Below are positions 1-64,000 of a stretch of 64,000 nt of DNA, piece by piece; position 1 is the first letter of the stretch; every line of letters starts with the position of its first letter. This DNA is from a virus. Position numbers and translations under genes: made by a program. Under the pieces are notes generated by a model. It was not told the origin of the DNA. It worked only from the letters and a program-made list of their open reading frames with translations, and made no database searches. The stretch is taken from positions 30,665 to 94,664 of IMG/VR virus record IMGVR_UViG_3300020220_000019; one strand, given 5' to 3'.

Positions 1-51
1 CTTAATTCTAAAATAAAAGACATTTATTTTAGAATAAACCCAGAAGAATAG
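1..51 (+). CDS. 3' end of an upstream gene (partial)
   Basis: Frame 1 is open from the window edge to a TAG at 49-51 and encodes LNSKIKDIYFRINPEE. The next gene on the same strand starts 42 bases later, so this is plausibly the tail of an upstream gene. A perfect 12-bp stem with a 5-base loop (6-17 with 23-34) lies inside this tail. It could act as a weak terminator, although no T-run follows. Too little is present to name a function. Confidence 0.4.
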   Translation, partial: LNSKIKDIYFRINPEE

Positions 52-92
52 CTTAAAGGTTTTTTAAATATTATACATAATACATATATATT

Positions 93-773
93 ATGCATAA
101 TTGGTTTAAGTCATCGCAGCAAAATCAAGGATTCGGTGCAGTAATTCCTGGCGCAGCACCACAGTACGAACAAAATACCCAAAATGCACAAGGTGCAAAT
201 CAATCAAATAATCAGCAAGTTTCGCAAACACTAAATGCCTATTCCAGTCAACTTAAAAATATGATTGCATCTTCTGGAATTGCTGGGGCTAAAGATATTG
301 CTGCAATGATCACCTCATTAGGAAAAGCTAATAAAGGTATATTTGAAGCGCTTCCAATGAACAATTTGCCAAACAACATTGGAGGGCAACTTGAGTTTAT
401 AAACGGTCAAATGATAGAAATTTTTAATAATGCAATATCTGGAATCGCCTCTCCTCAACAAGTTAATAATTTAAATGCATTTATAAAACAGAGATACGAT
501 AAAAACTATACCGACACTATAAATATAATTAAGTCTAATCCTGCAACAAAAAAAGCTTCTTCATCATGTGATGATTGCTTTAATCAGAACCAAGGTATGA
601 TGATGGAAAAAATACATCAAATGATACCAATGCTTGAAGAAATGAAAGAAAAAATATCAAATTCTGATAAAATAGAAGGCTGGGAGCTTGAGCACATAAC
701 TACAGCCCATGACGATATATTAGAGGTTTATTCTTATATAAATCAAAAGACAAGAAAAAACATTTCAAGTTAA
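93..773 (+). CDS. N-terminally tagged protein, Q/N-rich then helical
   Basis: A 226-residue protein of unknown function. It opens with MHNWFKSSQ, one form of the N-terminal tag shared by unrelated proteins in this window. Residues about 10-50 are rich in Gln, Asn and Ala and look disordered. A CDDC motif follows at about residue 158. The last 60 residues are charged and helical, with a W-x-x-x-H-I-x-x-A-x-D-D-I pattern and then V-x-x-Y-I. That ending recalls small helical C-terminal domains I have seen in phage proteins, but I cannot name the family. No signal peptide or membrane segment is visible. It is convergent with the methyltransferase gene that ends at 777. Confidence 0.8.
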   Translation: MHNWFKSSQQNQGFGAVIPGAAPQYEQNTQNAQGANQSNNQQVSQTLNAYSSQLKNMIASSGIAGAKDIAAMITSLGKANKGIFEALPMNNLPNNIGGQLEFINGQMIEIFNNAISGIASPQQVNNLNAFIKQRYDKNYTDTINIIKSNPATKKASSSCDDCFNQNQGMMMEKIHQMIPMLEEMKEKISNSDKIEGWELEHITTAHDDILEVYSYINQKTRKNISS

Positions 774-776
774 TTT

Positions 777-1313
777 TTATAACTTTATAAGATAAGAAGG
801 TAGCAGATCTTCTGTCTTTGTCTCTATCTTTAGATTTCTTTTTGCACAAAATTCATTAACTGCTTTTACTACTCCTGGAAATCTTTGAGGATTATAGTCG
901 TGCCCACATATGTATCCACCTTTTTTTAAGGCCTGAAAGCTTCTTTTTAAATCAGAAGCAACAGCTCCATAAGAATGATCAGCGTCTATATACACTGCAT
1001 CTATATGCATAGAAGTTTCTATTGCTTTTTCTAAAAATTCCGTTGTTGTGCATTTGTGTATATGAACATTTTTGCCCCTAAAATAATCTTTAAGTTCACT
1101 TGGAATATTTCTTAAGTCTAGCGTTTTTCTGTTTTTCCCGTCTTTATCTCCAGACACCATAGATTTTGGAAATATGTCAACAAGATGAAGTTCTTTTGGC
1201 TGTGTTAGTTCGAATATTTTTTTAGAAAATTCCCCCTCAAAAACTCCAAGTTCAACCCAAACTAGATTTTTAGGTAAAAGCGATATCATTTTATCTCGAT
1301 CCATTTTTTTCAT
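777..1313 (-). CDS. SAM-dependent methyltransferase, class I (Methyltransf_24-like)
   Basis: A 178-residue protein with a compact Rossmann methyltransferase layout. Motif I is WVELGVFEGEFS at about residues 18-30, an acidic residue ends the next strand (HLVDIFP), and AVYIDADHSYG at about 105-116 is typical of Methyltransf_24 enzymes that act on sugars or small molecules. GGYICGHDYNP follows. Its start lies 23 bases inside the glycosyltransferase-like gene upstream, so the two are probably translated together. That suggests the substrate is a sugar or glycan, which is inference. Met-4 is an alternative start. Confidence 0.75.
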   Translation of the reverse strand: MKKMDRDKMISLLPKNLVWVELGVFEGEFSKKIFELTQPKELHLVDIFPKSMVSGDKDGKNRKTLDLRNIPSELKDYFRGKNVHIHKCTTTEFLEKAIETSMHIDAVYIDADHSYGAVASDLKRSFQALKKGGYICGHDYNPQRFPGVVKAVNEFCAKRNLKIETKTEDLLPSYLIKL

Positions 1314-2007
1314 ACCTTTCTATAAATTTTTTCATTCTTTCATATTTGTCTTTCATATTACCCGTAAATCCGCAAAAATGAAAAACGCTTTTATTTTCTT
1401 GCTTTTCAGTAACATGCAATTGAACCATTCTTGTCAAGTTGTTAAAAAGTATTTTTTTCTTTAAACAATTAAAAATCCAATAGTTAAAACATGTTTGCTC
1501 AGTACAGGCCTGCTGTATCGTATTAAAATTTTTATTTTTTATTCTATCACATATGTTACTTATCTCTATCAAAACATCTTTTTTTTTGAAAGCAAAAGTC
1601 CCAGCATTAAATCCATTTATTTTTGACATTTCTTTTTTTTCTTCTTCGCTTGATAAACTAAACATAAACCATGGAGATGCCATCTGTTGACTTTCACATA
1701 CAACTGAATTATCATATTGCCCAAACATGTTTTTAATTTTTTCATTAAATAATATATCACTATCTAAATATAGATAGCCATCATATCCGTTTGGTAATTT
1801 TTTTGTGTACTTTGACCACCCTATATAGCTACTATTATTATCATCAAATATTATATCAAAATTAGACTTTAAATTTTTATTATTTGAAACTATACAAAAA
1901 TCAAAAATCGACGCATCATTATTGTTTATTATGCTTTCATAAAGATATGCTATGCACTCTTCTGCGTAATCAGTAAAATCAGATACAGTGTATACCAAGT
2001 ACTTCAT
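1291..2007 (-). CDS. glycosyltransferase-like protein (GT-A fold, DxD)
   Basis: A 238-residue protein. MKYLVYTVSDF starts a first Rossmann strand, and GYLYLDSDILF near residue 75-85 carries a DxD-type metal and nucleotide-sugar motif, as in GT8-like enzymes. Later residues include a CGF segment close to the C-terminus. Its start MKYLVY is close to MKYLIY of the GT at 7030-7824, so the two may be distant paralogues. It overlaps the methyltransferase downstream. The donor and acceptor sugars cannot be read from the sequence. Confidence 0.7.
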   Translation of the reverse strand: MKYLVYTVSDFTDYAEECIAYLYESIINNNDASIFDFCIVSNNKNLKSNFDIIFDDNNSSYIGWSKYTKKLPNGYDGYLYLDSDILFNEKIKNMFGQYDNSVVCESQQMASPWFMFSLSSEEEKKEMSKINGFNAGTFAFKKKDVLIEISNICDRIKNKNFNTIQQACTEQTCFNYWIFNCLKKKILFNNLTRMVQLHVTEKQENKSVFHFCGFTGNMKDKYERMKKFIERYEKNGSR

Positions 2008-2087
2008 AAATCAATTATTTTATATCGTACTTTTAGGAGGGTAATTTTTATATTAATATAATAATTAAATATACAAAGGAGAAAACA

Positions 2088-2345
2088 ATGGATTATAATA
2101 AAATTAAGATAATACTGGAAAGAACTGGTAAAACTGTTTGCGCCAACTTTATACCGTGGTTGTGTTGTGCTGTTTTTATGTTGCCATCTCTTCCTGTTTC
2201 TTCAATATTTGGCCATATACTGAAAGAGTATATAATGGTTGACGAACAGATTTCAAGCTTTATAGCAATGTTAATATTTATGTCTATTGCCACATTCCCA
2301 ATTTTTCTTATTCCTCAATCTGAATGCAAAAAGAAAAGAAGATGA
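2088..2345 (+). CDS. small two-helix membrane protein
   Basis: An 85-residue protein preceded by a strong ribosome-binding site (AAAGGAGAAAACA before ATG). Two hydrophobic segments (about residues 20-40 and 57-76) and a basic C-terminus ending KKKRR predict an inner-membrane protein with its tail in the cytoplasm. It is divergent from the glycosyltransferase ending its 5' side at 2007, and the AT-rich 80 bases between them should hold both promoters. Function unknown; a holin-like role is possible from size alone but unsupported. Confidence 0.65.
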   Translation: MDYNKIKIILERTGKTVCANFIPWLCCAVFMLPSLPVSSIFGHILKEYIMVDEQISSFIAMLIFMSIATFPIFLIPQSECKKKRR

Positions 2346-2350
2346 GTATG

Positions 2351-2578
2351 CTACTTATTCTTCTTTATTGATTTAGACTTTGAATTATTTTTTAAGTAAC
2401 TTTCTATTTTATTTTTTTGAGAATATGAAAGCCTTTCAGATTCAGATCCGGTTTTTCTTGTAGACTTTTTAGGTTCTTGTTTTTGCTTTACCTGGCTATC
2501 AATTATATTTAATTCAGAAGATATAAAAGAAAAAAACGCACATACATAAGACTTTAATTTTATTAATAATGTATTCAT
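2351..2578 (-). CDS. small basic hypothetical protein
   Basis: A 75-residue protein with a hydrophobic first third (about residues 1-25) and a strongly basic, Ser/Lys-rich remainder ending KKNK. It sits 11 bases after the gene at 2590-3222 on the same strand and is likely cotranscribed. No family recognised. The low-complexity tail makes composition a weak guide, so this is a moderate call. Confidence 0.45.
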   Translation of the reverse strand: MNTLLIKLKSYVCAFFSFISSELNIIDSQVKQKQEPKKSTRKTGSESERLSYSQKNKIESYLKNNSKSKSIKKNK

Positions 2579-2589
2579 AATATAAAATA

Positions 2590-3222
2590 TTACTTTTTAC
2601 TGGCTAAAAAACCTTTAAGATTAGGACAATCATCGATACTATTTAAAATTCTTTTGTTCAATCTTAATGCCCTAATAGATTCTTTATTGACTTTTGAAAA
2701 ATCAAAATTTATTTCACACATAATTTTTACAACTTCTATTATGTTTGTGCCTTTTAACAGTACTAAATTAATCCAATCTAATGGTAAAATTTCTAATATA
2801 TTTTTAAAGTCGGTTTTATTTTTTGTTTTAATATTATTCGTATAAGGTGCTGTAAACCGATCTGGATGTGTAAAGTTTTTGTATGAATATGCATTTCCTA
2901 TTGCTTCTAATAGTGCCATTGGATTGTGTAACAAATAATCAATAATTATTCCAACTGGAATATTTTGAATCGGCATCGATGATTGAAGTAAATAAACCAT
3001 CATGCTTAAATTTTTATACCTAGAATGATTAAATATACTATTAAGTTCAGCTATTACATATAAATTTTTTTTATTTAAATCTATATATAGATTTTTATCT
3101 ATTTTTTTATTTTTAATTATTTTAGCGACATACGTGTTTCTCAAATTGTCAACAAGAATACTGGCTTTTGTCGCTGGTATTTTATTTGACGCAAATCTAT
3201 GTAGATTGAATGGTTTTTTCAT
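2590..3222 (-). CDS. hypothetical protein with KPFNLHRF start
   Basis: A 210-residue, mostly helical protein of unknown function. Its start MKKPFNLHRFASNK resembles MKFNLKKFNLNK (11956-12354) and MKFNLSRYNRTK (57968-58477), a second possible N-terminal sequence theme in this genome. No enzyme motif or membrane segment is obvious. It lies between two other leftward genes with short spacers. Confidence 0.6.
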   Translation of the reverse strand: MKKPFNLHRFASNKIPATKASILVDNLRNTYVAKIIKNKKIDKNLYIDLNKKNLYVIAELNSIFNHSRYKNLSMMVYLLQSSMPIQNIPVGIIIDYLLHNPMALLEAIGNAYSYKNFTHPDRFTAPYTNNIKTKNKTDFKNILEILPLDWINLVLLKGTNIIEVVKIMCEINFDFSKVNKESIRALRLNKRILNSIDDCPNLKGFLASKK

Positions 3223-3238
3223 AACATATTTATACCAT

Positions 3239-3757
3239 TTACACTGGCTCGTATGTCAACTCAAACATTTTACGTCTAACTCTATAGTATTTGTTTTCAT
3301 CTTCTTTTATTATGTAGTCTCCAGGTTTAAGCCTCATTTTTTCTCCCCATGAAGCAGTAAACATTATTTCTTCTTGTCCTGTATACTTTGCAGCCATCCT
3401 GGTAGACTGCTCAGGAGAAACGCTTTCACCAATCTCTCCAGAATAGTTCTTTTTAAATTTTTCTTGTTTTACTACATATTTTTCATGCGCAGGCCCGGAT
3501 ACGATTATATCTCCATTCTTTGCCATATTTTGTGTTTCTTCCTCACCTTCGTCCGGAAATTGAGTAACTATAAGATTCTGATCTTTGTCGTTTACTCCAT
3601 AGCTCAAAGCTGGCATTTTACTTACGTCTCCATTAATTATTTGATAAAAAACATAATTAAGTGGCTTCTTTTTTGTTGTCTTAAACTCTACGCTTTCAAC
3701 AAAAGACTTTAATTTTTCATCTCCAGATTCTGCTGACTTCAAAAACCAATTTTTCAT
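3239..3757 (-). CDS. tagged protein with two PGDY-like repeats
   Basis: A 172-residue protein that starts with the tag form MKNWFLKSAESG. The rest contains two copies of one beta-rich unit. The first is NGDIIVSGP...YVVKQEKFKKNYSGE (about residues 82-110). The second is PGDYIIKED...YYRVRRKMFELTYEPV (about residues 144-172). Each follows the pattern G-D-[IY]-I-x(6-9)-Y-x-V-x(3-4)-F-x-x-x-Y. Similar single PGDY-type units occur in phage and bacterial proteins of unknown function. No catalytic residues are apparent. Confidence 0.7.
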   Translation of the reverse strand: MKNWFLKSAESGDEKLKSFVESVEFKTTKKKPLNYVFYQIINGDVSKMPALSYGVNDKDQNLIVTQFPDEGEEETQNMAKNGDIIVSGPAHEKYVVKQEKFKKNYSGEIGESVSPEQSTRMAAKYTGQEEIMFTASWGEKMRLKPGDYIIKEDENKYYRVRRKMFELTYEPV

Positions 3758-3793
3758 TTTAAATTTCCTTAATTTATAAATATACGATATCTA

Positions 3794-3877
3794 TTACCGT
3801 ACAATTGTTACCAGACCTTTTCTTAATTTACCCCCAACTTGGTATAAATTTAATTTATACTGTTTGCGGTTTTTCAT
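3794..3877 (-). CDS. possible 27-residue basic peptide
   Basis: An open frame of 27 codons (starting MKNRKQYKLNLYQVGGK, rich in Lys and Arg) fills the gap between the genes at 3239-3757 and 3882-4592. It has no clear ribosome-binding site, so it may be chance in AT-rich DNA. Confidence 0.2.
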   Translation of the reverse strand: MKNRKQYKLNLYQVGGKLRKGLVTIVR

Positions 3878-3881
3878 TCAT

Positions 3882-4592
3882 CTACCATATTATGTCTTCA
3901 ACTAATGGTAATTTTTCATATATATTGAACCAATTTTTATATTTATTTTCTATTTTTTTAAACAAATCAGGATGGTTGTTTTTGAAATTTATATAGTTTG
4001 AATTTCTTTTTTTAGGTTCAAAATGAAAATCTCTTTTAAGCCATGAGCATATTTTTTCTTTTCCAGATTTTAATATTTCATCATATTTTATAAGCCTCAC
4101 AGAAACATTTTTAATTGGTACTTTTCTCCAAGACATATAGTGCTCCTTAAAGTCCAAAAGTACATTATTGTCTTCTGTGTATCTAGATAGATATTCAGCC
4201 GTAAGGTCTTCGTCATTTTTTTTTGTAGCATTTTTTAATTCATAGTTAACCCATTTTAAAAAACTAGAATTACTAAACGCGTTTATGTATTTTTCATTAC
4301 ATGAATTTTCATATTCATATATTAAAAGCGGTATCAAATTTCTTCTTGACAATGATATGATTTGATCATATGGGTTTCCATATATGTATAAAATTTTAGT
4401 ATTTTTTGGGAACTTCATTTTTTTTAAGAATGAAGACTTTACATGTTTTTTTACACATACACAGCCAGTTACACGCTCACATTTTGATCCATATCCAAGT
4501 TGATCAAAAAAAACTGAGGATCCACACCCTCCTTGAGAAACTATAAAAACAGATGGACATCTCATATTTTTTACATTAATTAAACAATTCAA
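3882..4592 (-). CDS. sulfotransferase-like P-loop protein
   Basis: A 236-residue protein. FIVSQGGCGSSVFFDQL near the N-terminus resembles the 5'-phosphosulfate loop that binds PAPS in sulfotransferases. YIYGNPYDQIISLSRR at about residues 90-105 resembles the 3'-phosphate motif (R/N-x-P-x-D-x-x-x-S). The length is within the lower range of the family. The start overlaps the CCA enzyme gene by 17 bases, and Met-10 (MRCPS) is an alternative start. With the neighbouring glycosyltransferases it could modify a surface glycan. The assignment rests on two motifs only. Confidence 0.5.
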   Translation of the reverse strand: MNCLINVKNMRCPSVFIVSQGGCGSSVFFDQLGYGSKCERVTGCVCVKKHVKSSFLKKMKFPKNTKILYIYGNPYDQIISLSRRNLIPLLIYEYENSCNEKYINAFSNSSFLKWVNYELKNATKKNDEDLTAEYLSRYTEDNNVLLDFKEHYMSWRKVPIKNVSVRLIKYDEILKSGKEKICSWLKRDFHFEPKKRNSNYINFKNNHPDLFKKIENKYKNWFNIYEKLPLVEDIIW

Positions 4593-6171
4593 GTAAATAT
4601 TCTTTTGCTTGCTCTTCGTTAGTTACAGATCCATTGTCCTGTGCTTCTAAAAGTGTTTTTTGCATATCTGCTATGTATCCACTTTTAGGATCTTTCATTG
4701 GAAACAATTTCATTATTTGATTGCCATTTAAAATAGGTTTTTTGCCCACTTTTTCTCTTTCTTTTAAGAACTCTTCTATTTTACTTATAGACTTTTTCTT
4801 TTGCTCTATTTCTTCAAGTTCTTTTTCATCTATTTTTCCCTTGCCCATAGTATCTGCAATTGAATGGACAAACACAAGTTTCCAAAGAGACTCTTTTATT
4901 TCATCATCAATAGGCAAACTTTCAAATCTTCTAATAAAATTTCCGATTGACTTGTTGCTCAAATCAATAAAAGAGTGCGGTATCATGTGGCTCTCTACTA
5001 TTGACTTTACTATATTTCTGTCCGCGCCAAAACCAAGTCTTTTAAGTATTTCTTCGGCAATCTCTGCTGAAACATTTTCATGTCCATGATAGCTTGATTG
5101 AGATGGGTCTTTTTTACTTGGTTTTTCTATTGAAGGATCCATTTTGCCAAAATCATGAAAAAGAGCAGCAAGTACTGCAAGATATCTTTCTCTATCAGAG
5201 AATCCATTTTCTCTCATGATCCTATCAAGATTTTCAACAACTAAAATTGTGTGGTTAAGTAAGTTTAATTTATGGTGCTTGGTGTTTTGATCCATGGTTA
5301 TTGGCTTAAATGAGTCAAGTCTTTCACTTGAAAAAACGGGTAAATAAAGTCCGCTTTGCAAAAGCAATCTAATAGAATCTGACGGTCTTTCTCCCTTTAT
5401 TATTTTTTCTATCTCTACTTTTGCTCTTTCTGGTGAAACTTTTTTTCTGTATGCATCGTGTAATTCTTTCATTGATAGAGCAGAAAGCAAAGAATCATCA
5501 AGTTTAAAACCAGGCATTTTAGATACAAATCTTATCGCCCTAAGCGCTCTCAGCGGATCTTCTATTAATGTCTCTAGTGGGCTTATTGGTGTTTTCAGTA
5601 CCTTGCTTTTAAGATCATCAAATCCCCCAGTGTAATCTTCTACTTCTCTTGTATCTAGATTGTAGTATAGAGAATTTATTGTAAGATCTCTTCTTTTTGC
5701 GTCTTCAGATGGGCTGTCAGTTGCTCTTATTAAGGGAATTCTACTTTCTTCAGAATACACTTCTGTTCTCATTGGAACAAATTCAATTTTCATACCGAGT
5801 ATATTGATACCACCAACCTGCAAGCCTGCACTTTTTTCCTTTAAGCCTTTATTTGATTTTTCTAGACTTACAGAATAAGGATCATCTGTTCTTTTTCCGC
5901 CAGTCATATCAAGATCAAATTTTCTTACTGCTTCTGCTATTACTATGCCATTTCCTCCGCTAACTGCTATATCTATGTCATCAGACATATTGCCTAGCAA
6001 CCTGTCCCTAACCCATCCTCCAGCAACCCTAAGAGATACATCACTCGCGTATTTGCTACGTGCAGATCTTATTATGTTAAAAATATTTTCTTCATTTGAA
6101 GTAAGAGTTATGTGTTTGTCTTCTTCAGTATTTGTTTCAGATATTTTAATGTGTTTATACCAATTTTTCAT
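4576..6171 (-). CDS. cca: CCA-adding tRNA nucleotidyltransferase with HD domain, tagged
   Basis: A 531-residue class II CCA-adding enzyme or poly(A) polymerase homologue. It shows GGWVRDRLLG at residues 51-60, the catalytic D-D-I-D-I-A at 64-69, RRDLTINSLYYN and DPLRALRAIRFV in the head and neck, and then an HD phosphohydrolase domain with LFHDFGK near residue 340 and HENVSAEIAEEIL. The tRNA genes that I could delimit in this window do not encode the 3' CCA, so the enzyme could mature them. The protein begins with the shared tag (MKNWYKHIK) on a roughly 25-residue extension ahead of the catalytic domain. The tag on an RNA enzyme is unexplained. Confidence 0.92.
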   Translation of the reverse strand: MKNWYKHIKISETNTEEDKHITLTSNEENIFNIIRSARSKYASDVSLRVAGGWVRDRLLGNMSDDIDIAVSGGNGIVIAEAVRKFDLDMTGGKRTDDPYSVSLEKSNKGLKEKSAGLQVGGINILGMKIEFVPMRTEVYSEESRIPLIRATDSPSEDAKRRDLTINSLYYNLDTREVEDYTGGFDDLKSKVLKTPISPLETLIEDPLRALRAIRFVSKMPGFKLDDSLLSALSMKELHDAYRKKVSPERAKVEIEKIIKGERPSDSIRLLLQSGLYLPVFSSERLDSFKPITMDQNTKHHKLNLLNHTILVVENLDRIMRENGFSDRERYLAVLAALFHDFGKMDPSIEKPSKKDPSQSSYHGHENVSAEIAEEILKRLGFGADRNIVKSIVESHMIPHSFIDLSNKSIGNFIRRFESLPIDDEIKESLWKLVFVHSIADTMGKGKIDEKELEEIEQKKKSISKIEEFLKEREKVGKKPILNGNQIMKLFPMKDPKSGYIADMQKTLLEAQDNGSVTNEEQAKEYLLELFN

Positions 6172-6245
6172 TTTTATTTACATCCTATTGACATATTATA
6201 TTTTTTAATAAAATAATCATTTGTCAATGATGTCGAAAATTATAT

Positions 6246-6935
6246 ATGAGTAAAAAAATATTTGAAGATCTGTCTTTACTGTATAACAAAATACCTGAAA
6301 CTACAGGCTGCATGGATTGGATATTAAAGCCAGAAAATGAGGGTGGCTGTTCATCATGGTGCTGCTCCAAACAGCAGCCTAATTTACTTAATGTTGAATT
6401 TAAATTAATATGGAATTTTATAACAAATAATTGGAGCAAAGAGTCCTTTATAAACCTTGTTGAAAAAGCACTGACATCATATGTTTTTAATTCACAAGAC
6501 AACCCATGCATATTTCTATCTAAAGAAAACAAATGCACCATACACGATAAACGCCCATATAACTGCAGAATATATGGGATAATACCAGAAGAAGAGTTTA
6601 AGCCCAGATATGAAAGACTAAAAGTGATATATCCAAACACAAGAAATCAATGCAGTCTGATAAAAACAGTTGATGGTAGAACTTTGTCAAAAAAAGATAT
6701 AGATGAATGGTGGTCTGATTTATGTGATCTTGAGAAACAACTTGGCATAGATCATAGAAAAATACATGATGGATACTCGGGTTCCTATAGAAACTTTTAC
6801 GAACATGTCATACTTGAACTAATGGGTGAGGACTCTATGATGTTTTTACAAAAAATACGAGTAGAATTTTCAGAAGAAGAAAAAAAAGACACAATACAAA
6901 GATGTATAATTGCTCTTAGTAAAAATATCAATTAG
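6246..6935 (+). CDS. YkgJ-type cysteine-cluster protein
   Basis: A 229-residue protein of the YkgJ / zinc- or iron-chelating family. The cysteines are C-x(11)-C-x(3)-CC near residues 22-39, then PCIFLS...NKCTIHDKRPYNCRIYG at about residues 84-110, the usual C-P-x-L...C-x-I-Y-x-x-R-P-x-x-C-R signature. The last cysteine is near 138. Members are thought to bind a metal or an Fe-S cluster and several sit beside methylated or modified-protein systems; the role here is unknown. It is divergent from the CCA enzyme gene and convergent with the glycosyltransferase at 7030. Confidence 0.75.
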   Translation: MSKKIFEDLSLLYNKIPETTGCMDWILKPENEGGCSSWCCSKQQPNLLNVEFKLIWNFITNNWSKESFINLVEKALTSYVFNSQDNPCIFLSKENKCTIHDKRPYNCRIYGIIPEEEFKPRYERLKVIYPNTRNQCSLIKTVDGRTLSKKDIDEWWSDLCDLEKQLGIDHRKIHDGYSGSYRNFYEHVILELMGEDSMMFLQKIRVEFSEEEKKDTIQRCIIALSKNIN

Positions 6936-7029
6936 ACTTTAAAAAATAATAGTCTACATCAGTTTTATCAAACTGAATATAATTTAATTTATTTAGATAT
7001 TCTATACACTCTTGTTTATTTGGAGTCAA

Positions 7030-7824
7030 TCATATTCCCCACTCCGCTATAGATCTATTTGTTATTCTCCATAAAACATCTTCGCTAAAATTGTCTGCTC
7101 CTCTAAGTTGAATGTGCACAAACTTTGTATTTTTATTACGAGTGTCATTTATTTTTTTGTTTTGATTTTCATCTAAAATATAATGTATATAACTATTCCA
7201 TCCATTTTCCATTTCTTGATAATTTAATTCGCAAACTTTTAGCATAGCATGCAAATATGGCTGGTCACATGTATAAAAAACTGGCAAGTCACATGACTTT
7301 ATATAATTTACATATTTTTTAAAATCTACAAATCTTTTTCTCATTTGCTCTATCCCCTTTTGGGAATAAAGAACAACACCAGAATTGTAAACCTTCAACA
7401 ATCCATCTTCTCCCCTTGGCATTTTTGCTTTCCATTTTTTTTCTATTGCTTTTGCCCACTTTTCGTCATTTTTTGAATTTATACTTCCTTTCATTTTTAA
7501 TCTTGCTTTTGGCTGATATGGTTCAGTGCACATCCCAACATCTGATGTAAATTCATCAAAAATATTTTTATTTAAATTTTCCACTGGAAACACATCGGTA
7601 TCTGCAAACAAAATCTTATCATACTTATTAAATAAGCTGTCATATACAATTTTAAATTGGCCATAGTGAGGAGAATATTTACCAAGATCAGTTCTGAATT
7701 TTGGATTAAGTTCAAAAACATAATCTGATTCTATTTGTTTTGCATATGCTTTCATCAGTTTTGATGAAAATTTAGCACCTTCATTTATATCTCCATCCCA
7801 GTATTGATATATTAAATATTTCAT
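7030..7824 (-). CDS. glycosyltransferase-like protein; in-frame continuation after TGA
   Basis: A 264-residue protein with KILFADTDVFP near residue 70-80, a DxD motif of GT-A enzymes, and the start MKYLIYQYWDGD. The gene ends at a TGA (7030-7032), yet the same frame stays open for 33 more codons to a second TGA at 6928-6930. That continuation is coding-like, contains YLNKLNYIQFDKTDVDYYF, and fills the whole gap to the convergent YkgJ gene. A recent nonsense change or stop readthrough would explain this. The ATG overlaps the end of the next GT upstream by one base, so the GT genes form an operon. Confidence 0.75.
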   Translation of the reverse strand: MKYLIYQYWDGDINEGAKFSSKLMKAYAKQIESDYVFELNPKFRTDLGKYSPHYGQFKIVYDSLFNKYDKILFADTDVFPVENLNKNIFDEFTSDVGMCTEPYQPKARLKMKGSINSKNDEKWAKAIEKKWKAKMPRGEDGLLKVYNSGVVLYSQKGIEQMRKRFVDFKKYVNYIKSCDLPVFYTCDQPYLHAMLKVCELNYQEMENGWNSYIHYILDENQNKKINDTRNKNTKFVHIQLRGADNFSEDVLWRITNRSIAEWGI

Positions 7825-8489
7825 TATATTATCCCCCCATTTTTAATCTCAATATAATTTTCCATTTTTGTTCGTTTTAAAAATTTATTATTTGGATTTA
7901 TTTTTGTTCTTATGTGTATGATGGCCTGTTCTTCAAGATTAGGATAATAACTCCCGTATCCCCACATCTCTTCTAATATTTTACATTCTTTTATTCCTGC
8001 TCTAGTTGCAAGTCTATGGAATATTGCCTCATCTTCAAATGAACAATTAAATTTTAATATTTCATCTTCAACTAAGTGTTTTCTTAATGTTTGTCTCAAA
8101 TTTAAATCCATTCTCCATATGCATCCTCCAAAATATGGATATTCTATATTTGCTAAATTTGGATGGATTTTTTTGAACATTTTAAAAACTCTTTTTTGAT
8201 CTTTTGTGAATATCCCAACTCCGTCAGTATCTTCGAATATACTTAAATTAACATTTTTTGTTTTAAACATATCTGTATCCATCATTACTACAACATCATA
8301 TGAATCAAAAATTTCATTAAGCATGTGCATTTTTTGACACGGGGGACTCAGATTGGAATGAAAAACATTTCCAGTTATAAGCTTATATTCTGATCCCACC
8401 TTCTTTGCATATTTACTTATATTTTCTATTGATAATTTTACTAAGCCGCTTATTTCACCAGTATAATGCTGCATTATGATTTTTTTCAT
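7824..8489 (-). CDS. glycosyltransferase-like protein (DxD)
   Basis: A 221-residue protein. VVVMMDTDMFK near residues 67-77 is a DxD motif, and YPYFGGCIWRMD is like the acceptor-side segment of GT8-like enzymes. The start MKKIIMQHYTGEI is similar in style to the neighbour at 7030-7824. It is the middle gene of three consecutive GT genes with short or overlapping junctions, so the products probably act on the same glycan. Confidence 0.7.
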   Translation of the reverse strand: MKKIIMQHYTGEISGLVKLSIENISKYAKKVGSEYKLITGNVFHSNLSPPCQKMHMLNEIFDSYDVVVMMDTDMFKTKNVNLSIFEDTDGVGIFTKDQKRVFKMFKKIHPNLANIEYPYFGGCIWRMDLNLRQTLRKHLVEDEILKFNCSFEDEAIFHRLATRAGIKECKILEEMWGYGSYYPNLEEQAIIHIRTKINPNNKFLKRTKMENYIEIKNGGII

Positions 8490-8501
8490 TACTCAATCCT
8501 T

Positions 8502-9239
8502 TTACTTAATAAATATTTCTGGTATGTTTCGATCATGATTTACCCATCCATGCATATTTCTGTGCCTTGAACCATATGGCATACTTAAAACTTGATACCA
8601 TCCCATTTCAGCTGGATGAAGTATTTTATTTCTGTCCAGCTCTTCTACGGTTTTTCTATTTATGAAATTTGCAGGATGAATGATCAGTTGATCAAGCAAC
8701 CAATCAGATGTGCTTTTTTTTTCTCCCTTGGTAGACTCATATATTTTATTAAACATACTATGTCTTGTCGTTGCAAAACCTATTGTCCTGTTATTTTTAT
8801 AAGAATCACTAATATATGATTCAAAATTTGCCTCTTCCCATATTCTTGCATCAAATCTTGTTCTTATTACAATGTCGTATTTTCCACTTATCAAATCGGC
8901 AAGCCAAGAATGAATTATTATTTGTTTTGTATGATGAGATGACCACTCCATCCCTTTTCCGTCTTTTTTCTTTTTTATATATTTAAAAGCTTCCTTAAAA
9001 CGTGCAGATATATAATTTTTTGGATTAATATCTTTATATGGATGATATTCTATTTCTGGCTCTTGAAAATAAAAACATTCATATGTTGGAAAAGTGTTTA
9101 AAAAAGAATCTTTATAGTAATCCCATGTTGCATAATAAAAATCAGCACCACAAAATTTGTCTTTCAATATACTATTATTGGAGATTATTAAATCGCGTGC
9201 ACTTTCAAATTTTCCAGATACGCAAACAGCTACTTTCAT
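8502..9239 (-). CDS. WavE-like glycosyltransferase
   Basis: A 245-residue protein starting MKVAVCVSGKFESAR, with DFYYATWD at about residue 33-40. YDIVIRTRFDARI near residue 122-134 is the R-x-R-F-D motif of WavE-type LPS and capsule proteins and related phage glycosyltransferases. HPAEMGWYQ is in the C-terminal third. First gene of the three-gene GT block. Substrate unknown. Confidence 0.65.
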   Translation of the reverse strand: MKVAVCVSGKFESARDLIISNNSILKDKFCGADFYYATWDYYKDSFLNTFPTYECFYFQEPEIEYHPYKDINPKNYISARFKEAFKYIKKKKDGKGMEWSSHHTKQIIIHSWLADLISGKYDIVIRTRFDARIWEEANFESYISDSYKNNRTIGFATTRHSMFNKIYESTKGEKKSTSDWLLDQLIIHPANFINRKTVEELDRNKILHPAEMGWYQVLSMPYGSRHRNMHGWVNHDRNIPEIFIK

Positions 9240-9265
9240 TTTTAATTTTTATTGTCTGTAAGGTT

Positions 9266-9937
9266 TTAACTTTCAGAATAATCTAAACTATTATATTTCA
9301 AACTGTTTAAAAATTCTTTTACTATCATTTCAAATATCGCTGAATATTCAGCAATTTTTTTTGTCTTAAAAGAAATTTCTTCTACTACTTCTTTAAAAAC
9401 TCCTAGTATATTTTTTTCTTCATTCTCGTAAACAGATAATAATTCTTTTACTCTTATATTAGATATTATAGCTGTTTCTCTATCTGCCCATTCATTCTTT
9501 TTATTAATATTGCTAAGAACACCTGAAACAAGCTTTGCTCTTAACATCTTGTAGGAATGCAAAGTTATTTTATCTATAATATTTTTATTTTCCATTAATT
9601 CATTAATGGCCTTGCCGAGTTTAAATGCTTTGCTTAGTTTTAATATCGAATCAATAGCGCTATTTACAGAATGATTAACTTGTTCTGAAATGTGAGGAGA
9701 ATAATATCTTGATATTTTTGTTTCTTTATTCTCAAGATCTTTCTCTCTTTTTTGGGTCAATAAATATTCAGGCTCTGTTTGCACTGTTGGTACAGAATCT
9801 TCGGAAGGCCTACGTCCCCTAATTGTACCTTGTTTGGCATCTTCTTCATACATTTTAGTCTGATGTATGTTTCCCAAAATGTCATCAATGTCACCAATTG
9901 CTGGTCCAGAAAATTGCGCTCTTTTTTTCCAGTTCAT
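9266..9937 (-). CDS. tagged hypothetical protein
   Basis: A 223-residue protein if translation starts at 9937, giving MNWKKRAQFSGPAIGD. I chose this start because it lies two bases upstream of the preceding gene's stop and restores the shared N-terminal tag. The longer open frame to 10027 would overlap that gene by 89 bases. Residues 20-80 are polar; the rest is helical and charged. No family recognised. Confidence 0.65.
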   Translation of the reverse strand: MNWKKRAQFSGPAIGDIDDILGNIHQTKMYEEDAKQGTIRGRRPSEDSVPTVQTEPEYLLTQKREKDLENKETKISRYYSPHISEQVNHSVNSAIDSILKLSKAFKLGKAINELMENKNIIDKITLHSYKMLRAKLVSGVLSNINKKNEWADRETAIISNIRVKELLSVYENEEKNILGVFKEVVEEISFKTKKIAEYSAIFEMIVKEFLNSLKYNSLDYSES

Positions 9938-9938
9938 A

Positions 9939-10163
9939 TTAATTGTTGTCTTTCCAAAATGATGGATCATCCCATCCTGAATCAGATGTATTTGATAATG
10001 GTGGTTTTTTACCAATAATTCTTTCAAGGTATCCAGATTTTATTGCTCTTTCTATTTCTTCAGGGGTCATTCCATATGCTAACAACCTTTTCATTAGATC
10101 TTTTGCAAGATCAGAAACGGTCTTTTTATCTTCTTTTTGGGAACATTTTTTGTACCAATGCAT
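9939..10163 (-). CDS. small tagged protein
   Basis: A 74-residue protein starting MHWYKKCSQKED, a variant of the shared tag. A helical middle (VSDLAKDLMKRLLAYGMTPEEIERAI) resembles a short SHOCT-like or helix-turn segment, and the end is DDPSFWKDNN. It ends two bases before the next tagged gene starts, so two tagged proteins are made from one message. Function unknown. Confidence 0.65.
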   Translation of the reverse strand: MHWYKKCSQKEDKKTVSDLAKDLMKRLLAYGMTPEEIERAIKSGYLERIIGKKPPLSNTSDSGWDDPSFWKDNN

Positions 10164-10202
10164 ATCGTTTTTTAATTAATAATTATATACAAACCTTTGT
10201 TT

Positions 10203-11201
10203 TTAACTTTTTTTGTCAATGCTATTTAAAAAAGACTTGGCCATAGCTCCAGTTCCCCATTCTTTGCTTGCAAAATTTGCACAATCTGCATAATCTATTT
10301 GTTCTAATTTTTCAATTAATTCTATTAAGTTTTCACCTTTTAACCCAGTCTTCCCATTAATTACACTATCTGATGTTGCATCATTTTCATATGCAACTGT
10401 GGGCATGCCGCAGCATGCGGATTCCAAACAAACAAGTCCCAAAGTATCTGTTTTGCTTGTGAATAAAAAACCTCTGTATCTATTCATTGAGTCGCTAAGA
10501 GCCCATTTGCTCAATCTGCCAAGATATTCTATATTTTTATGTGCCAATATATCCGATCCAACCATTGGACCGTCTCCTGCGATCACCACCCTAAATCCAT
10601 GCTCTGCAACCATTCTTACGTCTTCTAGATTTTTGTCTTTTGATATTCTTCCAGCCCACAATATTGAATTTTTCCTGATGCCATTTCTATATTTAAAGCA
10701 CCTGTCAACTCCGCCTTTTAGCACGTGCCCATCCATCCCGGTTTTTAATTTCCATTCTTTAGCTGCACTGCTATTTCTAAAAAAACGTATATCTGCTTTT
10801 GTAGTTCTAGATGTAAACCATCTTCCAATCAGTCCGCCTATCAAAGGTACCATTTTTGAAAGTATTTTTTCCCAATCAGTATGAGAACAAGCACTGCTTC
10901 TTACGCCATTATATGATGCCCATTTTAATCCTGAGCATCCCATTGGTCCTTCAGTGGCAACATGAACATGGTCTGGCTTGAACTTATCCAGCAATTCATA
11001 GCAGTATCTTTGTGCTTTTATTGGATTCGCTAAATGCAATCCTGGACTCCACCTTGAAAGATCTATTCCGTTTATTTTTTCAGCATCGATGACTATTGCT
11101 CTTTTGCCTTTTTCTTTTAATTCTTCAAAAAGAATTTTTACGCTTGTTGATACGCCATTCATTTGCCTACAGGAAGTATCAGTAACTATTGCTATCTTCA
11201 T
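10203..11201 (-). CDS. glycosyltransferase family 4
   Basis: A 332-residue GT-B enzyme. It starts MKIAIVTDTSCRQMNGVSTS with the acceptor-side loop of MgtA/PimB-like transferases. It has the donor-binding linker ILWAGRISKDKNLE at about residue 193-206, GDGPMVG, and the E-x7-E region as TDTLGLVCLESACCGMPTVA at about 265-285. It overlaps the LpxH-like gene upstream by 4 bases (ATGA), so the two are translationally coupled. Together they could remodel a lipid-linked or surface sugar, which is inference. Confidence 0.85.
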   Translation of the reverse strand: MKIAIVTDTSCRQMNGVSTSVKILFEELKEKGKRAIVIDAEKINGIDLSRWSPGLHLANPIKAQRYCYELLDKFKPDHVHVATEGPMGCSGLKWASYNGVRSSACSHTDWEKILSKMVPLIGGLIGRWFTSRTTKADIRFFRNSSAAKEWKLKTGMDGHVLKGGVDRCFKYRNGIRKNSILWAGRISKDKNLEDVRMVAEHGFRVVIAGDGPMVGSDILAHKNIEYLGRLSKWALSDSMNRYRGFLFTSKTDTLGLVCLESACCGMPTVAYENDATSDSVINGKTGLKGENLIELIEKLEQIDYADCANFASKEWGTGAMAKSFLNSIDKKS

Positions 11202-11947
11202 TCTTTATTCCAGTAAAATATTTTTATATCTCCATTTTCTTCTTCTGCTGCCCATGTAGCATGCTCTATCCAGTCTCCACAATTTACATACTGAACTCCA
11301 TCAATTATTCTTATTTCTGGGTTGTGAATATGTCCACATATTACGCCATCGTACCCTCTTCTTTTTGCTATCATAGTTATTGAATTTTCCCAGCCAGTCA
11401 CCCAGTCAACCGCTTTTTTAACTTTACTTTTTACAAATTTACTTGCAGACCAGGGCTTGAGACCAATTATTTTTCTAATTCTGTCAATCATCCTTGATAT
11501 TACCACTAAATTGTCATATGCGTGACTCCCAATTATTGCAAGCCATGGAGTAAGTCTCACAGACGCATCTATCATGTCTCCATGAGTAATCATCATTTTT
11601 TTCCCGTTTGCACATTCATGAATAGTTTCTAATGGGACAAGCTCTATGCCTGCTATCGTGTCTGCAAATTTGCTAACCTCTCTCATGAATTCGTCATGAT
11701 TTCCTGCAACCCAAATTACCTTGGTGCCTTTTCTTGCTGCTTTTAATATTTTTACAACTGGTCTTGCATCATTTTCAGACCACTTCCATCTTTTTTTCAA
11801 TCTCCACCAGTCTATTATGTCACCTACTAGATAAATTTTTTCTGCTTCAACACTATCAAGCCAATTAGCAATGTCTTTGCTCTTAGAGCCATCGCTTCCA
11901 AGATGCCAATCGCTTACAAATATTGTTTTATATTTGGTTTTTTTCAT
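11198..11947 (-). CDS. LpxH-like metallophosphoesterase
   Basis: A 249-residue calcineurin-like phosphoesterase. The metal-binding motifs are in order: SDWHLG near residue 11-16, GDIIDWW near 42, GNHDEF near 81, THGDMID near 116 and CGHIHNPE near 205. The order and spacing match the UDP-2,3-diacylglucosamine pyrophosphatase (LpxH/LpxH2) family, which cleaves a lipid A precursor. In a phage it could alter host envelope chemistry or act on another nucleotide-sugar. It is coupled to the GT4 gene downstream. Confidence 0.8.
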   Translation of the reverse strand: MKKTKYKTIFVSDWHLGSDGSKSKDIANWLDSVEAEKIYLVGDIIDWWRLKKRWKWSENDARPVVKILKAARKGTKVIWVAGNHDEFMREVSKFADTIAGIELVPLETIHECANGKKMMITHGDMIDASVRLTPWLAIIGSHAYDNLVVISRMIDRIRKIIGLKPWSASKFVKSKVKKAVDWVTGWENSITMIAKRRGYDGVICGHIHNPEIRIIDGVQYVNCGDWIEHATWAAEEENGDIKIFYWNKE

Positions 11948-11955
11948 AGCGTGAT

Positions 11956-12354
11956 TTAATATTCTATATCGTAATCGGGTTCGTCTTCGTCCATGCCTTT
12001 TTGATTAAAGGCCATCTCCTTAATATTTTCATCTTTTTCAAGCTGTTCTTTTATATTATCCATAATATAAGGATCCATGGGCTCTTCTCTTCCTGATTCC
12101 TCAATGCATTTAACCGCTGTTATATTTACTTTTATTTTTATATCTGATTCTGGCGGATCATACCATGTTCCACTGTCATAACTAGCTTGATACGAAATTT
12201 CAGCCTCTCCACTACATTTACATGGTGGGTTTTTTATTTCTAAATCATCAAATTCGTAATTGAATTTTCCAGACCAGCTTGATGCCTGCTTGAGATGATG
12301 ACTTATTTTTTGCCTATTTTTATTGAGATTAAATTTTTTTAGATTAAATTTCAT
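11956..12354 (-). CDS. hypothetical protein, MKFNL start
   Basis: A 132-residue protein. The start MKFNLKKFNLNK matches MKFNLSRYNRTK of the gene at 57968-58477 in position and pattern. A beta-rich middle with CKCSGEAEISYQAS and a Pro/Asp-rich stretch follow, then an acidic end (DEDEPDYDIEY). No function assigned. It runs in the same direction as the LpxH-like gene with an 8-base gap. Confidence 0.6.
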   Translation of the reverse strand: MKFNLKKFNLNKNRQKISHHLKQASSWSGKFNYEFDDLEIKNPPCKCSGEAEISYQASYDSGTWYDPPESDIKIKVNITAVKCIEESGREEPMDPYIMDNIKEQLEKDENIKEMAFNQKGMDEDEPDYDIEY

Positions 12355-12385
12355 ACTATTTTTCCTTATATATATAATATATTTT

Positions 12386-12646
12386 TTATCCTAGTCTGTT
12401 TTTATAGTCATTTTTTTCATTTTGATTTATAAAACCAAAATCAAAAGCACTTTCAATAATTTTTGAACCCCAAGTACGATTAAAGATTAAATTTTGACCA
12501 TTTTCTTCATTAAAAGCAATGTTTGCCTCTGATATAAAATGCTCTATTCTTTTTATGGACGCAGTTTTTGCTTTGTCTATTCCAGAATTTGACAAAATCC
12601 ATGTATCTCCATTTTTTTCAAACCCCAATTGTTCTTTTAATCCCAT
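12386..12646 (-). CDS. small hypothetical protein
   Basis: An 86-residue protein with GFEKNGDTWILS, SIKRIEHFISEAN and a helical end. An AGGAGT ribosome-binding site lies before the ATG. No family recognised. Confidence 0.55.
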   Translation of the reverse strand: MGLKEQLGFEKNGDTWILSNSGIDKAKTASIKRIEHFISEANIAFNEENGQNLIFNRTWGSKIIESAFDFGFINQNEKNDYKNRLG

Positions 12647-12708
12647 TTGTGTACTCCTGAATTTTTATTTTCAATTATTTTATAGTGAATCATCCTTCAA
12701 TTAAAAGA

Positions 12709-13620
12709 TCATTTTTTAATAAACCACGGATTGCAGTCAAGATGAAATTTTAAGCATACCCTATCTTCTTTTCTATAAACCCACCATGGAGTCCAGTATA
12801 TCTTTATTTTTTTATTTAATGCTTCCCAGTTTTCTCTGTTTATGTGTTCTAGGCCTCCAGGCATTTTGTCGTCTCCTATTGGTCTTGGTTTAAATTCCCA
12901 TATTCGATATCCATTATTAATCATAAGATAATAATAATACGAGACATAACAAAATGTGTACCAAGTAAGTGTATCTTTGATATAGTTCCAGTCACTCCAA
13001 TTAGAAGCCTTTAGAAAGGAAGGAACGACCGACATGTCATATATTAGCATTTCACTAAACCATATATTTACATTCATCATAATGTTATTTAGTCTCATCT
13101 TCTCTAAAGAAGATTTATTTTTAAGTACAAATTTTTCCCTTTCTCCATTTGATATTATGTTGAATGAAGCATGACTTATATTTCTGAATATATCAGTAAG
13201 GTGAACAGAAAAACCGGCCAAGACCTTATTTCTATCAAGCGCTATGCAAGCATCTAGCATGAGAGAAAGGTCTACTGGCTCTACTTCTGCTTCAGTCATT
13301 ACAACCCAACGATATCCACTTTTTCTAAGTTTATCTAAAGCCCAGTATTGCTTATAACTACGTATTGCATTTACTTTTTCTATATGTTTTAATCTTTCTT
13401 CTCCTACATCATCACCAACTATTAATATCTTGTATTTGCCGTTTGTTATTTTTTTAAGCTCTTTCTTTTCTGATTGCCTTGTTATAACAAATACAATATC
13501 AACAGTTGGCTCTTTTTCAACTGCTTCTATTATTTTTGGTATATATTTATATTTAGCTGGATATGTAGGTAGAGCCCAAAGTACTTTATCTTGTCTCAAC
13601 TTTTCTTTTTTTATTTTCAT
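12709..13620 (-). CDS. glycosyltransferase-like protein
   Basis: A 303-residue protein. VLWALPTYPAKYKYIPKII and VDIVFVITR begin a Rossmann-type domain, and RWVVMTEAEVEPVD at about residues 100-113 sits where a GT-A enzyme carries its metal motif, with E-A-E in place of D-x-D. The C-terminal half is rich in Trp and Tyr. It is probably a divergent glycosyltransferase, but the motif is weak. Confidence 0.55.
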   Translation of the reverse strand: MKIKKEKLRQDKVLWALPTYPAKYKYIPKIIEAVEKEPTVDIVFVITRQSEKKELKKITNGKYKILIVGDDVGEERLKHIEKVNAIRSYKQYWALDKLRKSGYRWVVMTEAEVEPVDLSLMLDACIALDRNKVLAGFSVHLTDIFRNISHASFNIISNGEREKFVLKNKSSLEKMRLNNIMMNVNIWFSEMLIYDMSVVPSFLKASNWSDWNYIKDTLTWYTFCYVSYYYYLMINNGYRIWEFKPRPIGDDKMPGGLEHINRENWEALNKKIKIYWTPWWVYRKEDRVCLKFHLDCNPWFIKK

Positions 13621-13646
13621 AAAGTACCATGATACAAATTATATGA

Positions 13647-13811
13647 TTAATTTTTAGGCACGCAGTTTGGCACTTTTTTACCATTTTTATTTTTCATTCC
13701 AACCATTTTGTACCCCTCCCAACACTGCCCTTTATTCTTTTTTGCTTCTTTTATCCATCCAGCTTTTTCCCCTATTTCCAACCACTGATCTTTTGATAAT
13801 TTATATTGCAT
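13647..13811 (-). CDS. 54-residue protein with KDQWL and VPNCVP motifs
   Basis: An open frame of 54 codons preceded by GGAGATTTC. The first half, KLSKDQWLEIGEKAGWI, closely matches KITKDQWLTIGNSAGWL at the start of the unrelated protein at 58494-58994. The second half ends NGKKVPNCVPKN, a motif I have seen in small phage proteins of unknown role. The two matches make this a convincing gene despite its size. Confidence 0.7.
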   Translation of the reverse strand: MQYKLSKDQWLEIGEKAGWIKEAKKNKGQCWEGYKMVGMKNKNGKKVPNCVPKN

Positions 13812-13901
13812 GAAATCTCCTTTTTCTATTCTATATTAGAACATAATCATATTAGATCCTATGTTTTATGCTATATTATTTAATCGATGCTTTATCCTCT
13901 A

Positions 13902-13942
13902 TCGATATACAAGCTATGCTTAATATAGAAACAAAAGAAAAG
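13902..13942 (+). repeat. direct repeat copy 1 (41 bp)
   Basis: This segment matches 15364-15404 with one C/T difference. It comprises the 11-12 bases before the methyltransferase ATG and its first nine codons (MLNIETKEK). The two copies bracket the protease gene, so one copy is probably a by-product of that gene's arrival. No methyltransferase sequence follows this copy. Confidence 0.85.
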
Positions 13943-14094
13943 ACCGCCCCCTTTCTTCTTGGAGGTTCCATCTTGGTTGCGCTTGCGGTTCAGAGCCTTT
14001 ACGAAAGCGGCATGCTTCTGCGCTCTCTTGCTTGTATTGAGAAAACCACCTTTGCTGCTTGCTATGAAGTGCCCTCTTGTTTACTAATAATTAG
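13943..14094 (-). pseudogene. possible coding remnant between repeat and protease
   Basis: On the minus strand this stretch reads FIASSKGGFLNTSKRAQKHA and later FVKALNRKRNQDGTSKKKGG without a start codon, and it runs into the 41-bp repeat. Base composition is richer in GC than the DNA to its left. It looks like a fragment of a basic protein gene left at a recombination joint. The plus-strand frame at 13868-14098 is likely an artefact of the repeat. Confidence 0.3.
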
Positions 14095-14103
14095 GTAAGC
14101 AAT

Positions 14104-15183
14104 TTATGCCCGTGGCTTGCCAGTTGGGGGATTCGTAATGACCGTTCCTGGGTTGACCACGGCTTGCGGGAATGTTGGCATGGTGTACGACCCCCATGCC
14201 GCTAGTACCCGTGACAGGTCGATCCCGTCCACCTTGCCGTCTCCATCCATGTCCTCAAAGACAGGTTTCGTTTGACCCCATCTGGCGAGGATTCGATTTA
14301 GGTCTTCCTGATCAACCACACCGTCCTGATTGATGTCTTCCATCTTGGCAGACAACTTGACATGCTGCACCTTATATCCAAAGGGAGTGAGTGCTGCAAC
14401 AAGGTTTGCGAAGGTAGCCTTGCTGACCGATTGACCACCGTACTCCAATCCAACAAAGACTGTGTCTCCGTATGCGTCTCGCACCATCACAGGTGAACCC
14501 GAGTCGCCAGCAAAGATAGCGAGTGCTCCGTTCCTGAACGCCCCATCGTTGATGCCATCCAAGCATGCGTTGAAGTTGTACCCTCTCGTATCGTTGGTAG
14601 TTGTATCCAAGTATGCGCTCTTAAAGAGTGTCTTGTAGATTTTGCCGTTGCTATCCTTCGTCCACAGCGAAGTGCCTGTGGGAATGTAAAGCGGATCAGC
14701 GATCCTGTTATAGATTTTGACATCGGAATCGGGAAATTCCTTATCAAACTCAAGCATAGTCGTATCAGGGCCGATGTTGAGATAGACGCGAGTGACCTTG
14801 TTTTCATAGAAAGCACCGCTCTTTCCTAGGAACCGAATACCACCTGTGTTGTCATTCGGGTCGGGTCTAGCACCACGGAAGTGTTGGCAGATAAGCGCAT
14901 GCCGTGGCGAGATCAGCACCGCGCCATAGGTGCATTGATTCCAAAAGTTCACGCTGTTTCGATCATATGGAATCGTGAAGAAAATATTGTTGAAACTATT
15001 GTTTGGAATGTTGTTGCAGAAGTTTCGATGGAGGGCGCTGGTGCCCGACCAGTCAATGTGGTCATATGACTGACACTCTGAGTTGTAACCATTGGGTGCG
15101 ATACCCCCGCTTGTTGGTGTGGCTTGTGTTGGGTAGCGGTACACATCGTGGATGTTGGGTTTGTAGTAGCGCAGTACTGCCAT
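14104..15183 (-). CDS. trypsin-like serine protease with dockerin-type tail
   Basis: A 359-residue protein. GDSGSP at 226-231 holds the nucleophilic serine of chymotrypsin-fold proteases. LISPRHALICQHF at 90-102 is the divergent histidine region (His-95 or His-101), and an aspartate lies near 140-147. Residues 281-332 form two calcium-loop repeats (EDINQDGVVDQEDLNRILARWG and a second EDMDGDGKVDGIDLSRVLAAWG-type unit), as in type I dockerins and the dockerin-like tails common in Planctomycetes. There is no signal peptide. RBS AAGGAG precedes ATG. Base composition is clearly GC-richer than region A, and the gene sits between 41-bp direct repeats, so recent acquisition is likely. Confidence 0.8.
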   Translation of the reverse strand: MAVLRYYKPNIHDVYRYPTQATPTSGGIAPNGYNSECQSYDHIDWSGTSALHRNFCNNIPNNSFNNIFFTIPYDRNSVNFWNQCTYGAVLISPRHALICQHFRGARPDPNDNTGGIRFLGKSGAFYENKVTRVYLNIGPDTTMLEFDKEFPDSDVKIYNRIADPLYIPTGTSLWTKDSNGKIYKTLFKSAYLDTTTNDTRGYNFNACLDGINDGAFRNGALAIFAGDSGSPVMVRDAYGDTVFVGLEYGGQSVSKATFANLVAALTPFGYKVQHVKLSAKMEDINQDGVVDQEDLNRILARWGQTKPVFEDMDGDGKVDGIDLSRVLAAWGSYTMPTFPQAVVNPGTVITNPPTGKPRA

Positions 15184-15219
15184 GTGGTCTCCTTAAAATG
15201 TAATATTAATATAATATTC

Positions 15220-15345
15220 TTACACTCCCGCTAAGGTATCCCCCTTTTTAAGAAATTCTAATTTTATTCCTTTTCTCCAGTCTTTCACGTATCCGTGCAC
15301 GCATCTACCACCATAGGGATTGATCTTTTTGTTTCGTGCCTTCAT
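15220..15345 (-). CDS. 41-residue basic peptide ending in the repeat
   Basis: An open frame starting MKARNKKINPYGGRCVHGYV and ending KKGDTLAGV before TAA. Its last codons are one copy of the ACTAAGGTATCCCC repeat read on the minus strand. The other copies of this repeat are mostly outside recognisable genes, so they may be relics of similar small genes or this frame may be chance. AATAACAA precedes the ATG and no strong ribosome-binding site is seen. Confidence 0.35.
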   Translation of the reverse strand: MKARNKKINPYGGRCVHGYVKDWRKGIKLEFLKKGDTLAGV

Positions 15346-15363
15346 TTGTTATTCAGTCATGTG

Positions 15364-15404
15364 TCGATATACAAGTTATGCTTAATATAGAAACAAAAGA
15401 AAAG
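15364..15404 (+). repeat. direct repeat copy 2 (41 bp)
   Basis: This is the functional copy of the repeat at 13902-13942. It overlaps the start and first nine codons of the methyltransferase gene at 15378. Confidence 0.85.
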
Positions 15405-16091
15405 CTACTTAGAGGAGACATCTGGTCTGGACTTCAATTGATGGAGCCTGATTACAGCGGATGGAACGGTACAGCAAGAATATTCGGAGATCTAGTGAGG
15501 GAATACAAACCCCCCTTTATACTAGAAGTGGGAACCTGGAAAGGACAATCCTGCTTCACAATGCTCGATGCTGCAACCAAGGAAGGACTAGATACAGACA
15601 TCATATGCGTAGACACCTGGCTAGGATCCCAAGAGATGAGGACGAATCTTCCTCCTAGATCTCTTAATGAACATGATGCAAAAATATGGCTAAGGGAGAG
15701 GGATATGAAATTGGTGCACGGATACCCCACCATCTATCAGCAATTCCTGAGCAACTGCGTACATAAGGGATATTCCGAAAGAGTCATTCCACTTCCACAG
15801 ACATCAGTGACAGGAGCCACCATCCTAAAGACATTCAAAGTACATCCGAATATGATCTATCTAGACGCAAGTCACGATTACGAAGACTTTACCCGTGACC
15901 TGAATCTCTATTGGGATCTACTCTCTCCAGGAGGCGTTATATTCGGAGACGACTACAACAGCTGGCAGGGAGTGGAGATAGGCGTCAATGAGTTTGTCGA
16001 GAGAACCAAGATACCACTGGGAGTATTCTCACTCCTCAGAGGATGGGGAAAAGTTTTTGAACAGACCTATTGGGTACTCCGAAAGAATTAA
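15378..16091 (+). CDS. SAM methyltransferase (Methyltransf_24-like)
   Basis: A 237-residue protein starting MLNIETKEKLLRGDIWSG. ILEVGTWKGQSC is motif I, DIICVDTWLG ends the second strand, and MIYLDASHDYEDFTRDL with GGVIFGDDYN is the family's D-x-S-H-x-Y-E signature. These enzymes often methylate sugars or act near cephalosporin-hydroxylase-like folds. I prefer the ATG at 15378 because the upstream frame is short and the repeat copy at 13902 preserves exactly this start. It is convergent with the ParB-like gene that ends at 16105. Confidence 0.8.
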   Translation: MLNIETKEKLLRGDIWSGLQLMEPDYSGWNGTARIFGDLVREYKPPFILEVGTWKGQSCFTMLDAATKEGLDTDIICVDTWLGSQEMRTNLPPRSLNEHDAKIWLRERDMKLVHGYPTIYQQFLSNCVHKGYSERVIPLPQTSVTGATILKTFKVHPNMIYLDASHDYEDFTRDLNLYWDLLSPGGVIFGDDYNSWQGVEIGVNEFVERTKIPLGVFSLLRGWGKVFEQTYWVLRKN

Positions 16092-16104
16092 TGAGATTCT
16101 GCCC

Positions 16105-16656
16105 TTAAGCGTCCTTACTTTCCTGTTCATCAAATTTATAAAATAAATCCTTTACCTCTCTGGTGCTCTCATTTTCCTTCCAGGGCATTTTTATTTTTCT
16201 GGTCCTCAGAGGCATGTCTAGTGCGCGGGCAGCCGCAGCGCGAGTTCTACCTCCAACAATAAAGCTTCCCAGACCCTCAGCTTCAACGATGTTTACTGCA
16301 GGATAGTCACCTCTGCCTATACCCACTAAAAGATTGCGAAGATATCCTTCTGGATCTCTTAGTCTTTTCTCTCCCCATTCGCTCTCCGCACTGTCTTCTC
16401 TATTCTCTTTCTTTGCCCATTCTATAAATTTATTAATTCTTTCCTCTTCGGATTCTCCTGTAACTTCTGGAGTATATGTATTCCCTATTCTGTCTAGATC
16501 AACTGGATCGGTGTATCCCACTGGAGATTCTGTCCATATTTTTTCTATTTCTTTGTCCGTGAGTCCGGATGCGACACCACGGTCCCTGTACCACTGAAAT
16601 TCTTCCATAAAATCTTTCATTTCGCTGTAATTAGATGCATTTTTATACCAATTCAT
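16105..16656 (-). CDS. tagged ParB-like protein
   Basis: A 183-residue protein with the tag MNWYKNASNY at its start. The C-terminal half carries YPAVNIVEAEGLGSFIVGGRTRAAAARALDMPLRTRKI (given here only to mark the region at about 117-155). This matches the ParB/sulfiredoxin-like fold core, in which G-G-R-x-R-A-A-A-A binds nucleotide or phosphate. No helix-turn-helix DNA-binding domain is visible, so plasmid-type partitioning is unlikely. Its ATG overlaps the stop of the preceding tagged gene (TAATG). Confidence 0.65.
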   Translation of the reverse strand: MNWYKNASNYSEMKDFMEEFQWYRDRGVASGLTDKEIEKIWTESPVGYTDPVDLDRIGNTYTPEVTGESEEERINKFIEWAKKENREDSAESEWGEKRLRDPEGYLRNLLVGIGRGDYPAVNIVEAEGLGSFIVGGRTRAAAARALDMPLRTRKIKMPWKENESTREVKDLFYKFDEQESKDA

Positions 16657-17105
16657 TATTCATCCTCATCGTCATCCCAGTCTTCATCATCATCCGTCTC
16701 TTCCTCTGGTTCATTCCAGTCTTCTGGAGTTCTCTGCAGTTCTGTATCTAGATCCCATGGTCCGTAGTGCTTGTGCTCGGTAATTTTCTTTCTTACGTCT
16801 GCAAGCGTGTACGACATGTAGCTTCCCTTTTCGTCTGGATTTATGTTTCCAAGGGCGTAATATATTTCTTTTGGTATATCTATACTCTTACCACTGGAGT
16901 GGTCCATTGCAATGCCCTCTTTTGTCTCAACCCAAGCATGAGGAAATCGATGCCCGTATGCACTTCCGCGACCGTGCACCAATGCGTGAACCAGCAAATC
17001 TCCGTTGTCTTTAGGAAAATTCCTCACTAAAAGAAGATTTAATGCCGCTTTAAAGCAGTCTCCGTCTCCTTTTGTCCATTTTCCTGCGCTCTTATACCAA
17101 TTCAT
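16656..17105 (-). CDS. tagged cysteine-peptidase-like protein
   Basis: A 149-residue protein. After the tag MNWYKSAGKW comes GDGDCFKAALNLLL (candidate Cys at about 17), then YGHRFPHAWVETKEG (His at about 57) and MDHSSGK (Asp at about 68). The C-H-D order fits a papain-like or transglutaminase-like fold seen in phage proteins of unknown substrate. The C-terminus is strongly acidic (DDDEDWDDDEDE). It is coupled to the ParB-like gene downstream. Confidence 0.6.
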   Translation of the reverse strand: MNWYKSAGKWTKGDGDCFKAALNLLLVRNFPKDNGDLLVHALVHGRGSAYGHRFPHAWVETKEGIAMDHSSGKSIDIPKEIYYALGNINPDEKGSYMSYTLADVRKKITEHKHYGPWDLDTELQRTPEDWNEPEEETDDDEDWDDDEDE

Positions 17106-17244
17106 GATACTAATATTTAATATTATAGATTATAATAACCTTTTTTTTGATTGCTAATTCCCAATATCCTAAGCCGACCCTTTTAGGGATCTCCCCCATG
17201 AATTTTATAAATTTATATTTTTGGGGCAAGTTAAACCATAAATT

Positions 17245-17349
17245 TTACTTGATTCGTCTGAAAGATCCAAAGAATCCAGATATAATTAATCCTATTCCAA
17301 TACCATAACTTATAAGCTGCTTTGTCATTAAATCATTTGTGTCTCCCAT
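17245..17349 (-). CDS. possible 34-residue membrane peptide
   Basis: A frame starting MGDTNDLMTKQLI with one hydrophobic helix (YGIGIGLIISGFFG) and a basic end. AAAAGG lies before the ATG. A longer frame to 17499 would need a TTG start. The element is bracketed by an inverted copy of TTTTGGGGCAAG (near 17219 and 17651), so the whole 17.2-17.7 kb piece could be an insertion. Confidence 0.35.
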   Translation of the reverse strand: MGDTNDLMTKQLISYGIGIGLIISGFFGSFRRIK

Positions 17350-17677
17350 CCATTGCCTTTTCAGCCACCCGTTTCGGTGGATCCCCCCTTGATTATTATA
17401 ACTTCTATCGCCACACCCATTCTCTATGTTACCCATATGCGCTAATACACCACTTTCTGAGATGTATCTCTTACCGTATAAATATTTTTCGGGCTTCAAT
17501 AATACCTATTGGGTTTGTGCCATCGGACTCCATCGGATGCCCACTCAGCCGCTAAGGTATCCCCATAAGGGGCTTTTCATCACTAGAGGGAACGGATCCG
17601 CCACAACTGCCCTACGGGCAGAACAGGGAAAATATACCAGGCTTCTCCTTGCCCCAAAATTTTATTACCAAAACACC

Positions 17678-18448
17678 TTACGTCCCATGGACCATCCATA
17701 AACGCATGTGCCCGTAATTGAAATCCCCAGAGTCCATCTCTTTCCATGAATAGTGACACGATCCGCAGTCCAGATCCCTGTCGTCGTATCGCTTGAAACT
17801 ACAGCCTATATCACCGAAGCACCTCTCTACGGCTGCAGCACTCAAAAACGTACCTACACCCGTAAGGCTCTTGTCCATGCCTCCCGTGTCATTCGAGTTT
17901 ATCTTCACCCACTTAGGATCACTCGAGTCCACTACCTCACACTCGTAGCTCATTACCGGGGCATGACCCACTGCACACATCAGATCGTACTCCCATGCAT
18001 CAGGAGGAAGATGGTGCGATATACCCCAGTGTATCACAAGGTCAAACTTCCCAAGATCGTAGTCCTTCGTCTGGTCCACAAGCTTTACCTCAAGGTCTGG
18101 CCAGTAGTAGTTCGTTGCCTCCACGCACCACTCCCTGCCGTCCGTTGCCAATGGGTTCGCTCCCCAGTCCTTCAGCATCTTGCTCACATGACCGTGACCA
18201 CAACCAAGCTCAAGAATCCTCTTGCCCCCAAACCACCCCTTGCCACCCATAAGCTTGCACAGCTTCATCATCCTCACCATTCTCCATGGCTTGTACCACT
18301 GACCATTGAAAAGACTGCCGTGCTTAAGCTCGTTCTCCGCTTGCTGGCGGTTTAGCTCCTTCCACAGCCTCCCGTAGTCGGTAGGGTCGTTCTCAACGTG
18401 GTCGTTGGTCTTGCTTACGCTGAAATGTTCTATTTTATAACTTTCCAT
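17678..18448 (-). CDS. SAM-dependent methyltransferase, class I
   Basis: A 256-residue protein. RILELGCGHGHVSKML at about residues 76-91 is motif I, PLATDGREWCVEA ends strand two, and FDLVIHWGISHHL is the motif IV region. The two cysteines near the end (DLDCGSCHYSW) are unusual. Two ACTAAGGTATCCCC repeats lie directly upstream. The substrate is unknown. Confidence 0.8.
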   Translation of the reverse strand: MESYKIEHFSVSKTNDHVENDPTDYGRLWKELNRQQAENELKHGSLFNGQWYKPWRMVRMMKLCKLMGGKGWFGGKRILELGCGHGHVSKMLKDWGANPLATDGREWCVEATNYYWPDLEVKLVDQTKDYDLGKFDLVIHWGISHHLPPDAWEYDLMCAVGHAPVMSYECEVVDSSDPKWVKINSNDTGGMDKSLTGVGTFLSAAAVERCFGDIGCSFKRYDDRDLDCGSCHYSWKEMDSGDFNYGHMRLWMVHGT

Positions 18449-18606
18449 AGTGCGTGCTCCTTTAGGCTTCTATCGACTTTACATAAATAATAATATCATA
18501 AACTCCCACTAAGGTATCCCCCACGCCCGAAAATAATAATGCCATAACCTCCCACTAAGGTATCCCCTACGCCCGAAAATTAAATCCAAACACCCTGCTG
18601 TCAAGA

Positions 18607-19524
18607 CTATGCTGGATCGGTGGTTGGATCGAAACCAACACGCTGATTCATTATTTTTTCAGCCATTTCTACAGATGCTGCAAGATTTTCAGGGTGTAAA
18701 ACTTGCCGATCACCCAAGGTTTTTTTGATGAGTGAAAACAGCTCAATGTATCCATCCCTCTCCATCATTTTGAATAGTATGTTACCCCGACCCCAGTTTT
18801 GGCTTATTCTTCCAGGAGCTGCAGGCTGGCTGTAGGCCTCGCCTCTCAAACTTCTTATCCGCTTAATTGCTGAAGCTATCTCACGAGCTTGGGGCCAAAG
18901 CCACTTCCCTAACTCGCTTGGCTTACCTGATTCAAGTGCCTGTCTGCCCACCTTTGCCCAGGACCTTGCCATCCCTCGCAACTCCTCCTCAAGGCGACGG
19001 TACTCTTTGCGTTCCTCAGAACTTCCTAACTCAACTAATTTGCGATAACTACCTGAGGCACCTATCAGAGAGGGCTTCTTCACAAAGCGCCTTTCGGTGG
19101 GGTCGTAAATGGCATCAGCATTGGCACTCTGGGTCCCCACTAACGAATCTGGTGCGATCTTGAACTGGATTGGCCTCTCCTTAAAATACATAGTTTTGTC
19201 AAGATTTTCTATAATCCAATCGTTGATGACCCAAAACCTCCGATCTGTTTTAGGCATGTTGATGAAAACGGTGGTGTCTATGTCGCTCTTGGGGGTGTAT
19301 TGGTAAGTTACTGCTGCTCCAATGACTTCATGATGCGTGATCTTGACCCCGGGATGGGTGGAATCAAGATATTCCTGTATCTGTGCAAGACCCCTGTTGA
19401 TCATCTCAACGACATAATCGCTCATGCGGGTGGAGCCCGGATCAAATACATCGCTCAACTCCTTGGATGGATTGTCTACGATGCCCGCACGCTTCCACCA
19501 GTTGCCCACCGTTCTTGCCGCCAT
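18607..19524 (-). CDS. nucleotidyltransferase-like protein with internal tag
   Basis: A protein of about 305 residues. VIGAAVTYQYTPKSDIDTTVF at about 68-90 is the G-[GSA]-x(8-12)-D-x-D core of the pol-beta-type nucleotidyltransferase fold, with the two catalytic aspartates spaced by one residue. From the ATG at 19524 the start is MAARTVGNWWKRAGIVD, which contains a tag-like NWWKRAG; a GTG at 19545 is an alternative start. The rest is helical. The substrate (tRNA, antibiotic or nucleotide) cannot be told. Confidence 0.6.
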   Translation of the reverse strand: MAARTVGNWWKRAGIVDNPSKELSDVFDPGSTRMSDYVVEMINRGLAQIQEYLDSTHPGVKITHHEVIGAAVTYQYTPKSDIDTTVFINMPKTDRRFWVINDWIIENLDKTMYFKERPIQFKIAPDSLVGTQSANADAIYDPTERRFVKKPSLIGASGSYRKLVELGSSEERKEYRRLEEELRGMARSWAKVGRQALESGKPSELGKWLWPQAREIASAIKRIRSLRGEAYSQPAAPGRISQNWGRGNILFKMMERDGYIELFSLIKKTLGDRQVLHPENLAASVEMAEKIMNQRVGFDPTTDPA

Positions 19525-19554
19525 GTTGCGATTGATGTCTCTCACGATTACATT

Positions 19555-19596
19555 TTACCCCACCGCTTCGTAAAGTTCCTCTTTCAACCAGTTCAT
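19555..19596 (-). CDS. 13-codon tag-only mini-frame
   Basis: MNWLKEELYEAVG is followed by TAA. The ATG and its 5' region (19582-19633) are identical over 52 bp to those of the gene at 19647-20687. This is either a very short peptide or the leftover of a duplicated gene start joined in front of the nucleotidyltransferase gene. Confidence 0.3.
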   Translation of the reverse strand: MNWLKEELYEAVG

Positions 19597-19633
19597 AATA
19601 TTATACCTATACCACCTCCCACTAAGGTATCCC
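19582..19633. repeat. 52-bp duplicated gene-start region, copy 1
   Basis: Identical to 20673-20724. It contains the ACTAAGGTATCCC repeat, a TATAATATT-rich spacer and the codons for MNWLK on the minus strand. The tag-encoding codons and their regulatory DNA have therefore been copied as a unit. Confidence 0.85.
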
Positions 19634-19646
19634 CTACGCCCGAAAA

Positions 19647-20687
19647 TTAAATCCAAACGTTCTCGGGAGAACCCCGTACCGCAGAGATCATGTTGCGGAT
19701 CCACACCCTCTTCACGTTCGCAACCGACTCATCTGAATCGTATGAACACGGAGATATGTGGACGTTCTCGTAACGACGCAGACTTTCGGTCTCATGCCTG
19801 CCACTCTCCACAGAGTAACCGCGAATCCTGCCCCCGTCCAGAGCATCCTTCAACGCCCCAATGTCAACAATAATGTCCGTTGCAAGATTCACCAGTATCA
19901 GGTCCTTACACATACCCAAAAGCTTCTCCCCTATAAGACCCTCATTGCTCTTGTTCGTATGAGGCTGGTGGCACGGTACGTGGATGCTCACCACGCAAGC
20001 CTCCCTGAATATGTCCTCCAGAGAATCCCCGCCGCCACGCTTCGGATCCACATCGTTGTACATAACACGCATCCCCAAAGCCTCAAGGAATGAACCCACG
20101 CGTGAACCTATGTGTCCCTTACCTATCACCCCTGCAACCTTGCCCTTCAGGTCAAGAGACTTCCTGCACTCCACGTCACGATCCTTCACCACGTCAACAT
20201 ACGCAAGATGACGGTTCCTGGCATGCAAAAGTATCTCCGTAAGTGCTGATTCAGCAACACTTTCTGTCGTAGTGTCAGGAGAATCCTGAAGCACAATACC
20301 AAGCCGCTTCGCAATACCAGGACTAAAGAAGTCCGCGTCAGTCATGTCAACATTAATCCCCTTCAAACCCCGAACACCCGGAAATTTATAAAATACCTCC
20401 GTAAGCTTGTCCAACTTGTTCGGGTCCGGAAAAGGCATCGGATCCATGTTCAACATCAGATAGTCGTAGCCCTCGCAACGCTTACCAAGCTCACGCTCCG
20501 TAATGTGCTTCGTCTGAACCCAATCCACCTGGGCAATCTCACGCAAAGGCTTCAGATCTTCGTCCGTAATGCCCCACATGTCCGGAAGAGACACCATAAG
20601 CACCCTGGGTTTCTTTCCCGAAAGCACCCTGGGTTTCTTTCCCGAAAAATTATCTCGCTCGTCCCTTGCAAATTTCAACCAGTTCAT
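19647..20687 (-). CDS. tagged, probably inactive D-2-hydroxyacid dehydrogenase homologue
   Basis: A 346-residue member of the D-isomer 2-hydroxyacid dehydrogenase family, with the tag MNWLKFARD at its start. The NAD-binding fingerprint is intact (GVIGKGHIGSRVG, 186-198, with Asp near 212-214). The catalytic arginine motif N-x-A-R-G is changed to NLATD (Thr at 270), and the T-P-H histidine near 314 is Cys (SPCSY). Loss of both residues argues against normal dehydrogenase activity; a binding or regulatory role, as in CtBP-like relatives, is possible. A 24-bp tandem duplication repeats GKKPRVLS at 16-31. Confidence 0.75.
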   Translation of the reverse strand: MNWLKFARDERDNFSGKKPRVLSGKKPRVLMVSLPDMWGITDEDLKPLREIAQVDWVQTKHITERELGKRCEGYDYLMLNMDPMPFPDPNKLDKLTEVFYKFPGVRGLKGINVDMTDADFFSPGIAKRLGIVLQDSPDTTTESVAESALTEILLHARNRHLAYVDVVKDRDVECRKSLDLKGKVAGVIGKGHIGSRVGSFLEALGMRVMYNDVDPKRGGGDSLEDIFREACVVSIHVPCHQPHTNKSNEGLIGEKLLGMCKDLILVNLATDIIVDIGALKDALDGGRIRGYSVESGRHETESLRRYENVHISPCSYDSDESVANVKRVWIRNMISAVRGSPENVWI

Positions 20688-20724
20688 AATATTATACCTA
20701 TACCACCTCCCACTAAGGTATCCC
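20673..20724. repeat. 52-bp duplicated gene-start region, copy 2
   Basis: The functional copy of the 52-bp repeat, covering the 5' region and the first codons of the dehydrogenase-like gene. Confidence 0.85.
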
Positions 20725-21006
20725 TTCCACCCAAAATTAAAAAACTACCATTTTCCCACTAAGGTATCCCCTCAGAGGGATTTTACCCCAAGTAATAGGG
20801 GGGTACGGTAGGGGGTAGCCGCCAAGGCACTTTCCGGTCGGCTCAGTTTGACGCTGGTTTGTCCGTGGTTTTTTCGTGGTTCGGTTGCACAGTTAGTCTA
20901 TTCGCGGGATGCAACTTGTTACCCCACGGATTCCGGTTGGTCTGTGGCTGAGTCCGTCTGTGCAGGGTCTAGTGTAGCGGCGTGCTGCTCTGCCCGGTTC
21001 GACTTA
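20725..21006. other. boundary between region B and the leader array
   Basis: No convincing gene is seen here. It holds the last ACTAAGGTATCCCC copy (20755-20771) and the leftmost array element (20893-20916, minus strand). Nothing longer than a 15-codon GTG frame follows that element, so it may be an orphan left at the end of the array. Confidence 0.5.
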
Positions 21007-21402
21007 CTAGGGTTCGCCGTACTCGGCTTGCAGACGGGCTTCGTGAGCGGCTTCGGCTGCGGCTGCACGGGCTGCGTCTGCGTCTGCTGTGGCTGCGGCT
21101 GCGGCTGCCTTCGCGTTGGCGACGGCTGCCAACTGCGCGGCGTACTTGGGCATGATCTTGCGGAGGGATGCGATCTGCTTGGGGGACAGGGAGCCACGCC
21201 CCTTGAACTGCTCGACAAGGGAGGTGCAGAACGAAGCATCCACTCCGTTGAAGCCTACGCCGTTGTGATGGGTTGTGCTGCCTGCGGCGCGTTCGTCCTC
21301 GGTCTGTAGGGCGAAGATGGCAAGCAAGCCACGAATGAGCCAAGCGTCATCGGTCATCAGTTTGGTGCGGACGGTTTCGGCGGTGTAGGTAGTGGTGGGC
21401 AT
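21007..21402 (-). CDS. hypothetical protein with Ala-rich coiled tail
   Basis: A 131-residue protein starting MPTTTYTAETVRTKLMTDD. The first 90 residues include LIRGLLAIFALQT and FKGRGSLSPKQIASLRKIM, a pattern I have seen in small plasmid and phage proteins with no known function. The last 40 residues are almost all Ala with Glu, Asp and Lys, an extended helix. The start is fixed by the leader element 20 bases upstream. Confidence 0.7.
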   Translation of the reverse strand: MPTTTYTAETVRTKLMTDDAWLIRGLLAIFALQTEDERAAGSTTHHNGVGFNGVDASFCTSLVEQFKGRGSLSPKQIASLRKIMPKYAAQLAAVANAKAAAAAATADADAARAAAAEAAHEARLQAEYGEP

Positions 21403-21515
21403 GGGTGGGTTCCTCTTGTCTAGTTAGTTTGTTTCCCCGATGCAACAATGGTACAGGGCGCGGTGTACGGCTCACCACGCCCTGCTTGGTTCATCCTGAC
21501 CGTGGGTTCACCCGT

Positions 21516-21914
21516 TTAGGTGACCTGCACGGTGAAGGTGTTGAAGGTCTGCGTTCCTGGCACGGTGCGGACGGTGGTTGCGCCGATCCCTTCCATGACT
21601 TCCTTGACGGATTCGCTCATGGAGTCGCGGTACTCCTTGCGCTGCTCATCGGTCATCTGCTGCACGGTACTGACGATCTCGGTGATGCGACCGCGACCGA
21701 ATCCTGCGAGGTGGAGTGCCACAGAGAGTAGCGTCCACGGGCAAGCGGCTTGGGGGACGGTCTTGGTGTACGGTTCGCCGCGCTTCATGTCGAAGGTGAT
21801 GGCGAAGGTGATCTCGCCGCTCATCGCGCTTCCGGGGGTGATGTCGAAGTGGGTCTTGACGGCATCGCGGAGTGCGGTGGCGGTATCCTTGCTGACGCTG
21901 CTGATCTGCTTCAC
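21516..21914 (-). CDS. hypothetical protein
   Basis: A 132-residue protein, MKQISSVSKDTATALRDAV at the start. A beta-rich middle (GEITFAITFDMKRG) is followed by a helical segment and a Thr/Val-rich end. Leader element and GGAGAACC precede the ATG. No family recognised. Confidence 0.65.
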   Translation of the reverse strand: MKQISSVSKDTATALRDAVKTHFDITPGSAMSGEITFAITFDMKRGEPYTKTVPQAACPWTLLSVALHLAGFGRGRITEIVSTVQQMTDEQRKEYRDSMSESVKEVMEGIGATTVRTVPGTQTFNTFTVQVT

Positions 21915-21959
21915 GGTTGGGTTCTCCTTGCAGGGGAACTATTCCCTTGCCTGATTAGT

Positions 21960-22130
21960 TTATTTCCCTGATGCAACTTCCCGCCGCAGTTCGCTCTTGG
22001 CGCGTCTGCGTTCGGTGCGGGGGTCGGTGTTCCGCTTGCCCCAAGTCTTGGCGCGGAGTCGGATGCCTGCTCGGAAGGCGTCGTGTACGAACTTTCCGGG
22101 TCGGTGTCCGGTGGGTGGCTTGGTGGTCAT
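21960..22130 (-). CDS. 56-residue basic protein
   Basis: A frame starting MTTKPPTGHRPGKFVHDAFR, highly Arg/Lys-rich throughout (RTERRRAKSELRRE). It sits between two leader elements, with AAGGAGAACC before its ATG. Its last codons, VASGK and TAA, are read from the leader of the next gene. The basic charge suggests nucleic-acid binding, which is inference. Confidence 0.6.
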   Translation of the reverse strand: MTTKPPTGHRPGKFVHDAFRAGIRLRAKTWGKRNTDPRTERRRAKSELRREVASGK

Positions 22131-22182
22131 GTGGTGGGTTCTCCTTGCCCGATTAGTTTATTCTCCGGATGCAAGAAACGCG

Positions 22183-22221
22183 GTGGGGCAGGGAGGCGAG
22201 ACGCTGCCTGCCCTGCCCCAC
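22183..22221 (-). terminator. GC-rich hairpin before leader element
   Basis: A perfect 11-bp stem, GTGGGGCAGGG with CCCTGCCCCAC. On the minus strand it is followed by GCGTTTCTTGCATC, the first half of the next leader. It is one of at least eight such hairpins in the array, placed after a stop codon and before a leader. Confidence 0.65.
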
Positions 22222-22238
22222 ACGCGGAACCCAATGTG

Positions 22239-22622
22239 TCAGGGGGTGACGAAGTGACACCGTGCAAGGTCGTCCATCGCGGTGATCTGATCTGCGGTCT
22301 TGCGGATTTCGGGGCAGGGAGTGTAGTCCTCGCCGTCCAGTTCGCCCTCGTCGTTGACGCTGCGGACAACCACGCAGTCTCCGCACAGGAAGTCTCCCAT
22401 TGGTCGCAGACGCTTGTACCACAGGAAGGTTGCGACCGGATTGATGGGGAGGTTCTTCAACTTGCCCTCCTCGTCGATGTAGGCTGCGTGACCATCGCCC
22501 ATCGGGACTGCCTCAATGTAACCGCCGCCGATTGCGGCCACGATGCTTTCGTATCCGGTGTTAGGGATTTCGCTCACGGTTCCATCGACCTTGATCAGGA
22601 TCATCGTCTTGGTGCTGCTCAT
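22239..22622 (-). CDS. DUF3846-like protein
   Basis: A 127-residue protein. IGGGYIEAVPMGDGHAAYID and EEGKLKNLPINPVAT match the core of DUF3846, a family widespread in phages and plasmids of Gram-positive and other bacteria, with GDFLCGDCVVV at the conserved glycine turn. The function of the family is unknown. Leader element upstream. Confidence 0.7.
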   Translation of the reverse strand: MSSTKTMILIKVDGTVSEIPNTGYESIVAAIGGGYIEAVPMGDGHAAYIDEEGKLKNLPINPVATFLWYKRLRPMGDFLCGDCVVVRSVNDEGELDGEDYTPCPEIRKTADQITAMDDLARCHFVTP

Positions 22623-22668
22623 TGGTGGGTTCTCCTTGTGCAGTTAGTTTATTTCCCTGATGCAAGTT

Positions 22669-23061
22669 TCAGTCGGTGTTGAGGCTTGAAGCGTCATTGA
22701 CCGCATCGGTGGGCGGGTTTGGCTTCTTTCCCTTTGGCGGGTTCTTCCGCTTCGGCTTGGTCTTGCCCTTCGGTGCGGCAGGTGATTCCTTCTCAATCAC
22801 CTTGCTGCGGTTGTAAACCGGATACTTGAGGTGGTTGAGATCGTGGTGGAAGTCACCGAACTTCTTGCTCGTCTTGCTCACACGGTTGACCTTCCGTGCG
22901 ACCATGAGCGACAGCACGATGTGGGAGACGAGCGATGCTGCCACACCAGTAGCGATGAAGGTCAATGCCTTGGGCATGGATCTGTCCAATGCGATTGCCA
23001 CGGCAAACGAGACTGCTCCACCAGTCAGGGCAACGGTCAGGTACTTGAGGTTCCGGTTCAT
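22669..23061 (-). CDS. membrane protein with basic cytoplasmic tail
   Basis: A 130-residue protein with two hydrophobic helices (about residues 7-27 and 32-55), then a soluble region and a Lys/Pro-rich low-complexity tail (KGKTKPKRKNPPKGKKPNPP). The layout suggests a host inner-membrane protein with a cytoplasmic tail. Leader element upstream. Function unknown. Confidence 0.65.
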   Translation of the reverse strand: MNRNLKYLTVALTGGAVSFAVAIALDRSMPKALTFIATGVAASLVSHIVLSLMVARKVNRVSKTSKKFGDFHHDLNHLKYPVYNRSKVIEKESPAAPKGKTKPKRKNPPKGKKPNPPTDAVNDASSLNTD

Positions 23062-23084
23062 TGGGTTCTCCTTGTCGGATTAGT

Positions 23085-23402
23085 TTATTTGCCCGATGAA
23101 AGATTGTTGTGAAGCCATGAGTCGTAGCAGTCTTGGGCGGCTGCAACGGTTCCCTTGCTGAACGCCTCAGGGAAGGCGATTGGAACGGCACACCACGAAA
23201 CATCTTCCTCAAAGTATTGATCGGAGGTGAACGAAAGGTTGCGTAGGTGCTCGGGCATCTGATTGAAACGCTCACGGGACAGAAGGTAGCCTCCGTGTCC
23301 TGCGGTGCTGAGGAAGTGGATTCCGTCAGCCACTTTCTGAGTGTCAAGAATCTTTCCCCACGGGCAGGGTGCGCCTTCGCGGTACATTGCTTGGTTCGAC
23401 AT
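23085..23402 (-). CDS. DUF7007-like protein
   Basis: A 105-residue protein. PWGKILDTQKVADGIHFLSTAGHGGYLLS followed by FEEDVSWCAVPIAFPEAF (two separate blocks) is the pattern of a phage and plasmid domain I know as DUF7007. Function unknown. Its final residues LSSGK and the TAA stop come from the leader of the downstream gene. Confidence 0.6.
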   Translation of the reverse strand: MSNQAMYREGAPCPWGKILDTQKVADGIHFLSTAGHGGYLLSRERFNQMPEHLRNLSFTSDQYFEEDVSWCAVPIAFPEAFSKGTVAAAQDCYDSWLHNNLSSGK

Positions 23403-23449
23403 GGGTTCTCCTTGTCGGATTAGTTTATTTCCCCGATGAAAGATTGTTG

Positions 23450-23719
23450 CTAGTTCGTGTAGTAGGCGTTGAGATTCAGCACCTTCTTGGTGATCTGTAC
23501 GCCCCGTCGAATGTCGGTGATGCGGTCAAACAGTTTGCGCTTCGGAATGTATCCGTTCGTGACGGCCTCGTTTCCGATGCCACACTTGCGCTGAAGTTGC
23601 CATCCGCCGTAGGATCCCTGCAAGCAGAACGATCCTTCCTGCCCCATCGTGTAGCCGAGGAGCGAGTTCAGTTCGATCACAGCGCGATCCAAGTCCTTGA
23701 TGGTGATTCGGGTGTTCAT
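23450..23719 (-). CDS. hypothetical protein
   Basis: An 89-residue protein. The ATG at 23719 (MNTRITIKDLDRAVIEL) follows the leader and AAGAGAACC, so I prefer it to the longer frame that would read through the leader. The middle has GSFCLQGSYGGWQLQRK. Function unknown. Confidence 0.6.
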   Translation of the reverse strand: MNTRITIKDLDRAVIELNSLLGYTMGQEGSFCLQGSYGGWQLQRKCGIGNEAVTNGYIPKRKLFDRITDIRRGVQITKKVLNLNAYYTN

Positions 23720-23765
23720 GGGTTCTCTTTGCCCGATTAGTTTATTTGCCCGATGAAAGATTGGA

Positions 23766-23836
23766 GGGGCGTGGTCAGGAACGCACCCGTTGGCTACCCG
23801 CCACAGGATCTCGTCAGAGAATCCCTGCCACGCCCC
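23766..23836 (-). terminator. hairpin before leader element
   Basis: A 9-bp perfect stem, GGGGCGTGG with CCACGCCCC, between the stop of the gene at 23849 and the next leader. The loop is long (53 bases) and may hold further structure. Confidence 0.45.
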
Positions 23837-23848
23837 ATGATGCACCCA

Positions 23849-24127
23849 TTAGGCAAACTTGATCTTGACGGAGAGAATCTTGCCGTAGCGGTCACGCTTG
23901 ACATAGACAGGGTATTCCCCGTCACCTGAATAGGTGGAGGAGGCAAACGCAAGGCCACCGAACTCACCGCAGAGGTTCTCCGACAGGGTGACAGCGCAAG
24001 CACCTGCGTAGTTCAGACCCGCCTTGTCGGTGCTTTCGCTCTCAAAGTCCTTCTTGATGTAGCACGGGTCGATGATCATGATCTGACCGCTATCGACCGA
24101 GATGTAGCCTTCCTTCTTGTAAGTCAT
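23849..24127 (-). CDS. phage protein with SGQIMIIDPCYI motif
   Basis: A 92-residue protein. VDSGQIMIIDPCYI and the later YSGDGEYPVYVKRD are shared by many small phage proteins that I cannot name further. Beta-rich and probably cytoplasmic. Leader element and AAGGAGAACC before the ATG. Confidence 0.6.
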   Translation of the reverse strand: MTYKKEGYISVDSGQIMIIDPCYIKKDFESESTDKAGLNYAGACAVTLSENLCGEFGGLAFASSTYSGDGEYPVYVKRDRYGKILSVKIKFA

Positions 24128-24170
24128 TCGGTTCTCCTTGTCGGATTAGTTTATTTGCCCGATGAAAGTT

Positions 24171-24410
24171 TCAGACGGTAATGAAACTCGTCCCCTTGCC
24201 GTCCTTCGGCCAACGGTAATCTCCCGTGTTAACCCACTCATGGAACGGTGCGACAGTCCCGTCCAGGGTCACGATGAGGAGGGCATCGCAGTTCCCACAA
24301 TCGGTGGTGGAACCCGCGATTTGGTCGAAAGACTTCAACTCAGGACTGAAGAAGCCCCCGCTGTTGCAGCAGGGGCAGGTGAACGAGACGCGGAGCGGAG
24401 TCGTGTTCAT
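24171..24410 (-). CDS. zinc-ribbon-like small protein
   Basis: A 79-residue protein starting MNTTPLRVSFTCPCCNSGGFF. The pairs CPCC and CGNC, 28 residues apart, form a probable zinc ribbon. The ATG at 24410 lies 13 bases after the upstream stop and is preferred over the longer frame that overlaps that gene. Likely cotranscribed with 24424-24663. Confidence 0.6.
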   Translation of the reverse strand: MNTTPLRVSFTCPCCNSGGFFSPELKSFDQIAGSTTDCGNCDALLIVTLDGTVAPFHEWVNTGDYRWPKDGKGTSFITV

Positions 24411-24423
24411 TGGTTGATCCTCG

Positions 24424-24663
24424 TCAGGTGGCGGGTGCGAACTTGCTCCACTCGCTCGGGCTGTATTCGTCCTGCCAACGCTCAATGAAGTCGCTGATGA
24501 TGTCGTGAACCTCGTCCTCGTTCGGGACGGAGCGGTCAGCCTTAGCCCAAGCGGTCACGATGGCGTTGCCAGTGCTGCCCTTGCAGAGGCTGATGGTGTC
24601 CTCGTAGACGAAGACGATCATGTTCGGGTATTCGGGGTTGGACTTGACGAAGTGGACGATCAT
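24424..24663 (-). CDS. hypothetical protein
   Basis: A 79-residue protein, MIVHFVKSNPEYPNMIVFVYED at the start. Short beta strands are followed by helices. Leader element upstream; the zinc-ribbon gene follows 13 bases after its stop. Function unknown. Confidence 0.6.
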   Translation of the reverse strand: MIVHFVKSNPEYPNMIVFVYEDTISLCKGSTGNAIVTAWAKADRSVPNEDEVHDIISDFIERWQDEYSPSEWSKFAPAT

Positions 24664-24768
24664 GGCTGGGTTCTCCTTGTCCAGTTAGTTTATTTCCCCG
24701 ATGCAAGTTCGTAAGGTGACGGGGTGGACAGCCCGCTCGGACTGCCGCACCCCGCCACACAGGATGGC

Positions 24769-25044
24769 TCAGATTCCCAGTCCGCGATTGTAGACGCTGT
24801 TCTGTTCGTCCAGTTCCTCACGGGCTTCGCGCTGCTCCGGTGTTTCAGAGGCACGGTGGATGATAAACGCCATCCAGTCAAGCGCGTCCTCGAATCCGGT
24901 ACGAGAAACCTCAACCATCTGCGAGTCCGGGTTTCCCTTCACGGCGACACGCGGTGCGATGTCCAGTTTCGCCTTCAGACGGTTGATCTCGCTGATGAGG
25001 TTCTCTGCGACCTTCGGGCTGATGTCAGTCTTTGACTTGCACAT
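24769..25044 (-). CDS. helical hypothetical protein
   Basis: A 91-residue, mostly helical protein starting MCKSKTDISPKVAENLIS. Leader element upstream at 25062. An imperfect GC-rich hairpin (24717-24757) follows its stop. Function unknown. Confidence 0.6.
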   Translation of the reverse strand: MCKSKTDISPKVAENLISEINRLKAKLDIAPRVAVKGNPDSQMVEVSRTGFEDALDWMAFIIHRASETPEQREAREELDEQNSVYNRGLGI

Positions 25045-25071
25045 GAGACTCTCCTTGTCCAGTTAGTTTAT

Positions 25072-25614
25072 TTACCCGATGAAAGTTTCAATGAGCGGGG
25101 AAAGCATTCCCCATCTCTTGCGGCGTTCGATGAGGCGATGCAGCGCAAGCGTCACACGGCAGTCTTGCAAGCAGTAACCAAGCATCAACGGATCCGGCTT
25201 GCTCCAATCAATCGGAGGCTTTTCCTTGTGGACTCCCAAGCGGTATCCCCAAGCCTCAAGCGAGTTCGACCCCTTGCGATCAGGGTTGGTGATGCGGTGT
25301 TCGCGGAAGCCGTGGGGAAACATCTTCTTAACGGACTTGTAAGTGCAGTTCTTCTTGATCCGGGAGGGAAGCGGTGTTCCACTCCACACCTCCATTGCAC
25401 GGATATCAAACGCAAGGTTGTGTCCGATCAGCATATCAGCAGAGTAAACATGGATCAGACCTATGTTCAGCGTGTCGCTTTCGTAAGAGTATTCCTCTCC
25501 GGTGTCTGCGTCAATCGCGCAAAGGCAATGAATCTTCTTGAGCGAAGAACTGTCTCCCTTGTTCCAAGCATTGAAGTCGATTGCGTTTGTTTCTGCGTCA
25601 ATCACAAGTCGCAT
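25072..25614 (-). CDS. stand-alone DnaQ-type exonuclease, T7 polymerase type
   Basis: A 180-residue 3'-5' exonuclease domain. Exo I is VIDAETNA (residues 4-11, D-x-E), Exo II is IGHNLAFD (about 63-70) and Exo III is YCLQDCRVT (about 150-158, Y-x-x-x-D). The segment SLEAWGYRLG is nearly identical to the one in the exonuclease domain of T7 gp5. No polymerase domain follows, so it is either a separate proofreading subunit or a nuclease used elsewhere. The stop codon is the TAA formed in the downstream leader (ETFIG). Confidence 0.85.
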   Translation of the reverse strand: MRLVIDAETNAIDFNAWNKGDSSSLKKIHCLCAIDADTGEEYSYESDTLNIGLIHVYSADMLIGHNLAFDIRAMEVWSGTPLPSRIKKNCTYKSVKKMFPHGFREHRITNPDRKGSNSLEAWGYRLGVHKEKPPIDWSKPDPLMLGYCLQDCRVTLALHRLIERRKRWGMLSPLIETFIG

Positions 25615-25657
25615 TGGGTTCTCCTTGTGCAGTTAGTTTATTTGCCCGATGAAAGTT

Positions 25658-25879
25658 TCACTCCCCGAAAGTCCTCTTCATGAACTCCTTGTCTTGAGCC
25701 TCCCGATCACGCAAGATTTCGGCTGCAACCTCAGCGCGATGCACAGGCATCTCTCTTGGGAAGTCAAAGGTTATCCTTACCTTCCCGCTCTTGATCTTTT
25801 CAATCCGAATAATTCCAAGCGGTGCGGCAGGATTTCCGACCACAACTTCTTGGCCTTCTGAACGGGTGATGCTAAGCAT
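25658..25879 (-). CDS. csrA: CsrA-family RNA-binding regulator (copy 1)
   Basis: A 73-residue CsrA/RsmA homologue. MLSITRSEGQEVVVG, then IRIEKIKSGKVRITFDFP and MPVHRAEVAAEIL give the full beta strand set and the R-x-E motif that binds GGA in RNA hairpins. A short C-terminal extension (QDKEFMKRTFGE) is extra compared with E. coli CsrA. A second copy lies 240 bases upstream. The usual target, ANGGA over a ribosome-binding site, is present in the AAGGAG of most leaders in this array. Confidence 0.85.
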   Translation of the reverse strand: MLSITRSEGQEVVVGNPAAPLGIIRIEKIKSGKVRITFDFPREMPVHRAEVAAEILRDREAQDKEFMKRTFGE

Positions 25880-25895
25880 ATCTGTCCTTGTCGGG

Positions 25896-26117
25896 TTAGT
25901 TTATTTGCCCGATGAAAGTTTTGGCTGTTGACTCCCCGCTGTAGACAAGAGTGATGGTCGGTTTTTCAAGACGAGTTTTGTCAATGAAGACCCCGTCGCG
26001 CTTGAGATTGTGCATGGCGGTCTTTTCCACCATGCTGTCTTCGCGTCCCGTCATCGTAATCACCTCCACGGTGACCACGCTCGTCTTCAGTTTCCAACAC
26101 ACATGAAAGGTTTTCAT
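25896..26117 (-). CDS. small protein coupled to csrA copy 2
   Basis: A 73-residue protein if started at MKTFHVCWKLKTS (26117), four bases after the CsrA stop with GGAG just upstream. The beta-rich sequence includes EVITMTGREDS. Its final residues TFIGQIN and TAA are encoded by the next leader element. Function unknown; it could work with CsrA because the two form an operon. Confidence 0.6.
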   Translation of the reverse strand: MKTFHVCWKLKTSVVTVEVITMTGREDSMVEKTAMHNLKRDGVFIDKTRLEKPTITLVYSGESTAKTFIGQIN

Positions 26118-26121
26118 TCGA

Positions 26122-26304
26122 TCACTCCTCTTCGCTGATGATCTCTTCCGCAATCTCGCGGCGGTTCACCGGGACTTCCTTCGGGAACTCAAGTGCCACT
26201 TTAACTTGGCTTCCCTTGATGGCTACAATACGGATGATCCCAAGCGGTGCGCGTGGCTCACCTATCACGATCTCTTCGCCTTCTCTACGGGTGATTACAA
26301 GCAT
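26122..26304 (-). CDS. csrA: CsrA-family RNA-binding regulator (copy 2)
   Basis: A 60-residue CsrA homologue, close in length to the bacterial proteins. MLVITRREGEEIVIG, LGIIRIVAIKGSQVKVALEFP and VPVNRREIAEEI are the family's three blocks. It has its own leader element, and the candidate non-coding RNA lies immediately upstream. It is similar but not identical to copy 1 (both have GEP/GNP-x-A-P-L-G-I-I-R-I), so the pair arose by duplication or by two acquisitions. Confidence 0.9.
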   Translation of the reverse strand: MLVITRREGEEIVIGEPRAPLGIIRIVAIKGSQVKVALEFPKEVPVNRREIAEEIISEEE

Positions 26305-26352
26305 TTTAGCCTCCTTGCTGAAATTAGTTTATTCGACTGATGTAAGTTTGCC

Positions 26353-26413
26353 AACGCACAGCCCCACCTTTCCCGCGAGAATTTCTCCTCTTTGGGTCTA
26401 GTGGGGCTGCGGT
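26353..26413 (-). terminator. large hairpin at the 3' end of the candidate ncRNA
   Basis: On the minus strand CGCAGCCCCAC pairs with GTGGGGCTGTGCG across a 34-base loop. It sits just before the leader of csrA copy 2, where other cassettes have their hairpin, and could end the non-coding transcript. Confidence 0.5.
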
Positions 26414-26611
26414 GGGTTCCGTTCGCACCCTTTTTAACACCTTGAGCGAGGGAAGGATGCCGACGCTCTTTCTCCCCTGCGGCTGCGCATTCACCACAGT
26501 TGGAACGCGGTGCTGAAAGTCCGGACTTTCTGCATGGCGTGGGAGGCGGTAAAGCAGGTTTCCCTGCCGCTCTGAGCCTAATACCCTGTTTATACTCGCT
26601 CAGACGAGTCC
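26414..26611 (-). ncRNA. candidate structured non-coding RNA
   Basis: About 200 bases with no usable open frame lie directly downstream of a normal leader element (26612-26640). The minus strand folds well by eye: TGAGCGAG (26595-26602) pairs perfectly with CTCGCTCA (26443-26450) and closes the molecule, GCAGG-GAAA-CCTGC is a GNRA hairpin (near 26553-26566), and GAAAGTCCGGACTTTC (26515-26530) is a 16-base palindrome. The transcript has several GGA triplets and ACGGA/AGGGA motifs. Placed beside two csrA genes, a CsrB-like sponge is an attractive guess but unproven. Confidence 0.45.
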
Positions 26612-26639
26612 GCAGTTAGTTTATTCCTGCGATGAAAGT

Positions 26640-26906
26640 TTACTTCACATACGAATCAAAGGCACTCTCAATCGCGCCGTTGATGGCATCGTGAACAGGA
26701 CTCGGGTTGATGGAGAAGATGATGCTGTCCACATCATCGTCCGACATTTCACGGTCAAACTCTCGCTTGCCCATCTTCTTAACCTGAGTAGCAAGATCGC
26801 TGAACGAGCGATCAAAGACGAAGATCAGGCTGTCCCCACCATGCGTCTTTTTCATGGCGTTGAGGGCTTCGATATACTGGTCAAGTGTCATGAGTTCTTC
26901 GTGCAT
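26640..26906 (-). CDS. hypothetical protein
   Basis: An 88-residue, acidic protein starting MHEELMTLDQYIEALN. It reads DSLIFVFDRSFSD and EMSDDDVDSIIF. Upstream is a variant leader (26918-26948). Function unknown. Confidence 0.6.
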   Translation of the reverse strand: MHEELMTLDQYIEALNAMKKTHGGDSLIFVFDRSFSDLATQVKKMGKREFDREMSDDDVDSIIFSINPSPVHDAINGAIESAFDSYVK

Positions 26907-26923
26907 TGGATTCCTTTGTTTGA

Positions 26924-27145
26924 TTATTTCATTTTCTCCGATGAAACTTCAGCCTCGGTGTTAGGCTTCTGTTCTGCACGGAGTGAGGAAAGTTGAATTG
27001 TCAACGCCTCAAGGTTACGGTTGAGGAGAGCCAGTTGGTCAACCAAAGTCGGAATGTCACGAAGAATCAGCCTTTGACCCATTACAGTTTCATGGAGTTG
27101 AATCACGGGAGTCCCTCTGCGGTGCTGTTGGGAAGGATGAAACAT
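26924..27145 (-). CDS. small hypothetical protein
   Basis: A 73-residue protein with a helical heptad-like middle (LVDQLALLNRNLEALTIQLSSL), likely a coiled coil. Its last residues SSEKMK and TAA are read from the downstream leader, so gene and leader overlap. Leader upstream at 27152. Confidence 0.55.
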   Translation of the reverse strand: MFHPSQQHRRGTPVIQLHETVMGQRLILRDIPTLVDQLALLNRNLEALTIQLSSLRAEQKPNTEAEVSSEKMK

Positions 27146-27177
27146 TGCCTAGTTAGTTTATTTGCCCGATGAAAGTT

Positions 27178-27513
27178 TCAGAATGAGTCCGTGTTGAACT
27201 CGTATTCTTCCATATCCGCCCACTTGCGGATGTTACGGGCGATTGCAAGGCGGATGATGTAGCGAGGCTCGGTGTCTAGCGCACCAAACTTCTTTTCATA
27301 TCCAAGTGCGATGATCTGACGCTCAACCTCACGGAGCATCTTCGTGGCAGCACCAACCGCAGCGGTGCGACAATTCGTGATGTTGTTCTGAAGTTGACAG
27401 TTGATGATGTTATTGATCTTCGCTGCCGCATCCTCTGACTGACTCCGGTCTCCGTTGTCGGGGGTATACAGTTCGTACTGGTCGGCATCAAAGTTGGCGG
27501 GAATGAATGTCAT
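27178..27513 (-). CDS. hypothetical protein with MTFIPANFDA start
   Basis: A 111-residue, mainly helical protein. Its first ten residues MTFIPANFDA, the leader and the intervening bases are the same as those of the otherwise unrelated protein at 29315-29677. The body contains RYIIRLAIARNIRKWADM. Function unknown. Confidence 0.6.
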   Translation of the reverse strand: MTFIPANFDADQYELYTPDNGDRSQSEDAAAKINNIINCQLQNNITNCRTAAVGAATKMLREVERQIIALGYEKKFGALDTEPRYIIRLAIARNIRKWADMEEYEFNTDSF

Positions 27514-27587
27514 GGGTGTTCTCCTTGTCCGATTAGTTTATTCATTGGATGAAACTTTCTTTCACGCGGCGGCTAGGCGTACATCGG

Positions 27588-28067
27588 TCAGTCAGTCCAC
27601 AGCACTGCGCGGAGGCGCAAGATGGTCGCATCGAGTTCATCGTCACTGATGTCCATGCGCTCTGCAATGGACGCTCCAGTGCGACTGTCGGACAGAGCCT
27701 GATAGGCGGCTTCTAGCACAATCGTCAGATCGGAATCGGTCCATCCACTGATCGCGGTCTTCGTTGTTGGTGTCGAGTCGTTCCTGCACGGTGCTGGGAT
27801 CTCCGCCGCGTGGTGCATCCGCGCCGACTGCACCTCCGCATCGATGCGCCCGACTGTGTTGCCGTTCACATCCTTCAGGATGCGCCCGATGTGCGAGGTG
27901 ACGGTATCGGTCGCCGTCTCAAGTGCCGTTTCGATGACCCAAGGCATCGTGCCGTCGTTGATGATGCGCATGACCTCCTCGTATGCCGCAACGCTCGATC
28001 CTCTAGCATCGTCCGGGGCGAATGCGGCGTTGTTGCATGCGAGGTTGATTGTGATCTTGATTTGCAT
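27588..28067 (-). CDS. hypothetical protein
   Basis: A 159-residue protein with the start MQIKITINLACNN at 28067, 26 bases after the upstream stop. Its C-terminal part (DLTIVLEAAYQALSDSRTGASIAERMDISD) looks helical and could be a small helix-turn-helix. It is in an operon with the cysteine-peptidase-like gene upstream and has no leader of its own. Confidence 0.6.
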   Translation of the reverse strand: MQIKITINLACNNAAFAPDDARGSSVAAYEEVMRIINDGTMPWVIETALETATDTVTSHIGRILKDVNGNTVGRIDAEVQSARMHHAAEIPAPCRNDSTPTTKTAISGWTDSDLTIVLEAAYQALSDSRTGASIAERMDISDDELDATILRLRAVLWTD

Positions 28068-28093
28068 GGTCAGGTTCTCCAGTGTGAGAGGTA

Positions 28094-28549
28094 TCAGGCA
28101 GTGATCTTGGACAGGGGTTTGTGAATCCAGTAACCGTAGACGCAACGAGTGCCGTCACGGGACGGGTCAAAGGTATCGTTGATTACTCCGTCAATCACGG
28201 CGGTGTAATGCTTGCTGACCTGCACAATAAGACGGCCCTTCGGCAGTTCATCCGAACGCAAATGGGTCTTGCACCCGCTGCCAATTCCCATCGTTGCGAC
28301 ATACTGGAAGCCAAGTGCCTCCATGTAATCGCGGAACCACTTGCGCTTGGTGTTCACTCCGTTACTGGCAGATGACTTGTAGCGACCTCCACGGGTGATG
28401 CGCTGAGTGCGGCATCCGTTCGACAGGACATCGTAGACCTCCTGATACGGAAGCCCGGTGATAATCGCAATCGAACGAGTCACGCAGTCTCCGGTGTGTC
28501 CCTTGTATCCGGCAGCGGCTCGTCCTCCATCGTTGTACCTGAAGTTCAT
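28094..28549 (-). CDS. conserved phage protein with peptidase-like C-H-D order
   Basis: A 151-residue protein of a family common in phages and prophages. YNDGGRAAAGYKGHTGDCVTRSIAI sets up a Cys (about residue 22) at a helix start, then a conserved GSGCK, then VSKHYTAVIDG (His, about 113) and INDTFDPSRDGTR (Asp, about 125-129). The order fits a papain-like cysteine peptidase or transglutaminase fold, though activity is not shown for the family as far as I know. Leader upstream. Confidence 0.6.
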   Translation of the reverse strand: MNFRYNDGGRAAAGYKGHTGDCVTRSIAIITGLPYQEVYDVLSNGCRTQRITRGGRYKSSASNGVNTKRKWFRDYMEALGFQYVATMGIGSGCKTHLRSDELPKGRLIVQVSKHYTAVIDGVINDTFDPSRDGTRCVYGYWIHKPLSKITA

Positions 28550-28593
28550 CGGGTTCTCCTTGTACAGTTAGTTTATTCCCCGGATGTAAAGTT

Positions 28594-28629
28594 GACGGGT
28601 AGGAACTTCCGAAGAAGAACCTACCCGTC
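28594..28629 (-). terminator. hairpin before leader element
   Basis: A perfect 10-bp stem, GACGGGTAGG with CCTACCCGTC, between the gene at 28654 and the leader at 28568. On the minus strand AACTTTACATC follows directly, so the leader's T-rich 5' half doubles as a short terminator tract. Confidence 0.65.
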
Positions 28630-28653
28630 TAATGGGGAGGAGAACCCAAAGTC

Positions 28654-28956
28654 TTAACCGACAGCGCGGACAAGCAGGAGAGTCTGAATGGACTCCTCCG
28701 CAGCCATCCCTGCGAGATTCGACTGATGATCGTCAGGAATGTCAAGATTCATCAGAATCTCTTTGATATCATCCCAACGGTCGGTGATGTGTTCGGAGTT
28801 GTAGTGGCTCCCGCAAAACTCAGGGGCGAGTTCGCGGATCATCGACTTCGCACCACCACCACCGTAGACATCGTTCAGCGACAGGTCGAGCATCGTAATT
28901 GCGATGAGGCAATTGTTGCAAGCCAACGATTCGTGCACGGTCATCTTCTTCGTCAT
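28654..28956 (-). CDS. hypothetical protein
   Basis: A 100-residue protein, MTKKMTVHESLACNNCLIAI at the start. A CNNC pair and a glycine run (VYGGGGAK) are visible; the rest is helical. Leader and AAGGAGAACCC upstream. Function unknown. Confidence 0.6.
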   Translation of the reverse strand: MTKKMTVHESLACNNCLIAITMLDLSLNDVYGGGGAKSMIRELAPEFCGSHYNSEHITDRWDDIKEILMNLDIPDDHQSNLAGMAAEESIQTLLLVRAVG

Positions 28957-28998
28957 GGGTTCTCCTTGTCCGATTAGTTTATTCAGCGGATGAAACTT

Positions 28999-29289
28999 TC
29001 AGAAGTCTTCGTCTTCGTCTTCGTCTTCGTCTTCGTCCTCATCCATCCACGGTTCGTCATTGTCGTCGTCATCTTCGTCATCTTCGTCATCATCATCCGC
29101 CTCTTCGTCGCCATCGGTTGTATCCTCAACAATCTCTTCAATTTTCTCGAATATGAAGTCAAAGATGTCAGTTTCGTACTGAATCAGTTCTTCCATGACG
29201 GCGGCGACCTGTGCTTCGGTAAGTTCAGGGTAGGTCTGACTGACGATTTCCGGTTCTATATTTAATGTAAATGATTTGATCTTGCCCAT
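28999..29289 (-). CDS. acidic-tail protein ending in Phe
   Basis: A 96-residue protein starting MGKIKSFTLNIEPEI. The first 55 residues are helical. The last 40 are almost all Asp and Glu and end EDEDF. An acidic tail with a terminal aromatic residue is a hallmark of single-stranded DNA-binding proteins such as T7 gp2.5, which use it to contact replication partners, and acidic runs also occur in DNA mimics. No OB fold is evident here. The start follows AAAGGAAC and is cotranscribed with 29315-29677. Confidence 0.6.
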   Translation of the reverse strand: MGKIKSFTLNIEPEIVSQTYPELTEAQVAAVMEELIQYETDIFDFIFEKIEEIVEDTTDGDEEADDDDEDDEDDDDNDEPWMDEDEDEDEDEDEDF

Positions 29290-29314
29290 AGGAGTTCCTT
29301 TCTGTAGGAACCCT

Positions 29315-29677
29315 TTATCGGCTAGAAACCCACCTAACCAAAAGAGAAACCTCGTCAGGGTTAACAAAACCCTTCACATCTTCACTAAAGTCAAAACCAT
29401 CGGGGCGAACAAAATCGCCGTCAGGGTTGAAGACGGCAACCTCGGCGTTGGCGCACTCCAGAGTCCCCTTCGGCCCATCAAGAAACATGGTTGAGTCTGC
29501 GTTCAAGTCGCGGTTGGAGCAGTAGTTGAACGCTCCAAACTGTACGGAGATCATCCATCCGTTGGAGAAGGTCATCTGAAAACCCATGTTTCGGCATGAA
29601 CGGAAGCATGGGTCTTTCGCAACGGTTTTGCCGGGATCGGTCAGCATGGCATCAAAGTTGGCGGGAATGAATGTCAT
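29315..29677 (-). CDS. hypothetical protein with MTFIPANFDA start
   Basis: A 120-residue protein. MTFIPANFDA is copied from, or donated to, the gene at 27178-27513; the real domain probably begins at the following MLTDPGKTVAKD. The middle has CFRSCRNMGFQMTFSNGWMIS and a beta-rich phage-like pattern. Function unknown. Leader upstream. Confidence 0.6.
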   Translation of the reverse strand: MTFIPANFDAMLTDPGKTVAKDPCFRSCRNMGFQMTFSNGWMISVQFGAFNYCSNRDLNADSTMFLDGPKGTLECANAEVAVFNPDGDFVRPDGFDFSEDVKGFVNPDEVSLLVRWVSSR

Positions 29678-29701
29678 GGGTGTTCTCCTTGTCCAATTAG
29701 T

Positions 29702-30148
29702 TTATTTACATGATGTAACTTCGACATCTCCTGACCTCCAACGCTTGCTTACCTTCATCCGGTGTCTAGTCCACCGCGACAAGAAGGTGCGGTACTTCTC
29801 CCTTATGATGTTCCTAAATGACGGAACAACATGGTGATCTTGGATGGAGAAAACGAATTCCCCATTGGGGATGAGTCTTTGAAGATCGTCCTGATAAATA
29901 AAGAAAGAATCAACGATCTCGTTGGGAGTCCACTCCGAATCCCTGAATTTCACCTCAATGTGAGTCCTATCTGGACTGTCCGTGTTTCCGAAAGAAAGAC
30001 TTATATCTTGATAAGTAAAGTCCTTCATGTATTGGATCACGACAGGAATGTCGCGTGGATGGACATAGGCATCAAGGATACAGTTGCATATCGCAGCCGG
30101 AAATGGCTCCTTTAGCGCAGCAAAGATGGAACGGAGAAAGTTAGCCAT
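29702..30148 (-). CDS. hypothetical protein
   Basis: A 148-residue protein. Its final VTSCK and TAA come from the downstream leader. It follows the YubB/Api92-like gene by 18 bases and has no leader of its own. Possibly an alpha/beta fold; function unknown. Confidence 0.55.
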   Translation of the reverse strand: MANFLRSIFAALKEPFPAAICNCILDAYVHPRDIPVVIQYMKDFTYQDISLSFGNTDSPDRTHIEVKFRDSEWTPNEIVDSFFIYQDDLQRLIPNGEFVFSIQDHHVVPSFRNIIREKYRTFLSRWTRHRMKVSKRWRSGDVEVTSCK

Positions 30149-30166
30149 ATCTCCTCTATCGGCAGA

Positions 30167-30877
30167 TTATTTGCTTTCGATAGTGCCTTCACGGAACATT
30201 GCACAGATCGTCTGTTCCAACTCCACTTGGCGTTTCGCAAGTGCCTTGATGCACCCTGCGTATTGCTTGGAATCGCCAATAATGTTCCACTTTCCTGACT
30301 CACCCTCAAGGGTAAAGTCAAGGCGGAAAGTCAGTTTGGGGTAGGCAGCGGCAAGTGCGTGAATGACAGGGACAGGCGGTGACCAAGCGGTATCGAAACT
30401 GTAGATAGTCATGGTCGCTGTTTCTTGGGGGCTGTTACCTTCAGAGTTACAGGCATTCCACTTAGTCCCCCAATGGGCACAGCACCATTCGTACCAGTTA
30501 TCGAAACCATAGCGGCTCTTAAGTTCATCAAGACGCTTTGCATCATCTTCAGTAAGAGCGTTTTCAAGCCGCCACTTCAGAGTGTCCTCCGGCCATTCAT
30601 TCTCCTTCGCCAAATGAATGATTTGCTCTCGCGTCATCGGACGGGGAGAAGTAGTGCCTTCCAGTTCCTCGGGCATTGGGATCACGAAGTTGAAGTCGAA
30701 CACCGGAACGATTCGCTTCTCGTACTTGTTGCGGCACTCGTCTGGGTTTTCCTCCGCCCACTTGTTGATTAGAGGCTTGAACTTGCTGCGGATGAAAGCC
30801 TTGAGTTCGGATGCAAACAGATCGCGGTCGGCCTTCTTACCCTTGACCTTGAGAAGATTTCCAGTCCAGTTTGGCAT
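30167..30877 (-). CDS. YubB/Api92-like protein
   Basis: A 236-residue protein. MPNWTGNLLKVKG at the start, WCCAHWGTKWN in the middle and FDTAWSPPVPVIHALAAAYP near residue 167-187 are the signature blocks of the YubB ferredoxin-like (Api92/DUF1281) family found on plasmids and in phages. Function unknown; it is often among early or establishment genes. Leader upstream at 30896. The NW in its start is part of the family, not the tag seen elsewhere in the window. Confidence 0.8.
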   Translation of the reverse strand: MPNWTGNLLKVKGKKADRDLFASELKAFIRSKFKPLINKWAEENPDECRNKYEKRIVPVFDFNFVIPMPEELEGTTSPRPMTREQIIHLAKENEWPEDTLKWRLENALTEDDAKRLDELKSRYGFDNWYEWCCAHWGTKWNACNSEGNSPQETATMTIYSFDTAWSPPVPVIHALAAAYPKLTFRLDFTLEGESGKWNIIGDSKQYAGCIKALAKRQVELEQTICAMFREGTIESK

Positions 30878-30933
30878 TTATGCTCTCCTTGTACGATTAG
30901 TTTATTCAACGGATGAAACTTTCGTGCTCGTTC

Positions 30934-31128
30934 TCATGGCGGCGGCCCCGGCATCAGGGCATCCCTGATAGGATGAAGAACATACTGTGAAATGACATTT
31001 AGTATTGGTGTCTTTATGAAAATGTAAAGTAACACAAAGAATCCGCATAGAAACCAAAATGAAGCCATGATGGATTCTGAGTTTGGACTCAAAGCCCTGC
31101 GTATTTCGCTCTGTCTTTGCTTCTTCAT
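30934..31128 (-). CDS. small single-pass membrane protein
   Basis: A 64-residue protein with a basic N-terminus and one hydrophobic helix (about residues 23-42), ending MPGPPP. A degenerate leader lies upstream (31130-31155). Function unknown. Confidence 0.5.
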   Translation of the reverse strand: MKKQRQSEIRRALSPNSESIMASFWFLCGFFVLLYIFIKTPILNVISQYVLHPIRDALMPGPPP

Positions 31129-31232
31129 ACTATTATCCTGTTTGCCGGATGTAAAATGACCACCTGAGCATTTAGGCTACAGATGGTCGTAGTGTTTGCA
31201 CTTATAACGAGAGTGCGACCCGTGAGATGAAC

Positions 31233-31544
31233 TCAAGACTCGTGGGTTCTCAAAACGACATCAATCCCCGTTACGAATCCGTCCTCAAGGCGCACCGTGA
31301 CGGCTCCTTCGCCGTCATTTGTGAAAGCATCCTTGTTCTTGTGATATCCTACGGCAGTCATAATGTCGGAAGTATCAAGACCGACAAGCGTACCGTCCGT
31401 ATGGACTGCAACTGCTCCCGTCAGATTGCCGTCATCGTCATTCAGCAGGATGAGTTCCATTCCCGTTGTATTGTCGCCTTCTGCAAGCGCAACGGCAGCG
31501 GTCACTTCGCTGAGACTGAGGAAATCTTCGTAATTCGTGTTCAT
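31233..31544 (-). CDS. hypothetical acidic protein
   Basis: A 103-residue, beta-rich, acidic protein with two similar GxLVGLD/GFVTGID-type strands. Leader upstream at 31550. Function unknown. Confidence 0.6.
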   Translation of the reverse strand: MNTNYEDFLSLSEVTAAVALAEGDNTTGMELILLNDDDGNLTGAVAVHTDGTLVGLDTSDIMTAVGYHKNKDAFTNDGEGAVTVRLEDGFVTGIDVVLRTHES

Positions 31545-31579
31545 ATTTCTAGTTTATTCCTGTGATGAAACTTTGAAAC

Positions 31580-31652
31580 GCCCCCGACAGGGTTCGAACC
31601 TGTGACCTACGGTTTAGGAAACCGTCGCTCTATCCAACTGAACTACGAGGGC
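31580..31652 (-). tRNA. tRNA-Arg (CCT)
   Basis: A full cloverleaf on the minus strand. The acceptor is GCCCTCG with CGGGGGC, the anticodon stem ACGGT/ACCGT has loop TTCCTAA (anticodon CCT), and the T arm has GGTTCGAACCC. The 3' CCA is not encoded. Confidence 0.93.
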
Positions 31653-31673
31653 TTTCCAAACTATACGGCTCCA

Positions 31674-31991
31674 TCACGGGAGCGGCAAGTTTTTCATGTG
31701 CTTCAGGACTGATTTAAGTTCCTGCTTTTCCTTTTCCTTGATGCCATCGCTCTCAATAATCTTTTCGATTCGGTGCGATAGATTGAAAGCCAAGACTTCC
31801 ATGAAAGCCTTGCCTCCTTCCGTAAACGAAATGTCGTTCAGATAGCCCTTGTCGTCAAAATTGGCATTGACGATTCCCTCGGAAACAAGGGAGAGGACAA
31901 GAGACTTAAGTTCTTTGTCAACCACATCTTTCATGTCCTGCTTCATGGAGGAGACATGGGAGTTTATTTCTTTAGAAAATGCATCGCTCAT
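31674..31991 (-). CDS. helical hypothetical protein
   Basis: A 105-residue protein with the start [16 protein letters not shown] at 31991. Long helices ([22 protein letters not shown]) suggest a coiled coil. Leader upstream. Function unknown. Confidence 0.6.
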
Positions 31992-32014
31992 TGCTTGTTT
32001 CCTGTGCAACTACT

Positions 32015-32218
32015 TTATTTCCGCGATGAAAAATCTTCGATCTTCTTCTGACAGACAATCACGGAATACTCTTCGTGTTCGTTATCGGGCGTTCCCCAAC
32101 AGAAACCCCTGAGCGGAATGTCGTTGAACCAAGTGATTGTACGACCGCATCTTGGACAACGGTCAATCAGTTCCCCAAGGCTCTTTGATTTTCTTGAAGA
32201 ATCGTCTTTCTTGCTCAT
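32015..32218 (-). CDS. small zinc-binding-like protein
   Basis: A 67-residue protein. CPRCGRT and the later GFCWG and VIVCQ supply four cysteines for a probable zinc site. The final FSSRK and TAA are encoded by the downstream leader. The upstream leader at 32224 is degenerate. Confidence 0.55.
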   Translation of the reverse strand: MSKKDDSSRKSKSLGELIDRCPRCGRTITWFNDIPLRGFCWGTPDNEHEEYSVIVCQKKIEDFSSRK

Positions 32219-32243
32219 TTTGCACAGTTAGTTCATTTGTCGA

Positions 32244-32441
32244 TCACCACAGGTGCGGTGACCGGAGGTACGCTTCTTCATCCAGTTTTCTATCTCTAGC
32301 GATGCATGACGGGCAGAAGTGGAAAGTCTCCCAAGATTCGTCCACATAACGGTAGGTGGCAGGACGCATCAATGATTCGGGAAACTTGCCGTCACAGCCG
32401 TCACAGGAACACTCAGGTTCGTTGTCAAAGGGGTTCTGCAT
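32244..32441 (-). CDS. small zinc-binding-like protein
   Basis: A 65-residue protein with CSCDGCDGKFP and FHFCPSCIARD, two cysteine pairs that should bind zinc. Its leader, ribosome-binding site and first codons (MQNP) are the same as those of the gene at 32766-32981. Confidence 0.6.
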   Translation of the reverse strand: MQNPFDNEPECSCDGCDGKFPESLMRPATYRYVDESWETFHFCPSCIARDRKLDEEAYLRSPHLW

Positions 32442-32505
32442 CCGGTTCTCCTTGTCCTATTAGTTTATTTGCCCGATGAAAGATTGCCAATTATTGAGAT
32501 GGCAC

Positions 32506-32763
32506 TTACATACTTGGCATCATTGCGATGCTGAGGATGTAGCCACGCGGGATGGTCACTTCCTTCTGATCGTCTGTTGGTTCACTACCAAGAACCGCGA
32601 CAACATTGTGGGCATCCTGAGACTTGATCCATATGGGAACAAGAAAAGCACCACGGTTTGCAAATGCAGGGATGAACTCATTAACACCGTCCTCAGAAAT
32701 CTGAGCGAGGGCAAACTTGTACCCTCTTCCAATCATAATCCGTGCGCGTAGTTCAAATGACAT
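32506..32763 (-). CDS. hypothetical protein
   Basis: An 85-residue protein starting MSFELRARIMIGRGYK at 32763, directly after the stop of the upstream gene with AAGAGGAC before it. Beta-rich. Function unknown. Confidence 0.55.
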   Translation of the reverse strand: MSFELRARIMIGRGYKFALAQISEDGVNEFIPAFANRGAFLVPIWIKSQDAHNVVAVLGSEPTDDQKEVTIPRGYILSIAMMPSM

Positions 32764-32765
32764 TG

Positions 32766-32981
32766 TTAGTCCTCTTCTTCGTTTGCAAACATGATTTCCC
32801 AACCCTTGGGCGAGATGCCTGTCTTGATGAACTCACGATCCCCTGCGTTAAGGTAGTGGAAGATGTTCTGAATCAGACCCTCGCCGTTCTTGTAACGCTC
32901 AAGGTCGCCTGAATCCACCGTGACTGAGTAAGCCTCTCCGGTGATTCGGCAGTTTTCGGTGATGGTAACGGGGTTCTGCAT
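32766..32981 (-). CDS. hypothetical protein
   Basis: A 71-residue protein, MQNPVTITENCRITGEAYSV at the start, with two or three beta strands followed by a helix and an acidic end. It is the first gene of a two-gene unit. Leader upstream at 32999. Function unknown. Confidence 0.6.
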   Translation of the reverse strand: MQNPVTITENCRITGEAYSVTVDSGDLERYKNGEGLIQNIFHYLNAGDREFIKTGISPKGWEIMFANEEED

Positions 32982-33024
32982 CCGGTTCTCCTTGTCCGAT
33001 TAGTTTATTTCCAGGATGAAAGAT

Positions 33025-33095
33025 TTGCCCTGCTTGGATTTGAACCAAGAAAAGGAGATCCAAAGTCTCCCGTGATACCGTTTCACCACAAGGCA
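33025..33095 (-). tRNA. tRNA-Gln (TTG)
   Basis: A cloverleaf on the minus strand with acceptor TGCCTTG/CAGGGCA, anticodon stem GGAGA/TCTCC and loop CTTTGGA (anticodon TTG), and T arm GGTTCAAATCC. No encoded CCA. It follows a leader element with no protein gene between. Confidence 0.9.
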
Positions 33096-33117
33096 GTCAT
33101 TATGTTTATCGGCAAAA

Positions 33118-33147
33118 CCCCTCCACCGGATTTCTCCGGTGAAGGGG
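33118..33147 (-). terminator. hairpin between DUF932 gene and tRNA-Gln
   Basis: CCCCTCCACCGGA pairs with TCCGGTGAAGGGG (one mismatch) around a tight loop. It could end the DUF932 message or mark a processing site for the downstream tRNA. Confidence 0.5.
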
Positions 33148-33214
33148 ACTGAACTTGACAGACCATACAATGGCAGGGCATACCTAGACTCGCCATACCT
33201 AACCTTAGTTCGGT

Positions 33215-34225
33215 TTACCCAAGCACAGACAATGCTGCGTCATGGGCTTCGTTTGTCATCTTGAAGCCCGTTGCAAAACGGTTGCTCCAACCACGGATCA
33301 GGGGATTGGTCGATTCGTTCTTCACCTGATTCTCATGCTGAACCCACTTGGTCACGGAGTTCATCGCAAGCCAAAGGTTCGGCTCCTGACCAAGAACGCC
33401 GCGCTCGTTGTCAAGCGTCATGCTCCACTCTGCACGGACACGGGAAGCCTTGCGGTTTGCGCGTTCGATGGTTTCAACACGGGCTTCATACTGCTCCTCG
33501 TTCTCGTCTGCACGGCGAGGCGGGATGTTGGTCATCGGCATGATGGCATCATAGTACGAAGCGATCTCTGCATCGGTCATCTTCTTGGAGATCATTTGGT
33601 GCATCTCCTCATCAGCCTTGTCGAACGCGGCAAGGGTGATGCCGAGAATGCGCTTCGCCTCAGCGAGTCGGTTCCATGCACCCTTAGTGTGACGAATCTT
33701 GATGGCGCGAGGAGAACCCTTGACTTCGCGGAGCATGAGATTCAGAGTATTGGCGCAGACGATCCTGTTCATGTGCGCTCCCGCAACGAAGTGGCGCATA
33801 CCACAGAAGTTGTTGGTGATACCGATGAATGGCTTGTTGACATCCTCACCGCTGCGGAACTCGCGGTCGATGCCGAGATCAACGAAAAAGTCCTCGCGGT
33901 TGTGAAGGCTTCCTGCGCTGACAACACGACCCGTCCCGTGAGCAACAACAAGATCGTTAGCAAGACCAAACATCTCGTCAAGGTTGATGATCTCGTAGGT
34001 GTCACCCACGACACCGTTGCTCTGCTTGTCATCGGTAGTGATGACAGCCTTGAAGCCTTCAACTTCCACGCCATCGGCGGTGAACATCGGAACCTTCTCG
34101 TAGGAGTATGGGAACTGCTCCTTGAGATCGGTCATGCTGATCGAATCCATCTGCTGACCCAACCCGTGCCAACCACGGTCACCAACGATGAGGACGCGAT
34201 CACGATTCTTAATTCCATGTGCCAT
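33215..34225 (-). CDS. DUF932 protein (copy 1)
   Basis: A 336-residue member of the DUF932 (phage/plasmid-like TIGR03299) family. Typical blocks are DRGWHGLGQ, VVGDTYEIINLDEMFGLAN, KPFIGITNNFCGM and NRIVCANTLNLML. The family is widespread in phages, and its biochemical role is unsettled. A second, more divergent copy lies at 49362-50468. Leader upstream at 34270, and the message upstream ends in the hairpin array. Confidence 0.85.
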   Translation of the reverse strand: MAHGIKNRDRVLIVGDRGWHGLGQQMDSISMTDLKEQFPYSYEKVPMFTADGVEVEGFKAVITTDDKQSNGVVGDTYEIINLDEMFGLANDLVVAHGTGRVVSAGSLHNREDFFVDLGIDREFRSGEDVNKPFIGITNNFCGMRHFVAGAHMNRIVCANTLNLMLREVKGSPRAIKIRHTKGAWNRLAEAKRILGITLAAFDKADEEMHQMISKKMTDAEIASYYDAIMPMTNIPPRRADENEEQYEARVETIERANRKASRVRAEWSMTLDNERGVLGQEPNLWLAMNSVTKWVQHENQVKNESTNPLIRGWSNRFATGFKMTNEAHDAALSVLG

Positions 34226-34307
34226 TGTTGTTCTGCTCCTAGATGATTGAGATTGCCCACTTGGGCAAGACTACTTTATTCAACGGATGCAACTTTGCCG
34301 TACCCAC

Positions 34308-34634
34308 GAAAGCCTTCAAACCGGGTTTCCCCGGTAGAAGGCGAGAAGCATACCTCTTCTGACCTTACCGAACCTGACCGTATCATGCCCCAACAAGACT
34401 AAAGAAAGCCTCCAAACCGGGTTTCCCCGGTAGAAGGCGAGAAGCGGAACACATCGCATCACACCCTACCTAAACTAGCCCAATCTGAGGGCATCCGACC
34501 TAAAGAAAGCCTCCAAACCGGGTTTCCCCGGTAGAAGGCGAGAAGCAGACCACTCCTGAGCGCAACGAACCGTATCCTGCCAAAGCAGACCATAAGAAAG
34601 CCTCTCTACGCATTTCTGCGGAGAGAGGAGAGCA
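34308..34634 (-). repeat. array of four spaced hairpins
   Basis: Three near-identical 42-base units (34308-34349, 34404-34445, 34505-34546), each GAAAGCC(T/TC)...CCGGGTTTCCCCGG...GGCGAGAAGC, fold on the minus strand into a long stem with a GAAA loop. A fourth, different hairpin (34596-34634) has the same flanks. Spacers are 54-59 bases and not identical. The array separates the gene at 34635 from the DUF932 leader. It might block exonucleases or be a set of small RNAs. Confidence 0.7.
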
Positions 34635-35273
34635 TTACTTGTAAGACTCAATGGTGAACCGACCCATCGTTGGACGCAGTTCGCAAAGACCCTTGAGCCT
34701 ACCGCCCGTTTGAACCCAACGGATAAGGTCTGCTTCATCAACAACGGACGGATCATACTCAACATTGAACTCGCACGACCAATCGTGGAAGATCGGGCGG
34801 GTTCGCGTCACCTTGCTGCCGTTTACATCAACGAGGCGGGAGTCGATGAAAATATCTTTGCCACGAAGGTCAGCAAGAGTCTTGATCTTGTTGTCTCCCT
34901 TGTAGCGCAGACGAGCCGATTGAGTAATGAACACTCCTGCCTTGAAAGACATCCCGCCTTTGAAAGCCTTTGCTCCCGCGAGAAGGGTCGCGTAAAGACA
35001 CTCAGCGGGAATGATGGGATGCGAGTCCTCAGACCAAAGACCAGTATCCGCATCGCGGCTACTCATGTAAAGACCGCCTTCCCACTCAATCTTAGCCACC
35101 TCAATATGATCCTCTTCGGTCTTGCCGCGCTTCTTGGTGATCTCCTTCAGACGCTTGGTATACGAATAGAAGGGCGAAGCCAACAGACCGTTGTGCATCA
35201 TCAACGGTGCGATTCCCTTGATGATGAAAGTCAAGGTGCGTGTTCCGGTATCAATAGGACTTGCAACAGGCAT
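34635..35273 (-). CDS. conserved phage protein of unknown function
   Basis: A 212-residue protein. I recognise the pattern GIAPLMMHNGLLASP, a Lys-rich linker (KEITKKRGKTEEDHIEVAKIEWEGG in two pieces), PIIPAECLYATLLAGAKAFKGG, VTRTRPIFHDWSCEFNVEYD and a C-terminal GRLKGLCELRPTMGRF from phage and prophage proteins without a known role. The ATG at 35273 with AAGGAT upstream is preferred over a TTG at 35300. Leader upstream at 35336. Confidence 0.7.
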   Translation of the reverse strand: MPVASPIDTGTRTLTFIIKGIAPLMMHNGLLASPFYSYTKRLKEITKKRGKTEEDHIEVAKIEWEGGLYMSSRDADTGLWSEDSHPIIPAECLYATLLAGAKAFKGGMSFKAGVFITQSARLRYKGDNKIKTLADLRGKDIFIDSRLVDVNGSKVTRTRPIFHDWSCEFNVEYDPSVVDEADLIRWVQTGGRLKGLCELRPTMGRFTIESYK

Positions 35274-35498
35274 TATTTGTATCCTTGTGCGAATGCTCAA
35301 CTTGTTGTGCCACTCGGTGCGGCACTATTACCCCATTAGTCTATTCTCGGGATGCAACTTTCACCTATGTAGTCTATGCACCTTGAATCATCTCTTCAGA
35401 GGTGGAACTATAGCCCAATAGACCAAATAGGCAAGCAAAATAATGCAGATTCCCCGGATTAGTTAAAATACCCGGCTATGAACCGGGTATCGTAGAAG

Positions 35499-35572
35499 CG
35501 TTCCCGGCTGGACTCGAACCAGCGACCTGCCGCTTAGAAGGCGGCTGCTCTATCCAACTGAGCCACGGGAAC
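35499..35572 (-). tRNA. tRNA-Arg (TCT)
   Basis: A cloverleaf on the minus strand with acceptor GTTCCCG/CGGGAAC, anticodon stem GCCGC/GCGGC and loop CTTCTAA (anticodon TCT), and T arm GGTTCGAGTCC. No encoded CCA. Confidence 0.93.
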
Positions 35573-35582
35573 TTAAGATTGT

Positions 35583-35948
35583 CTAGTCAGCCAAAACTTG
35601 TTCTGTTTCAGCGGAAAGAGGCTTTGCTCCTCTTGCCATCCACTTCTCGGGCTGCATACCCGCAAACCAATCTTGAGGAGTAGGGATAAATCCCATGTCC
35701 TCAATAATGTGTTGCTCCGCAATGGTACGGACAGGCACGGGCTTTCCGTCAGAATCCCGCACAAGAACCTCACCGAAAACCTGTTGGCACAGGAAGATTC
35801 CGAAAGACGAATGAAGGATTGCCCGATGACGAACATCAGGGATAAGAGCCTTCGTCTGATCGAACCATTCGTGAATCTCAATGTAATCGCTCCAAGTGCC
35901 TCCGAAACGCTTGACACTTGACAGAGCGTGATGGTAAGGGTGACTCAT
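35583..35948 (-). CDS. DUF6915-like protein
   Basis: A 121-residue protein. SHPYHHALSSVKRFGG, IHEWFDQTKALIPDVRHRAILHSSFGIFL and VRTIAEQHIIEDMGFIPTPQDW reproduce the conserved blocks of a phage and bacterial family I know as DUF6915, rich in His. Function unknown; a metal site is possible. Leader upstream at 35945. Confidence 0.7.
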   Translation of the reverse strand: MSHPYHHALSSVKRFGGTWSDYIEIHEWFDQTKALIPDVRHRAILHSSFGIFLCQQVFGEVLVRDSDGKPVPVRTIAEQHIIEDMGFIPTPQDWFAGMQPEKWMARGAKPLSAETEQVLAD

Positions 35949-36026
35949 GCCATTAGTTTATTCACCCGATGAAAAATCATACCTTATCTAAACAAGCCTC
36001 AACCAACCTAAACTGACCCTGTTGTG

Positions 36027-36236
36027 TCAAATAAGTTCGTCAGAGCGGTACTCATCGCTCGGTGTTTCATCTCTGACGAATTGCATCAACTTTGCGATGC
36101 AGTCATCGGGACTTAGTTGAATGTATTTCCATTGACCGCCTGAGTAAATTGGGCGATTGATGAAGTCCCTTACTTCGTAGTCGTATTTCAGTACCCTAAA
36201 AGAATCGTTTGACGGGTTGTAGAATATGTGGAGCAT
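36027..36236 (-). CDS. small hypothetical protein
   Basis: A 69-residue protein, MLHIFYNPSNDSFRVLKYDY at the start. It overlaps the gene upstream by 49 bases, and a degenerate leader-like GAGTTTTCAATAAATCAGTC precedes its ATG inside that gene. Function unknown. Confidence 0.5.
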   Translation of the reverse strand: MLHIFYNPSNDSFRVLKYDYEVRDFINRPIYSGGQWKYIQLSPDDCIAKLMQFVRDETPSDEYRSDELI

Positions 36237-36484
36237 GACTGATTTATTGAAAACTCAGGATTGTCCAGTTGCCCATTTTCAAGCCACCATCTCTTGATTG
36301 CAAAGGCGTCTTTTTTTAGTTTGCATGAATAAACAATTTCGTATTGACTTCCCCACGACGAAGCATATCGGGAATCCACCTGATTGCTAATAAAAGGACA
36401 CCTTTTTTCCGCAGAAAGCACAGATTCCACCGCGTCTACGGTGCAGCGAACTACCAAAATGTATGATCTGTTCTTTCTTGACAT
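36188..36484 (-). CDS. hypothetical protein
   Basis: A 98-residue, Ser/Tyr-rich protein starting MSRKNRSYILVVRC. No leader is seen upstream; the 190 bases to tRNA-Lys hold no convincing gene. It may be expressed from the tRNA transcript. Confidence 0.5.
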   Translation of the reverse strand: MSRKNRSYILVVRCTVDAVESVLSAEKRCPFISNQVDSRYASSWGSQYEIVYSCKLKKDAFAIKRWWLENGQLDNPEFSINQSCSTYSTTRQTILLGY

Positions 36485-36678
36485 GACAATCCTTCAAACA
36501 CATAGAACTAAGCATTTCTATATGAAAAGAAAAAATCCTTTGTAAAACTTGAGGAAATGCAAGAGATTTAAGACTCGGTGTTAGCCGTGCAAGTTCAAGG
36601 CTTGCCGTACTTCGCCTGAGTACCCTTAGACGCTTGTTCGGAACACCGACTCCGACATCGGTGTTACACATCTCCAAA

Positions 36679-36751
36679 TGCCCTCAGTAGGGTTCGAACC
36701 TACGACCAACCGGTTAAAAGCCGGTTGCTCTACCAACTGAGCTATGAGGGC
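36679..36751 (-). tRNA. tRNA-Lys (TTT)
   Basis: A cloverleaf on the minus strand with acceptor GCCCTCA/TGAGGGC, anticodon stem ACCGG/CCGGT and loop CTTTTAA (anticodon TTT), and T arm GGTTCGAACCC. No encoded CCA. It is paired with tRNA-Glu, 11 bases upstream. Confidence 0.94.
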
Positions 36752-36762
36752 GTTTTTATGAG

Positions 36763-36837
36763 TGACTCTGACGGGATTCGAACCCGTGTAGCAGCCTTGA
36801 AAGGGCTGAGTCCTGAGCCAGACTAGACGACAGAGCC
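36763..36837 (-). tRNA. tRNA-Glu (TTC)
   Basis: A cloverleaf on the minus strand with acceptor GGCTCTG/CAGAGTC, anticodon stem CAGCC/GGCTG and loop CTTTCAA (anticodon TTC), and T arm GGTTCGAATCC. No encoded CCA. Confidence 0.94.
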
Positions 36838-36870
36838 TTTTGCTCAATCAGTCATTTCTGTTTTCGACAT

Positions 36871-37545
36871 TTAGGTGTGAATGTCCACCAAAAGGACAAC
36901 ATCTTGTGTCTCTTCAGTCTCGGCAGCATCACGAAGGTCGAAGCAAGGGTAGTCATATGGCGTAGCCATTGTACGACTGAACAACCCAAACCGGGAAGAA
37001 AGAATACAATCTCTTATAAGTCTTGTCCTGTGGATGTGATTTGAAACCTCCTGTTGAAGCATTATGGCTACCTGTTCATCTCCATTTGATTTTGTCTCTA
37101 TGTCCACACCATCCATCCACCAAACTTTGTTTGACTGGATCGTTTCAACAATGTGTGCGTCCAAATAAGCAGCCAAATCCTTCTTGCATATTGGTGGAGG
37201 GTTTCCTACTGTCCCATCCTTCTTGTAAAGACCTAATTTCCAAATAAGTTCACCTTTGACAGTTTCGTGACTGAAATCAATTAGCCCGTTCCAAGTCTCC
37301 TCGGGACTAGACTTGATGAACTTTGAAATGATGGAATCACGACCCCTGTAATCTTCCTTGCCATCAAGCAAGTTGAAAGATTCGCCATCTTCAGAAATGA
37401 TTCCGCAAATCTCGTACCAGTTGTTTTCATCCATGTGACTGGATGATGCATAGTCGTTTTCAAAGACTTTTGCTGCGTGTTCTGCCTTTCCCTTAAGAGA
37501 GAAACAACTTGGCACGGAGATCAGGAATGCATATGTTGCGTGCAT
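36871..37545 (-). CDS. hypothetical protein
   Basis: A 224-residue protein starting MHATYAFLISVPSCF. No recognised domain; the C-terminal part reads DVVLLVDIHT. Leader upstream at 37552. A distant relation to the genes at 39144 and 40460 is possible from position and style only. Confidence 0.6.
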   Translation of the reverse strand: MHATYAFLISVPSCFSLKGKAEHAAKVFENDYASSSHMDENNWYEICGIISEDGESFNLLDGKEDYRGRDSIISKFIKSSPEETWNGLIDFSHETVKGELIWKLGLYKKDGTVGNPPPICKKDLAAYLDAHIVETIQSNKVWWMDGVDIETKSNGDEQVAIMLQQEVSNHIHRTRLIRDCILSSRFGLFSRTMATPYDYPCFDLRDAAETEETQDVVLLVDIHT

Positions 37546-37557
37546 GGCACTATTATT

Positions 37558-38013
37558 TTATTCCCGGGATGAAATATCCTTATACTGTGCATCTCGGTAT
37601 GCCTTGTCCATGTCATTTGGCATAATTCTGCCCTTCGGGTCGGGCAGAATGATCCTCAGTACAGGCCGTTCACATTCCTCTGCCAAGACCAACCTGCACT
37701 TGTATCCGCCTGACAGAACATCGTCAAGAATCTCTCCATCGGAGAACTTGCGACCACTTTTCGTTCTTGCGGCAAGATCATGGAAAATAGAAGAAGCGAT
37801 CTCAGGCTTGAGTGGAAGGGTGATCTGAAGATCAAATCCTCCGATCAGGTCAAGACCGTGAGTATGGCAATTGAATCCGCTCGGACTCTGCGGGTCATGG
37901 TCCGTAACATAGTGCATAAAGAACCCATATTCCATGAGTGCCTTTGCTTCCCATTCCGCCGCCTTGTCAGGCGCACTACAGTATGCACATTTGCAGTTTT
38001 CATGCTCGTCCAT
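37558..38013 (-). CDS. hypothetical Cys/His-rich protein
   Basis: A 151-residue protein. The N-terminus has CKCAYCSAP and later FNCHTHGLDLIGG. The C-terminal residues ISSRE and TAA are read from the next leader. It may bind metal. Function unknown. Confidence 0.55.
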   Translation of the reverse strand: MDEHENCKCAYCSAPDKAAEWEAKALMEYGFFMHYVTDHDPQSPSGFNCHTHGLDLIGGFDLQITLPLKPEIASSIFHDLAARTKSGRKFSDGEILDDVLSGGYKCRLVLAEECERPVLRIILPDPKGRIMPNDMDKAYRDAQYKDISSRE

Positions 38014-38039
38014 TGGGCATTATTCCTTTCAGGTTTAGT

Positions 38040-38591
38040 TTATTCACCCGATGCAATATCTCGCTTTTCAAAAGCGCGTTTGCCCATCCACAGTCTTTTG
38101 CTCAGTTCACGGGCCTCAACCGATGATGCGATAGCAGCAAGGGCTGCACCACGACTCGTAAGACTAGACCTGTCAGCCTGATTGATGGAGTTGCTATGAG
38201 CCGCAGTCTCCAAGCACACCCTCGCGTTATCTCGGATGTCTCGCATGGATTCGCGGTAACGCCTGTCGCTCTCGCGCAGCGTATCGACTGCACGAACAGG
38301 AACAAGACCCGAACCGCTGTTCTTGACGAAACAGGCGTGACCGAAATCTCTCTTGAAAGCCGTCTTGATATAACCACGACACTTCACACGAGCGATGCTC
38401 CAGCGGTCAGTTCCGATGCAATCAGTCGGAACTCCCGTAACGCGGGAGATGATCTCTGCGGTGATGATCTTGCCTTCAGCGATCTCTCCGGGTTCAAACC
38501 TGACTTTAGCGGGTCTGCCACGCGGACGAGAATCTAGGTCTTGACCAATCACTTCATGTGCTTTGGGATTGTCAACGGAGGAGGTATCCAT
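38040..38591 (-). CDS. AT-hook-like hypothetical protein
   Basis: A 183-residue protein. DSRPRGRPAKVRF near residue 20-32 is an AT-hook-type minor-groove binding motif. The rest is helical with SRVTGVPTDCIGTDRW. Its final IASGE is encoded by the downstream leader. Likely a DNA-binding protein; its target is unknown. Confidence 0.6.
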   Translation of the reverse strand: MDTSSVDNPKAHEVIGQDLDSRPRGRPAKVRFEPGEIAEGKIITAEIISRVTGVPTDCIGTDRWSIARVKCRGYIKTAFKRDFGHACFVKNSGSGLVPVRAVDTLRESDRRYRESMRDIRDNARVCLETAAHSNSINQADRSSLTSRGAALAAIASSVEARELSKRLWMGKRAFEKRDIASGE

Positions 38592-38705
38592 GCCTCTATC
38601 TTATTCCCCGGATGAAAAATTGGAAGAGGATGTATCTCGCTTTCGGTGGGGCAGAACCGAATATCCGGTTGTCTCTCTATCTACTCCATATACATGGAGT
38701 GACAT

Positions 38706-39011
38706 TCAAGAACAAGAACGAACAAACTGATTAAGTGTTCTTTCTCTGATCTGTTCGATTGCCGATTTTGTTTTATCGGTAAGGATACAATCGGTGCTGT
38801 TCATCAGAGTGTTGACGCTAACAGAAACCGAACGCCAAGCATATCTCCAAGCGTCAATGTTAAACTCAGGTTCAGGGCAGAGACTTTCATCCTCTGCCTC
38901 GTTGATACAAACCCTCACATACCGATTGCCGTAATAGTCTAAGGCAACGGTGACATATCCGCCTTTGAAGAAGAAATGCTCAATCAGTTTATCTCTGTTC
39001 TGATTCTTCAT
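38706..39011 (-). CDS. hypothetical protein
   Basis: A 101-residue protein, MKNQNRDKLIEHFFFKGG at the start, with GYVTVALDYYGNRYVRVC strands. It overlaps the end of the gene at 38989 by 23 bases. No leader directly upstream, so it is expressed with the genes before it. Function unknown. Confidence 0.55.
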   Translation of the reverse strand: MKNQNRDKLIEHFFFKGGYVTVALDYYGNRYVRVCINEAEDESLCPEPEFNIDAWRYAWRSVSVSVNTLMNSTDCILTDKTKSAIEQIRERTLNQFVRSCS

Positions 39012-39198
39012 TAATTATTTCCTTCAGCCGAATAGTGCCTTCTTCTTTCTCGACACTTTCCCGAAGCCTCTGAAGGGCGATTTTTCTTCGCAACCAAAGA
39101 AGTTGTTGTGATTTTGGCGTTTGGAACATCGGGACCATGTAGATCACCGACTCACCATAGCAAGTCTCTTGATGCTCAATACTGGATGCGAAATCCAA
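38989..39198 (-). CDS. small basic hypothetical protein
   Basis: A 69-residue protein whose C-terminal half is a charged helix (LLWLRRKIALQRLRESVEKEE). It overlaps the 3' end of 39144-39941 and the 5' end of 38706-39011. The start could be internal. Confidence 0.4.
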   Translation of the reverse strand: MDFASSIEHQETCYGESVIYMVPMFQTPKSQQLLWLRRKIALQRLRESVEKEEGTIRLKEIINEESEQR

Positions 39199-39941
39199 CT
39201 TTCATCTCCTTCCTCGGTATTTTCAAGAGCAATAGAAGGCGATACGGAAGATGCTAGATCGGGCTTGTTAGAACAAAATTTACTCAGTTCGGACTTTTTG
39301 ATACTTGCAATCACAGCCTTGCCCTTGTCTCCCGAACGGAAAAAGGCGATTGAAGCAACCCTCTGACGGGTCAAGAAAAAAGGATGGTCGTGCGGAATGT
39401 TGTGAACTCCACCAAACTCGTCAGAGATAATCTTCATTCTTTTGATGTCCTTATCTTCGTTTGCACGAACAAGAGGACCACTATAGATCACACAAAAAGG
39501 ATTGTCGCTGTCCTCGTCCTCAACTTCCTCAAGAATAAAGTTCGATGCGCTGATGAGTCCGTTTGAATCGACTCCGCTCGTATTCTTGGTGTTGCTGACC
39601 ATGCCCCACCAAACTCCGTTCTCCGTGATGATGTTGACGCAATCATACATCTTATCGCGCTTGGAGTTCTTCGTGCAGTATGTGGTGAACTCAAACTTGT
39701 GGTAGGTTGCAGCGAATGTCCTACGGGCATCAAGTCTGTCAGTTGTCCTCATGTTTTCAAAGTCGGGAACAGACATAAGTCCACCTGAGAACAAGGGATG
39801 CTTACTATAAGGAATGAAACCGAATGTCACCACCTCGGTTGCATCATCGTTGGAGAAAACGATTTCCGTTTCAATCAATGATTCCTTGTCATTGATTTTT
39901 TTGTTGTTGATGACGCTCCACTTCTTCTTTTGCTTATTCAT
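39144..39941 (-). CDS. hypothetical protein with DEFGG..IP..HP motif
   Basis: A 265-residue protein of unknown function. SDEFGGVHNIPHDHPFF at about residue 186-202 matches VDEFGGIGAIPENHPAL in the gene at 40460-41293. Each motif is followed by a beta strand. The start overlaps the preceding stop (ATGA). Confidence 0.6.
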   Translation of the reverse strand: MNKQKKKWSVINNKKINDKESLIETEIVFSNDDATEVVTFGFIPYSKHPLFSGGLMSVPDFENMRTTDRLDARRTFAATYHKFEFTTYCTKNSKRDKMYDCVNIITENGVWWGMVSNTKNTSGVDSNGLISASNFILEEVEDEDSDNPFCVIYSGPLVRANEDKDIKRMKIISDEFGGVHNIPHDHPFFLTRQRVASIAFFRSGDKGKAVIASIKKSELSKFCSNKPDLASSVSPSIALENTEEGDESWISHPVLSIKRLAMVSR

Positions 39942-40207
39942 AGAAAACCTTCCTTTGCCATATTATTTAGTTCACGGGATGTAACTTTGTAGACGAAGGC
40001 AGGAGTGCCTTCGCCAACCCAAGCACCTGTCACATTGAACTCAAAATACTCAATTGCTTCTTCTTCGGTCATTCCATCACGGGCGACCATCTTCTGAATG
40101 CACTTATCTGCATCATAGGCTATGACCGTTGGTTGCCCGCATCTGCGGAAATAACCAATCACGCAATCCTCAAACCCGTCAGCAAACAGAGTCTTGCTCA
40201 ACGACAA
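39938..40207 (-). CDS. conserved phage protein, EEAIEYFEFNV family
   Basis: An 89-residue protein. FEDCVIGYFRRCGQPTVIAYDADKCIQKM, MTEEEAIEYFEFNVTGAWVGEGTP are blocks I have seen repeatedly in small phage proteins of unknown function. Its last 12 codons pass right through a leader element (KVTSRELNN), so the leader for the next gene is part of this coding sequence. Confidence 0.65.
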   Translation of the reverse strand: MSLSKTLFADGFEDCVIGYFRRCGQPTVIAYDADKCIQKMVARDGMTEEEAIEYFEFNVTGAWVGEGTPAFVYKVTSRELNNMAKEGFL

Positions 40208-40460
40208 TCTCCTTCATCAACTCATCATCAATGTCTATGAACTCTTTGACGCTTGATGCTCTGTCAACATAGAAAATAACCAAGCATCTGTTTGTCTCAC
40301 CGAAAGATGTCTTGATCCTGTTTAGTTGAATTATTTGAGCGCGGAAGGCATGAGCCTTAGATTGGCGAACCCTATCAAGGTCAATGACTCTGCCATGTCC
40401 CTTGAGGACAGAACTCTTGCATACATCCTTGAACAATGTTTCGCTGATCTTGAGTCTCAT
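40179..40460 (-). CDS. hypothetical protein
   Basis: A 93-residue protein starting MRLKISETLFKDVCKSS. It overlaps the downstream gene by 29 bases and the upstream stop by one base, so three genes are tightly coupled. Function unknown. Confidence 0.55.
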   Translation of the reverse strand: MRLKISETLFKDVCKSSVLKGHGRVIDLDRVRQSKAHAFRAQIIQLNRIKTSFGETNRCLVIFYVDRASSVKEFIDIDDELMKEIVVEQDSVC

Positions 40461-41293
40461 TACATATCCGTGTGTTCGCCATCGAACTTGGAAATGTCGA
40501 ACTTGATCTTCTCGTAGCCCCCTGTGTCGATCACCATTCGACCTTCAATCTTGCCGTAGTCATCAGACTCAACCAAGTGCGCCCGTGGGATCGCAAGATG
40601 TCCTTCGTGCAGTTCGTCTATGACAGAATCATCCATAGGGACTGTGCTGATGATTGATGCGTACCCTTTTTGCGTGTTGAACTGCGACAGGAACATCATA
40701 ATGTCGAAACGCTTGAGCGCGGGATGGTTCTCAGGGATAGCACCAATGCCACCAAACTCATCAACAGTTGACTTCACAAGACGATTGATTGTATCTCTAT
40801 TGTCCGCAGCCTTGCCAAGACGAACGGCGAAAGTCTTGCGAAGCGCACAAGTCCACGCCTCTCCGTATGAGAAAGTGAAGATCGGCTTCGCATCGAAGTC
40901 CTCCTTGATCTTCTCAACGATGACCCCGACAGCCTCCATGAAAATGTCCTTGTCATCGCTGTCACGGAACTGCATCGGCTTGATGACCGCTAGGAACTTG
41001 TCAAAAACGATTGCCTGAACGAACTCAAACTGTTCGCCTTCATCTTTCTGACCCTTGATCTGATGGATGCAATCCTTCTTGATGTCATCAATAAGATCAC
41101 ATAAGTCAAAGTCATCTTCATTGCTGACCGCATCAGCAAGAGCCTTTGCCTTCTCTCCCCACTCAAGATTGTCGAAACCAATGATGCCGCACATTGCGGT
41201 AGGGGCGGGAGCGTTGATCGCATCGTTGATTACTTCGGCAGTATCCTTGTTGATGCCGTCAAAGTGAGAGTTGATGTTCTTGTCAATAGACAT
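40460..41293 (-). CDS. hypothetical protein with DEFGG..IP..HP motif
   Basis: A 277-residue acidic, mostly helical protein. The shared motif VDEFGGIGAIPENHPAL is at about residue 178-195. It ends one base into the next start. A substrate cannot be inferred. It may be paralogous to 39144-39941. Confidence 0.6.
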   Translation of the reverse strand: MSIDKNINSHFDGINKDTAEVINDAINAPAPTAMCGIIGFDNLEWGEKAKALADAVSNEDDFDLCDLIDDIKKDCIHQIKGQKDEGEQFEFVQAIVFDKFLAVIKPMQFRDSDDKDIFMEAVGVIVEKIKEDFDAKPIFTFSYGEAWTCALRKTFAVRLGKAADNRDTINRLVKSTVDEFGGIGAIPENHPALKRFDIMMFLSQFNTQKGYASIISTVPMDDSVIDELHEGHLAIPRAHLVESDDYGKIEGRMVIDTGGYEKIKFDISKFDGEHTDM

Positions 41294-41296
41294 TTG

Positions 41297-41911
41297 TTAT
41301 CCTTCTTTTTCGATTTCACGATTACACAGGCGGCAAGTAGCAACCCCCGCAGGGTTAATGTAGCCGCATCCGTCACACTTGCAAGCACCAACTGCAATCT
41401 TCCCGATTTTGACGATATCAGACTTGGGACGACCTTTCATAGCGTCACGAACTACGCTCTCCATGCCACCCCCAAGCGTAGCACAGAAGCCTCCGTTGAT
41501 TTCCGTTTCACTCAAGCAAACTTGAGTTACTTGCTGACCAACATGAGCAAATGACAATCCAATCCTAGACAGAAAAGATAAAATATCAGTTTCCGTCATG
41601 TTTGTCGCTGATCCTTCAATAAAGTCATTCCAAGTATTTCCGCTATCTTCATCGCAAACGATGGAACGCTTTTCGCAAAAAGTCTTAAACTCCTCTTCGT
41701 GGTCTACGCTGATGAAGTCTCCAACTCCTTTGCTCCAATAGCGAAGGTTAATTTCATTCACGACTTTCTGAGCGACTTCAGAATCAGAAAAGATTCCAAA
41801 AGTATGATAGCCCTCAGTCGGATAGTGATATTCGTCATTGTATTCCCAAGCGTTCTCATTGACGAGCCACAGGGAAATGGACTGTGATTTTTCTTCGCTC
41901 ATGGGTGTCAT
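41297..41911 (-). CDS. protein with C-terminal zinc ribbon
   Basis: A 204-residue protein. The C-terminal CKCDGCGYINPAGVATCRLCNR carries two C-x2-C pairs, like a RanBP2-type or DZR-type zinc ribbon. The N-terminal part has a YHYPTEGYHTFGIFSD block. MSEEKSQS (41902) is an alternative start. Leader upstream at 41921. Confidence 0.65.
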   Translation of the reverse strand: MTPMSEEKSQSISLWLVNENAWEYNDEYHYPTEGYHTFGIFSDSEVAQKVVNEINLRYWSKGVGDFISVDHEEEFKTFCEKRSIVCDEDSGNTWNDFIEGSATNMTETDILSFLSRIGLSFAHVGQQVTQVCLSETEINGGFCATLGGGMESVVRDAMKGRPKSDIVKIGKIAVGACKCDGCGYINPAGVATCRLCNREIEKEG

Positions 41912-41951
41912 CCAAAGTTACTTTATTCATCTGATGCAACTTTGACTCGTC

Positions 41952-42074
41952 TTAGTCGATGAGATAGTAATAAAAGTCCCAAAACCACTTGGGCTGCATC
42001 CAAGTTGGCACGGTACTTATCCACCATTCCATGACCCTTTCCAACTGACGCAGATAAAGAGGAAAGTTGTCCAT
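41952..42074 (-). CDS. 40-residue Trp/Tyr-rich protein
   Basis: A frame starting MDNFPLYLRQLERVMEWWIS and ending FYYYLID, rich in aromatics. It sits between the leader of the 41297 gene and a divergent plus-strand gene. No good ribosome-binding site is visible. Confidence 0.4.
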   Translation of the reverse strand: MDNFPLYLRQLERVMEWWISTVPTWMQPKWFWDFYYYLID

Positions 42075-42113
42075 TTGGTCGAAATACCATTAATCTTTTT
42101 TAAGGAGGTAACT

Positions 42114-42245
42114 ATGCAGGAGATTCTTAATAGTACGCTTGGTACGGTTTTCTACAGCGTTGTCGTGTTCGTTGCAGGAGCCTTGATTGGCGCACCCCTT
42201 TGGGCGTGGGTCAATAAGTTTTTCCCTTGGAACAAGAAGGTTTGA
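42114..42245 (+). CDS. 43-residue membrane protein on the opposite strand
   Basis: A plus-strand gene inside the leftward array. TAAGGAGGTAACT is an ideal ribosome-binding site five bases before ATG. The product starts MQEILNSTLGTVFYSVVVFV and has one long hydrophobic helix followed by WVNKFFPWNKK. It has its own strong terminator (42272-42304). Such a small single-helix protein could be a holin, antiholin or membrane regulator; this is a guess. Confidence 0.7.
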   Translation: MQEILNSTLGTVFYSVVVFVAGALIGAPLWAWVNKFFPWNKKV

Positions 42246-42271
42246 TTAGTTATTTCATTCTTGTGGAGATT

Positions 42272-42304
42272 GGGGTGGGTTTCGACCCGCCCCTTTCTTT
42301 TTTT
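42272..42304 (+). terminator. intrinsic terminator for the 43-residue gene
   Basis: GGGGTGGGT-TTCG-ACCCGCCCC is followed by TTTCTTTTTTT. The stem is long, has a stable tetraloop and a clear T-run, so it should end rightward transcripts here. Confidence 0.9.
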
Positions 42305-42361
42305 ATGATACGGCTGACAGATGCATTCGGACACCACTATTTTATTTCCCGGATGTAAAAT

Positions 42362-42383
42362 CCCCCACCCGTGAGGATGGGGG
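42362..42383 (-). terminator. hairpin before leader element
   Basis: CCCCCA...TGGGGG with an 8-10 base loop; on the minus strand ATTTTACATC, the start of the leader at 42340, follows at once. Confidence 0.5.
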
Positions 42384-42389
42384 ACTACC

Positions 42390-42533
42390 ATGATTCCCAT
42401 TTATACCGATTATTTGAATTACGGTAAGGTTGGGTCTGCCGATGTGGATTATGTTTATCGACATACGGTTAATTATCCTTCCAAGATTTTTGTATTTTTC
42501 ACTTCTTCATTGACATCGCAATCTGACGGATGA
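42390..42533 (+). CDS. possible 47-residue plus-strand protein
   Basis: A frame starting MIPIYTDYLNYGKVGSADV that overlaps the 3' end of the VWA gene by 35 bases. GGGGGACT precedes the ATG. Composition is protein-like but no other support exists. Confidence 0.25.
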   Translation: MIPIYTDYLNYGKVGSADVDYVYRHTVNYPSKIFVFFTSSLTSQSDG

Positions 42534-44424
42534 AGCGAGACATGATCGGGAGTGACGAGGAAACATCTTCCAAGACCACGAAGTTGTCCTGACCATACAT
42601 TTCATTGCCATGCCTGTTCTCGTATGCTTTGTCAATGCCGATGCCGTAGACCTCCACGCCAAGTTTTCTGCGACAGGCATCGGCAACCTTCTTCATGTGC
42701 TTACGGGCTGTCGATCCGCCATAGTTACTCCCTGCGGGTTGACCATCAGAGATGACGAACATGATCTTGCGATCATAGGTTCCATAGTCGCGGTAAAACG
42801 CATTGGCGGTGTGCTGAATCGCAAATCCATCGTGGTTTTCCATGCGACCCAACATTCCCATGCAGGATGAGAGATTCGGATTGCGAGGAGTGAAATACTC
42901 TCTGATGGTACAACCCGAAACATTCTCCTCTGCTGTGTGACCATAAACAGAAGTGGTAATCCCACCAACGCCACCCAATGCAGAGGCAAGAGTGATTGCG
43001 ACATCACGCGCATTGCGAACTCTGTCGCCACCCATTGAACCACTCTCGTCAACGAGAAGGCACACGGCGATGCTCTTTTCAGAGATGGTTTCGCTGCGAA
43101 GCATGATCCTGTCATCATTCATCTTGATCTTGAACAGAGCGTTCTCGTCAATATCCCCTGAACGATGACCATACGAGGGCATCTTCATGGAGTTGTTGCG
43201 GAACGAAAGACCGTTGCGAATCGCACGAATGGCAGACGAGTGCTTCTTCAGTATGGAATCAAACTGACTCTTGTTGCCCTCTTTCGCAATCAAGAACTCA
43301 TGTTGTCTTGAGAAATCATCATCGCCGTCCAACTGAATGTCAACTCTCTTGTCGGTATCGGATTCATCATCGCTCTCGCCCTCTTGATTGGCGAGACTTT
43401 CATCGGTATTGTTTGTCACGCGATCACCAAGAAGAGAACTATCCAATACCTTCGGGGTATGATCCTTACTCTTGCTTCCCTTCTTCTTTGCTTCTGCTCT
43501 CCTCTTGCGACATTCCGCACAGTTGCAACCATCATCGTCATCCTTGCTATCGACCCCACTTTCGCTGCTGTCCTCTTCCTTCGGAGGACTAGGGAGCATA
43601 GACGCGATCTTCGATGACAGAGAGAACGCGGTACGGAAACGATCCTTCGACTTGATCTCCTCGCTTAGGATTTCTGCTGCGGCATCAACACAGGAGTCAT
43701 AGCAGTCGGGAATCCTGATGCGGTCACTTGGGTTCAAGAGATTCCAAGAGATAGCCAATACCGCAGCATCAATGTTTGGATTTTCAGAAGAGGCATCAAT
43801 GAACTTCTGAATGTCATCCTTTGTCGCAGAGGAGCGTTCCGAATCCTTGCAGATATAGGGAGCAAACCCAACCCAATCCCCAATCACCTTGTGACGGGCG
43901 ATGGAGGTTTCGATTGCTTCCCAAATCTTCACAGCACCACGATGAATATGGCTTTTTGCCGACATATCACGGGCAACTTGAGCAGCACGGTACGAATCTT
44001 CATCGACCGTATCGCGCATGGCTGATGCGAGGTAGACCTTGCCCGTCATGGCATCAACAGTCTCTTCTTCGACACATCCTTCTTGGTTGGTGAGGTTGTC
44101 GGGAGACAGGTAGACAACACCTGTCGTGTCATTGCAATTCTCGCCATTCGACCACTTTACCTTGAGGACACCATCATCGTTATCACCGATGATGTTCGCG
44201 CTGTTCTGCAACTGATTGAGTAGATTCTGAAAGACCCGCTTCGGATCATCCTTTTGATAACCGTACCATCCCGAATAGCCGCAGTCATCGTAGCCACCGA
44301 GTTTGCTCATCCAACCACGGGAACCACTCTCGCGGCTATACGAGTAATCACGGTAATCGTAGTCGTAGCGGTCAAACCACCAACCGCTTTCGGATTGACC
44401 TTCTTTGTCGTTTCTCTTGCTCAT
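42499..44424 (-). CDS. VWA-domain protein, partner of MoxR ATPase
   Basis: A 641-residue protein. The N-terminal 60 residues are rich in Tyr, Asp and Gly. A cysteine-rich C-x-C-x2-C segment (CNCAECRKRR, near 300) and an acidic linker lie in the middle. The C-terminal third is a von Willebrand A domain, with the MIDAS D-x-S-x-S as LLVDESGSMGG and the later FVISDGQPAGSN. This resembles the CobT-type subunits and the VWA proteins that pair with MoxR AAA+ ATPases to insert metals or remodel complexes. The ATPase gene is just upstream. Leader at 44448. Confidence 0.8.
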   Translation of the reverse strand: MSKRNDKEGQSESGWWFDRYDYDYRDYSYSRESGSRGWMSKLGGYDDCGYSGWYGYQKDDPKRVFQNLLNQLQNSANIIGDNDDGVLKVKWSNGENCNDTTGVVYLSPDNLTNQEGCVEEETVDAMTGKVYLASAMRDTVDEDSYRAAQVARDMSAKSHIHRGAVKIWEAIETSIARHKVIGDWVGFAPYICKDSERSSATKDDIQKFIDASSENPNIDAAVLAISWNLLNPSDRIRIPDCYDSCVDAAAEILSEEIKSKDRFRTAFSLSSKIASMLPSPPKEEDSSESGVDSKDDDDGCNCAECRKRRAEAKKKGSKSKDHTPKVLDSSLLGDRVTNNTDESLANQEGESDDESDTDKRVDIQLDGDDDFSRQHEFLIAKEGNKSQFDSILKKHSSAIRAIRNGLSFRNNSMKMPSYGHRSGDIDENALFKIKMNDDRIMLRSETISEKSIAVCLLVDESGSMGGDRVRNARDVAITLASALGGVGGITTSVYGHTAEENVSGCTIREYFTPRNPNLSSCMGMLGRMENHDGFAIQHTANAFYRDYGTYDRKIMFVISDGQPAGSNYGGSTARKHMKKVADACRRKLGVEVYGIGIDKAYENRHGNEMYGQDNFVVLEDVSSSLPIMSRFIRQIAMSMKK

Positions 44425-44468
44425 GGGAAGTCTCCTTGTGCGACTACTTTATTCAGCGGATGTAACTT

Positions 44469-45368
44469 TCACTCGCCCTTGATCTTGCTCTTGGCGGCGT
44501 CCTCGCCGCTGCCGAACTTGCCTTGAATCAACTGAAGCACGGAGGCTCGTTCGCTGTTCGTCCCACCTTCGGCAGAGAACAGATTGGTCATGGTGAACTG
44601 AAGTGAATCAGAGCCGTCAATAACGAAGTCCTCCGCGACAGCGATCAACTGACGGGTTGAGAAAGCCATAGAGAAGGACGATCCAACACCCATGCTCTTC
44701 TTGCGAATCTGATTGGCAATGTCCACCAACTTAGTAGCGTCAGACTTGCTGATGCCCGTGCGCTTGCAGAGCAGTTCGATCTCCTTTGCCTTCACAAGAT
44801 ACTGAACCTCAACGATGCGAGAGAAGCGGTCGCGCAGAGCGATGTCGGTCGCGCTTGTACCCGTGTAACCCGCGCCCTCGTTCATGGTAGCAAAGATCAC
44901 AGTCTCGTTGCCGACACGGATGCAGTCTCCCTTTTCCTCAAGGTAGGTAAATCCACGACCGTCAAGCAGCGGGATAAGAGTGTTGAGGACAGAGGGATGA
45001 ACACGGTTGATTTCGTCAAGCAGGATGACATGACCACCCGTGCTGATTGCACGGTCGAACTGAGATTCGTGCCACACAATCTCTCCGTTCACGATTGTCT
45101 TGTATCCGAACCAATCACGCGGCTCCTTGAGATTCGCGCAGTCCATGATGAGCATGGGTCTGTTCGCACGGGCTGCGTACTGCATTGCCATCTCAGTCTT
45201 GCCTGCGCCATGTGCGCCTTGCAGAAGAACCTTCTGTGTCTTGTTCTTAGACAGGATGTTCAGTCGGTTGAAAAGACTCTCAACCTCTGCGGTGATGAAG
45301 TAGGTGTCATTGACCGGGGGAACGAAAACGCCGTTGAACTTGTTGATTGCAGCAGTAATGGGTGACAT
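44469..45368 (-). CDS. MoxR/CobS-type AAA+ ATPase
   Basis: A 299-residue AAA+ protein. Walker A is GAHGAGKTEMA (about 50-60), Walker B is HVILLDEINR (about 112-121), sensor 1 is IFATMNEG (about 157), and an arginine finger is in ALRDRFSRIVEV. This layout belongs to the MoxR/CobS/RavA clade. With the VWA protein downstream it likely makes a chaperone that acts on one target. A leader lies upstream at 45390. Confidence 0.85.
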   Translation of the reverse strand: MSPITAAINKFNGVFVPPVNDTYFITAEVESLFNRLNILSKNKTQKVLLQGAHGAGKTEMAMQYAARANRPMLIMDCANLKEPRDWFGYKTIVNGEIVWHESQFDRAISTGGHVILLDEINRVHPSVLNTLIPLLDGRGFTYLEEKGDCIRVGNETVIFATMNEGAGYTGTSATDIALRDRFSRIVEVQYLVKAKEIELLCKRTGISKSDATKLVDIANQIRKKSMGVGSSFSMAFSTRQLIAVAEDFVIDGSDSLQFTMTNLFSAEGGTNSERASVLQLIQGKFGSGEDAAKSKIKGE

Positions 45369-45435
45369 GGTGATTTCTCCTTAGTGACGCTAGTTTATTT
45401 CTTCGATGAAAGTTCTGACTGTCCCGAAAAAGACA

Positions 45436-45459
45436 AGTCCCGCCCACACGGGCAGGACT
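45436..45459 (-). terminator. hairpin between UvsE gene and MoxR leader
   Basis: AGTCCCGCCC-ACAC-GGGCAGGACT is a 9- to 10-bp stem, between two leader elements (45390 and 45460). This tight leader-hairpin-leader layout has no gene inside it. Confidence 0.6.
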
Positions 45460-45484
45460 ATTTTATTCACCGGATGAAAGTTTC

Positions 45485-46396
45485 TCAGATTCGTTCGCGT
45501 AACCTGAGCAATGCCAACTCTTTATGCTTCGCCTCAAGCATACAGTCGAACTCCATTCCGACATCGGGAAGGTCTTTCCATCCATCAACGAAGTCATGGT
45601 GGGCTTGAGGATACTCTTCGTCACGCGGGTCCGAATAATGAATCTTCGGAACCCTTCCACTCTTCCAAGTAATCAAGGAAGTCATAAGCGCATCCTCCAC
45701 GGACAGAGTTCCGGGGTTGAGCCTGTGATGATGAATGTCCATCACGATTGGCAGATTAATTCTTTTACAGATGAGGTCGTTGATTTTGTCAACGGTCCAC
45801 ATATTCTTCTTGTCATCGTTTTCGATGGTAAGGCGAGATTTTACCCGATCAGACAATTTGTTCCAGTTGGCGATGAACCTGTCTGCGGTCCCATTGAAAT
45901 CTCCACCGTATGAGCCACCAACATGGATGTTGATGACGAACTCATCGTGACCGAGCAGATCGCCCATGAGCGAGTGCATATTGAGAGAGTCGATTGACTT
46001 TTGGACAATCGCTTCATCAGTAGATGCAAGACAGGTGTACGGACCCGGATGAGAACTGAGTCTCATCCCTGCTGAGTGCGCCACTTCTCCTGCCCTTGCG
46101 ATGATTGCCTTGATGTCTGATGCGTGTGCAAGATCGTCAATTCCGTACTTCAGTTCCGGGTGATCCATGAATGGAAACACATTGCTGCCTACCCGGAAGA
46201 AGTGGATTCCGTGATCCTTGTTCCAATGGACGATCTTGAGCAAGTCCTTCACATTTTGAAGGATCAGTTCATCTACTCTTCGGATGCTGAAATTGGCAAG
46301 CCTGAGAGTGCGGTCTGTGAAAACCCTCTTGCTCTTGGGTTTGACCAACTCACTCAATGTCATGTTCTGACAGGCATACCCGAAATGACGAATCAC
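45485..46396 (-). CDS. uvsE: UV-damage endonuclease UvsE/UVDE
   Basis: A 303-residue TIM-barrel endonuclease that nicks DNA 5' to UV photoproducts and other lesions. The blocks LGYAC-like FGYACQNMTL at the start, FFRVGSNVFPF, RLSSHPGPYTCL, INIHVGGSYG, TIENDDKKNMWT and IVMDIHHHRLN match the UVDE family, including the His, Glu and Asp residues that bind the metals. Useful for a phage exposed to sunlight. It ends just before the leader of the MoxR unit and follows 46401-46805 by 4 bases. Confidence 0.92.
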   Translation of the reverse strand: MIRHFGYACQNMTLSELVKPKSKRVFTDRTLRLANFSIRRVDELILQNVKDLLKIVHWNKDHGIHFFRVGSNVFPFMDHPELKYGIDDLAHASDIKAIIARAGEVAHSAGMRLSSHPGPYTCLASTDEAIVQKSIDSLNMHSLMGDLLGHDEFVINIHVGGSYGGDFNGTADRFIANWNKLSDRVKSRLTIENDDKKNMWTVDKINDLICKRINLPIVMDIHHHRLNPGTLSVEDALMTSLITWKSGRVPKIHYSDPRDEEYPQAHHDFVDGWKDLPDVGMEFDCMLEAKHKELALLRLRERI

Positions 46397-46400
46397 TTTA

Positions 46401-46805
46401 TTACCACCTGTATCCTTGATTCATCTCGCGCAGGAGCCTCATGTGTTCCGCGCCGATGGTTCCGAAGTAGGGAGTAAAAGGGATTCCGGTGGCCTGTGAC
46501 CACAGGGCTGCATCGGTTTGAGGACTGATGCCTGAATCCTGATTGATGGTGACGGATTCGCCTACCTGTCCCCTGTCCTGTTCATGGTACTCAACCATCG
46601 GCACAGAAGAAGATGCCGTTTGCACGAATTGCGGTGGCAGACCTCCGCACCCGTTAAGGTGATACGGGCTGCCGTTGGCCACGAACTCATCGAACGAATC
46701 AAACACTTCGTAGCAGGTTCGGTTCATGTCCGGTGGCGCAGGTCTGCTGTTGATCCTGTTGTTCTTGTGAAGTTCCCAAGCCATTCGTTCTTGTTGATTG
46801 GTCAT
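46401..46805 (-). CDS. hypothetical protein
   Basis: A 134-residue, polar protein starting MTNQQERMAWELHKNN. It has a Ser/Thr-rich middle and WSQATGIPFTPYFGTIGAEHM near the end. It has the leader for the UvsE unit (46822). Function unknown. Confidence 0.6.
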   Translation of the reverse strand: MTNQQERMAWELHKNNRINSRPAPPDMNRTCYEVFDSFDEFVANGSPYHLNGCGGLPPQFVQTASSSVPMVEYHEQDRGQVGESVTINQDSGISPQTDAALWSQATGIPFTPYFGTIGAEHMRLLREMNQGYRW

Positions 46806-46844
46806 TCTTGAGTCTCCGCCATTAGTTTATTCCCCGGATGTAAA

Positions 46845-46868
46845 AACGCCCACCCGAAGGTGAGCGTT
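46845..46868 (-). terminator. intrinsic terminator fused to a leader
   Basis: AACGCTCACC-TTCG-GGTGGGCGTT on the minus strand is followed by TTTTTACATCCGG, so the T-run is the first half of the leader at 46822. Confidence 0.7.
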
Positions 46869-46892
46869 CTCCCAGATTCCCTCACTCCGCCC

Positions 46893-47270
46893 TCAGGCCA
46901 CCTCAGCGGGTTGGCTGTTACTGGCGATGGCAACAGCCGGAGCAGACACCGGGCGGTCCTGCGCTCCGTTGATGATCGGCTCAATAGACGCGATGATCTC
47001 TCTTGCTTCTGCATCTCCGTTCTTTGCGCGGGACGAGAGAATCGAGACTGACCATACGATACTCTTGATGAGTCCCTGATTGGTCAGTCCAAAAGGACCG
47101 GATGGGTTAGTCCAGCCGCCATTGTTCACGGCTTTGGAATAAGCACCGTTTGCTGCGGGAGAAGAATTAATCGTGCCAGCGAAAGCGTCAATGTAACGGG
47201 ATGCGCTCTCTTCGTCACGGATGCTGATTGATTTAAGGCCATTATGAGAATTGCGAGATGTTCTTGCCAT
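46893..47270 (-). CDS. hypothetical protein
   Basis: A 125-residue protein starting MARTSRNSHNGLKSIS, with a Gly/Asn-rich central part (NGGWTNPSGPFGLTNQG) and an Ala/Ser-rich end. No leader is seen upstream; it may be expressed from the tRNA-Met transcript. Function unknown. Confidence 0.55.
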   Translation of the reverse strand: MARTSRNSHNGLKSISIRDEESASRYIDAFAGTINSSPAANGAYSKAVNNGGWTNPSGPFGLTNQGLIKSIVWSVSILSSRAKNGDAEAREIIASIEPIINGAQDRPVSAPAVAIASNSQPAEVA

Positions 47271-47311
47271 TTCTGTTTCCTTTATTAGCGAGATTCTTAA
47301 ATATCAACGAG

Positions 47312-47385
47312 TGGGAGATACTGGATTCGAACCAGTGGTATTTCGATTATGAGTCGAAGGCTTTAGGCCGCTAAGCTAATCTCCC
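47312..47385 (-). tRNA. tRNA-Met (CAT)
   Basis: A cloverleaf on the minus strand, with acceptor GGGAGAT/ATCTCCC, anticodon stem TTCGA/TCGAA and loop CTCATAA (anticodon CAT), and T arm GGTTCGAATCC. Anticodon CAT could also be a lysidine-modified tRNA-Ile. No encoded CCA. Confidence 0.9.
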
Positions 47386-47434
47386 TTCAACCTTCAAGCA
47401 AGACAAACATACGGTTGGGGATTACATTTGGACA

Positions 47435-47466
47435 AAAAAGACCACACCTTTCGGTGCGGTCCTTTT
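47435..47466 (-). terminator. intrinsic terminator
   Basis: On the minus strand GGACCGCACC-GAAA-GGTGTGGTC is followed by TTTTTTG. It ends the gene at 47486. Confidence 0.8.
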
Positions 47467-47485
47467 AATTGACTGAGCAAGTTTC

Positions 47486-47833
47486 TCAGTCGTTTCCGTG
47501 GTTCGCGTTGTAGAACCTTCGTCTGCGCTCCCGGTGGAAGTCGCTGAAGTCCATGTTGTTCTGCAACTTTTCGGCAAGCCCAACGAGTTCCTCGTTGCAA
47601 CCGTCTTCAACGACATTGCCACGATCATCGCAGCAAGTGTCCTTGATCAAAGCGATCAGTTCCTTCGCCATTTCCTGGTTCACGCACATGAAGATGCTAC
47701 CCGCAGCGAATGGTGCTTGGGGGAAGATGAAACTCTTCGGACGCGGAACTCTTGATGACGAAACTCTGCTTTCAATCTCGGAGAAAGTGGGGCTCAGTCT
47801 CATGCTAACGGCGTGTTCACTCATACTCATTGT
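47486..47833 (-). CDS. hypothetical protein
   Basis: A 115-residue protein starting MSMSEHAVSMRLSPTFSE. A Cys pair (DTCCDDRG) and a helical, Arg-rich end (FHRERRRRFYNANHGND) are visible. The start at MSMSE is chosen over an earlier Met because of the GTT-AACAATG context; this is weak. Function unknown. Confidence 0.5.
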   Translation of the reverse strand, partial: TMSMSEHAVSMRLSPTFSEIESRVSSSRVPRPKSFIFPQAPFAAGSIFMCVNQEMAKELIALIKDTCCDDRGNVVEDGCNEELVGLAEKLQNNMDFSDFHRERRRRFYNANHGND

Positions 47834-47888
47834 TAACAACTCCTAAAAACGGGACTTAAAATTGCTTCCTTGCAAGACTTGAATGGCA

Positions 47889-48107
47889 CTAGCCCATCCA
47901 TACGGTATCAACTGGTCCTGACTTTGCTCTTACGCTTGGCTTGACCTGATGGTTCACGCTCTTGCGTAAAGGTATGTCATACTTGGACTTCGCCTTATTG
48001 TAGCCTGTGGATTCGCCTAAGGCAAATCCGTCTTTCTTGCCTTGCTTGAAGCCTATCCAATAACCAAACGATCCTACTCCTATAGAAAAAACAACCGACC
48101 AAAACAT
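47889..48107 (-). CDS. small single-pass membrane protein
   Basis: A 72-residue protein starting MFWSVVFSIGVGSFGYWIGF at 48107, with GGAAAGGAGACACT before ATG. One N-terminal hydrophobic helix is followed by a basic, polar tail. Function unknown. Confidence 0.6.
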   Translation of the reverse strand: MFWSVVFSIGVGSFGYWIGFKQGKKDGFALGESTGYNKAKSKYDIPLRKSVNHQVKPSVRAKSGPVDTVWMG

Positions 48108-48137
48108 AGTGTCTCCTTTCCCTTGATTTGAGAACAA

Positions 48138-48317
48138 TCACTCCGACTTTAGGATTGACTGATTACTCAAAATCAGGGAGCCATCCTTTATTTGAAAATT
48201 GAGGTTGTCTCCATCGCTCCAACCCAATTGATTAACTAATTCATCAGGCAGAGGGATGAATACTTCATCCTCTTGCTGCTGAACCATTGCTATCCAAGTT
48301 TTTGACTGATTGGTCAT
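48138..48317 (-). CDS. AbrB/MazE-like small DNA-binding protein
   Basis: A 59-residue protein starting MTNQSKTWIAM at 48317. EVFIPLPDELVNQLGWSDGD followed by LNFQIKDGSLIL is the swapped-hairpin SpoVT-AbrB fold, as in antitoxins of MazE type. No toxin gene is next to it. Its start lies 4 bases downstream of tRNA-Leu. Confidence 0.65.
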   Translation of the reverse strand: MTNQSKTWIAMVQQQEDEVFIPLPDELVNQLGWSDGDNLNFQIKDGSLILSNQSILKSE

Positions 48318-48320
48318 TAG

Positions 48321-48405
48321 TGAGACTGGTGGGACTTGAACCCACAAGACTTTTGAGGTCGGCAGATTTTAAGTCTGCTGCGTATGCCGATTCCGCCACA
48401 GTCCC
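48321..48405 (-). tRNA. tRNA-Leu (TAA)
   Basis: A class II cloverleaf on the minus strand with a long variable arm. Acceptor GGGACTG/CAGTCTC, anticodon stem GCAGA/TCTGC with loop CTTAAAA (anticodon TAA) and T arm GGTTCAAGTCC. No encoded CCA. Confidence 0.88.
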
Positions 48406-48454
48406 GCATTAAAGATTACGAACACAAAGTCTGTATCGGTAAAAGGTGGTTAAT

Positions 48455-48494
48455 AAAAAAGCGGTAGAGGGACTTTGCAGTCAACCTCTACCGC
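48455..48494 (-). terminator. intrinsic terminator
   Basis: On the minus strand GCGGTAGAGG pairs with CCTCTACCGC and is followed by TTTTTTATT, so it ends the AT-hook gene message. Confidence 0.85.
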
Positions 48495-48528
48495 CTTCCG
48501 GGGGCTTGGTGTTCCCTTTAGAGGGTGG

Positions 48529-48562
48529 GGACAGGAGAGTATACGGCTCTGCTCTCCTGTCC
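48529..48562 (-). terminator. hairpin after AT-hook gene
   Basis: GGACAGGAGAG pairs perfectly with CTCTCCTGTCC over a 12-base loop, about 20 bases after the stop at 48584 and 35 bases before the next terminator. Confidence 0.6.
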
Positions 48563-48583
48563 GTCACCCACTATTTGGGATTT

Positions 48584-49231
48584 TTACGCGGCAACTTCCG
48601 AGGACTCCTCAGCGTTATCAGCCGCTTCGACCACCACGGTAGCGGTGGAACCCTTCGCGGTGACCTTCGCCACGCCACGCTCCGAACGGTCAATCATGCC
48701 GTCCTTAGCGAGTGCGCTGAGAGCGTGTTGGATCATCACATTGATGGTCTTGGCAGACACATCGTAACCCGCGCTCTTGAGGTGGCTGATGATATCGCTG
48801 ACATCCACGCGACCGCCGTTGTTGCGGATCACGGTCAGGACGGCATCACGGAGCGAGTGCTTGCCCTTCGACGGGCGACCGCGACCGCGACCTGTTGCCG
48901 GAGCAGCGGTAGCCGAAGCCCGCTTCTTCTTCATCGGGGGGCGACCAACCTTTCCTGCCTTCTTCTTGGCAGGGCGACCGCGCTTGACCGCAGCGGGGCG
49001 ACCGGGCTTGCGACCGGGCTTTCGACCCGGCTTGCGACCGGGCTTGCGACCGGGCTTGCCTTTAGGAGCCTCTTCCTCGTTGCCGAGCATCGTGTCGATC
49101 TCGCTGAGTTGGCTCGTCAGTTCCCTGCGCCGCTTGTTGATGGCAGAGATGAACGACTTGTTCGACAGAGCGAACTTGCGGATGGTTTCGACCGAGAAAT
49201 CGGTCACGGTGGGAGTAGCAGTTCTAGCCAT
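48584..49231 (-). CDS. AT-hook plus winged-helix regulator
   Basis: A 215-residue protein starting MARTATPTVTDFSVETIRKF at 49231. A helical N-terminus (about 1-60) leads to four tandem GRKP units (about 70-88) and further K/R-rich segments with GRGRGRPSKGK, all AT-hook-like. The C-terminal 75 residues, from HSLRDAVLTVIRNNGGRVD on, form a winged-helix-like domain with ISHLKSAGYDVSAKTINVMIQHALS. The same order is common in Planctomycetes nucleoid or zinc-finger-associated proteins. It would bend or coat AT-rich DNA. No leader element; its promoter is probably at 49310-49345, where a variant element lies (49327). Confidence 0.75.
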   Translation of the reverse strand: MARTATPTVTDFSVETIRKFALSNKSFISAINKRRRELTSQLSEIDTMLGNEEEAPKGKPGRKPGRKPGRKPGRKPGRPAAVKRGRPAKKKAGKVGRPPMKKKRASATAAPATGRGRGRPSKGKHSLRDAVLTVIRNNGGRVDVSDIISHLKSAGYDVSAKTINVMIQHALSALAKDGMIDRSERGVAKVTAKGSTATVVVEAADNAEESSEVAA

Positions 49232-49361
49232 TGTGTTGAATCTCCGGGGTAAGGATCTGTTAGGAACGCCTAACTTCAATTTAGGATAGCCATTTGCCAA
49301 GAATAGTCAAACGCTTTCCTGTTTATATTACTTTATTTCTGCGATGTAATTTTTGTTGTTA

Positions 49362-50468
49362 TCAGGACTCAAGAAGTTCCATTTCGGCAAGACGGGATTC
49401 CGTGACGAACCCGCCAAACCCGTCCCCATGCATGGCAATGCGGAGGGCGTTGCTTTCTGCTTCCTGACGCTTCTGAAGCGGGTGAAGCGTCTTTGCAGAG
49501 TCCGTCAGGACATTGAGCATATCGTACTCCGTTCTGATGTCACGCTCCGTCAGGAACATCGTTGCGCTCTCAAGATGGGAGTTGGTGATCGCCTTCCCGT
49601 TGAACAGGCTCTTAAGAACGATGAGCGGGTGGTGGTTGATTCTCTTTTCAACCATTCGCTCAAAGTGACGCTTGCACTCGTTTGAGAAGTCTCCCGCAGC
49701 GTCAATCGCACCGTTCATCTTGGAGAAGAATGTGTCGGGGTTGCTGCGCTGATTCCACTTGGCGGTTCCCGCAGAGAAGTCACGGCGCAACGCACCGTTC
49801 TCGCAGATCACGCGGTAGATGCCGAGCGAGAGTTCCGTAGTGCTGAATCCATACGGGCTGTGGATCAGCGAGATCATGGGATACATCTTCACATGGTTGT
49901 CGTTGCCCATGATCGTGTTGCCGAACACGAATCGGTACACGCTGTTGCGACCGCCTTCGGTCACGACTTGCACACCGAGGATGCTGTCGCCGTACTGAGC
50001 GTTCAGTCTTTCCGCGACTCCACGGACGATGGTGCTTTCACCGACATTCAGTTGCCAGTTTCCTCCAACGAAACTCTCAACCCTTCGGCTGATTCCATCG
50101 CGGAGGCAGTCGGTACGGGCGTAGCAGCCCCGCTCGTTGTGCCTCATTGCTGACGAAAAGTCGGAGCAGAACTTCCGCTGCCAATCAGAGAAGTTCTCGC
50201 GGAAATACTGCGGAGTTGTCTTGAGCATCCTGCAAGCGGATGAGATCGCGGAGTCAGACAGTTCAATGTCCCTGTCGTTGAAGGTCATCAGGAACTTGTC
50301 CTTCTCTCCCTGCTCCTTGTCTCCGATCTCGTAGCGCAAGTCCACATCCTTAGGGTCAAGGATCATAAAGTCCTCGCGGTCACGGTCACGCTTCTCCAAC
50401 TTGGAGATGAGTTCATCGACCTTGACCATTGATGCAAGCGGCATTCGGGCGATTGTCTTGGTAGTCAT
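49362..50468 (-). CDS. DUF932-like protein (copy 2)
   Basis: A 368-residue protein. PMISLIHSPYGFSTTELSLGIYRVICENGALRRDF resembles the N-terminal conserved core of DUF932, and the helical C-terminal part matches its general shape. It is much less similar to the copy at 33215 than typical paralogues. The start MTTKTIARMPLASM follows the leader at 50492 and AAGGAGAACCCG. Function unknown. Confidence 0.65.
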   Translation of the reverse strand: MTTKTIARMPLASMVKVDELISKLEKRDRDREDFMILDPKDVDLRYEIGDKEQGEKDKFLMTFNDRDIELSDSAISSACRMLKTTPQYFRENFSDWQRKFCSDFSSAMRHNERGCYARTDCLRDGISRRVESFVGGNWQLNVGESTIVRGVAERLNAQYGDSILGVQVVTEGGRNSVYRFVFGNTIMGNDNHVKMYPMISLIHSPYGFSTTELSLGIYRVICENGALRRDFSAGTAKWNQRSNPDTFFSKMNGAIDAAGDFSNECKRHFERMVEKRINHHPLIVLKSLFNGKAITNSHLESATMFLTERDIRTEYDMLNVLTDSAKTLHPLQKRQEAESNALRIAMHGDGFGGFVTESRLAEMELLES

Positions 50469-50515
50469 CGGGTTCTCCTTGTGTCACGATTAGCCTATTC
50501 ACGGGATGAAAGATT

Positions 50516-50553
50516 CCCTCCCGACATGGCGAAAGAAAACCATGCCGGGAGGG
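50516..50553 (-). terminator. hairpin before leader element
   Basis: CCCTCCCG(A/G)CATGG pairs with CCATGCCGGGAGGG; AATCTTTCATC of the leader follows at once on the minus strand. Confidence 0.65.
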
Positions 50554-50568
50554 TTTGCGGTGTCTGTC

Positions 50569-51189
50569 TCAGCGACCATTCACGCTCTTGCGCGGCGAGG
50601 TCTTGCCCTCATCGCTCCGCTTGGTGATCGCCTTTCCTCCCGTGCCGACCGGGATGCGCTCAGGCTCCGAACGGGCAACGGGGACTTCAACAGTCTCCCA
50701 AGTGACGGTCCCGCTGACGGACGGCGGATAAGTCACCTCTTCGGGGAGCGAACGGTCCATGCCTTCGATTGTCTCGCGCACGGCGGGATCAACCGATGTG
50801 AGGATGGTCTTGGTGTCGAAGCCATCACGCCGAGCGGACTCAGCGGTGAACTTGATGCGGATGCGGTCCTTGACCGACTGAGGAACGGCTGCATCGCTGA
50901 GGAGTTCGATGAGAGCCGCCTTGTAGTTGTCCTTCGCCTTGACCGCGCAGACGCGGGGCTTCTGCGTCTTGAGCGTCCCACGGATGCGGATGTTGGCATC
51001 GAAGTGGTACTGCTGATTCGGCTCAAACGAACGCTTGCAAGCGGCGATGATTGCCTTGTCAGCCTCGCCTGAACCAAAGCAGGAGGAGATGGCTGCGGCG
51101 AGGATCGCCTGATCCTTCGTGACCGAGCAATCGTATTCCCCGGTGGACTCGTTGTAGACAGCGGACGGACGAACAATGGGATTAAACAT
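50569..51189 (-). CDS. hypothetical protein
   Basis: A 206-residue protein starting MFNPIVRPSAVYNESTGEYD. It reads KAIIAACKRSFEPNQQYHFDANIRIRGTLKTQKPRVCAVKAKDNYKAALIELL (several separate blocks), an alpha/beta pattern. The C-terminal 40 residues are Pro/Arg-rich. Leader upstream at 51258. Function unknown. Confidence 0.6.
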   Translation of the reverse strand: MFNPIVRPSAVYNESTGEYDCSVTKDQAILAAAISSCFGSGEADKAIIAACKRSFEPNQQYHFDANIRIRGTLKTQKPRVCAVKAKDNYKAALIELLSDAAVPQSVKDRIRIKFTAESARRDGFDTKTILTSVDPAVRETIEGMDRSLPEEVTYPPSVSGTVTWETVEVPVARSEPERIPVGTGGKAITKRSDEGKTSPRKSVNGR

Positions 51190-51317
51190 TACTGTATCCT
51201 TACTTGTTATTGACCAATCCTGACTCTCAACGCTGAGAGTTCTTGTTGGTCACTCCATTAGTGTATTCCCCTGATGTAATTTTGGGGAAAGAAGTTTGAG
51301 ACTTTTCAAACGATTAA

Positions 51318-52277
51318 TTATTTTTCCGCCAAACTCAACCCTTCGCTGACGCAGCGGACTCCGAACCCGTGGTGTTCAAACCGGGCAGAGATACCTGAAC
51401 GACCCCAACGGTTCTTCGTGACATGGAGAGAGAACTGGTTTGGAAGAAAGGCAGTTTTCGCCGTAAATACCTGATCCACAAGGTGTTCCACGCTTCGGCT
51501 ACCCGCAACTTCACCCTGCTTGTTCAACTGACCGATGAAGCAGACATGGAAACCGCGCTCCATTGCAGCACACTTGTAGGCAGCAATACATCGCTCAATG
51601 CCTGATCTGTTCTTTGCCTCTGCAAGCATCTGAATCGAATCAACGACAACAAGGTCGGGACAAAGTTTTTGCTCCGTAATCCAGTCCAACTGATCCTTCA
51701 ACCTGTGTAGATCGCCGCAGATGAAGCGACTGCCTTCCTTGATTACGCGGCTAGACATGACTTTGAACTGGCTTAGGGCAAACTCGTTCTGAAAGTAGAC
51801 AGCCGTGGACTTCTTTTTGGCTATGGGTTCCGTCATGGAGCCACAGACGGCAACCATGAGTCGGGTCTTTCCGACACCCGGACTTCCCGCGATAAGGCTC
51901 ACCTGACCACGCGGAAATCCCCAACGCTTGAACTCATCGGAATAACCAAACAATTCGTCAATTTGGCTTATTCCACAGGCAATCCGGTCAACTGGTTGAG
52001 CCTTGATATTGTCAAAACCAACCATTTCGCCTTTGCCGACAATGCCATCAATCATGTCACTCTCCTGAGTTTCAAACTTGAACTTGCTTTTTGTTACACG
52101 GATAAGATTCCTGAGATTCTTCATCTTATCAGGATCGGAAACGGTCGGATCGGTGGCAACGAGAGCAGCCACAATCCGTTCCTCGTCCCAACCGAACAGT
52201 TGGACAAAGAACTCAACCTGTCTGCCGAGAGAAACCTTGCCGACAATTCCCTCCACAGTCCCCTTTGTACGAGCCAT
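51318..52277 (-). CDS. RadA-like ATPase
   Basis: A 319-residue RecA-fold ATPase with the start MARTKGTVEGIV at 52277. The start is set by the leader at 52318 and the ATG after GAGGAGAAAAAT; an upstream in-frame Met would overlap the promoter. Walker A is GSPGVGKT (about 151-158) and Walker B is LVVVDSIQML (about 218). VTKNRWG corresponds to the K-N-R-F-G motif that distinguishes RadA/Sms. No N-terminal zinc finger and no C-terminal Lon-like domain are present, so this is a short, phage-type version. A role in branch migration or DNA loading is likely. Confidence 0.75.
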   Translation of the reverse strand: MARTKGTVEGIVGKVSLGRQVEFFVQLFGWDEERIVAALVATDPTVSDPDKMKNLRNLIRVTKSKFKFETQESDMIDGIVGKGEMVGFDNIKAQPVDRIACGISQIDELFGYSDEFKRWGFPRGQVSLIAGSPGVGKTRLMVAVCGSMTEPIAKKKSTAVYFQNEFALSQFKVMSSRVIKEGSRFICGDLHRLKDQLDWITEQKLCPDLVVVDSIQMLAEAKNRSGIERCIAAYKCAAMERGFHVCFIGQLNKQGEVAGSRSVEHLVDQVFTAKTAFLPNQFSLHVTKNRWGRSGISARFEHHGFGVRCVSEGLSLAEK

Positions 52278-52378
52278 AATTATTTTTCTCCTCTGAATCA
52301 GAAATGTGGCGAACCCTACTAGCGTATTCTCACGATGAAACTTTTGCCCCGGTCTTAAACAACTCACCAAAGTGTCGT

Positions 52379-52406
52379 AATATACCACAGCGCACCCCTC
52401 TGTCAA
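52379..52406 (-). promoter_or_regulatory. consensus sigma70 promoter at the array head
   Basis: On the minus strand TTGACA (52401-52406) and TATATT (52379-52384) are separated by 16 bases. This is the only near-perfect host-type promoter I noticed at the right end of the array, facing leftward into the RadA-like gene. The host polymerase could start the whole array from it. Its plus-strand complement is not a promoter. Confidence 0.7.
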
Positions 52407-52469
52407 GTGGTGCGTGCTTCGATCCGCCGATGTAATTTTCAGAACCGCTTCCCGGAAACTTTCATCCGA

Positions 52470-53105
52470 TTAATTTTTGCTATCACAGTCGCAGTCACGG
52501 ATTTCGCGGATTGTTGTCCATCTTCCCGAATTCTGCAGATCTGATGTCAGTTCCACCGTCGCCAGCACTGTGTTCTTGCGGTACGGGGTGACCAGGTCAT
52601 TCCGGGGGATGACGACCTTCCCCTGGACGTGTGAAGCCAAGCGGATATGGATATCCCCACCAATGCTCAATATATCCACAGAATGTCCTATCTGTGCCAG
52701 TTTGAGGCCATAGGGATGCATGCCGGAGAGTCTCTGGAGCTCCCGACCGATGTCGATCATGTTCTTCGGGTTCTCTGATCCAGCTCTTCTCTTCCTATAG
52801 GAGTCAAGAACCGTACCCCCTTTAAGTTCCGTCAGGGCAGCGATATCGATGAATTTTTCGCAAACATTCTCTGTCCTGTGTGGAGTGTCCTTGCCAAGTT
52901 CCCAGAGTGCGCCTACGAAGCAGGAACGTATGCCTTTGCGGTACGGTGCTACCCATACGCCGTCTGACCAAGCTCTACTCACACACGAGAGCTCACATGA
53001 GCTGAGATGGTGTTTCCTCAGTTTAAGAAGTTCAGTGCTTCCTGATTTTGAGCGATCCGTCATTTTCCTGACGTGTGAATAATTTTCTTTTACTAAACTT
53101 GTCAT
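52470..53105 (-). CDS. hypothetical protein
   Basis: A 211-residue protein starting MTSLVKENYSHVRKMTDRSK. LKLAQIGHSVDILSIGGDIHIRLASHVQGKVVIPR reads like beta strands of a nucleic-acid or cell-surface domain. It is the first gene right of the array and has no leader of the array type. Function unknown. Confidence 0.55.
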   Translation of the reverse strand: MTSLVKENYSHVRKMTDRSKSGSTELLKLRKHHLSSCELSCVSRAWSDGVWVAPYRKGIRSCFVGALWELGKDTPHRTENVCEKFIDIAALTELKGGTVLDSYRKRRAGSENPKNMIDIGRELQRLSGMHPYGLKLAQIGHSVDILSIGGDIHIRLASHVQGKVVIPRNDLVTPYRKNTVLATVELTSDLQNSGRWTTIREIRDCDCDSKN

Positions 53106-53178
53106 TTTTTGATTCTCTTAATTTGGACGAGAAAAGGGTACGTTTTTAACAAATCCATTCGTTATTTTTTTAAAGCCT

Positions 53179-53874
53179 ATGCGTCCTTTTCCTCGGGTTG
53201 AACCTGTCTACCTTTCCACATTTGTGAAAAACTTCCTCCATATTTCGGGGGTGGAACGTAGCGATTTTTCAATTATTGAGCACACCCACAATCGAATGGA
53301 GCAAACAGATCCTGCCATTCGGGGGACAATGTTGCTGATTAATAAAGTCTATGCACTGTACGGAGAGGTAACGGATATGGGTACCCTAAAAACGGAACAC
53401 GTGAGCTCCGTCGCATCACTTGTTCAGGCCTCTGTGGACGCCCGTTCTGGATCTGACTGGGAGATTCGTAGAACCAAGACGCCCCCTCTGCGTGTACCTG
53501 CAGACCCCATACCTACTGGTTGTCTGTCTAGGGAAAGTGGTGAGGCCTTTATAATAAAGGCAATTGAGCACATACGGGCTCTCGAGTCAGCTCGAGCCCT
53601 CCAGCAGGCGGAGTTTGCTTGGTTGCTTCCTTTCCGTTTTGCATTCAGTGCGCCCTACCTAAGCAGAAATTTTGAGACTGGGATAATGATCTTCCTGCTA
53701 TTGCGCATGCATTGGGGGCTGCCATTCCACCTGTATGGATGGACACGTGGGGAGATCTGGAATACTCGTAATATGTATTCAAAGTACTGGCTACACCATG
53801 GATTGTGGCAGAACCCTGACTTTTACCCACCCTTGACCCAAAGAGAAGAGACCCTAATAGGCACGTCTCTCTAG
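53179..53874 (+). CDS. hypothetical protein
   Basis: A 231-residue protein starting MRPFPRVEPVYLSTFVKNF. The last 60 residues are rich in Trp, Tyr and Pro (GWTRGEIWNTRNMYSKYW). No family recognised; it might be membrane associated because of FAFSAPYLSR and an LLLRM run. Convergent with thioredoxin (ends 53871, overlap 4 bases). Confidence 0.55.
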   Translation: MRPFPRVEPVYLSTFVKNFLHISGVERSDFSIIEHTHNRMEQTDPAIRGTMLLINKVYALYGEVTDMGTLKTEHVSSVASLVQASVDARSGSDWEIRRTKTPPLRVPADPIPTGCLSRESGEAFIIKAIEHIRALESARALQQAEFAWLLPFRFAFSAPYLSRNFETGIMIFLLLRMHWGLPFHLYGWTRGEIWNTRNMYSKYWLHHGLWQNPDFYPPLTQREETLIGTSL

Positions 53875-54263
53875 TCCGCCCCTTCTCGGTGCCCCGAGTC
53901 GGGACTGTCCGAGCTCCGGGAATATTCCGCACAGATCTCTTCTGCCCGCTTCAGCTCTCTGCGCAACCCGTCTTCGCCACGGAAACCAACTAATCGGGCA
54001 ATCGTCTCTCCTGCCCAAAAAATCATGACCGTGGGCAGCGCCTGCACCCCCAGCTCACGACAGATCTCTCCTGCCTTGTCTGTGTCTACCTTCACGATCT
54101 CCACGCGGTCACTCCACTCACCTGCTAACCGGTCAACGACCGGTGACATGAGACGACAAGGTCCGCACCATTGGGCGTAAAAATCGACCATGACTGGCTT
54201 TGGGTTCTCTAGAACAACCTCTCTGAACTGGCTTCCGTCTATCTCTCTTGCTTTGCTATCCAT
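53871..54263 (-). CDS. trxA: thioredoxin
   Basis: A 130-residue thioredoxin. VMVDFYAQWCGPCRLMSPVVDRLA has the canonical W-C-G-P-C active site at about residues 32-36, and the cis-proline is in ALPTVMIF. A charged C-terminal tail of about 25 residues exceeds the bacterial length. Phage thioredoxins feed ribonucleotide reductase or act as polymerase partners; neither partner gene is in this window. Confidence 0.9.
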   Translation of the reverse strand: MDSKAREIDGSQFREVVLENPKPVMVDFYAQWCGPCRLMSPVVDRLAGEWSDRVEIVKVDTDKAGEICRELGVQALPTVMIFWAGETIARLVGFRGEDGLRRELKRAEEICAEYSRSSDSPDSGHREGAD

Positions 54264-54448
54264 GCTTGGACTCCTTTTTTAAATTATTCGGGCAAAAATA
54301 GAACCTAGAGAATTCTTTCGTCAAAGCGGGACATTTCTTTTACCAAAAAAATTATGCAAAATAAAATTACCCAACCGAGACCCTCCGTTCGTACCGTGAC
54401 TCCGCCACCAAGTGGTGCCAGAGTCACCAATCATCAGATTCGAAAAGA

Positions 54449-55060
54449 ATGGCTCCTTTTAATTACAACCTTCCCTACGGAGAGCTGAACATGCGGGAGA
54501 CACCGCATCTGTACAGAGTCGGAAGAGGAGAGCAGGGGGTTCTTTTAGTTCAACCCTACAAGTCAGAGATCTTGCCTCACTGGAGATTCCGGGCTCCTGC
54601 CGAAGCTCAGCTCAGTGCGTCCAGCATCCTGTCTCTCTACTGCAGATACTCACTGGACGGAGACTTCCCTGGTGCCGACATGGCCAGAAAGTTTATCCAG
54701 ATGGGCTTTACCCGAGCACGCAGGTACGCAAACCATCCTGATGGCAAAAAATATGACCGTAGGGACGGTTCAGTGCGTCCCGCTTCACCCGAAGCGCTGC
54801 TGGGCCCCAAGGCCCTCAGTGCCTCCATATTCAGATCTCATCTTTCAAAAATCATCGAAAATGAGCACTACAAGGGTGCGCGTCAGGGCTGGAGACAATA
54901 TGAAAAATGCATTAGCCGTCTTGATCCTTCCTGTATCCCTCCTGTTCCAGACAGCCTGCGCGACTGTATCCGACTCTCAGGCAGAACGATCCTCCGTTCA
55001 GGGCTCTCCGGAGAGCCGAATGGAAACCTGGTTCAGATTCCACTCTACGCTCCTGGATGA
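54449..55060 (+). CDS. DUF4385 protein with altered C-terminus
   Basis: A 203-residue protein. NYNLPYGELNMRETPHLYRVGRGEQGVLLVQPYKSEILPHWRF and DMARKFIQMGFTRARRYANHPDGKKYD (two blocks) match DUF4385, a family of about 150 residues found in bacteria and algae-infecting phages. The last 54 codons overlap the lipoprotein gene in another frame, which suggests that a frameshift moved the stop or that the two genes really overlap. Function unknown. Confidence 0.75.
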   Translation: MAPFNYNLPYGELNMRETPHLYRVGRGEQGVLLVQPYKSEILPHWRFRAPAEAQLSASSILSLYCRYSLDGDFPGADMARKFIQMGFTRARRYANHPDGKKYDRRDGSVRPASPEALLGPKALSASIFRSHLSKIIENEHYKGARQGWRQYEKCISRLDPSCIPPVPDSLRDCIRLSGRTILRSGLSGEPNGNLVQIPLYAPG

Positions 55061-55532
55061 GATGCGTAAGTGCCCTAATTACAAAGAGTTAACTCTTAAA
55101 GACGATTGGGCACGCAGTGTACGCCTAGGGATCAGACGAGACATCTACGAATGGGATTTCTCGCCTCACGAGAGAGACGAACTTCTCAGGAGACTCCGCA
55201 TCGCCCAAGGGGAAGGGACCCTTGCCTACGTAGACACCTTCATCCCCCTGCGCAGTGCTGCGGAGGATCAACTTCTCTACATCAAATCCACTATCAATTC
55301 AATTGATCGGTCAATGGATCTCTGGGATGAACCCGAAACCATCCACCTGAAGATCGAACAGACAGGAATCTGTGCGAATGAAGCGATTGCCATGATCTAC
55401 GAAGCTCAGGGCCTGGGACTACAGGACCAGTTTAGTGCGTGCATGACCGCAGCATCCGATGCTTCAAAACGAGCCGTGACCCTCCTCTCTCAAGGACCCG
55501 AAATCCGCCAACAACTCCGACGCAACCGCTAA
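54900..55532 (+). CDS. lipoprotein
   Basis: A 210-residue protein starting MKNALAVLILPVSLLFQTAC. This is a signal peptide with a lipobox (L-F-Q-T-A-C), cleaved before the cysteine for lipid attachment, then a soluble helical domain. The ATG at 54900 is preferred because the earlier frame overlaps the DUF4385 core. Likely exported and anchored in the host envelope. Its partner is unknown. Confidence 0.7.
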   Translation: MKNALAVLILPVSLLFQTACATVSDSQAERSSVQGSPESRMETWFRFHSTLLDEMRKCPNYKELTLKDDWARSVRLGIRRDIYEWDFSPHERDELLRRLRIAQGEGTLAYVDTFIPLRSAAEDQLLYIKSTINSIDRSMDLWDEPETIHLKIEQTGICANEAIAMIYEAQGLGLQDQFSACMTAASDASKRAVTLLSQGPEIRQQLRRNR

Positions 55533-55550
55533 CACTAGAAAATAATCATT

Positions 55551-55850
55551 ATGAAAACTTTCATGTCTTCACAAAAATTCATCGATATCGGAAACAGTGC
55601 CCTCGCCGTAGACACAGATCTGCCCGAAGCAGAATCACTTCTTGAACTCCTGGAAACCGAACTCGACAACGCCATTCGGGAAATCCCACCGCTCCACCCA
55701 GACGCCATTGACGACTACCTGTACGCAACATGGGCCCTCCACATCTCCTGGTCAGCTCTCCGGAACAAAGACTGGACCTACCTCAAAAATACAAGAAAAA
55801 AGGCCGTAAATAATATTTCGGGGCAGGAAAAATATCCCAAAACCAAATAA
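55551..55850 (+). CDS. hypothetical protein
   Basis: A 99-residue helical protein starting MKTFMSSQKFIDIGNSAL. It follows the lipoprotein by 18 bases. A rho-independent terminator comes 50 bases after its stop, so these genes form one rightward operon. Function unknown. Confidence 0.6.
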   Translation: MKTFMSSQKFIDIGNSALAVDTDLPEAESLLELLETELDNAIREIPPLHPDAIDDYLYATWALHISWSALRNKDWTYLKNTRKKAVNNISGQEKYPKTK

Positions 55851-55900
55851 TAAACCCCCATAGAACATTCCAGAGAGTCCAGAACTCTCCGGTTTCCAAA

Positions 55901-55943
55901 CCCTCTGCCGCAGACCCCTTCTGCGTGCAGAGGGACTTTTTTT
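55901..55943 (+). terminator. intrinsic terminator
   Basis: CCCTCTGC and GCAGAGGG form the stem and ACTTTTTTT follows. It ends the rightward operon at 54.4-55.9 kb. Confidence 0.85.
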
Positions 55944-56317
55944 AATCACAGAAACAAAAATAATACCAGAAGGAACAAAAATAAAAAACCGAAAATATTA
56001 CACCTGAACTCTATAGGGAAAAAGAAAATGGCCGAGAACAGTATATCTCTGACACATCTGGATAACAAAAACTCAGGATACACACCCTCCAGAGCCAGAA
56101 CTCCAGAACCCTGTACAGAGACACTGGTTAGGGGGCTTCTCCAGCCACTCCAAATTATTAATAACTCATAATACACATTTTTTAAGGTAAGGTTTGCTTA
56201 AGAGTGCGGAGAAGCCCCTTTATACCAGAGCGTACACCAAAAAGGATTATATCCAGCTCTGTCGATAATAACCCTCATACACTTTACAGGCCCCACAGGG
56301 GCAAGGAGATTCATATA
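55944..56317. other. non-coding stretch upstream of the secreted protein
   Basis: No convincing gene; the 76-codon minus-strand frame here is hydrophobic but has no ribosome-binding site. It holds an inverted repeat (GGGGCTTCTCC near 56132 and GGAGAAGCCCC near 56208), possibly an operator or a terminator, and presumably the promoter of the next gene. Confidence 0.35.
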
Positions 56318-57100
56318 ATGAATAGTTACACAATTTCAGCAACCCTCGTAGCTGCACTCTCAACAGCCGCCATCGCAGGGGACGGCTGCTGCCCACCCGC
56401 CATCGCAGGGGACGAAACACCAGCAACACCAGCATGCGACGCCCTCAGCCTCGCAAAGTTCTCGTTCTCCGAAGAAATCAACTTCTTCAACCTGCAGAAC
56501 ACTAACGTCACACAGTTCCTGTCCACAATAGACTGGCAAACACCAATACAAGACCTCAGTGCCAGCCTCACACTCCCCGTCTATACGGACGGATCCACAG
56601 GCACAGGCATGCTTGATCTCGGACTCTCCTGGGTCGCACTACACAAGCCAGTATCCTTCGTAGATACCCTCTCTCTCGCACTTGACCTCAAACTACCCAC
56701 AGACTCCGCAGGATTCGGTGGAAACGGCGTTAACCCCGTCCTCGGTGCCTGGATGGACGGCAGTACACCCGTCGAAGCACTACACTGGAACGCAGGAATG
56801 AACTGGGAGTTCAATACCAATGGAGACTATATCCCAGTCTTCGGTGGCTTCACCACAGAAGATATCGCCAACGTAAAGGGTGGACTCGCCTACAACCTCT
56901 CGAAAACTATCGAAGTCGGAGCCAACTATAACTTCTGGTACCTCGACAACGGCAGCAACGTCAACACAATAGGACCAGCACTCCAGTGGACACCATGCAG
57001 CAACGCATCACTCGGGTTCAATTGCGATATCCCATTCAGTAACAATAATGCACCCGAACTCGAACTCATCGTCGGATTCAGTGCCCAACTAAAGTTCTAA
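56318..57100 (+). CDS. secreted or outer-membrane beta-rich protein
   Basis: A 260-residue protein starting MNSYTISATLVAALSTAAIAG. Residues 1-20 form a signal peptide (cleavage after AIA-G) and the CCPPAIAGDETPATP stretch is a cysteine- and Pro-rich linker. The remaining 210 residues are beta-rich with Asn, Gly and Thr and read like a porin or outer-membrane barrel (GAWMDG, WNAGMNWEFN, GANYNFWYLDN), ending in F (QLKF), as outer-membrane barrels do. AAGGAGATTCATATA precedes the ATG. The 56204 start is not used. Confidence 0.7.
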   Translation: MNSYTISATLVAALSTAAIAGDGCCPPAIAGDETPATPACDALSLAKFSFSEEINFFNLQNTNVTQFLSTIDWQTPIQDLSASLTLPVYTDGSTGTGMLDLGLSWVALHKPVSFVDTLSLALDLKLPTDSAGFGGNGVNPVLGAWMDGSTPVEALHWNAGMNWEFNTNGDYIPVFGGFTTEDIANVKGGLAYNLSKTIEVGANYNFWYLDNGSNVNTIGPALQWTPCSNASLGFNCDIPFSNNNAPELELIVGFSAQLKF

Positions 57101-57153
57101 AAAACTCCCCACAAAGGGGCTTGCGTACACGCCAGGGTACGCTTGATTTCCAA

Positions 57154-57189
57154 AAGAACCCGTCCTCAAAAAAGGGCGGGTTCTTTTTT
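57154..57189 (+). terminator. intrinsic terminator
   Basis: AAGAACCCGTCC-TCAAAAAA-GGGCGGGTTCTT then TTTT. One G-T pair is tolerated. It ends the secreted-protein message. Confidence 0.9.
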
Positions 57190-57216
57190 GGCATGCAGAA
57201 CAGCACGCCCAATTAG

Positions 57217-57485
57217 CATGTTACAAAATTAATAACTCAGTGCCAGCATCGGCATGTTATAAAAACAGCAGTGTCGAAGAGTGTAGAAAAGTGTCGCAAT
57301 GTGGGGCAAAGTGGGGATTATTTAGGAATCAGGAAAACAAAATAATTTACTAATGGAGACGCAGTGCGTAACTCCCTAGCGATGGACTAGAGGCTCCCTA
57401 GCGATGGAGGAGAGGGGAACCGATACATTCCCCTAGCGATGGAGGATAGTCCCCTAGCGATGGAGGAGAGGCTCCTAGCGATGTA
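57217..57485. other. repeat-dense region, candidate origin or control site
   Basis: Three repeat sets lie together. AGCATGTTACAAAA (57217) and GGCATGTTATAAAA (57251) form a direct pair. GTGT[CA]G-type decamers recur five times at exactly 10-base spacing (57271-57316). CTAGCGATG[GT]A occurs five times between 57376 and 57484, at steps of about 20-22 bases with one of 35. No gene is present. Phased repeats of this kind occur at replication origins (iterons), partition sites and multi-site promoters. Confidence 0.6.
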
Positions 57486-57501
57486 TTAGAGGGTTTTCAG
57501 A

Positions 57502-57553
57502 GCGGATCTTAATTTATCTTCGGCTTCACACGCTCTCTGTATTAGGAGGATTT
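57502..57553. repeat. copy of a segment of the downstream gene
   Basis: GCGGATCTTAATTTATCTTCGGCTTC is identical to 58173-58198, and the last 17 bases match again with one difference. On the minus strand it reads IQRACEAEDKLRSALKTL, the same frame as EILQIQGTEAEDKLRSAK in the gene at 57968-58477. It looks like a remnant of that gene, now located 5' of the thermonuclease gene. Confidence 0.7.
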
Positions 57554-57580
57554 GCTAAGCAGAAGCTAGTAATAGGATGC

Positions 57581-57979
57581 ATGTACGAATATAAAATTGC
57601 GTCTATAGAAAAAGTTGTGGATGGAGACACCGTTGACTGCACCCTAGATCTGGGATTTGGCATATTTTGTAAGCAGAGAATCAGGCTATACGGGATTGAC
57701 GCTCCTGAAACTCACACAAAAAATCTGAAAGAAAAGTCCATGGGCAAAGAATCCAAAGAATTTCTGGAATCTTGGCTCCAAAAGAACAAAAACAACTTGG
57801 TCATCAATACATTCAAGGACGACAAATATGGCAGACTGCTTGGGGTCATAAGGGAATCGGACGGAGAGGCAATTAATGACATAATGGTGAAGCTTGGCTA
57901 TGCATGGTCATATGACAGCGGAACCAAAGTCAAAGACCTGTCTGATTTGGAGGAGTTGCGCAAGTCTTCAGGATCTTGA
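57581..57979 (+). CDS. thermonuclease-like (SNase) protein
   Basis: A 132-residue protein of the staphylococcal-nuclease family. VVDGDTVDCTLDLGFG, IRLYGIDAPET and DDKYGRLLGVI supply the catalytic Asp, Arg, Glu and second Arg in family order. No signal peptide is present, so it acts inside the cell or inside the virion. It is bracketed by copies of a neighbouring coding segment. It is convergent with the gene ending at 57968 and overlaps it by 12 bases. Confidence 0.85.
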   Translation: MYEYKIASIEKVVDGDTVDCTLDLGFGIFCKQRIRLYGIDAPETHTKNLKEKSMGKESKEFLESWLQKNKNNLVINTFKDDKYGRLLGVIRESDGEAINDIMVKLGYAWSYDSGTKVKDLSDLEELRKSSGS

Positions 57980-58477
57980 GTTGGTGGCTCTGCGTTCGGA
58001 CTCCCATTGTGCTTGTGACTGAATTCCTGCGTGTGGGTCCTTGAGTAGGTATTTTAGGTGTAGAGCGGATATTTCCGTCCCGAAATCGTGTATTCCTGTC
58101 CATCGTACATACGGGTTTGGGTGGAATGCGGTGAGTACAAGCAGTCTGCCGAATCGTGGTCCGTCACCCTTTGCGGATCTTAATTTATCTTCGGCTTCGG
58201 TTCCCTGTATTTGGAGGATTTCGGATATTCTTTGTGTTCCGGTCTCCTGCTCTTTGCGGATCTCTTCGTGTATTTTTTGTGCGAGTTCGGAGAGGCTATC
58301 TGGGATTTCGTCACCTTCGGGAAAAAGCTTAGTTTCTGCGGCTGCTTCAGCGGGGTTTACGGGACCGTACTCCTCTAGTGCTTCTCTCTCTCCTTCGGGG
58401 TATAGATCGAGCAGAGAGATTTCCTTTCGGAGTGACGCCTCTTTGGTCCGGTTGTACCGTGACAGGTTGAACTTCAT
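57968..58477 (-). CDS. hypothetical protein, MKFNL start
   Basis: A 169-residue protein starting MKFNLSRYNRTKEASLRK. The N-terminus resembles that of the gene at 11956-12354. The second half has GRLLVLTAFHPNPYVRWTGIHDFG, a repeat-like helical pattern (HEAT-type) in which residues near the motif at about 118-128 may bind a partner. Function unknown. Confidence 0.6.
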   Translation of the reverse strand: MKFNLSRYNRTKEASLRKEISLLDLYPEGEREALEEYGPVNPAEAAAETKLFPEGDEIPDSLSELAQKIHEEIRKEQETGTQRISEILQIQGTEAEDKLRSAKGDGPRFGRLLVLTAFHPNPYVRWTGIHDFGTEISALHLKYLLKDPHAGIQSQAQWESERRATNSRS

Positions 58478-58493
58478 GAGTTCTGGTGGTGTT

Positions 58494-58994
58494 TTAGATA
58501 CCTGGGACTTCGGTGTCTCCCGTCATTCCTGGACTTCCCATTATATTTTCGCCTGATCCTTTGGGTTTCCTGGGTTTCCTGGGGGTCTTGGGTGTCTTCA
58601 TAGGGAATCCTTCGGGTGAACTTTGTTTACTACTCGGTATGTCACCGAGTGTTGAGCATTCGTGCATAATGAGTATGGAGGCCTTGCATGTATTTGCGAG
58701 TTTTTGTACAAGCTTCTTTCGTTCATCGGGTGTCATTTTGCCCAAATAATCCCTTACTTGCCCGTAGTCATGACTGTTGACGGCATTGAAAAGTTTGCTG
58801 TACTCTGCGGGGAGTATGGGTTCTCCAATTTCAAGTAATGTTGGTAGTTTACGGGTTTGGAATGTTGGGTTGTTTAGTGGGTCTTCGCGGCGTTCCTCAA
58901 GAAGATGGGTACCGAGAAATACGGCCTGCTTGGTGAGCCATCCTGCGGAGTTTCCTATAGTGAGCCATTGATCTTTTGTAATTTTTGTTTTCAT
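58494..58994 (-). CDS. KDQWL-tagged protein with Pro/Lys tail
   Basis: A 166-residue protein starting MKTKITKDQWLTIGNSAGWL, a start that also occurs on the 54-residue protein at 13647-13811. A helical middle (about 65-115) is followed by a low-complexity tail (MKTPKTPRKPRKPKGSG). Function unknown. GGAAACTAATTAAAC precedes the ATG. Confidence 0.6.
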   Translation of the reverse strand: MKTKITKDQWLTIGNSAGWLTKQAVFLGTHLLEERREDPLNNPTFQTRKLPTLLEIGEPILPAEYSKLFNAVNSHDYGQVRDYLGKMTPDERKKLVQKLANTCKASILIMHECSTLGDIPSSKQSSPEGFPMKTPKTPRKPRKPKGSGENIMGSPGMTGDTEVPGI

Positions 58995-59228
58995 GTTTAA
59001 TTAGTTTCCTTTCGGTTCGGTGTCCTTTTATTACTATTGTGTTACTATTTGTACCTATGTGAATTTGTAAAAAAAGAGCCATTCCCTTTGGGGGTTTGGC
59101 TCTAGGGGAGTTTGGGAGATGTTTTTTGATGCCCGAAAATTAATTGGTTCGGGGGTTTGCGGATGGTAGGGTACGGGCAGATTTTGTAAGGTTTATAAGG
59201 CTACGGTTGGGGGGATGGGGCTACCATC

Positions 59229-59267
59229 TTACTCAGAGTCGGTCTTTGCTTTCTTCTTCTTAGCCAT
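59229..59267 (-). CDS. possible 12-residue basic peptide
   Basis: MAKKKKAKTDSE after AGAACACC. The same 5' bases and MAK start are seen at the next small gene, so it may be a relic of a duplicated start. Confidence 0.2.
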   Translation of the reverse strand: MAKKKKAKTDSE

Positions 59268-59274
59268 TGGTGTT

Positions 59275-59418
59275 CTACTTGATATGGATTTCCCACGCAG
59301 GGAGTCCGGTTCCAGTTGAGTCATTTAGAAACTCTTCTGCCAAATGCTTGACATAATTGCGGAGATCGTCGTCGGTAAAATCGTCGCTTGTGGTGATTTC
59401 AATTGTCATCTTAGCCAT
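59275..59418 (-). CDS. 47-residue acidic protein
   Basis: A frame starting MAKMTIEITTSDDFTDDDLR and ending AWEIHIK. A CTGAGAACACC context precedes the ATG, as at 59267. It lies between the gene ending at 59436 and the tiny frame at 59229. Protein-like composition; function unknown. Confidence 0.5.
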   Translation of the reverse strand: MAKMTIEITTSDDFTDDDLRNYVKHLAEEFLNDSTGTGLPAWEIHIK

Positions 59419-59435
59419 TGGTGTTCTCAGTTCTC

Positions 59436-59786
59436 TTAGTCATCGCTGTTAACGTAGACACTGATTTTTTCGATTCGGAACGGACTCTTTGCAAAGATGT
59501 TGGCAGTCTCCTCCATCTGTTCACGCGAACCAGTAAAGTGGAGATCGCGCAGACCGTCAAGCAAAGAGAAACCTGTTCCAGAAATAATGCTTCCGGGCCT
59601 CTTGACTGATTTGATCCCTTTAGCATTTTCTAGGAACCAGTCCTCGGGTTCGTGGATACCATGCTTGTCCTGAAGATCAAAAGAAATAGTCATGTCAAAC
59701 TTAACGTTTGGAAACTTGATGCCTTTAACTCGCTTGAGATTTCTGGCTTTTTGCTTGAGGCAGACTGATTTTGTTTTGGTGGTCAT
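59436..59786 (-). CDS. hypothetical protein
   Basis: A 116-residue protein with the start MTTKTKSVCLKQKARNLKR at 59786, chosen because AAAGAGGAACC precedes it; the longer frame overlaps the upstream gene. A middle beta region (FDMTISFDLQDKHG) and a helical end follow. Function unknown. Confidence 0.55.
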   Translation of the reverse strand: MTTKTKSVCLKQKARNLKRVKGIKFPNVKFDMTISFDLQDKHGIHEPEDWFLENAKGIKSVKRPGSIISGTGFSLLDGLRDLHFTGSREQMEETANIFAKSPFRIEKISVYVNSDD

Positions 59787-59802
59787 TGCGGGTTCCTCTT
59801 TC

Positions 59803-60153
59803 TTAAAGTATGGTGATGCTTCTGGTCGGTCGAACGTGAATGATGAATCGCAGGATCTCTTCTTCGCCTTGGGTAGCCTTGCCATCGGGCAGATTGCCAT
59901 GTGATGTATAGTGCAAGATTTCATCGGGTGTGAAATTGTACTCGTCCACATTCAGGCATCTGATCTCGCGCCAATCAGAATTGACCATGTTTTCTTCCGT
60001 TGCAGGGACTTCCTCTCCGCTCTTGGCGCACTTCATGAAGGGAGAGAAAGGAAAGAACTGTTTCAATTGGGAGAAGGTCACGAAAGACTCTGGAACATGG
60101 TCTTCGTGTCGATCTCCGGGACGGGTGACGAGAAACATGGGATGATGGCTCAC
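59803..60153 (-). CDS. hypothetical protein with array-type leader
   Basis: A 116-residue protein starting MSHHPMFLVTRPGDRH. It reads VTFSQLKQFFPFSPFMKCAKSGEEV and EEEILRFIIHV. A leader element like those of the 21-52 kb array (60160-60183) precedes it, the only copy right of 52.4 kb. Function unknown. Confidence 0.6.
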   Translation of the reverse strand: MSHHPMFLVTRPGDRHEDHVPESFVTFSQLKQFFPFSPFMKCAKSGEEVPATEENMVNSDWREIRCLNVDEYNFTPDEILHYTSHGNLPDGKATQGEEEILRFIIHVRPTRSITIL

Positions 60154-60159
60154 CCTTCT

Positions 60160-60183
60160 AGTATATTCACCCGATGCAACTTT
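60160..60183 (-). promoter_or_regulatory. distant copy of the array leader element
   Basis: AAAAGTTGCATC-GGGTG-AATATACTA on the minus strand matches the 20.9-52.3 kb element, including the fixed five-base spacing. It sits 10 bases before the ATG at 60153, closer than usual. Confidence 0.75.
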
Positions 60184-60186
60184 TGG

Positions 60187-60570
60187 ATATCCTGTCCCTA
60201 TAACGGGAGGCGATAGAAAGATTCAGAGCTGCAGAGAGAGATATGCTTGGATAATTGCAGATTTTGCTTTTTAAACGGCACGGATCTGATTTTTCAACCA
60301 ATTAATTTCACAGGATAGGGCTACGCTGAGGAGTGAACGCTTTACAGAGGAGTCGTTGCGCTCAGGTTTCCCACAGAGCGGGATGGAGCGTGTGGAAGCG
60401 TGAATGGATCAAGTTACTTTTATGTATATCCAAATTGCGATTAGGTAAGAAGGTATTGCCAGAGACGCTGACACCAATGCTGTGTGATCCCACACCCAAT
60501 TGGCAACTCTTAGGCGACGAGAAAACAAGCTTGAGTTCCTGTACACATATTCGTAATCTTCAGGGCTCAT
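60187..60570. other. stretch without a supported gene
   Basis: The plus-strand frame from 60333 looks like a shadow of the membrane gene that follows. A tag-like INWLKNQIRAV is readable on the minus strand at 60271-60306 but has no start codon. I see no hairpin or promoter of note. Confidence 0.4.
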
Positions 60571-60576
60571 GGTCAA

Positions 60577-60978
60577 TTATCCCTCTCCCTGAAGTAGGGC
60601 GGCTCTCATCTCGGCTTCACCTTTGGCGCAGCCACCGTAGCACGAACTCTTGCGGTCGTTACCAAATGAAAAATCATTACTTTGCATTCTCGTCATGTCG
60701 TAACCCGGATGGGTAAGTACATCTCGTACATCTCGAAACGAGAACCACGGGCGCTGCGGCGAGACACAATACTTATGGAAATTAATCAAAAAGTACGTGG
60801 CAAGGGGCAAAGACAGAGTCAGTGCTGTTGCTACAACGTATTTGTTTTCCGATGTGAGTGCTAAGAATAAGGCAACCCACAGCAGAGATATACTCAGCTT
60901 GCAGGCATGATTCGAAAGTAACATCATGAGTGAATAATTTAGGGACGAAAAAAACGATTTCTTATAAATGGATTTCAT
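60577..60978 (-). CDS. membrane protein
   Basis: A 133-residue protein starting MKSIYKKSFFSSLNYSLMML with two or three hydrophobic segments (about 12-40 and 44-66), then a soluble tail of about 60 residues. AAGAAAGGTAAACA precedes the ATG. Function unknown. Confidence 0.6.
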   Translation of the reverse strand: MKSIYKKSFFSSLNYSLMMLLSNHACKLSISLLWVALFLALTSENKYVVATALTLSLPLATYFLINFHKYCVSPQRPWFSFRDVRDVLTHPGYDMTRMQSNDFSFGNDRKSSCYGGCAKGEAEMRAALLQGEG

Positions 60979-60993
60979 TGTTTACCTTTCTTT

Positions 60994-61203
60994 TTATTTC
61001 CATAGCCAGTAAAAAATAGAGATTGAATACATTGCAAAACTTAGTATCAGTGCTCCTACAACTACCATCAGTTTAAGGGTGTTGAGCGATGCAATTCTCT
61101 GATCAGACTTGGCCCTGCTTATCACTTTCGTGATTATTTTCGGTGCTGGCCGAATTAGGATTGATTTCTTGTTTATTTTCCTGTCATTGATTCTTGATTT
61201 CAT
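60994..61203 (-). CDS. small basic membrane protein
   Basis: A 69-residue protein with a Lys/Arg-rich N-terminal half and one C-terminal hydrophobic helix (MVVVGALILSFAMYSISIFYW). Positive charges precede the helix, so the N-terminus should stay in the cytoplasm. Overlaps the upstream gene by 20 bases. Confidence 0.55.
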   Translation of the reverse strand: MKSRINDRKINKKSILIRPAPKIITKVISRAKSDQRIASLNTLKLMVVVGALILSFAMYSISIFYWLWK

Positions 61204-61525
61204 GTATTCCTATTGCTCCAAGTATTTTATCTCTTGTGTTTTTATTGTATTCGTTGCAGTCGTCGATTTGCTTTTGAAGCTTTAAGATCTCTTCAGTGCT
61301 TCTCTCGCTGTTGCGAGAGTAATTTAGGAAATCTTTTTCACACTCACGAATCATGCTATTCAGTGCCACTATCTCGGTTGCTTGCCTTTCGCATAGATCA
61401 AGAAGCTTCATGAGGATACCTTCAGGATCGTTACCAAACTTAATCCTGATCTTCTCTGATGTCCACTCTTCATAAGATTCAGGAGTTGCTGGTTTTGCTG
61501 GTGTTTTTACACTTATGGTTATCAT
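61184..61525 (-). CDS. coiled-coil hypothetical protein
   Basis: A 113-residue protein starting MITISVKTPAKPATPESYEEW, then a long coiled coil (LLDLCERQATEIVALNSMI and EEILKLQKQIDDCNEY). Upstream Met codons are not preferred because they lack a start ATG in the 61540 frame. The nearby gene products are membrane proteins, so a spanin or lysis-type partner is conceivable but unsupported. Confidence 0.5.
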   Translation of the reverse strand: MITISVKTPAKPATPESYEEWTSEKIRIKFGNDPEGILMKLLDLCERQATEIVALNSMIRECEKDFLNYSRNSERSTEEILKLQKQIDDCNEYNKNTRDKILGAIGIHEIKNQ

Positions 61526-61590
61526 TTTTTGATGCGGCAAAATCCGCCTACTGATTTATCGGCAGAAGGGAAAAATAAAAAACCCAACCT

Positions 61591-61743
61591 TCATTTTTTT
61601 GGTTCGGTGCTTACGCCTGGGATCATCCCCACCATGCGAAGTTCTTTGCGAATTTTTTCAATAAGCTTGGCCGCATCAACTGTGTCAAAAGGCTTTATTT
61701 TTTGCTTATTTTTCGGCTTTTTCGTTATCTTCTTCAGTGCCAT
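61591..61743 (-). CDS. 50-residue basic protein
   Basis: A frame starting MALKKITKKPKNKQKIKPFD followed by a helix (AAKLIEKIRKELRMVGM). It is the minus-strand gene in the place where a plus-strand frame (61529-61750) would be its shadow. It starts 8 bases after the stop of the 61752 gene. Function unknown. Confidence 0.55.
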   Translation of the reverse strand: MALKKITKKPKNKQKIKPFDTVDAAKLIEKIRKELRMVGMIPGVSTEPKK

Positions 61744-61751
61744 GGCTTAGG

Positions 61752-62111
61752 TCATTTTTTTGTTGTTATTTTAACGTAACAATAGTATTCCGGTGCAGCA
61801 TCATCAGGCGATATCCCCTTCAGTGCGCAAGCCTCTTCATGCCTTATAAATTTGACGCCGTCAACGGTCTCGTTTTCAGGAATGGTTACGCCGCACTCCT
61901 TGTCTGCGCTGACATCACAGCAAGCCGCCATCGGCATGCCCACCGCAATAAATGGACCGCCTTCAAAATCAACCATGCCCTCTGCTCCCCTTGAGAAGCG
62001 GGAAGAACCCTCAATTATGTATGTTCCTTCGCATATCTTGTGGAGGTGCCTGACTAGGCCGTACCTGGCTTTGAATGTGTGAGGTATTTTGGGACAGATT
62101 TTTTCTATCAT
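61752..62111 (-). CDS. hypothetical protein
   Basis: A 119-residue protein starting MIEKICPKIPHTFKARYGLV. It contains HLHKICEGTYIIEGSSRFSRG and two Cys (MAACCDVS), a beta-rich pattern. Function unknown. Confidence 0.55.
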   Translation of the reverse strand: MIEKICPKIPHTFKARYGLVRHLHKICEGTYIIEGSSRFSRGAEGMVDFEGGPFIAVGMPMAACCDVSADKECGVTIPENETVDGVKFIRHEEACALKGISPDDAAPEYYCYVKITTKK

Positions 62112-62271
62112 TTTCTTAAGACTGCTTTTCAGTGCGAGAAGTTTCTCTTTTGAGGTAACACATTATTTAAGCCCTCTTGTTTTATAATTGACTGCAGTTT
62201 AACAACTGAATATCAACAGGACTATATCGTCAATCTTTGTTCGCTTCTCAAAAAGTAAATAATTTAATAAT

Positions 62272-63771
62272 TCATAAGCGACTGGCCCATGAATCCATTT
62301 TACCCATTTTTATTTTAGCTTGACTTATGGCAACCTTGTACATATTCAACTTGGGCATTCCTATGCTATATGCATGAGCAAAGAATTTTTTTATGTCTAA
62401 GCTTTTGACCGCATCTAGTATCTTTTTTTTGCTGTCAGTCATAAATTCTGTAAATTCCTGTCCATGTCTTTCATACGATTGCTCGGTCACGAAGGATTTC
62501 GTTCCAGCAATACTTCTGTAGGAAGACCATATGATGCCAAGCGTGTCGAAACCAATCAATGTCATTCCTTTACTTTCCATCACTTCTTCCATGTAGAGAT
62601 TGTCTATACTAGAGATGTATATAAGTATCTTTTGCACTGATTCTTTGTCCATTTTTTCATGATTTACCACGAATGGAGAAAGCAAACGCAAAATCATAAG
62701 TGTGGCACTTTGGGGGCTATAGGCATTAAAAATATGCCTGCTTTTCAGTGGCTCCAAACTGTGTTCTTTTTTCTGTATTCCTCCCATCGCAAGGGCAAGT
62801 GAAAAAAGGTTTTGCATTGCTGTTTTGCTCTTGGTTTTCGTGCAAATTTTAATAAGATATTCCATCAGCGTAGATTTTTCTTCGTAGCTGAACTCGCCAG
62901 TTCTACCGGGATCGGGTAGGCCTTTCCCGTGAATATCATATTTTTTACTATCAAAAATTTTAAGCATATGATGACTCAATACTTCTGCAATTGAGTCATT
63001 TATTGTTGCTCCCGGTGACATGTCGAAGAACAGGGCATTCACGCCGTTTCTGCCGTAAGAGGTAAAAGTATTCTTTTTATCATTGCTAAGCATCCAATTC
63101 ATGGCATCGCCACTGCCATTCGGATTTTTGATAAGCCAGTGGAAAGAATCGTTCCTGTACCCCGTAAGCTTAGCTATTTCTAGCTGAATTTTGCTTGAGG
63201 TGTTTTGGTTTTTAAATAATGTTGCGTAGGTTTCCTCTCTGATCATCCATGACATTTCGTTTCGTGAACCACTCGCTTTCTCCCTTTCATTTCTGTCCAA
63301 TTCCCAAAATGCATCTATCATCTCAGTGCTTATGTATTTGCTTGAAATTAACACGACCTGAGAATCCCTTGATCTATTTGGGCTATCTACCGCTAATGGC
63401 ATGTAGGTCTCCATGAACCAATGAGCAAGATTTGCTCTTGTCTCATCGATTATTGAATGACGAGAGTACATCGAGTCTATGCCAAGGTCATCGAGCAAAA
63501 GTTTCTCAAGTGCCCAGTATGGTCCCCAGCTTCCTTGTATTCCCCATGGCTTAGCTTCCTTTCTCATACACCTAGAGAATGCAAGAGGAGCGTATCCAGA
63601 TCGCACAAGTTCAACCAATGACGGATAGTTTCTCAATATATCTTCAGGAAAAAAATCTTGGTAACCTGATTTTTTTCTTAGGTTAATTACAAATTTTGAG
63701 TATGCTAGCAGCTCATCATTTGACATTTCACATTCGGGCGATCCAGTCTGCGCAGATTTGTACCACGTCAT
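62272..63771 (-). CDS. large tagged protein
   Basis: A 499-residue protein starting MTWYKSAQTGSPECEMSND, a clear form of the shared tag. It is largely helical, with no obvious domain motif, and is the largest tagged protein besides the CCA enzyme. Its ATG overlaps the stop of the upstream gene (ATGA), so it is coupled to the truncated gene at 63768. Function unknown. Confidence 0.75.
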   Translation of the reverse strand: MTWYKSAQTGSPECEMSNDELLAYSKFVINLRKKSGYQDFFPEDILRNYPSLVELVRSGYAPLAFSRCMRKEAKPWGIQGSWGPYWALEKLLLDDLGIDSMYSRHSIIDETRANLAHWFMETYMPLAVDSPNRSRDSQVVLISSKYISTEMIDAFWELDRNEREKASGSRNEMSWMIREETYATLFKNQNTSSKIQLEIAKLTGYRNDSFHWLIKNPNGSGDAMNWMLSNDKKNTFTSYGRNGVNALFFDMSPGATINDSIAEVLSHHMLKIFDSKKYDIHGKGLPDPGRTGEFSYEEKSTLMEYLIKICTKTKSKTAMQNLFSLALAMGGIQKKEHSLEPLKSRHIFNAYSPQSATLMILRLLSPFVVNHEKMDKESVQKILIYISSIDNLYMEEVMESKGMTLIGFDTLGIIWSSYRSIAGTKSFVTEQSYERHGQEFTEFMTDSKKKILDAVKSLDIKKFFAHAYSIGMPKLNMYKVAISQAKIKMGKMDSWASRL

Positions 63772-63998
63772 AAACTTGCCCCCTTGTGCATTTCCAGGCT
63801 TTTGACAATAGTAAGTCTAATTGAATACAAATTAAAGCTACCTATTGTACTGCCACGAACATCTATGAATTCATTCGGATTATCCTTAATCTTTTTCATA
63901 AATGTTTTAAAATCAAATCTTCTTAAAGCTCCATCAAAAGACTCCTTTAGTTTTTTGTTCGTGAAATTTCCGCTTATCTCCGCTTGATGTGAACCTTC
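63768..63998 (-). CDS. 3' part of a gene cut by the window edge
   Basis: An open minus-strand frame from the window edge to a TGA at 63768-63770 encodes EGSHQAEISGNFTNKKLK and later NEFIDVRGSTIGSFNLYSI, with ATG of the next gene overlapping its stop. The upstream part lies outside the window. The plus-strand frame here is a shadow. Confidence 0.5.
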   Translation of the reverse strand, partial: EGSHQAEISGNFTNKKLKESFDGALRRFDFKTFMKKIKDNPNEFIDVRGSTIGSFNLYSIRLTIVKSLEMHKGASL

Positions 63999-64000
63999 TA

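Follow-up and report, generated by a model that had tools for sequence, protein, structure and literature searches.

Why should proteins with nothing else in common begin with the same few residues? This question is raised by a stretch of viral DNA of 64,000 nucleotides (the window), in which the initial annotation listed ten proteins sharing a tag of the type M-x-N-W-Y/F/L-K-x-A and proposed a packaging or localisation signal. All ten tagged N-termini are found where they were listed, and the tag is confirmed as real, well beyond chance.

Occurrence and conservation of the tag

The pattern [NTHSD]W[YFLKWVIM]K, run over all frames of the window, yields 13 matches. Eight lie immediately after the ATG of a long frame (the one at 9937 included). 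Of the others, 19503 is close to an ambiguous start, 19593 belongs to a 57-residue frame and three (4046, 22841, 33050) are away from plausible gene starts. MKNWFLKSA at 3757 has one additional residue and falls outside this pattern. The proposed genome-wide search upholds the excess: of the 140 genes with 60 amino acids or more called in the window's record, 7 have W[YFLKWVIM][KRH] starting at residues 2-5, while 0.37 are expected from the interior rate (16 per 24,093 positions). The array at 20.9-52 kb is indeed devoid of tagged proteins, as none of its called genes fits and the sole fitting frame is a TTG-start one at 22835 (MRSWWKS, 82 aa). Across 11 records, ten chosen for holding the tag and the window's own chosen in the initial annotation, W[YFLKWVIM]K from residue 3 occurs in 6.4% of the genes (69 of 1086) versus 0.06% in interiors. 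A shorter pattern gives 92 matches in 24 records, 23 of which were chosen with a longer form of the same pattern, versus 0 for the reversed control. The exact form MNWYKxAQ was retrieved by a collection scan in 27 stretches from 23 viral contigs; three of these (L026, L029, L035) are without a tagged frame of at least 60 aa and their exact matches may be due to chance. The bacterial and archaeal genome collection holds four such stretches, which does not exceed our chance estimate.

The 114 tagged genes compared come from 20 records. Their residues 7 and 8 played no part in the selection of these genes and carry 1.94 and 1.63 bits (A/S/I and Q/K, respectively). Conservation ends there, with at most 0.36 bits for each of residues 9-16, and W3 is the sole residue common to 92 aligned tagged proteins. 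The bases upstream of the tagged genes carry at most 0.17 bit and synonymous codons vary within the tag. Since conservation stops at residue 8, the upstream DNA is unconserved and the codons vary, selection acts on the peptide.

Unrelated bodies behind the same leader

On the plus strand, positions 93..773 encode a 226-aa protein with the leader MHNWFKSSQ, as read from the sequence. Pfam gave no convincing match for it, and over its last ~55 residues it matches short proteins from two other records (blastp E 1.5e-11 and 1e-10) that begin with MTQKNIFKLSS and MKKPIFKLASE. All further features of the window given here and in the next section lie on the minus strand. The 172-aa protein at 3239..3757 (MKNWFLKSA) had been called peptidase-like; PGDYG (PF14083, E 1.4e-7) is the better assignment, with Peptidase_C39 only at 0.019, and its homologue in record G002 begins with MNWYKIAQ (blastp E 1.8e-36). 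The CCA tRNA nucleotidyltransferase (531 aa, 4576..6171, MKNWYKHIKIS) was correctly named (PF01743, 5.8e-23; HD domain PF01966, 1.7e-11); its homologues are tagged in G010 and untagged in G001 and G013. A 223-aa protein at 9266..9937 (MNWKKRAQ) has no Pfam match and an ambiguous start, its ATG lying within a longer frame that opens with TTG at 10027. The short start fits well with the tagged neighbour upstream (9939..10163), whose end this ATG overlaps; that neighbour encodes a 74-aa protein (MHWYKKCSQ) with no convincing Pfam match.

For the 183-aa protein at 16105..16656 (MNWYKNAS), the name ParB-like found no backing in Pfam, where it has no match. It has a tagged homologue in G003 (MNWYKRAQ) and untagged ones in G003 and G007. 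The adjoining gene at 16656..17105 encodes a 149-aa protein (MNWYKSAG). The listed frame of the 305-aa protein at 18607..19524 starts at GTG 19545, with other starts at ATG 19524, giving the leader MAARTVGNWWKRAG, and GTG 19509 (MGNWWKRAG); its supposed likeness to nucleotidyltransferases could not be reproduced in Pfam, with nothing better than 0.06. By contrast with such cases, the D-2-hydroxyacid dehydrogenase (346 aa, 19647..20687, MNWLKFAR) is firmly assigned (PF02826, 1.3e-20), and its homologues start with MNWLKWAK (G003), MWYRIAQ (L113) and MKNIFNIYQNSLIKSAEG (G002). AlphaFold places residues 1-8 of the 16105..16656 protein and residues 1-23 of the dehydrogenase below a pLDDT of 50, the folds beginning from about residue 10 and from residue 27; both models derive from three-sequence alignments containing an untagged or shorter row (an untagged one for the former). 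Finally, a 499-aa protein with the leader MTWYKSAQ is encoded at 62272..63771, and in the longer record G024 a gene adjoining its counterpart starts with MKINWYKTSQ.

Beyond the window, 37 Pfam families are represented among 92 tagged proteins. The bodies include ART-PolyVal (one protein), cREC_REC, PcfJ, DnaJ, GNAT and LysM, next to enzymes (CCA enzyme, dehydrogenase, G6PD, kinases) and a Tad6 anti-Thoeris protein whose domain runs from residue 19, behind MNWYKQAQ. The ART-PolyVal, Tad6, cREC_REC, PcfJ, DnaJ, GNAT and LysM bodies fit injected effectors. Terminase, ribonucleotide reductase, dUTPase and helicase are absent from the 25 of 89 families listed for the 92 tagged proteins, and all four are in the 25 of 110 families listed for 92 of 493 untagged proteins. 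When 50 tagged proteins were searched singly, most matched nothing and none combined unrelated families at E ≤0.001; for the CCA enzyme and the dehydrogenase, the matches were to the domains customary for such enzymes.

The same bodies are found tagged, untagged or with another leader across records, so that the tag is gained and lost independently of the body. When tagged proteins were paired with their homologues in other records (39 pairs), both partners carried the tag in 17 pairs and a single partner did in 22. In 13 of these 22 the alignment comes to within 30 residues of the two starts, and one of the 22 rests on a false tag. A kinase body, for instance, follows MNWYKKAQ in G001 and begins with MNNSKTLYIMRG in G003. 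Together with the drop in conservation after residue 8, such gain, loss and swap bear out the idea of an N-terminal address that behaves as a module in front of unrelated proteins.

Alternative leaders mostly share K-x-[A/S]

The NWxK motif is a genuine tag, as initially proposed, but it is one flavour only: MKFNL..., MK[IL]xKxA and W..G..GW[LMVI]KxA replace it. The body encoded at 11956..12354 carries the leader MKFNLKKFNLNKNRQKISHHLKQA (alignment A5; blastp) and is preceded by MNWYKSA in G003 and G007. In alignment A5, which captures this swap of MKFNL...HHLKQA and MNWYKSA, K22 and A24 are invariant despite a 17-residue difference upstream. Two further FNL-type leaders, MKKPFNLHRFAS (2590..3222) and MKFNLSRYNRTKEAS (57968..58477), are assigned purely by sequence pattern. 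A third N-terminal module, MKTKITKDQWLTIGNSAGWLTKQA (58494..58994), resembles by eye W..G..GW[LMVI] modules of G003 and G013. It recurs as MQYKLSKDQWLEIGEKAGWIKEA on a 54-aa frame (13647..13811) with a blastp match (E 8.8e-6) to a G016 frame beginning with MQFKISKSSWLQIGCSQGWIKKA.

The element most often retained across leader types is K-x-[A/S] at the leader's end. For one head-module family encoded close to the protease gene, 45 leaders could be parsed from 54 loci; 36 of them are distinct, and FNL, MEIKTA and MSWLKEA types occur side by side. [KR]x[AS] is present in 35 of these 36 versus 13% of interior windows of the same length. K-x-[A/S] is not universal, since [hyd][KR]x[AS] is missing from the first 16 residues of 38 of the 153 genes retrieved with a loose W-tag pattern; some of these 38 are false tags and others true ones (e.g., MNWYKNILTS). 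In genes without a W tag, K.A is weakly raised (0.0098 per position at residues 3-10, versus 0.0053 inside), and K.E is raised about equally near their starts.

Link to the capsid and the head maturation protease

Of the 25 tag-bearing records, 12 match a phage-G-type capsid (phrog_2522), and these are also the 12 that match the head maturation protease phrog_18299. Neither family was found in the window's record (94.7 kb), in its twin G024 (146.7 kb) or in 11 other tag-bearing records. These may be fragments or may have head genes that are too divergent, and for G014, G017 and G023 the single tag match may be due to chance. A tagged gene directly adjoins the capsid gene in the near-duplicates G013 and G006. 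Twelve protease polyproteins were found, and the eight aligned all have K-x-A at their start, in the form [hyd][KR]xA in seven and as MAIDKKA in the eighth. All eight have [hyd][KR]xA again ahead of the protease domain, where it could be part of the fold; the polyproteins hold the motif at other places as well (138 instances in 15,591 residues). By eye, [hyd][KR]xA is also near the N-terminus of the proteases of phage G, Tunturi_5 and LR745208. A protein at 52300 of G001 starts with MKIIRIS and has an end that matches a tail-lysozyme family, a case that fits head-only targeting poorly.

A candidate prohead-targeting leader and its rivals

From these sequence comparisons, we consider it likely that the tag is a prohead-targeting leader of a phage-G-like giant tailed phage, whose cargo would be packaged, freed of its leader and injected. 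The leader would steer unrelated proteins into the growing head, where the core or scaffold probably binds its aromatic or hydrophobic part (NWY, FNL, KIY...). K-x-[A/S] would be the probable cut site of the phage's head maturation protease, with removal of the leader after A/S, and the cargo would travel in the virion and enter the host with the DNA. On balance, we also lean towards a clade-wide peptide code in which interchangeable leaders (NWYKxA, FNLxKxA, MK[IL]xKxA, W..G..GWLKxA and MKRLIKKA of phage G), most of them ending in K-x-[A/S], load head cargo and the protease cuts after a small residue, not glutamate. An anti-Thoeris protein, ADP-ribosyltransferases and metabolic enzymes would then become injected cargo by gaining a leader.

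The same prohead leader might instead stay uncut and dock into the capsid or scaffold, with K-x-A within the docking helix. The small size, basic charge and amphipathic character of the motif agree with docking, as does the short helix of low confidence that both AlphaFold models show there (residues 3-6 and 3-14). We nonetheless hold this to be unlikely, as K-x-[A/S] stays fixed at the leader's end while the preceding stretch varies in sequence and length, and its position ahead of the protease domain in all eight aligned polyproteins is more cut-site-like than expected of a docking surface. Localisation to a phage-made compartment (a replication nucleus or similar) rather than to the virion would account for the many enzymes among the tagged bodies. 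It seems quite unlikely, given that terminase, ribonucleotide reductase, dUTPase and helicase are listed among the untagged families and not the tagged ones (25 families each), and that K-x-A also begins the head maturation protease and a head-module protein.

A host-directed signal (degradation, membrane, envelope) that acts after synthesis and independently of the virion is highly improbable: in the cellular genome collection the exact tag does not exceed our chance estimate, and phages whose head proteases carry K-x-A differ in leader type, even if the tagged bodies include LysM and endolysin-like ones. Scarcely credible is a feature at the level of translation or DNA, such as a spread start region, an enhancer or a recombination site. 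The codon for Asn 2 is AAC in 48 of 100 cases versus 24% inside the same genes, and two places of the window (19593 and 20684) both read YRYNIMNWLK across the start. Against this, the upstream bases are unconserved, the codons for Tyr, Lys, Ala and Gln are about as variable as they are elsewhere, and residues are exchanged for similar ones (Y/F/L, K/R, A/S).

Significance

The head contents and injected proteins of giant phages are mostly unknown because most giant-phage genes are unannotated. If the leader is a signal for both packaging and processing, an N-terminal search would list what uncultured giant phages inject and point to new anti-defence and host-takeover proteins. K-x-A/S would then be a testable cut-site rule for a maturation protease family, and the leader itself a short, portable means of bringing foreign proteins into very large capsids.

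Comparison with known systems

Polyvalent proteins overlap with the tagged set in predicted injected bodies, namely ART and ParB-like domains (PMC5512222). They fuse 2-15 domains per chain, whereas the tagged proteins are mostly short and each has its own leader; passages of PMC5512222 describe no shared N-terminal tag on polyvalent proteins. In phiKZ-like phages (SPN3US, phiKZ), N-terminal propeptides on head and ejected proteins are removed by a prohead protease, with cuts at A-x-E or S-x-E (PMC5694885). Several of those propeptides exceed 100 residues and are cut after glutamate, while the commonest leader here has 7-8 residues. By capsid, the closest annotated relative is Bacillus (Lysinibacillus) phage G (54.7% identity to the capsid of G001), which has the same maturation protease family. 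The MNWYK tag has one match in phage G versus one in the control; phage G has its own recurrent N-terminal tag, MKRLIKKA[S] (K-R-L in 20 genes versus 1.1 expected), of which several sit, by eye, on ART-like bodies.

The initially proposed analogy with the capsid-targeting sequence (CTS) of T4 fits, with a short shared leader on otherwise dissimilar proteins and a head maturation protease (gp21 in T4) encoded in 12 of the 25 tag-bearing records. Ip1-3 of T4 have nothing in common but their N-terminal packaging leader (PMC12373910), and the CTS of Ip1-3 and Alt is carried by injected effectors, among them an ADP-ribosyltransferase and anti-defence proteins (PMC5694885, PMC12373910, PMC5512222). 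As with the CTS, the leader-end motif is also near the N-terminus of the phages' own protease (seven of eight aligned). T4 leaders have 10-20 residues (six for Alt, cut at ITE; PMC5694885) and end in glutamate, whereas the tag here ends in K-x-[A/S]-Q; in genes lacking the W tag, L-x-E is no commoner at residues 3-10 (0.0052 per position) than inside (0.0060). Many more, and more metabolic, bodies are tagged here than in T4. This suggests that the T4 strategy has been reached with unlike leader sequences and applied to many more proteins.

The tag as an N-terminal peptide

All ten N-termini that the initial annotation listed as sharing a short tag are present in the window sequence, with ambiguous starts at 9937 and 19524. 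In the source record alone (an IMG/VR virus record of 94,664 bases, of which the window covers 30665-94664), 7 of 140 genes have W[YFLKWVIM][KRH] beginning at one of residues 2-5, compared to 0.37 expected from protein interiors. Among 993 genes of 11 records, 10 of which were picked for holding the exact tag, the gapped three-residue words from W-Y-K, N-W-Y and W-x-K-x-A rank highest in the first 14 residues relative to interior windows (up to 299-fold); F-N-L is a second, lower ranked N-terminal signature (15 genes vs. 1.05 expected). Gene calling was simple, taking the longest frames and choosing starts from codon and SD score; in some genes the tag itself overrode that choice. Genes below 60 aa were excluded from the gapped-word, N-terminal-module and positional (residues 2-5 and 3-7) counts.

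Chance or a fold-integral motif is ruled out by this positional enrichment together with the tagged and untagged homologues. The possibility, raised in the initial annotation, that NWxK is an integral part of each fold is contradicted by homologues of the same body that lack the tag. One look-alike was excluded: the thermonuclease-like frame at 57581 starts with MYEYKIAS, which we take, judging by the usual start of that family, to belong to its native fold. Measured over 114 tagged genes from 20 records, information is high up to residue 8 (A/S/I at residue 7, Q/K at residue 8); it does not exceed 0.36 bit at residues 9-16 or 0.17 bit at upstream positions. The choice of codon for Y, K, A and Q is about as variable as in gene bodies, N2 favouring AAC. 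The tag is therefore a peptide, and a DNA-level repeat is ruled out by the unconserved upstream bases and variable codons.

This peptide consists of NWY[KR] plus, mostly, K-x-[A/S]. In the sub-form MNWYKxI.., [KR]x[AS] comes next in 16 of 21 cases; true tags without K-x-A exist as well. After deduplication, 105 of 1410 genes have the pattern [hyd][hyd][KR]x[AS] at residues 3-7 (2.4 expected); where no W occurs in the first 14 residues, 28 of 1084 have it (1.8 expected). In genes without a W tag (Trp near residue 3), none of the motifs L.E, S.E and [AG].E is in excess near the starts. K.A is raised at residues 3-10 (0.0098 vs. 0.0053 inside), and so is K.E (0.0080 vs. 0.0048); the argument for K-x-A thus draws on comparing leader swaps and proteases, not on this count. 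The near-duplicate records G006 and G013 were both counted in the N-terminal-module survey, while G006 was excluded from the residue-information, CCA/dehydrogenase homologue and positional counts and partly from the adjacency and sub-form counts.

Another recurrent N-terminal module, approximately W-x3-G-x3-G[WY][LMVI], occurs on different proteins in the window (13647-13811 and 58494-58994), in record G003 (6500, 7321, 8230, 31634, 32204, 44527 and 56046) and in G013 (203613, 206400 and 210815). Two different proteins of LR745208 (L083:18704 and L083:26331) share the longer start MTTLRSKLIRLAH[EN/SD]P[A/S]LRP[Q/H]LLPLLKEA.

Spread among viruses

Scanning for the exact MNWYKxAQ pattern gave 27 stretches spread over 23 viral contigs; in three of these contigs no tagged frame was seen, and their matches may be accidental. 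The bacterial and archaeal genome collection holds four such stretches, several being expected by chance. The shorter pattern ATGAAYTGGTAYAAR was matched 92 times over 24 records, its reversed control not once. The related pattern ATGNNYTGGTWYARR is not in excess in other giant phages, with one match in phage G (control 1), one in LR745208 (control 2) and none in Tunturi_5, Rctr197k, LR745206 and LR756500. Tagged genes cluster: 11 records contain 48 adjacent tagged pairs, compared to a mean of 10.2 and a maximum of 20 over 2000 shuffles.

Homologue scans with single window proteins returned few loci (1, 3 and 1), and a scan with the swap-family alignment returned four. The three window proteins used as queries recur at 100% identity in a longer twin of the window's virus, IMGVR_UViG_3300020183_000012 (146,719 bases), which encodes more tagged genes beyond the window's end, starting with MVDKYSMNWFKISQ, MFFNWYKTAQ, MRKPKPTNWIKRA and MKINWYKTSQ. 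The ribonucleotide reductase at G000:13812-16340 (L008) has its nearest matches (46-47%) in the uncultured phages LR745206 (635 kb) and LR756500 (462 kb). Both phages were rejected as relatives regarding the tag because they have no tags and no match to phrog_2522, the phage-G-type major capsid family. In the literature, the string MNWYK turned up in two irrelevant papers, and none of the titles and abstract openings listed describes such a tag.

Bodies behind the tag

From 105 tagged proteins, 92 were aligned and scanned, 13 with doubtful tags or close paralogues being left out. They match 37 Pfam families, the 25 commonest of which include GNAT, CCA/PolyA polymerase, 2-hydroxyacid dehydrogenase, AAA_33 kinase, G6PD, Tad6, cREC_REC, ART-PolyVal, Sigma70_r4, LysM, 2H phosphoesterase, PcfJ and DnaJ. 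Individual examples are ART-PolyVal in G005 (1.2e-17), cREC_REC in G001 (6.1e-20), PcfJ in G002 (1.3e-9), LysM in G003 (1.4e-11) and Tad6 in G010, whose domain begins at residue 19 (E 4.5e-35). The only relative of this Tad6 in the phage collection lies within a larger phage NCTB protein, and as the match begins at query residue 21, the tag is not part of that relative. Most of the 50 tagged proteins searched singly gave no match. Terminase, ribonucleotide reductase, dUTPase, helicases, methyltransferases and HNH nucleases are among the 25 of 110 families shown for the untagged control (a random 92 of 493 proteins, one starting with MNWHEVV), and all of them are missing from the 25 (of 89) listed for the tagged proteins; with only the 25 commonest families considered in the Pfam and PHROGs scans, this contrast is coarse.

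Between 31579 and 48405, inside the untagged array region, lie seven tRNA genes (two Arg, Gln, Lys, Glu, Met and Leu), all on the minus strand. The protein at 14104-15183 (minus strand) ends, by eye, in a dockerin-like pair of DxNxDGxVDxxDLxxxLxxWG-like repeats behind a trypsin-like part.

Leaders are detachable and swapped

Homologues from different records form 39 pairs in which at least one member is tagged: both are in 17 pairs, one is in 22. Of those 22, 13 have alignments that come within 30 residues of each start, and one depends on a false tag. A P-loop kinase occurs with and without MNWYKKAQ, and the CCA enzyme carries the tag in the window and G010 and none in G001 or G013. The dehydrogenase starts with MNWLKFA, MNWLKWA, MWYRIAQ or MKNIFNIYQNSLIKSA. 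In place of the leader MKFNL...HHLKQA of the window protein at 12354, G003 and G007 have MNWYKSA, whose K and A align with those of the window's leader. For two window proteins, AlphaFold models (three sequences each) place residues 1-8 and 1-23 below a pLDDT of 50 with a more confident fold behind, which weakly supports a detachable leader.

The strongest single test is a head-module family encoded near the protease gene, for which the scan found 54 loci. The body is orthologous and the leaders are of several types (MEIKTA, MTNILKYA, MVFNLSKQA, MSNLVYNLNKVA, MSWLKEA, MIKLAA...). Parsing 45 of the 54 loci gave 36 distinct leaders, 35 of which contain [KR]x[AS], vs. 13% of equally long interior windows. 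In some members (e.g., MGKFNLNKQA followed by a linker of about 20 residues), K-x-A stays with the leader and not with the body.

Link to head genes and the maturation protease

The capsid protein of record G001 is of the phage-G type (phrog_2522, 2.1e-66). The same record encodes a portal, a terminase and an 1842-aa protein that contains a head maturation protease domain (phrog_18299, 4.4e-15). Its portal protein of 1128 aa (G001:19367-22753; L038:370-3753, minus strand) matches HNH endonuclease families in its C-terminal part, possibly an intein or a fusion. The capsid family is matched in 12 of 25 tag-bearing records (near-duplicates G006 and G013 both counted) and the protease family in the same 12; neither is matched in the remaining 13, the window's record included. 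In G013 and G006, the gene adjoining the capsid gene starts with MNWYKKAQ, and other starts in this module are MKLVRKA, MKIIKIA, MKLIRTA, MKIMKAA and MKIVKTA.

Eight of the 12 protease proteins were aligned, leaving out G006 (broken, near-duplicate), G009, G020 and G022. [hyd][KR]xA is found at the N-terminus of seven, the eighth starting with MAIDKKA; it also lies ahead of the protease domain in all eight and again around residues 1170-1320 in seven, and it is frequent elsewhere in these polyproteins (138 in 15,591 residues). The G010 polyprotein (L075:1732-8652; G010:58732-65652, minus strand) has a long insertion directly after GSSMG that begins with CFTPDMRVLMNDGTYRPISEMQAGD and looks like an intein.

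Comparison with phage G and T4

We infer that the tag most likely directs its bearers into the prohead, where the maturation protease would cut it at K-x-[A/S]. The rule is not clean, as a protein with a tail-lysozyme match starts with MKIIRIS and some true tags lack K-x-A.

The scan for N-terminal words, applied to the 663 genes of phage G, revealed an N-terminal tag of its own (K-R-L 20 vs. 1.1; R-L-x-K 26 vs. 2.0). This tag, MKRLIKKA[S], is found on about 25-30 unrelated proteins, gp13, gp17, gp38 and gp53 among them (stretches L085-L109; e.g., record positions 11937, 16055, 28218, 35181, 178671 and 245994), several of which appear ART-like by eye (YHGTS motifs). Also by eye, the proteases of phage G (gp19 by position), Tunturi_5 and LR745208 carry [hyd]KxA near the start. 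In T4, a capsid-targeting sequence sends proteins into the prohead and is then cut (PMC5694885, PMC12373910). Because the T4 glutamate motif is absent from it, the tag is not a member of the T4 class; the likeness between the two would lie in the way of working.
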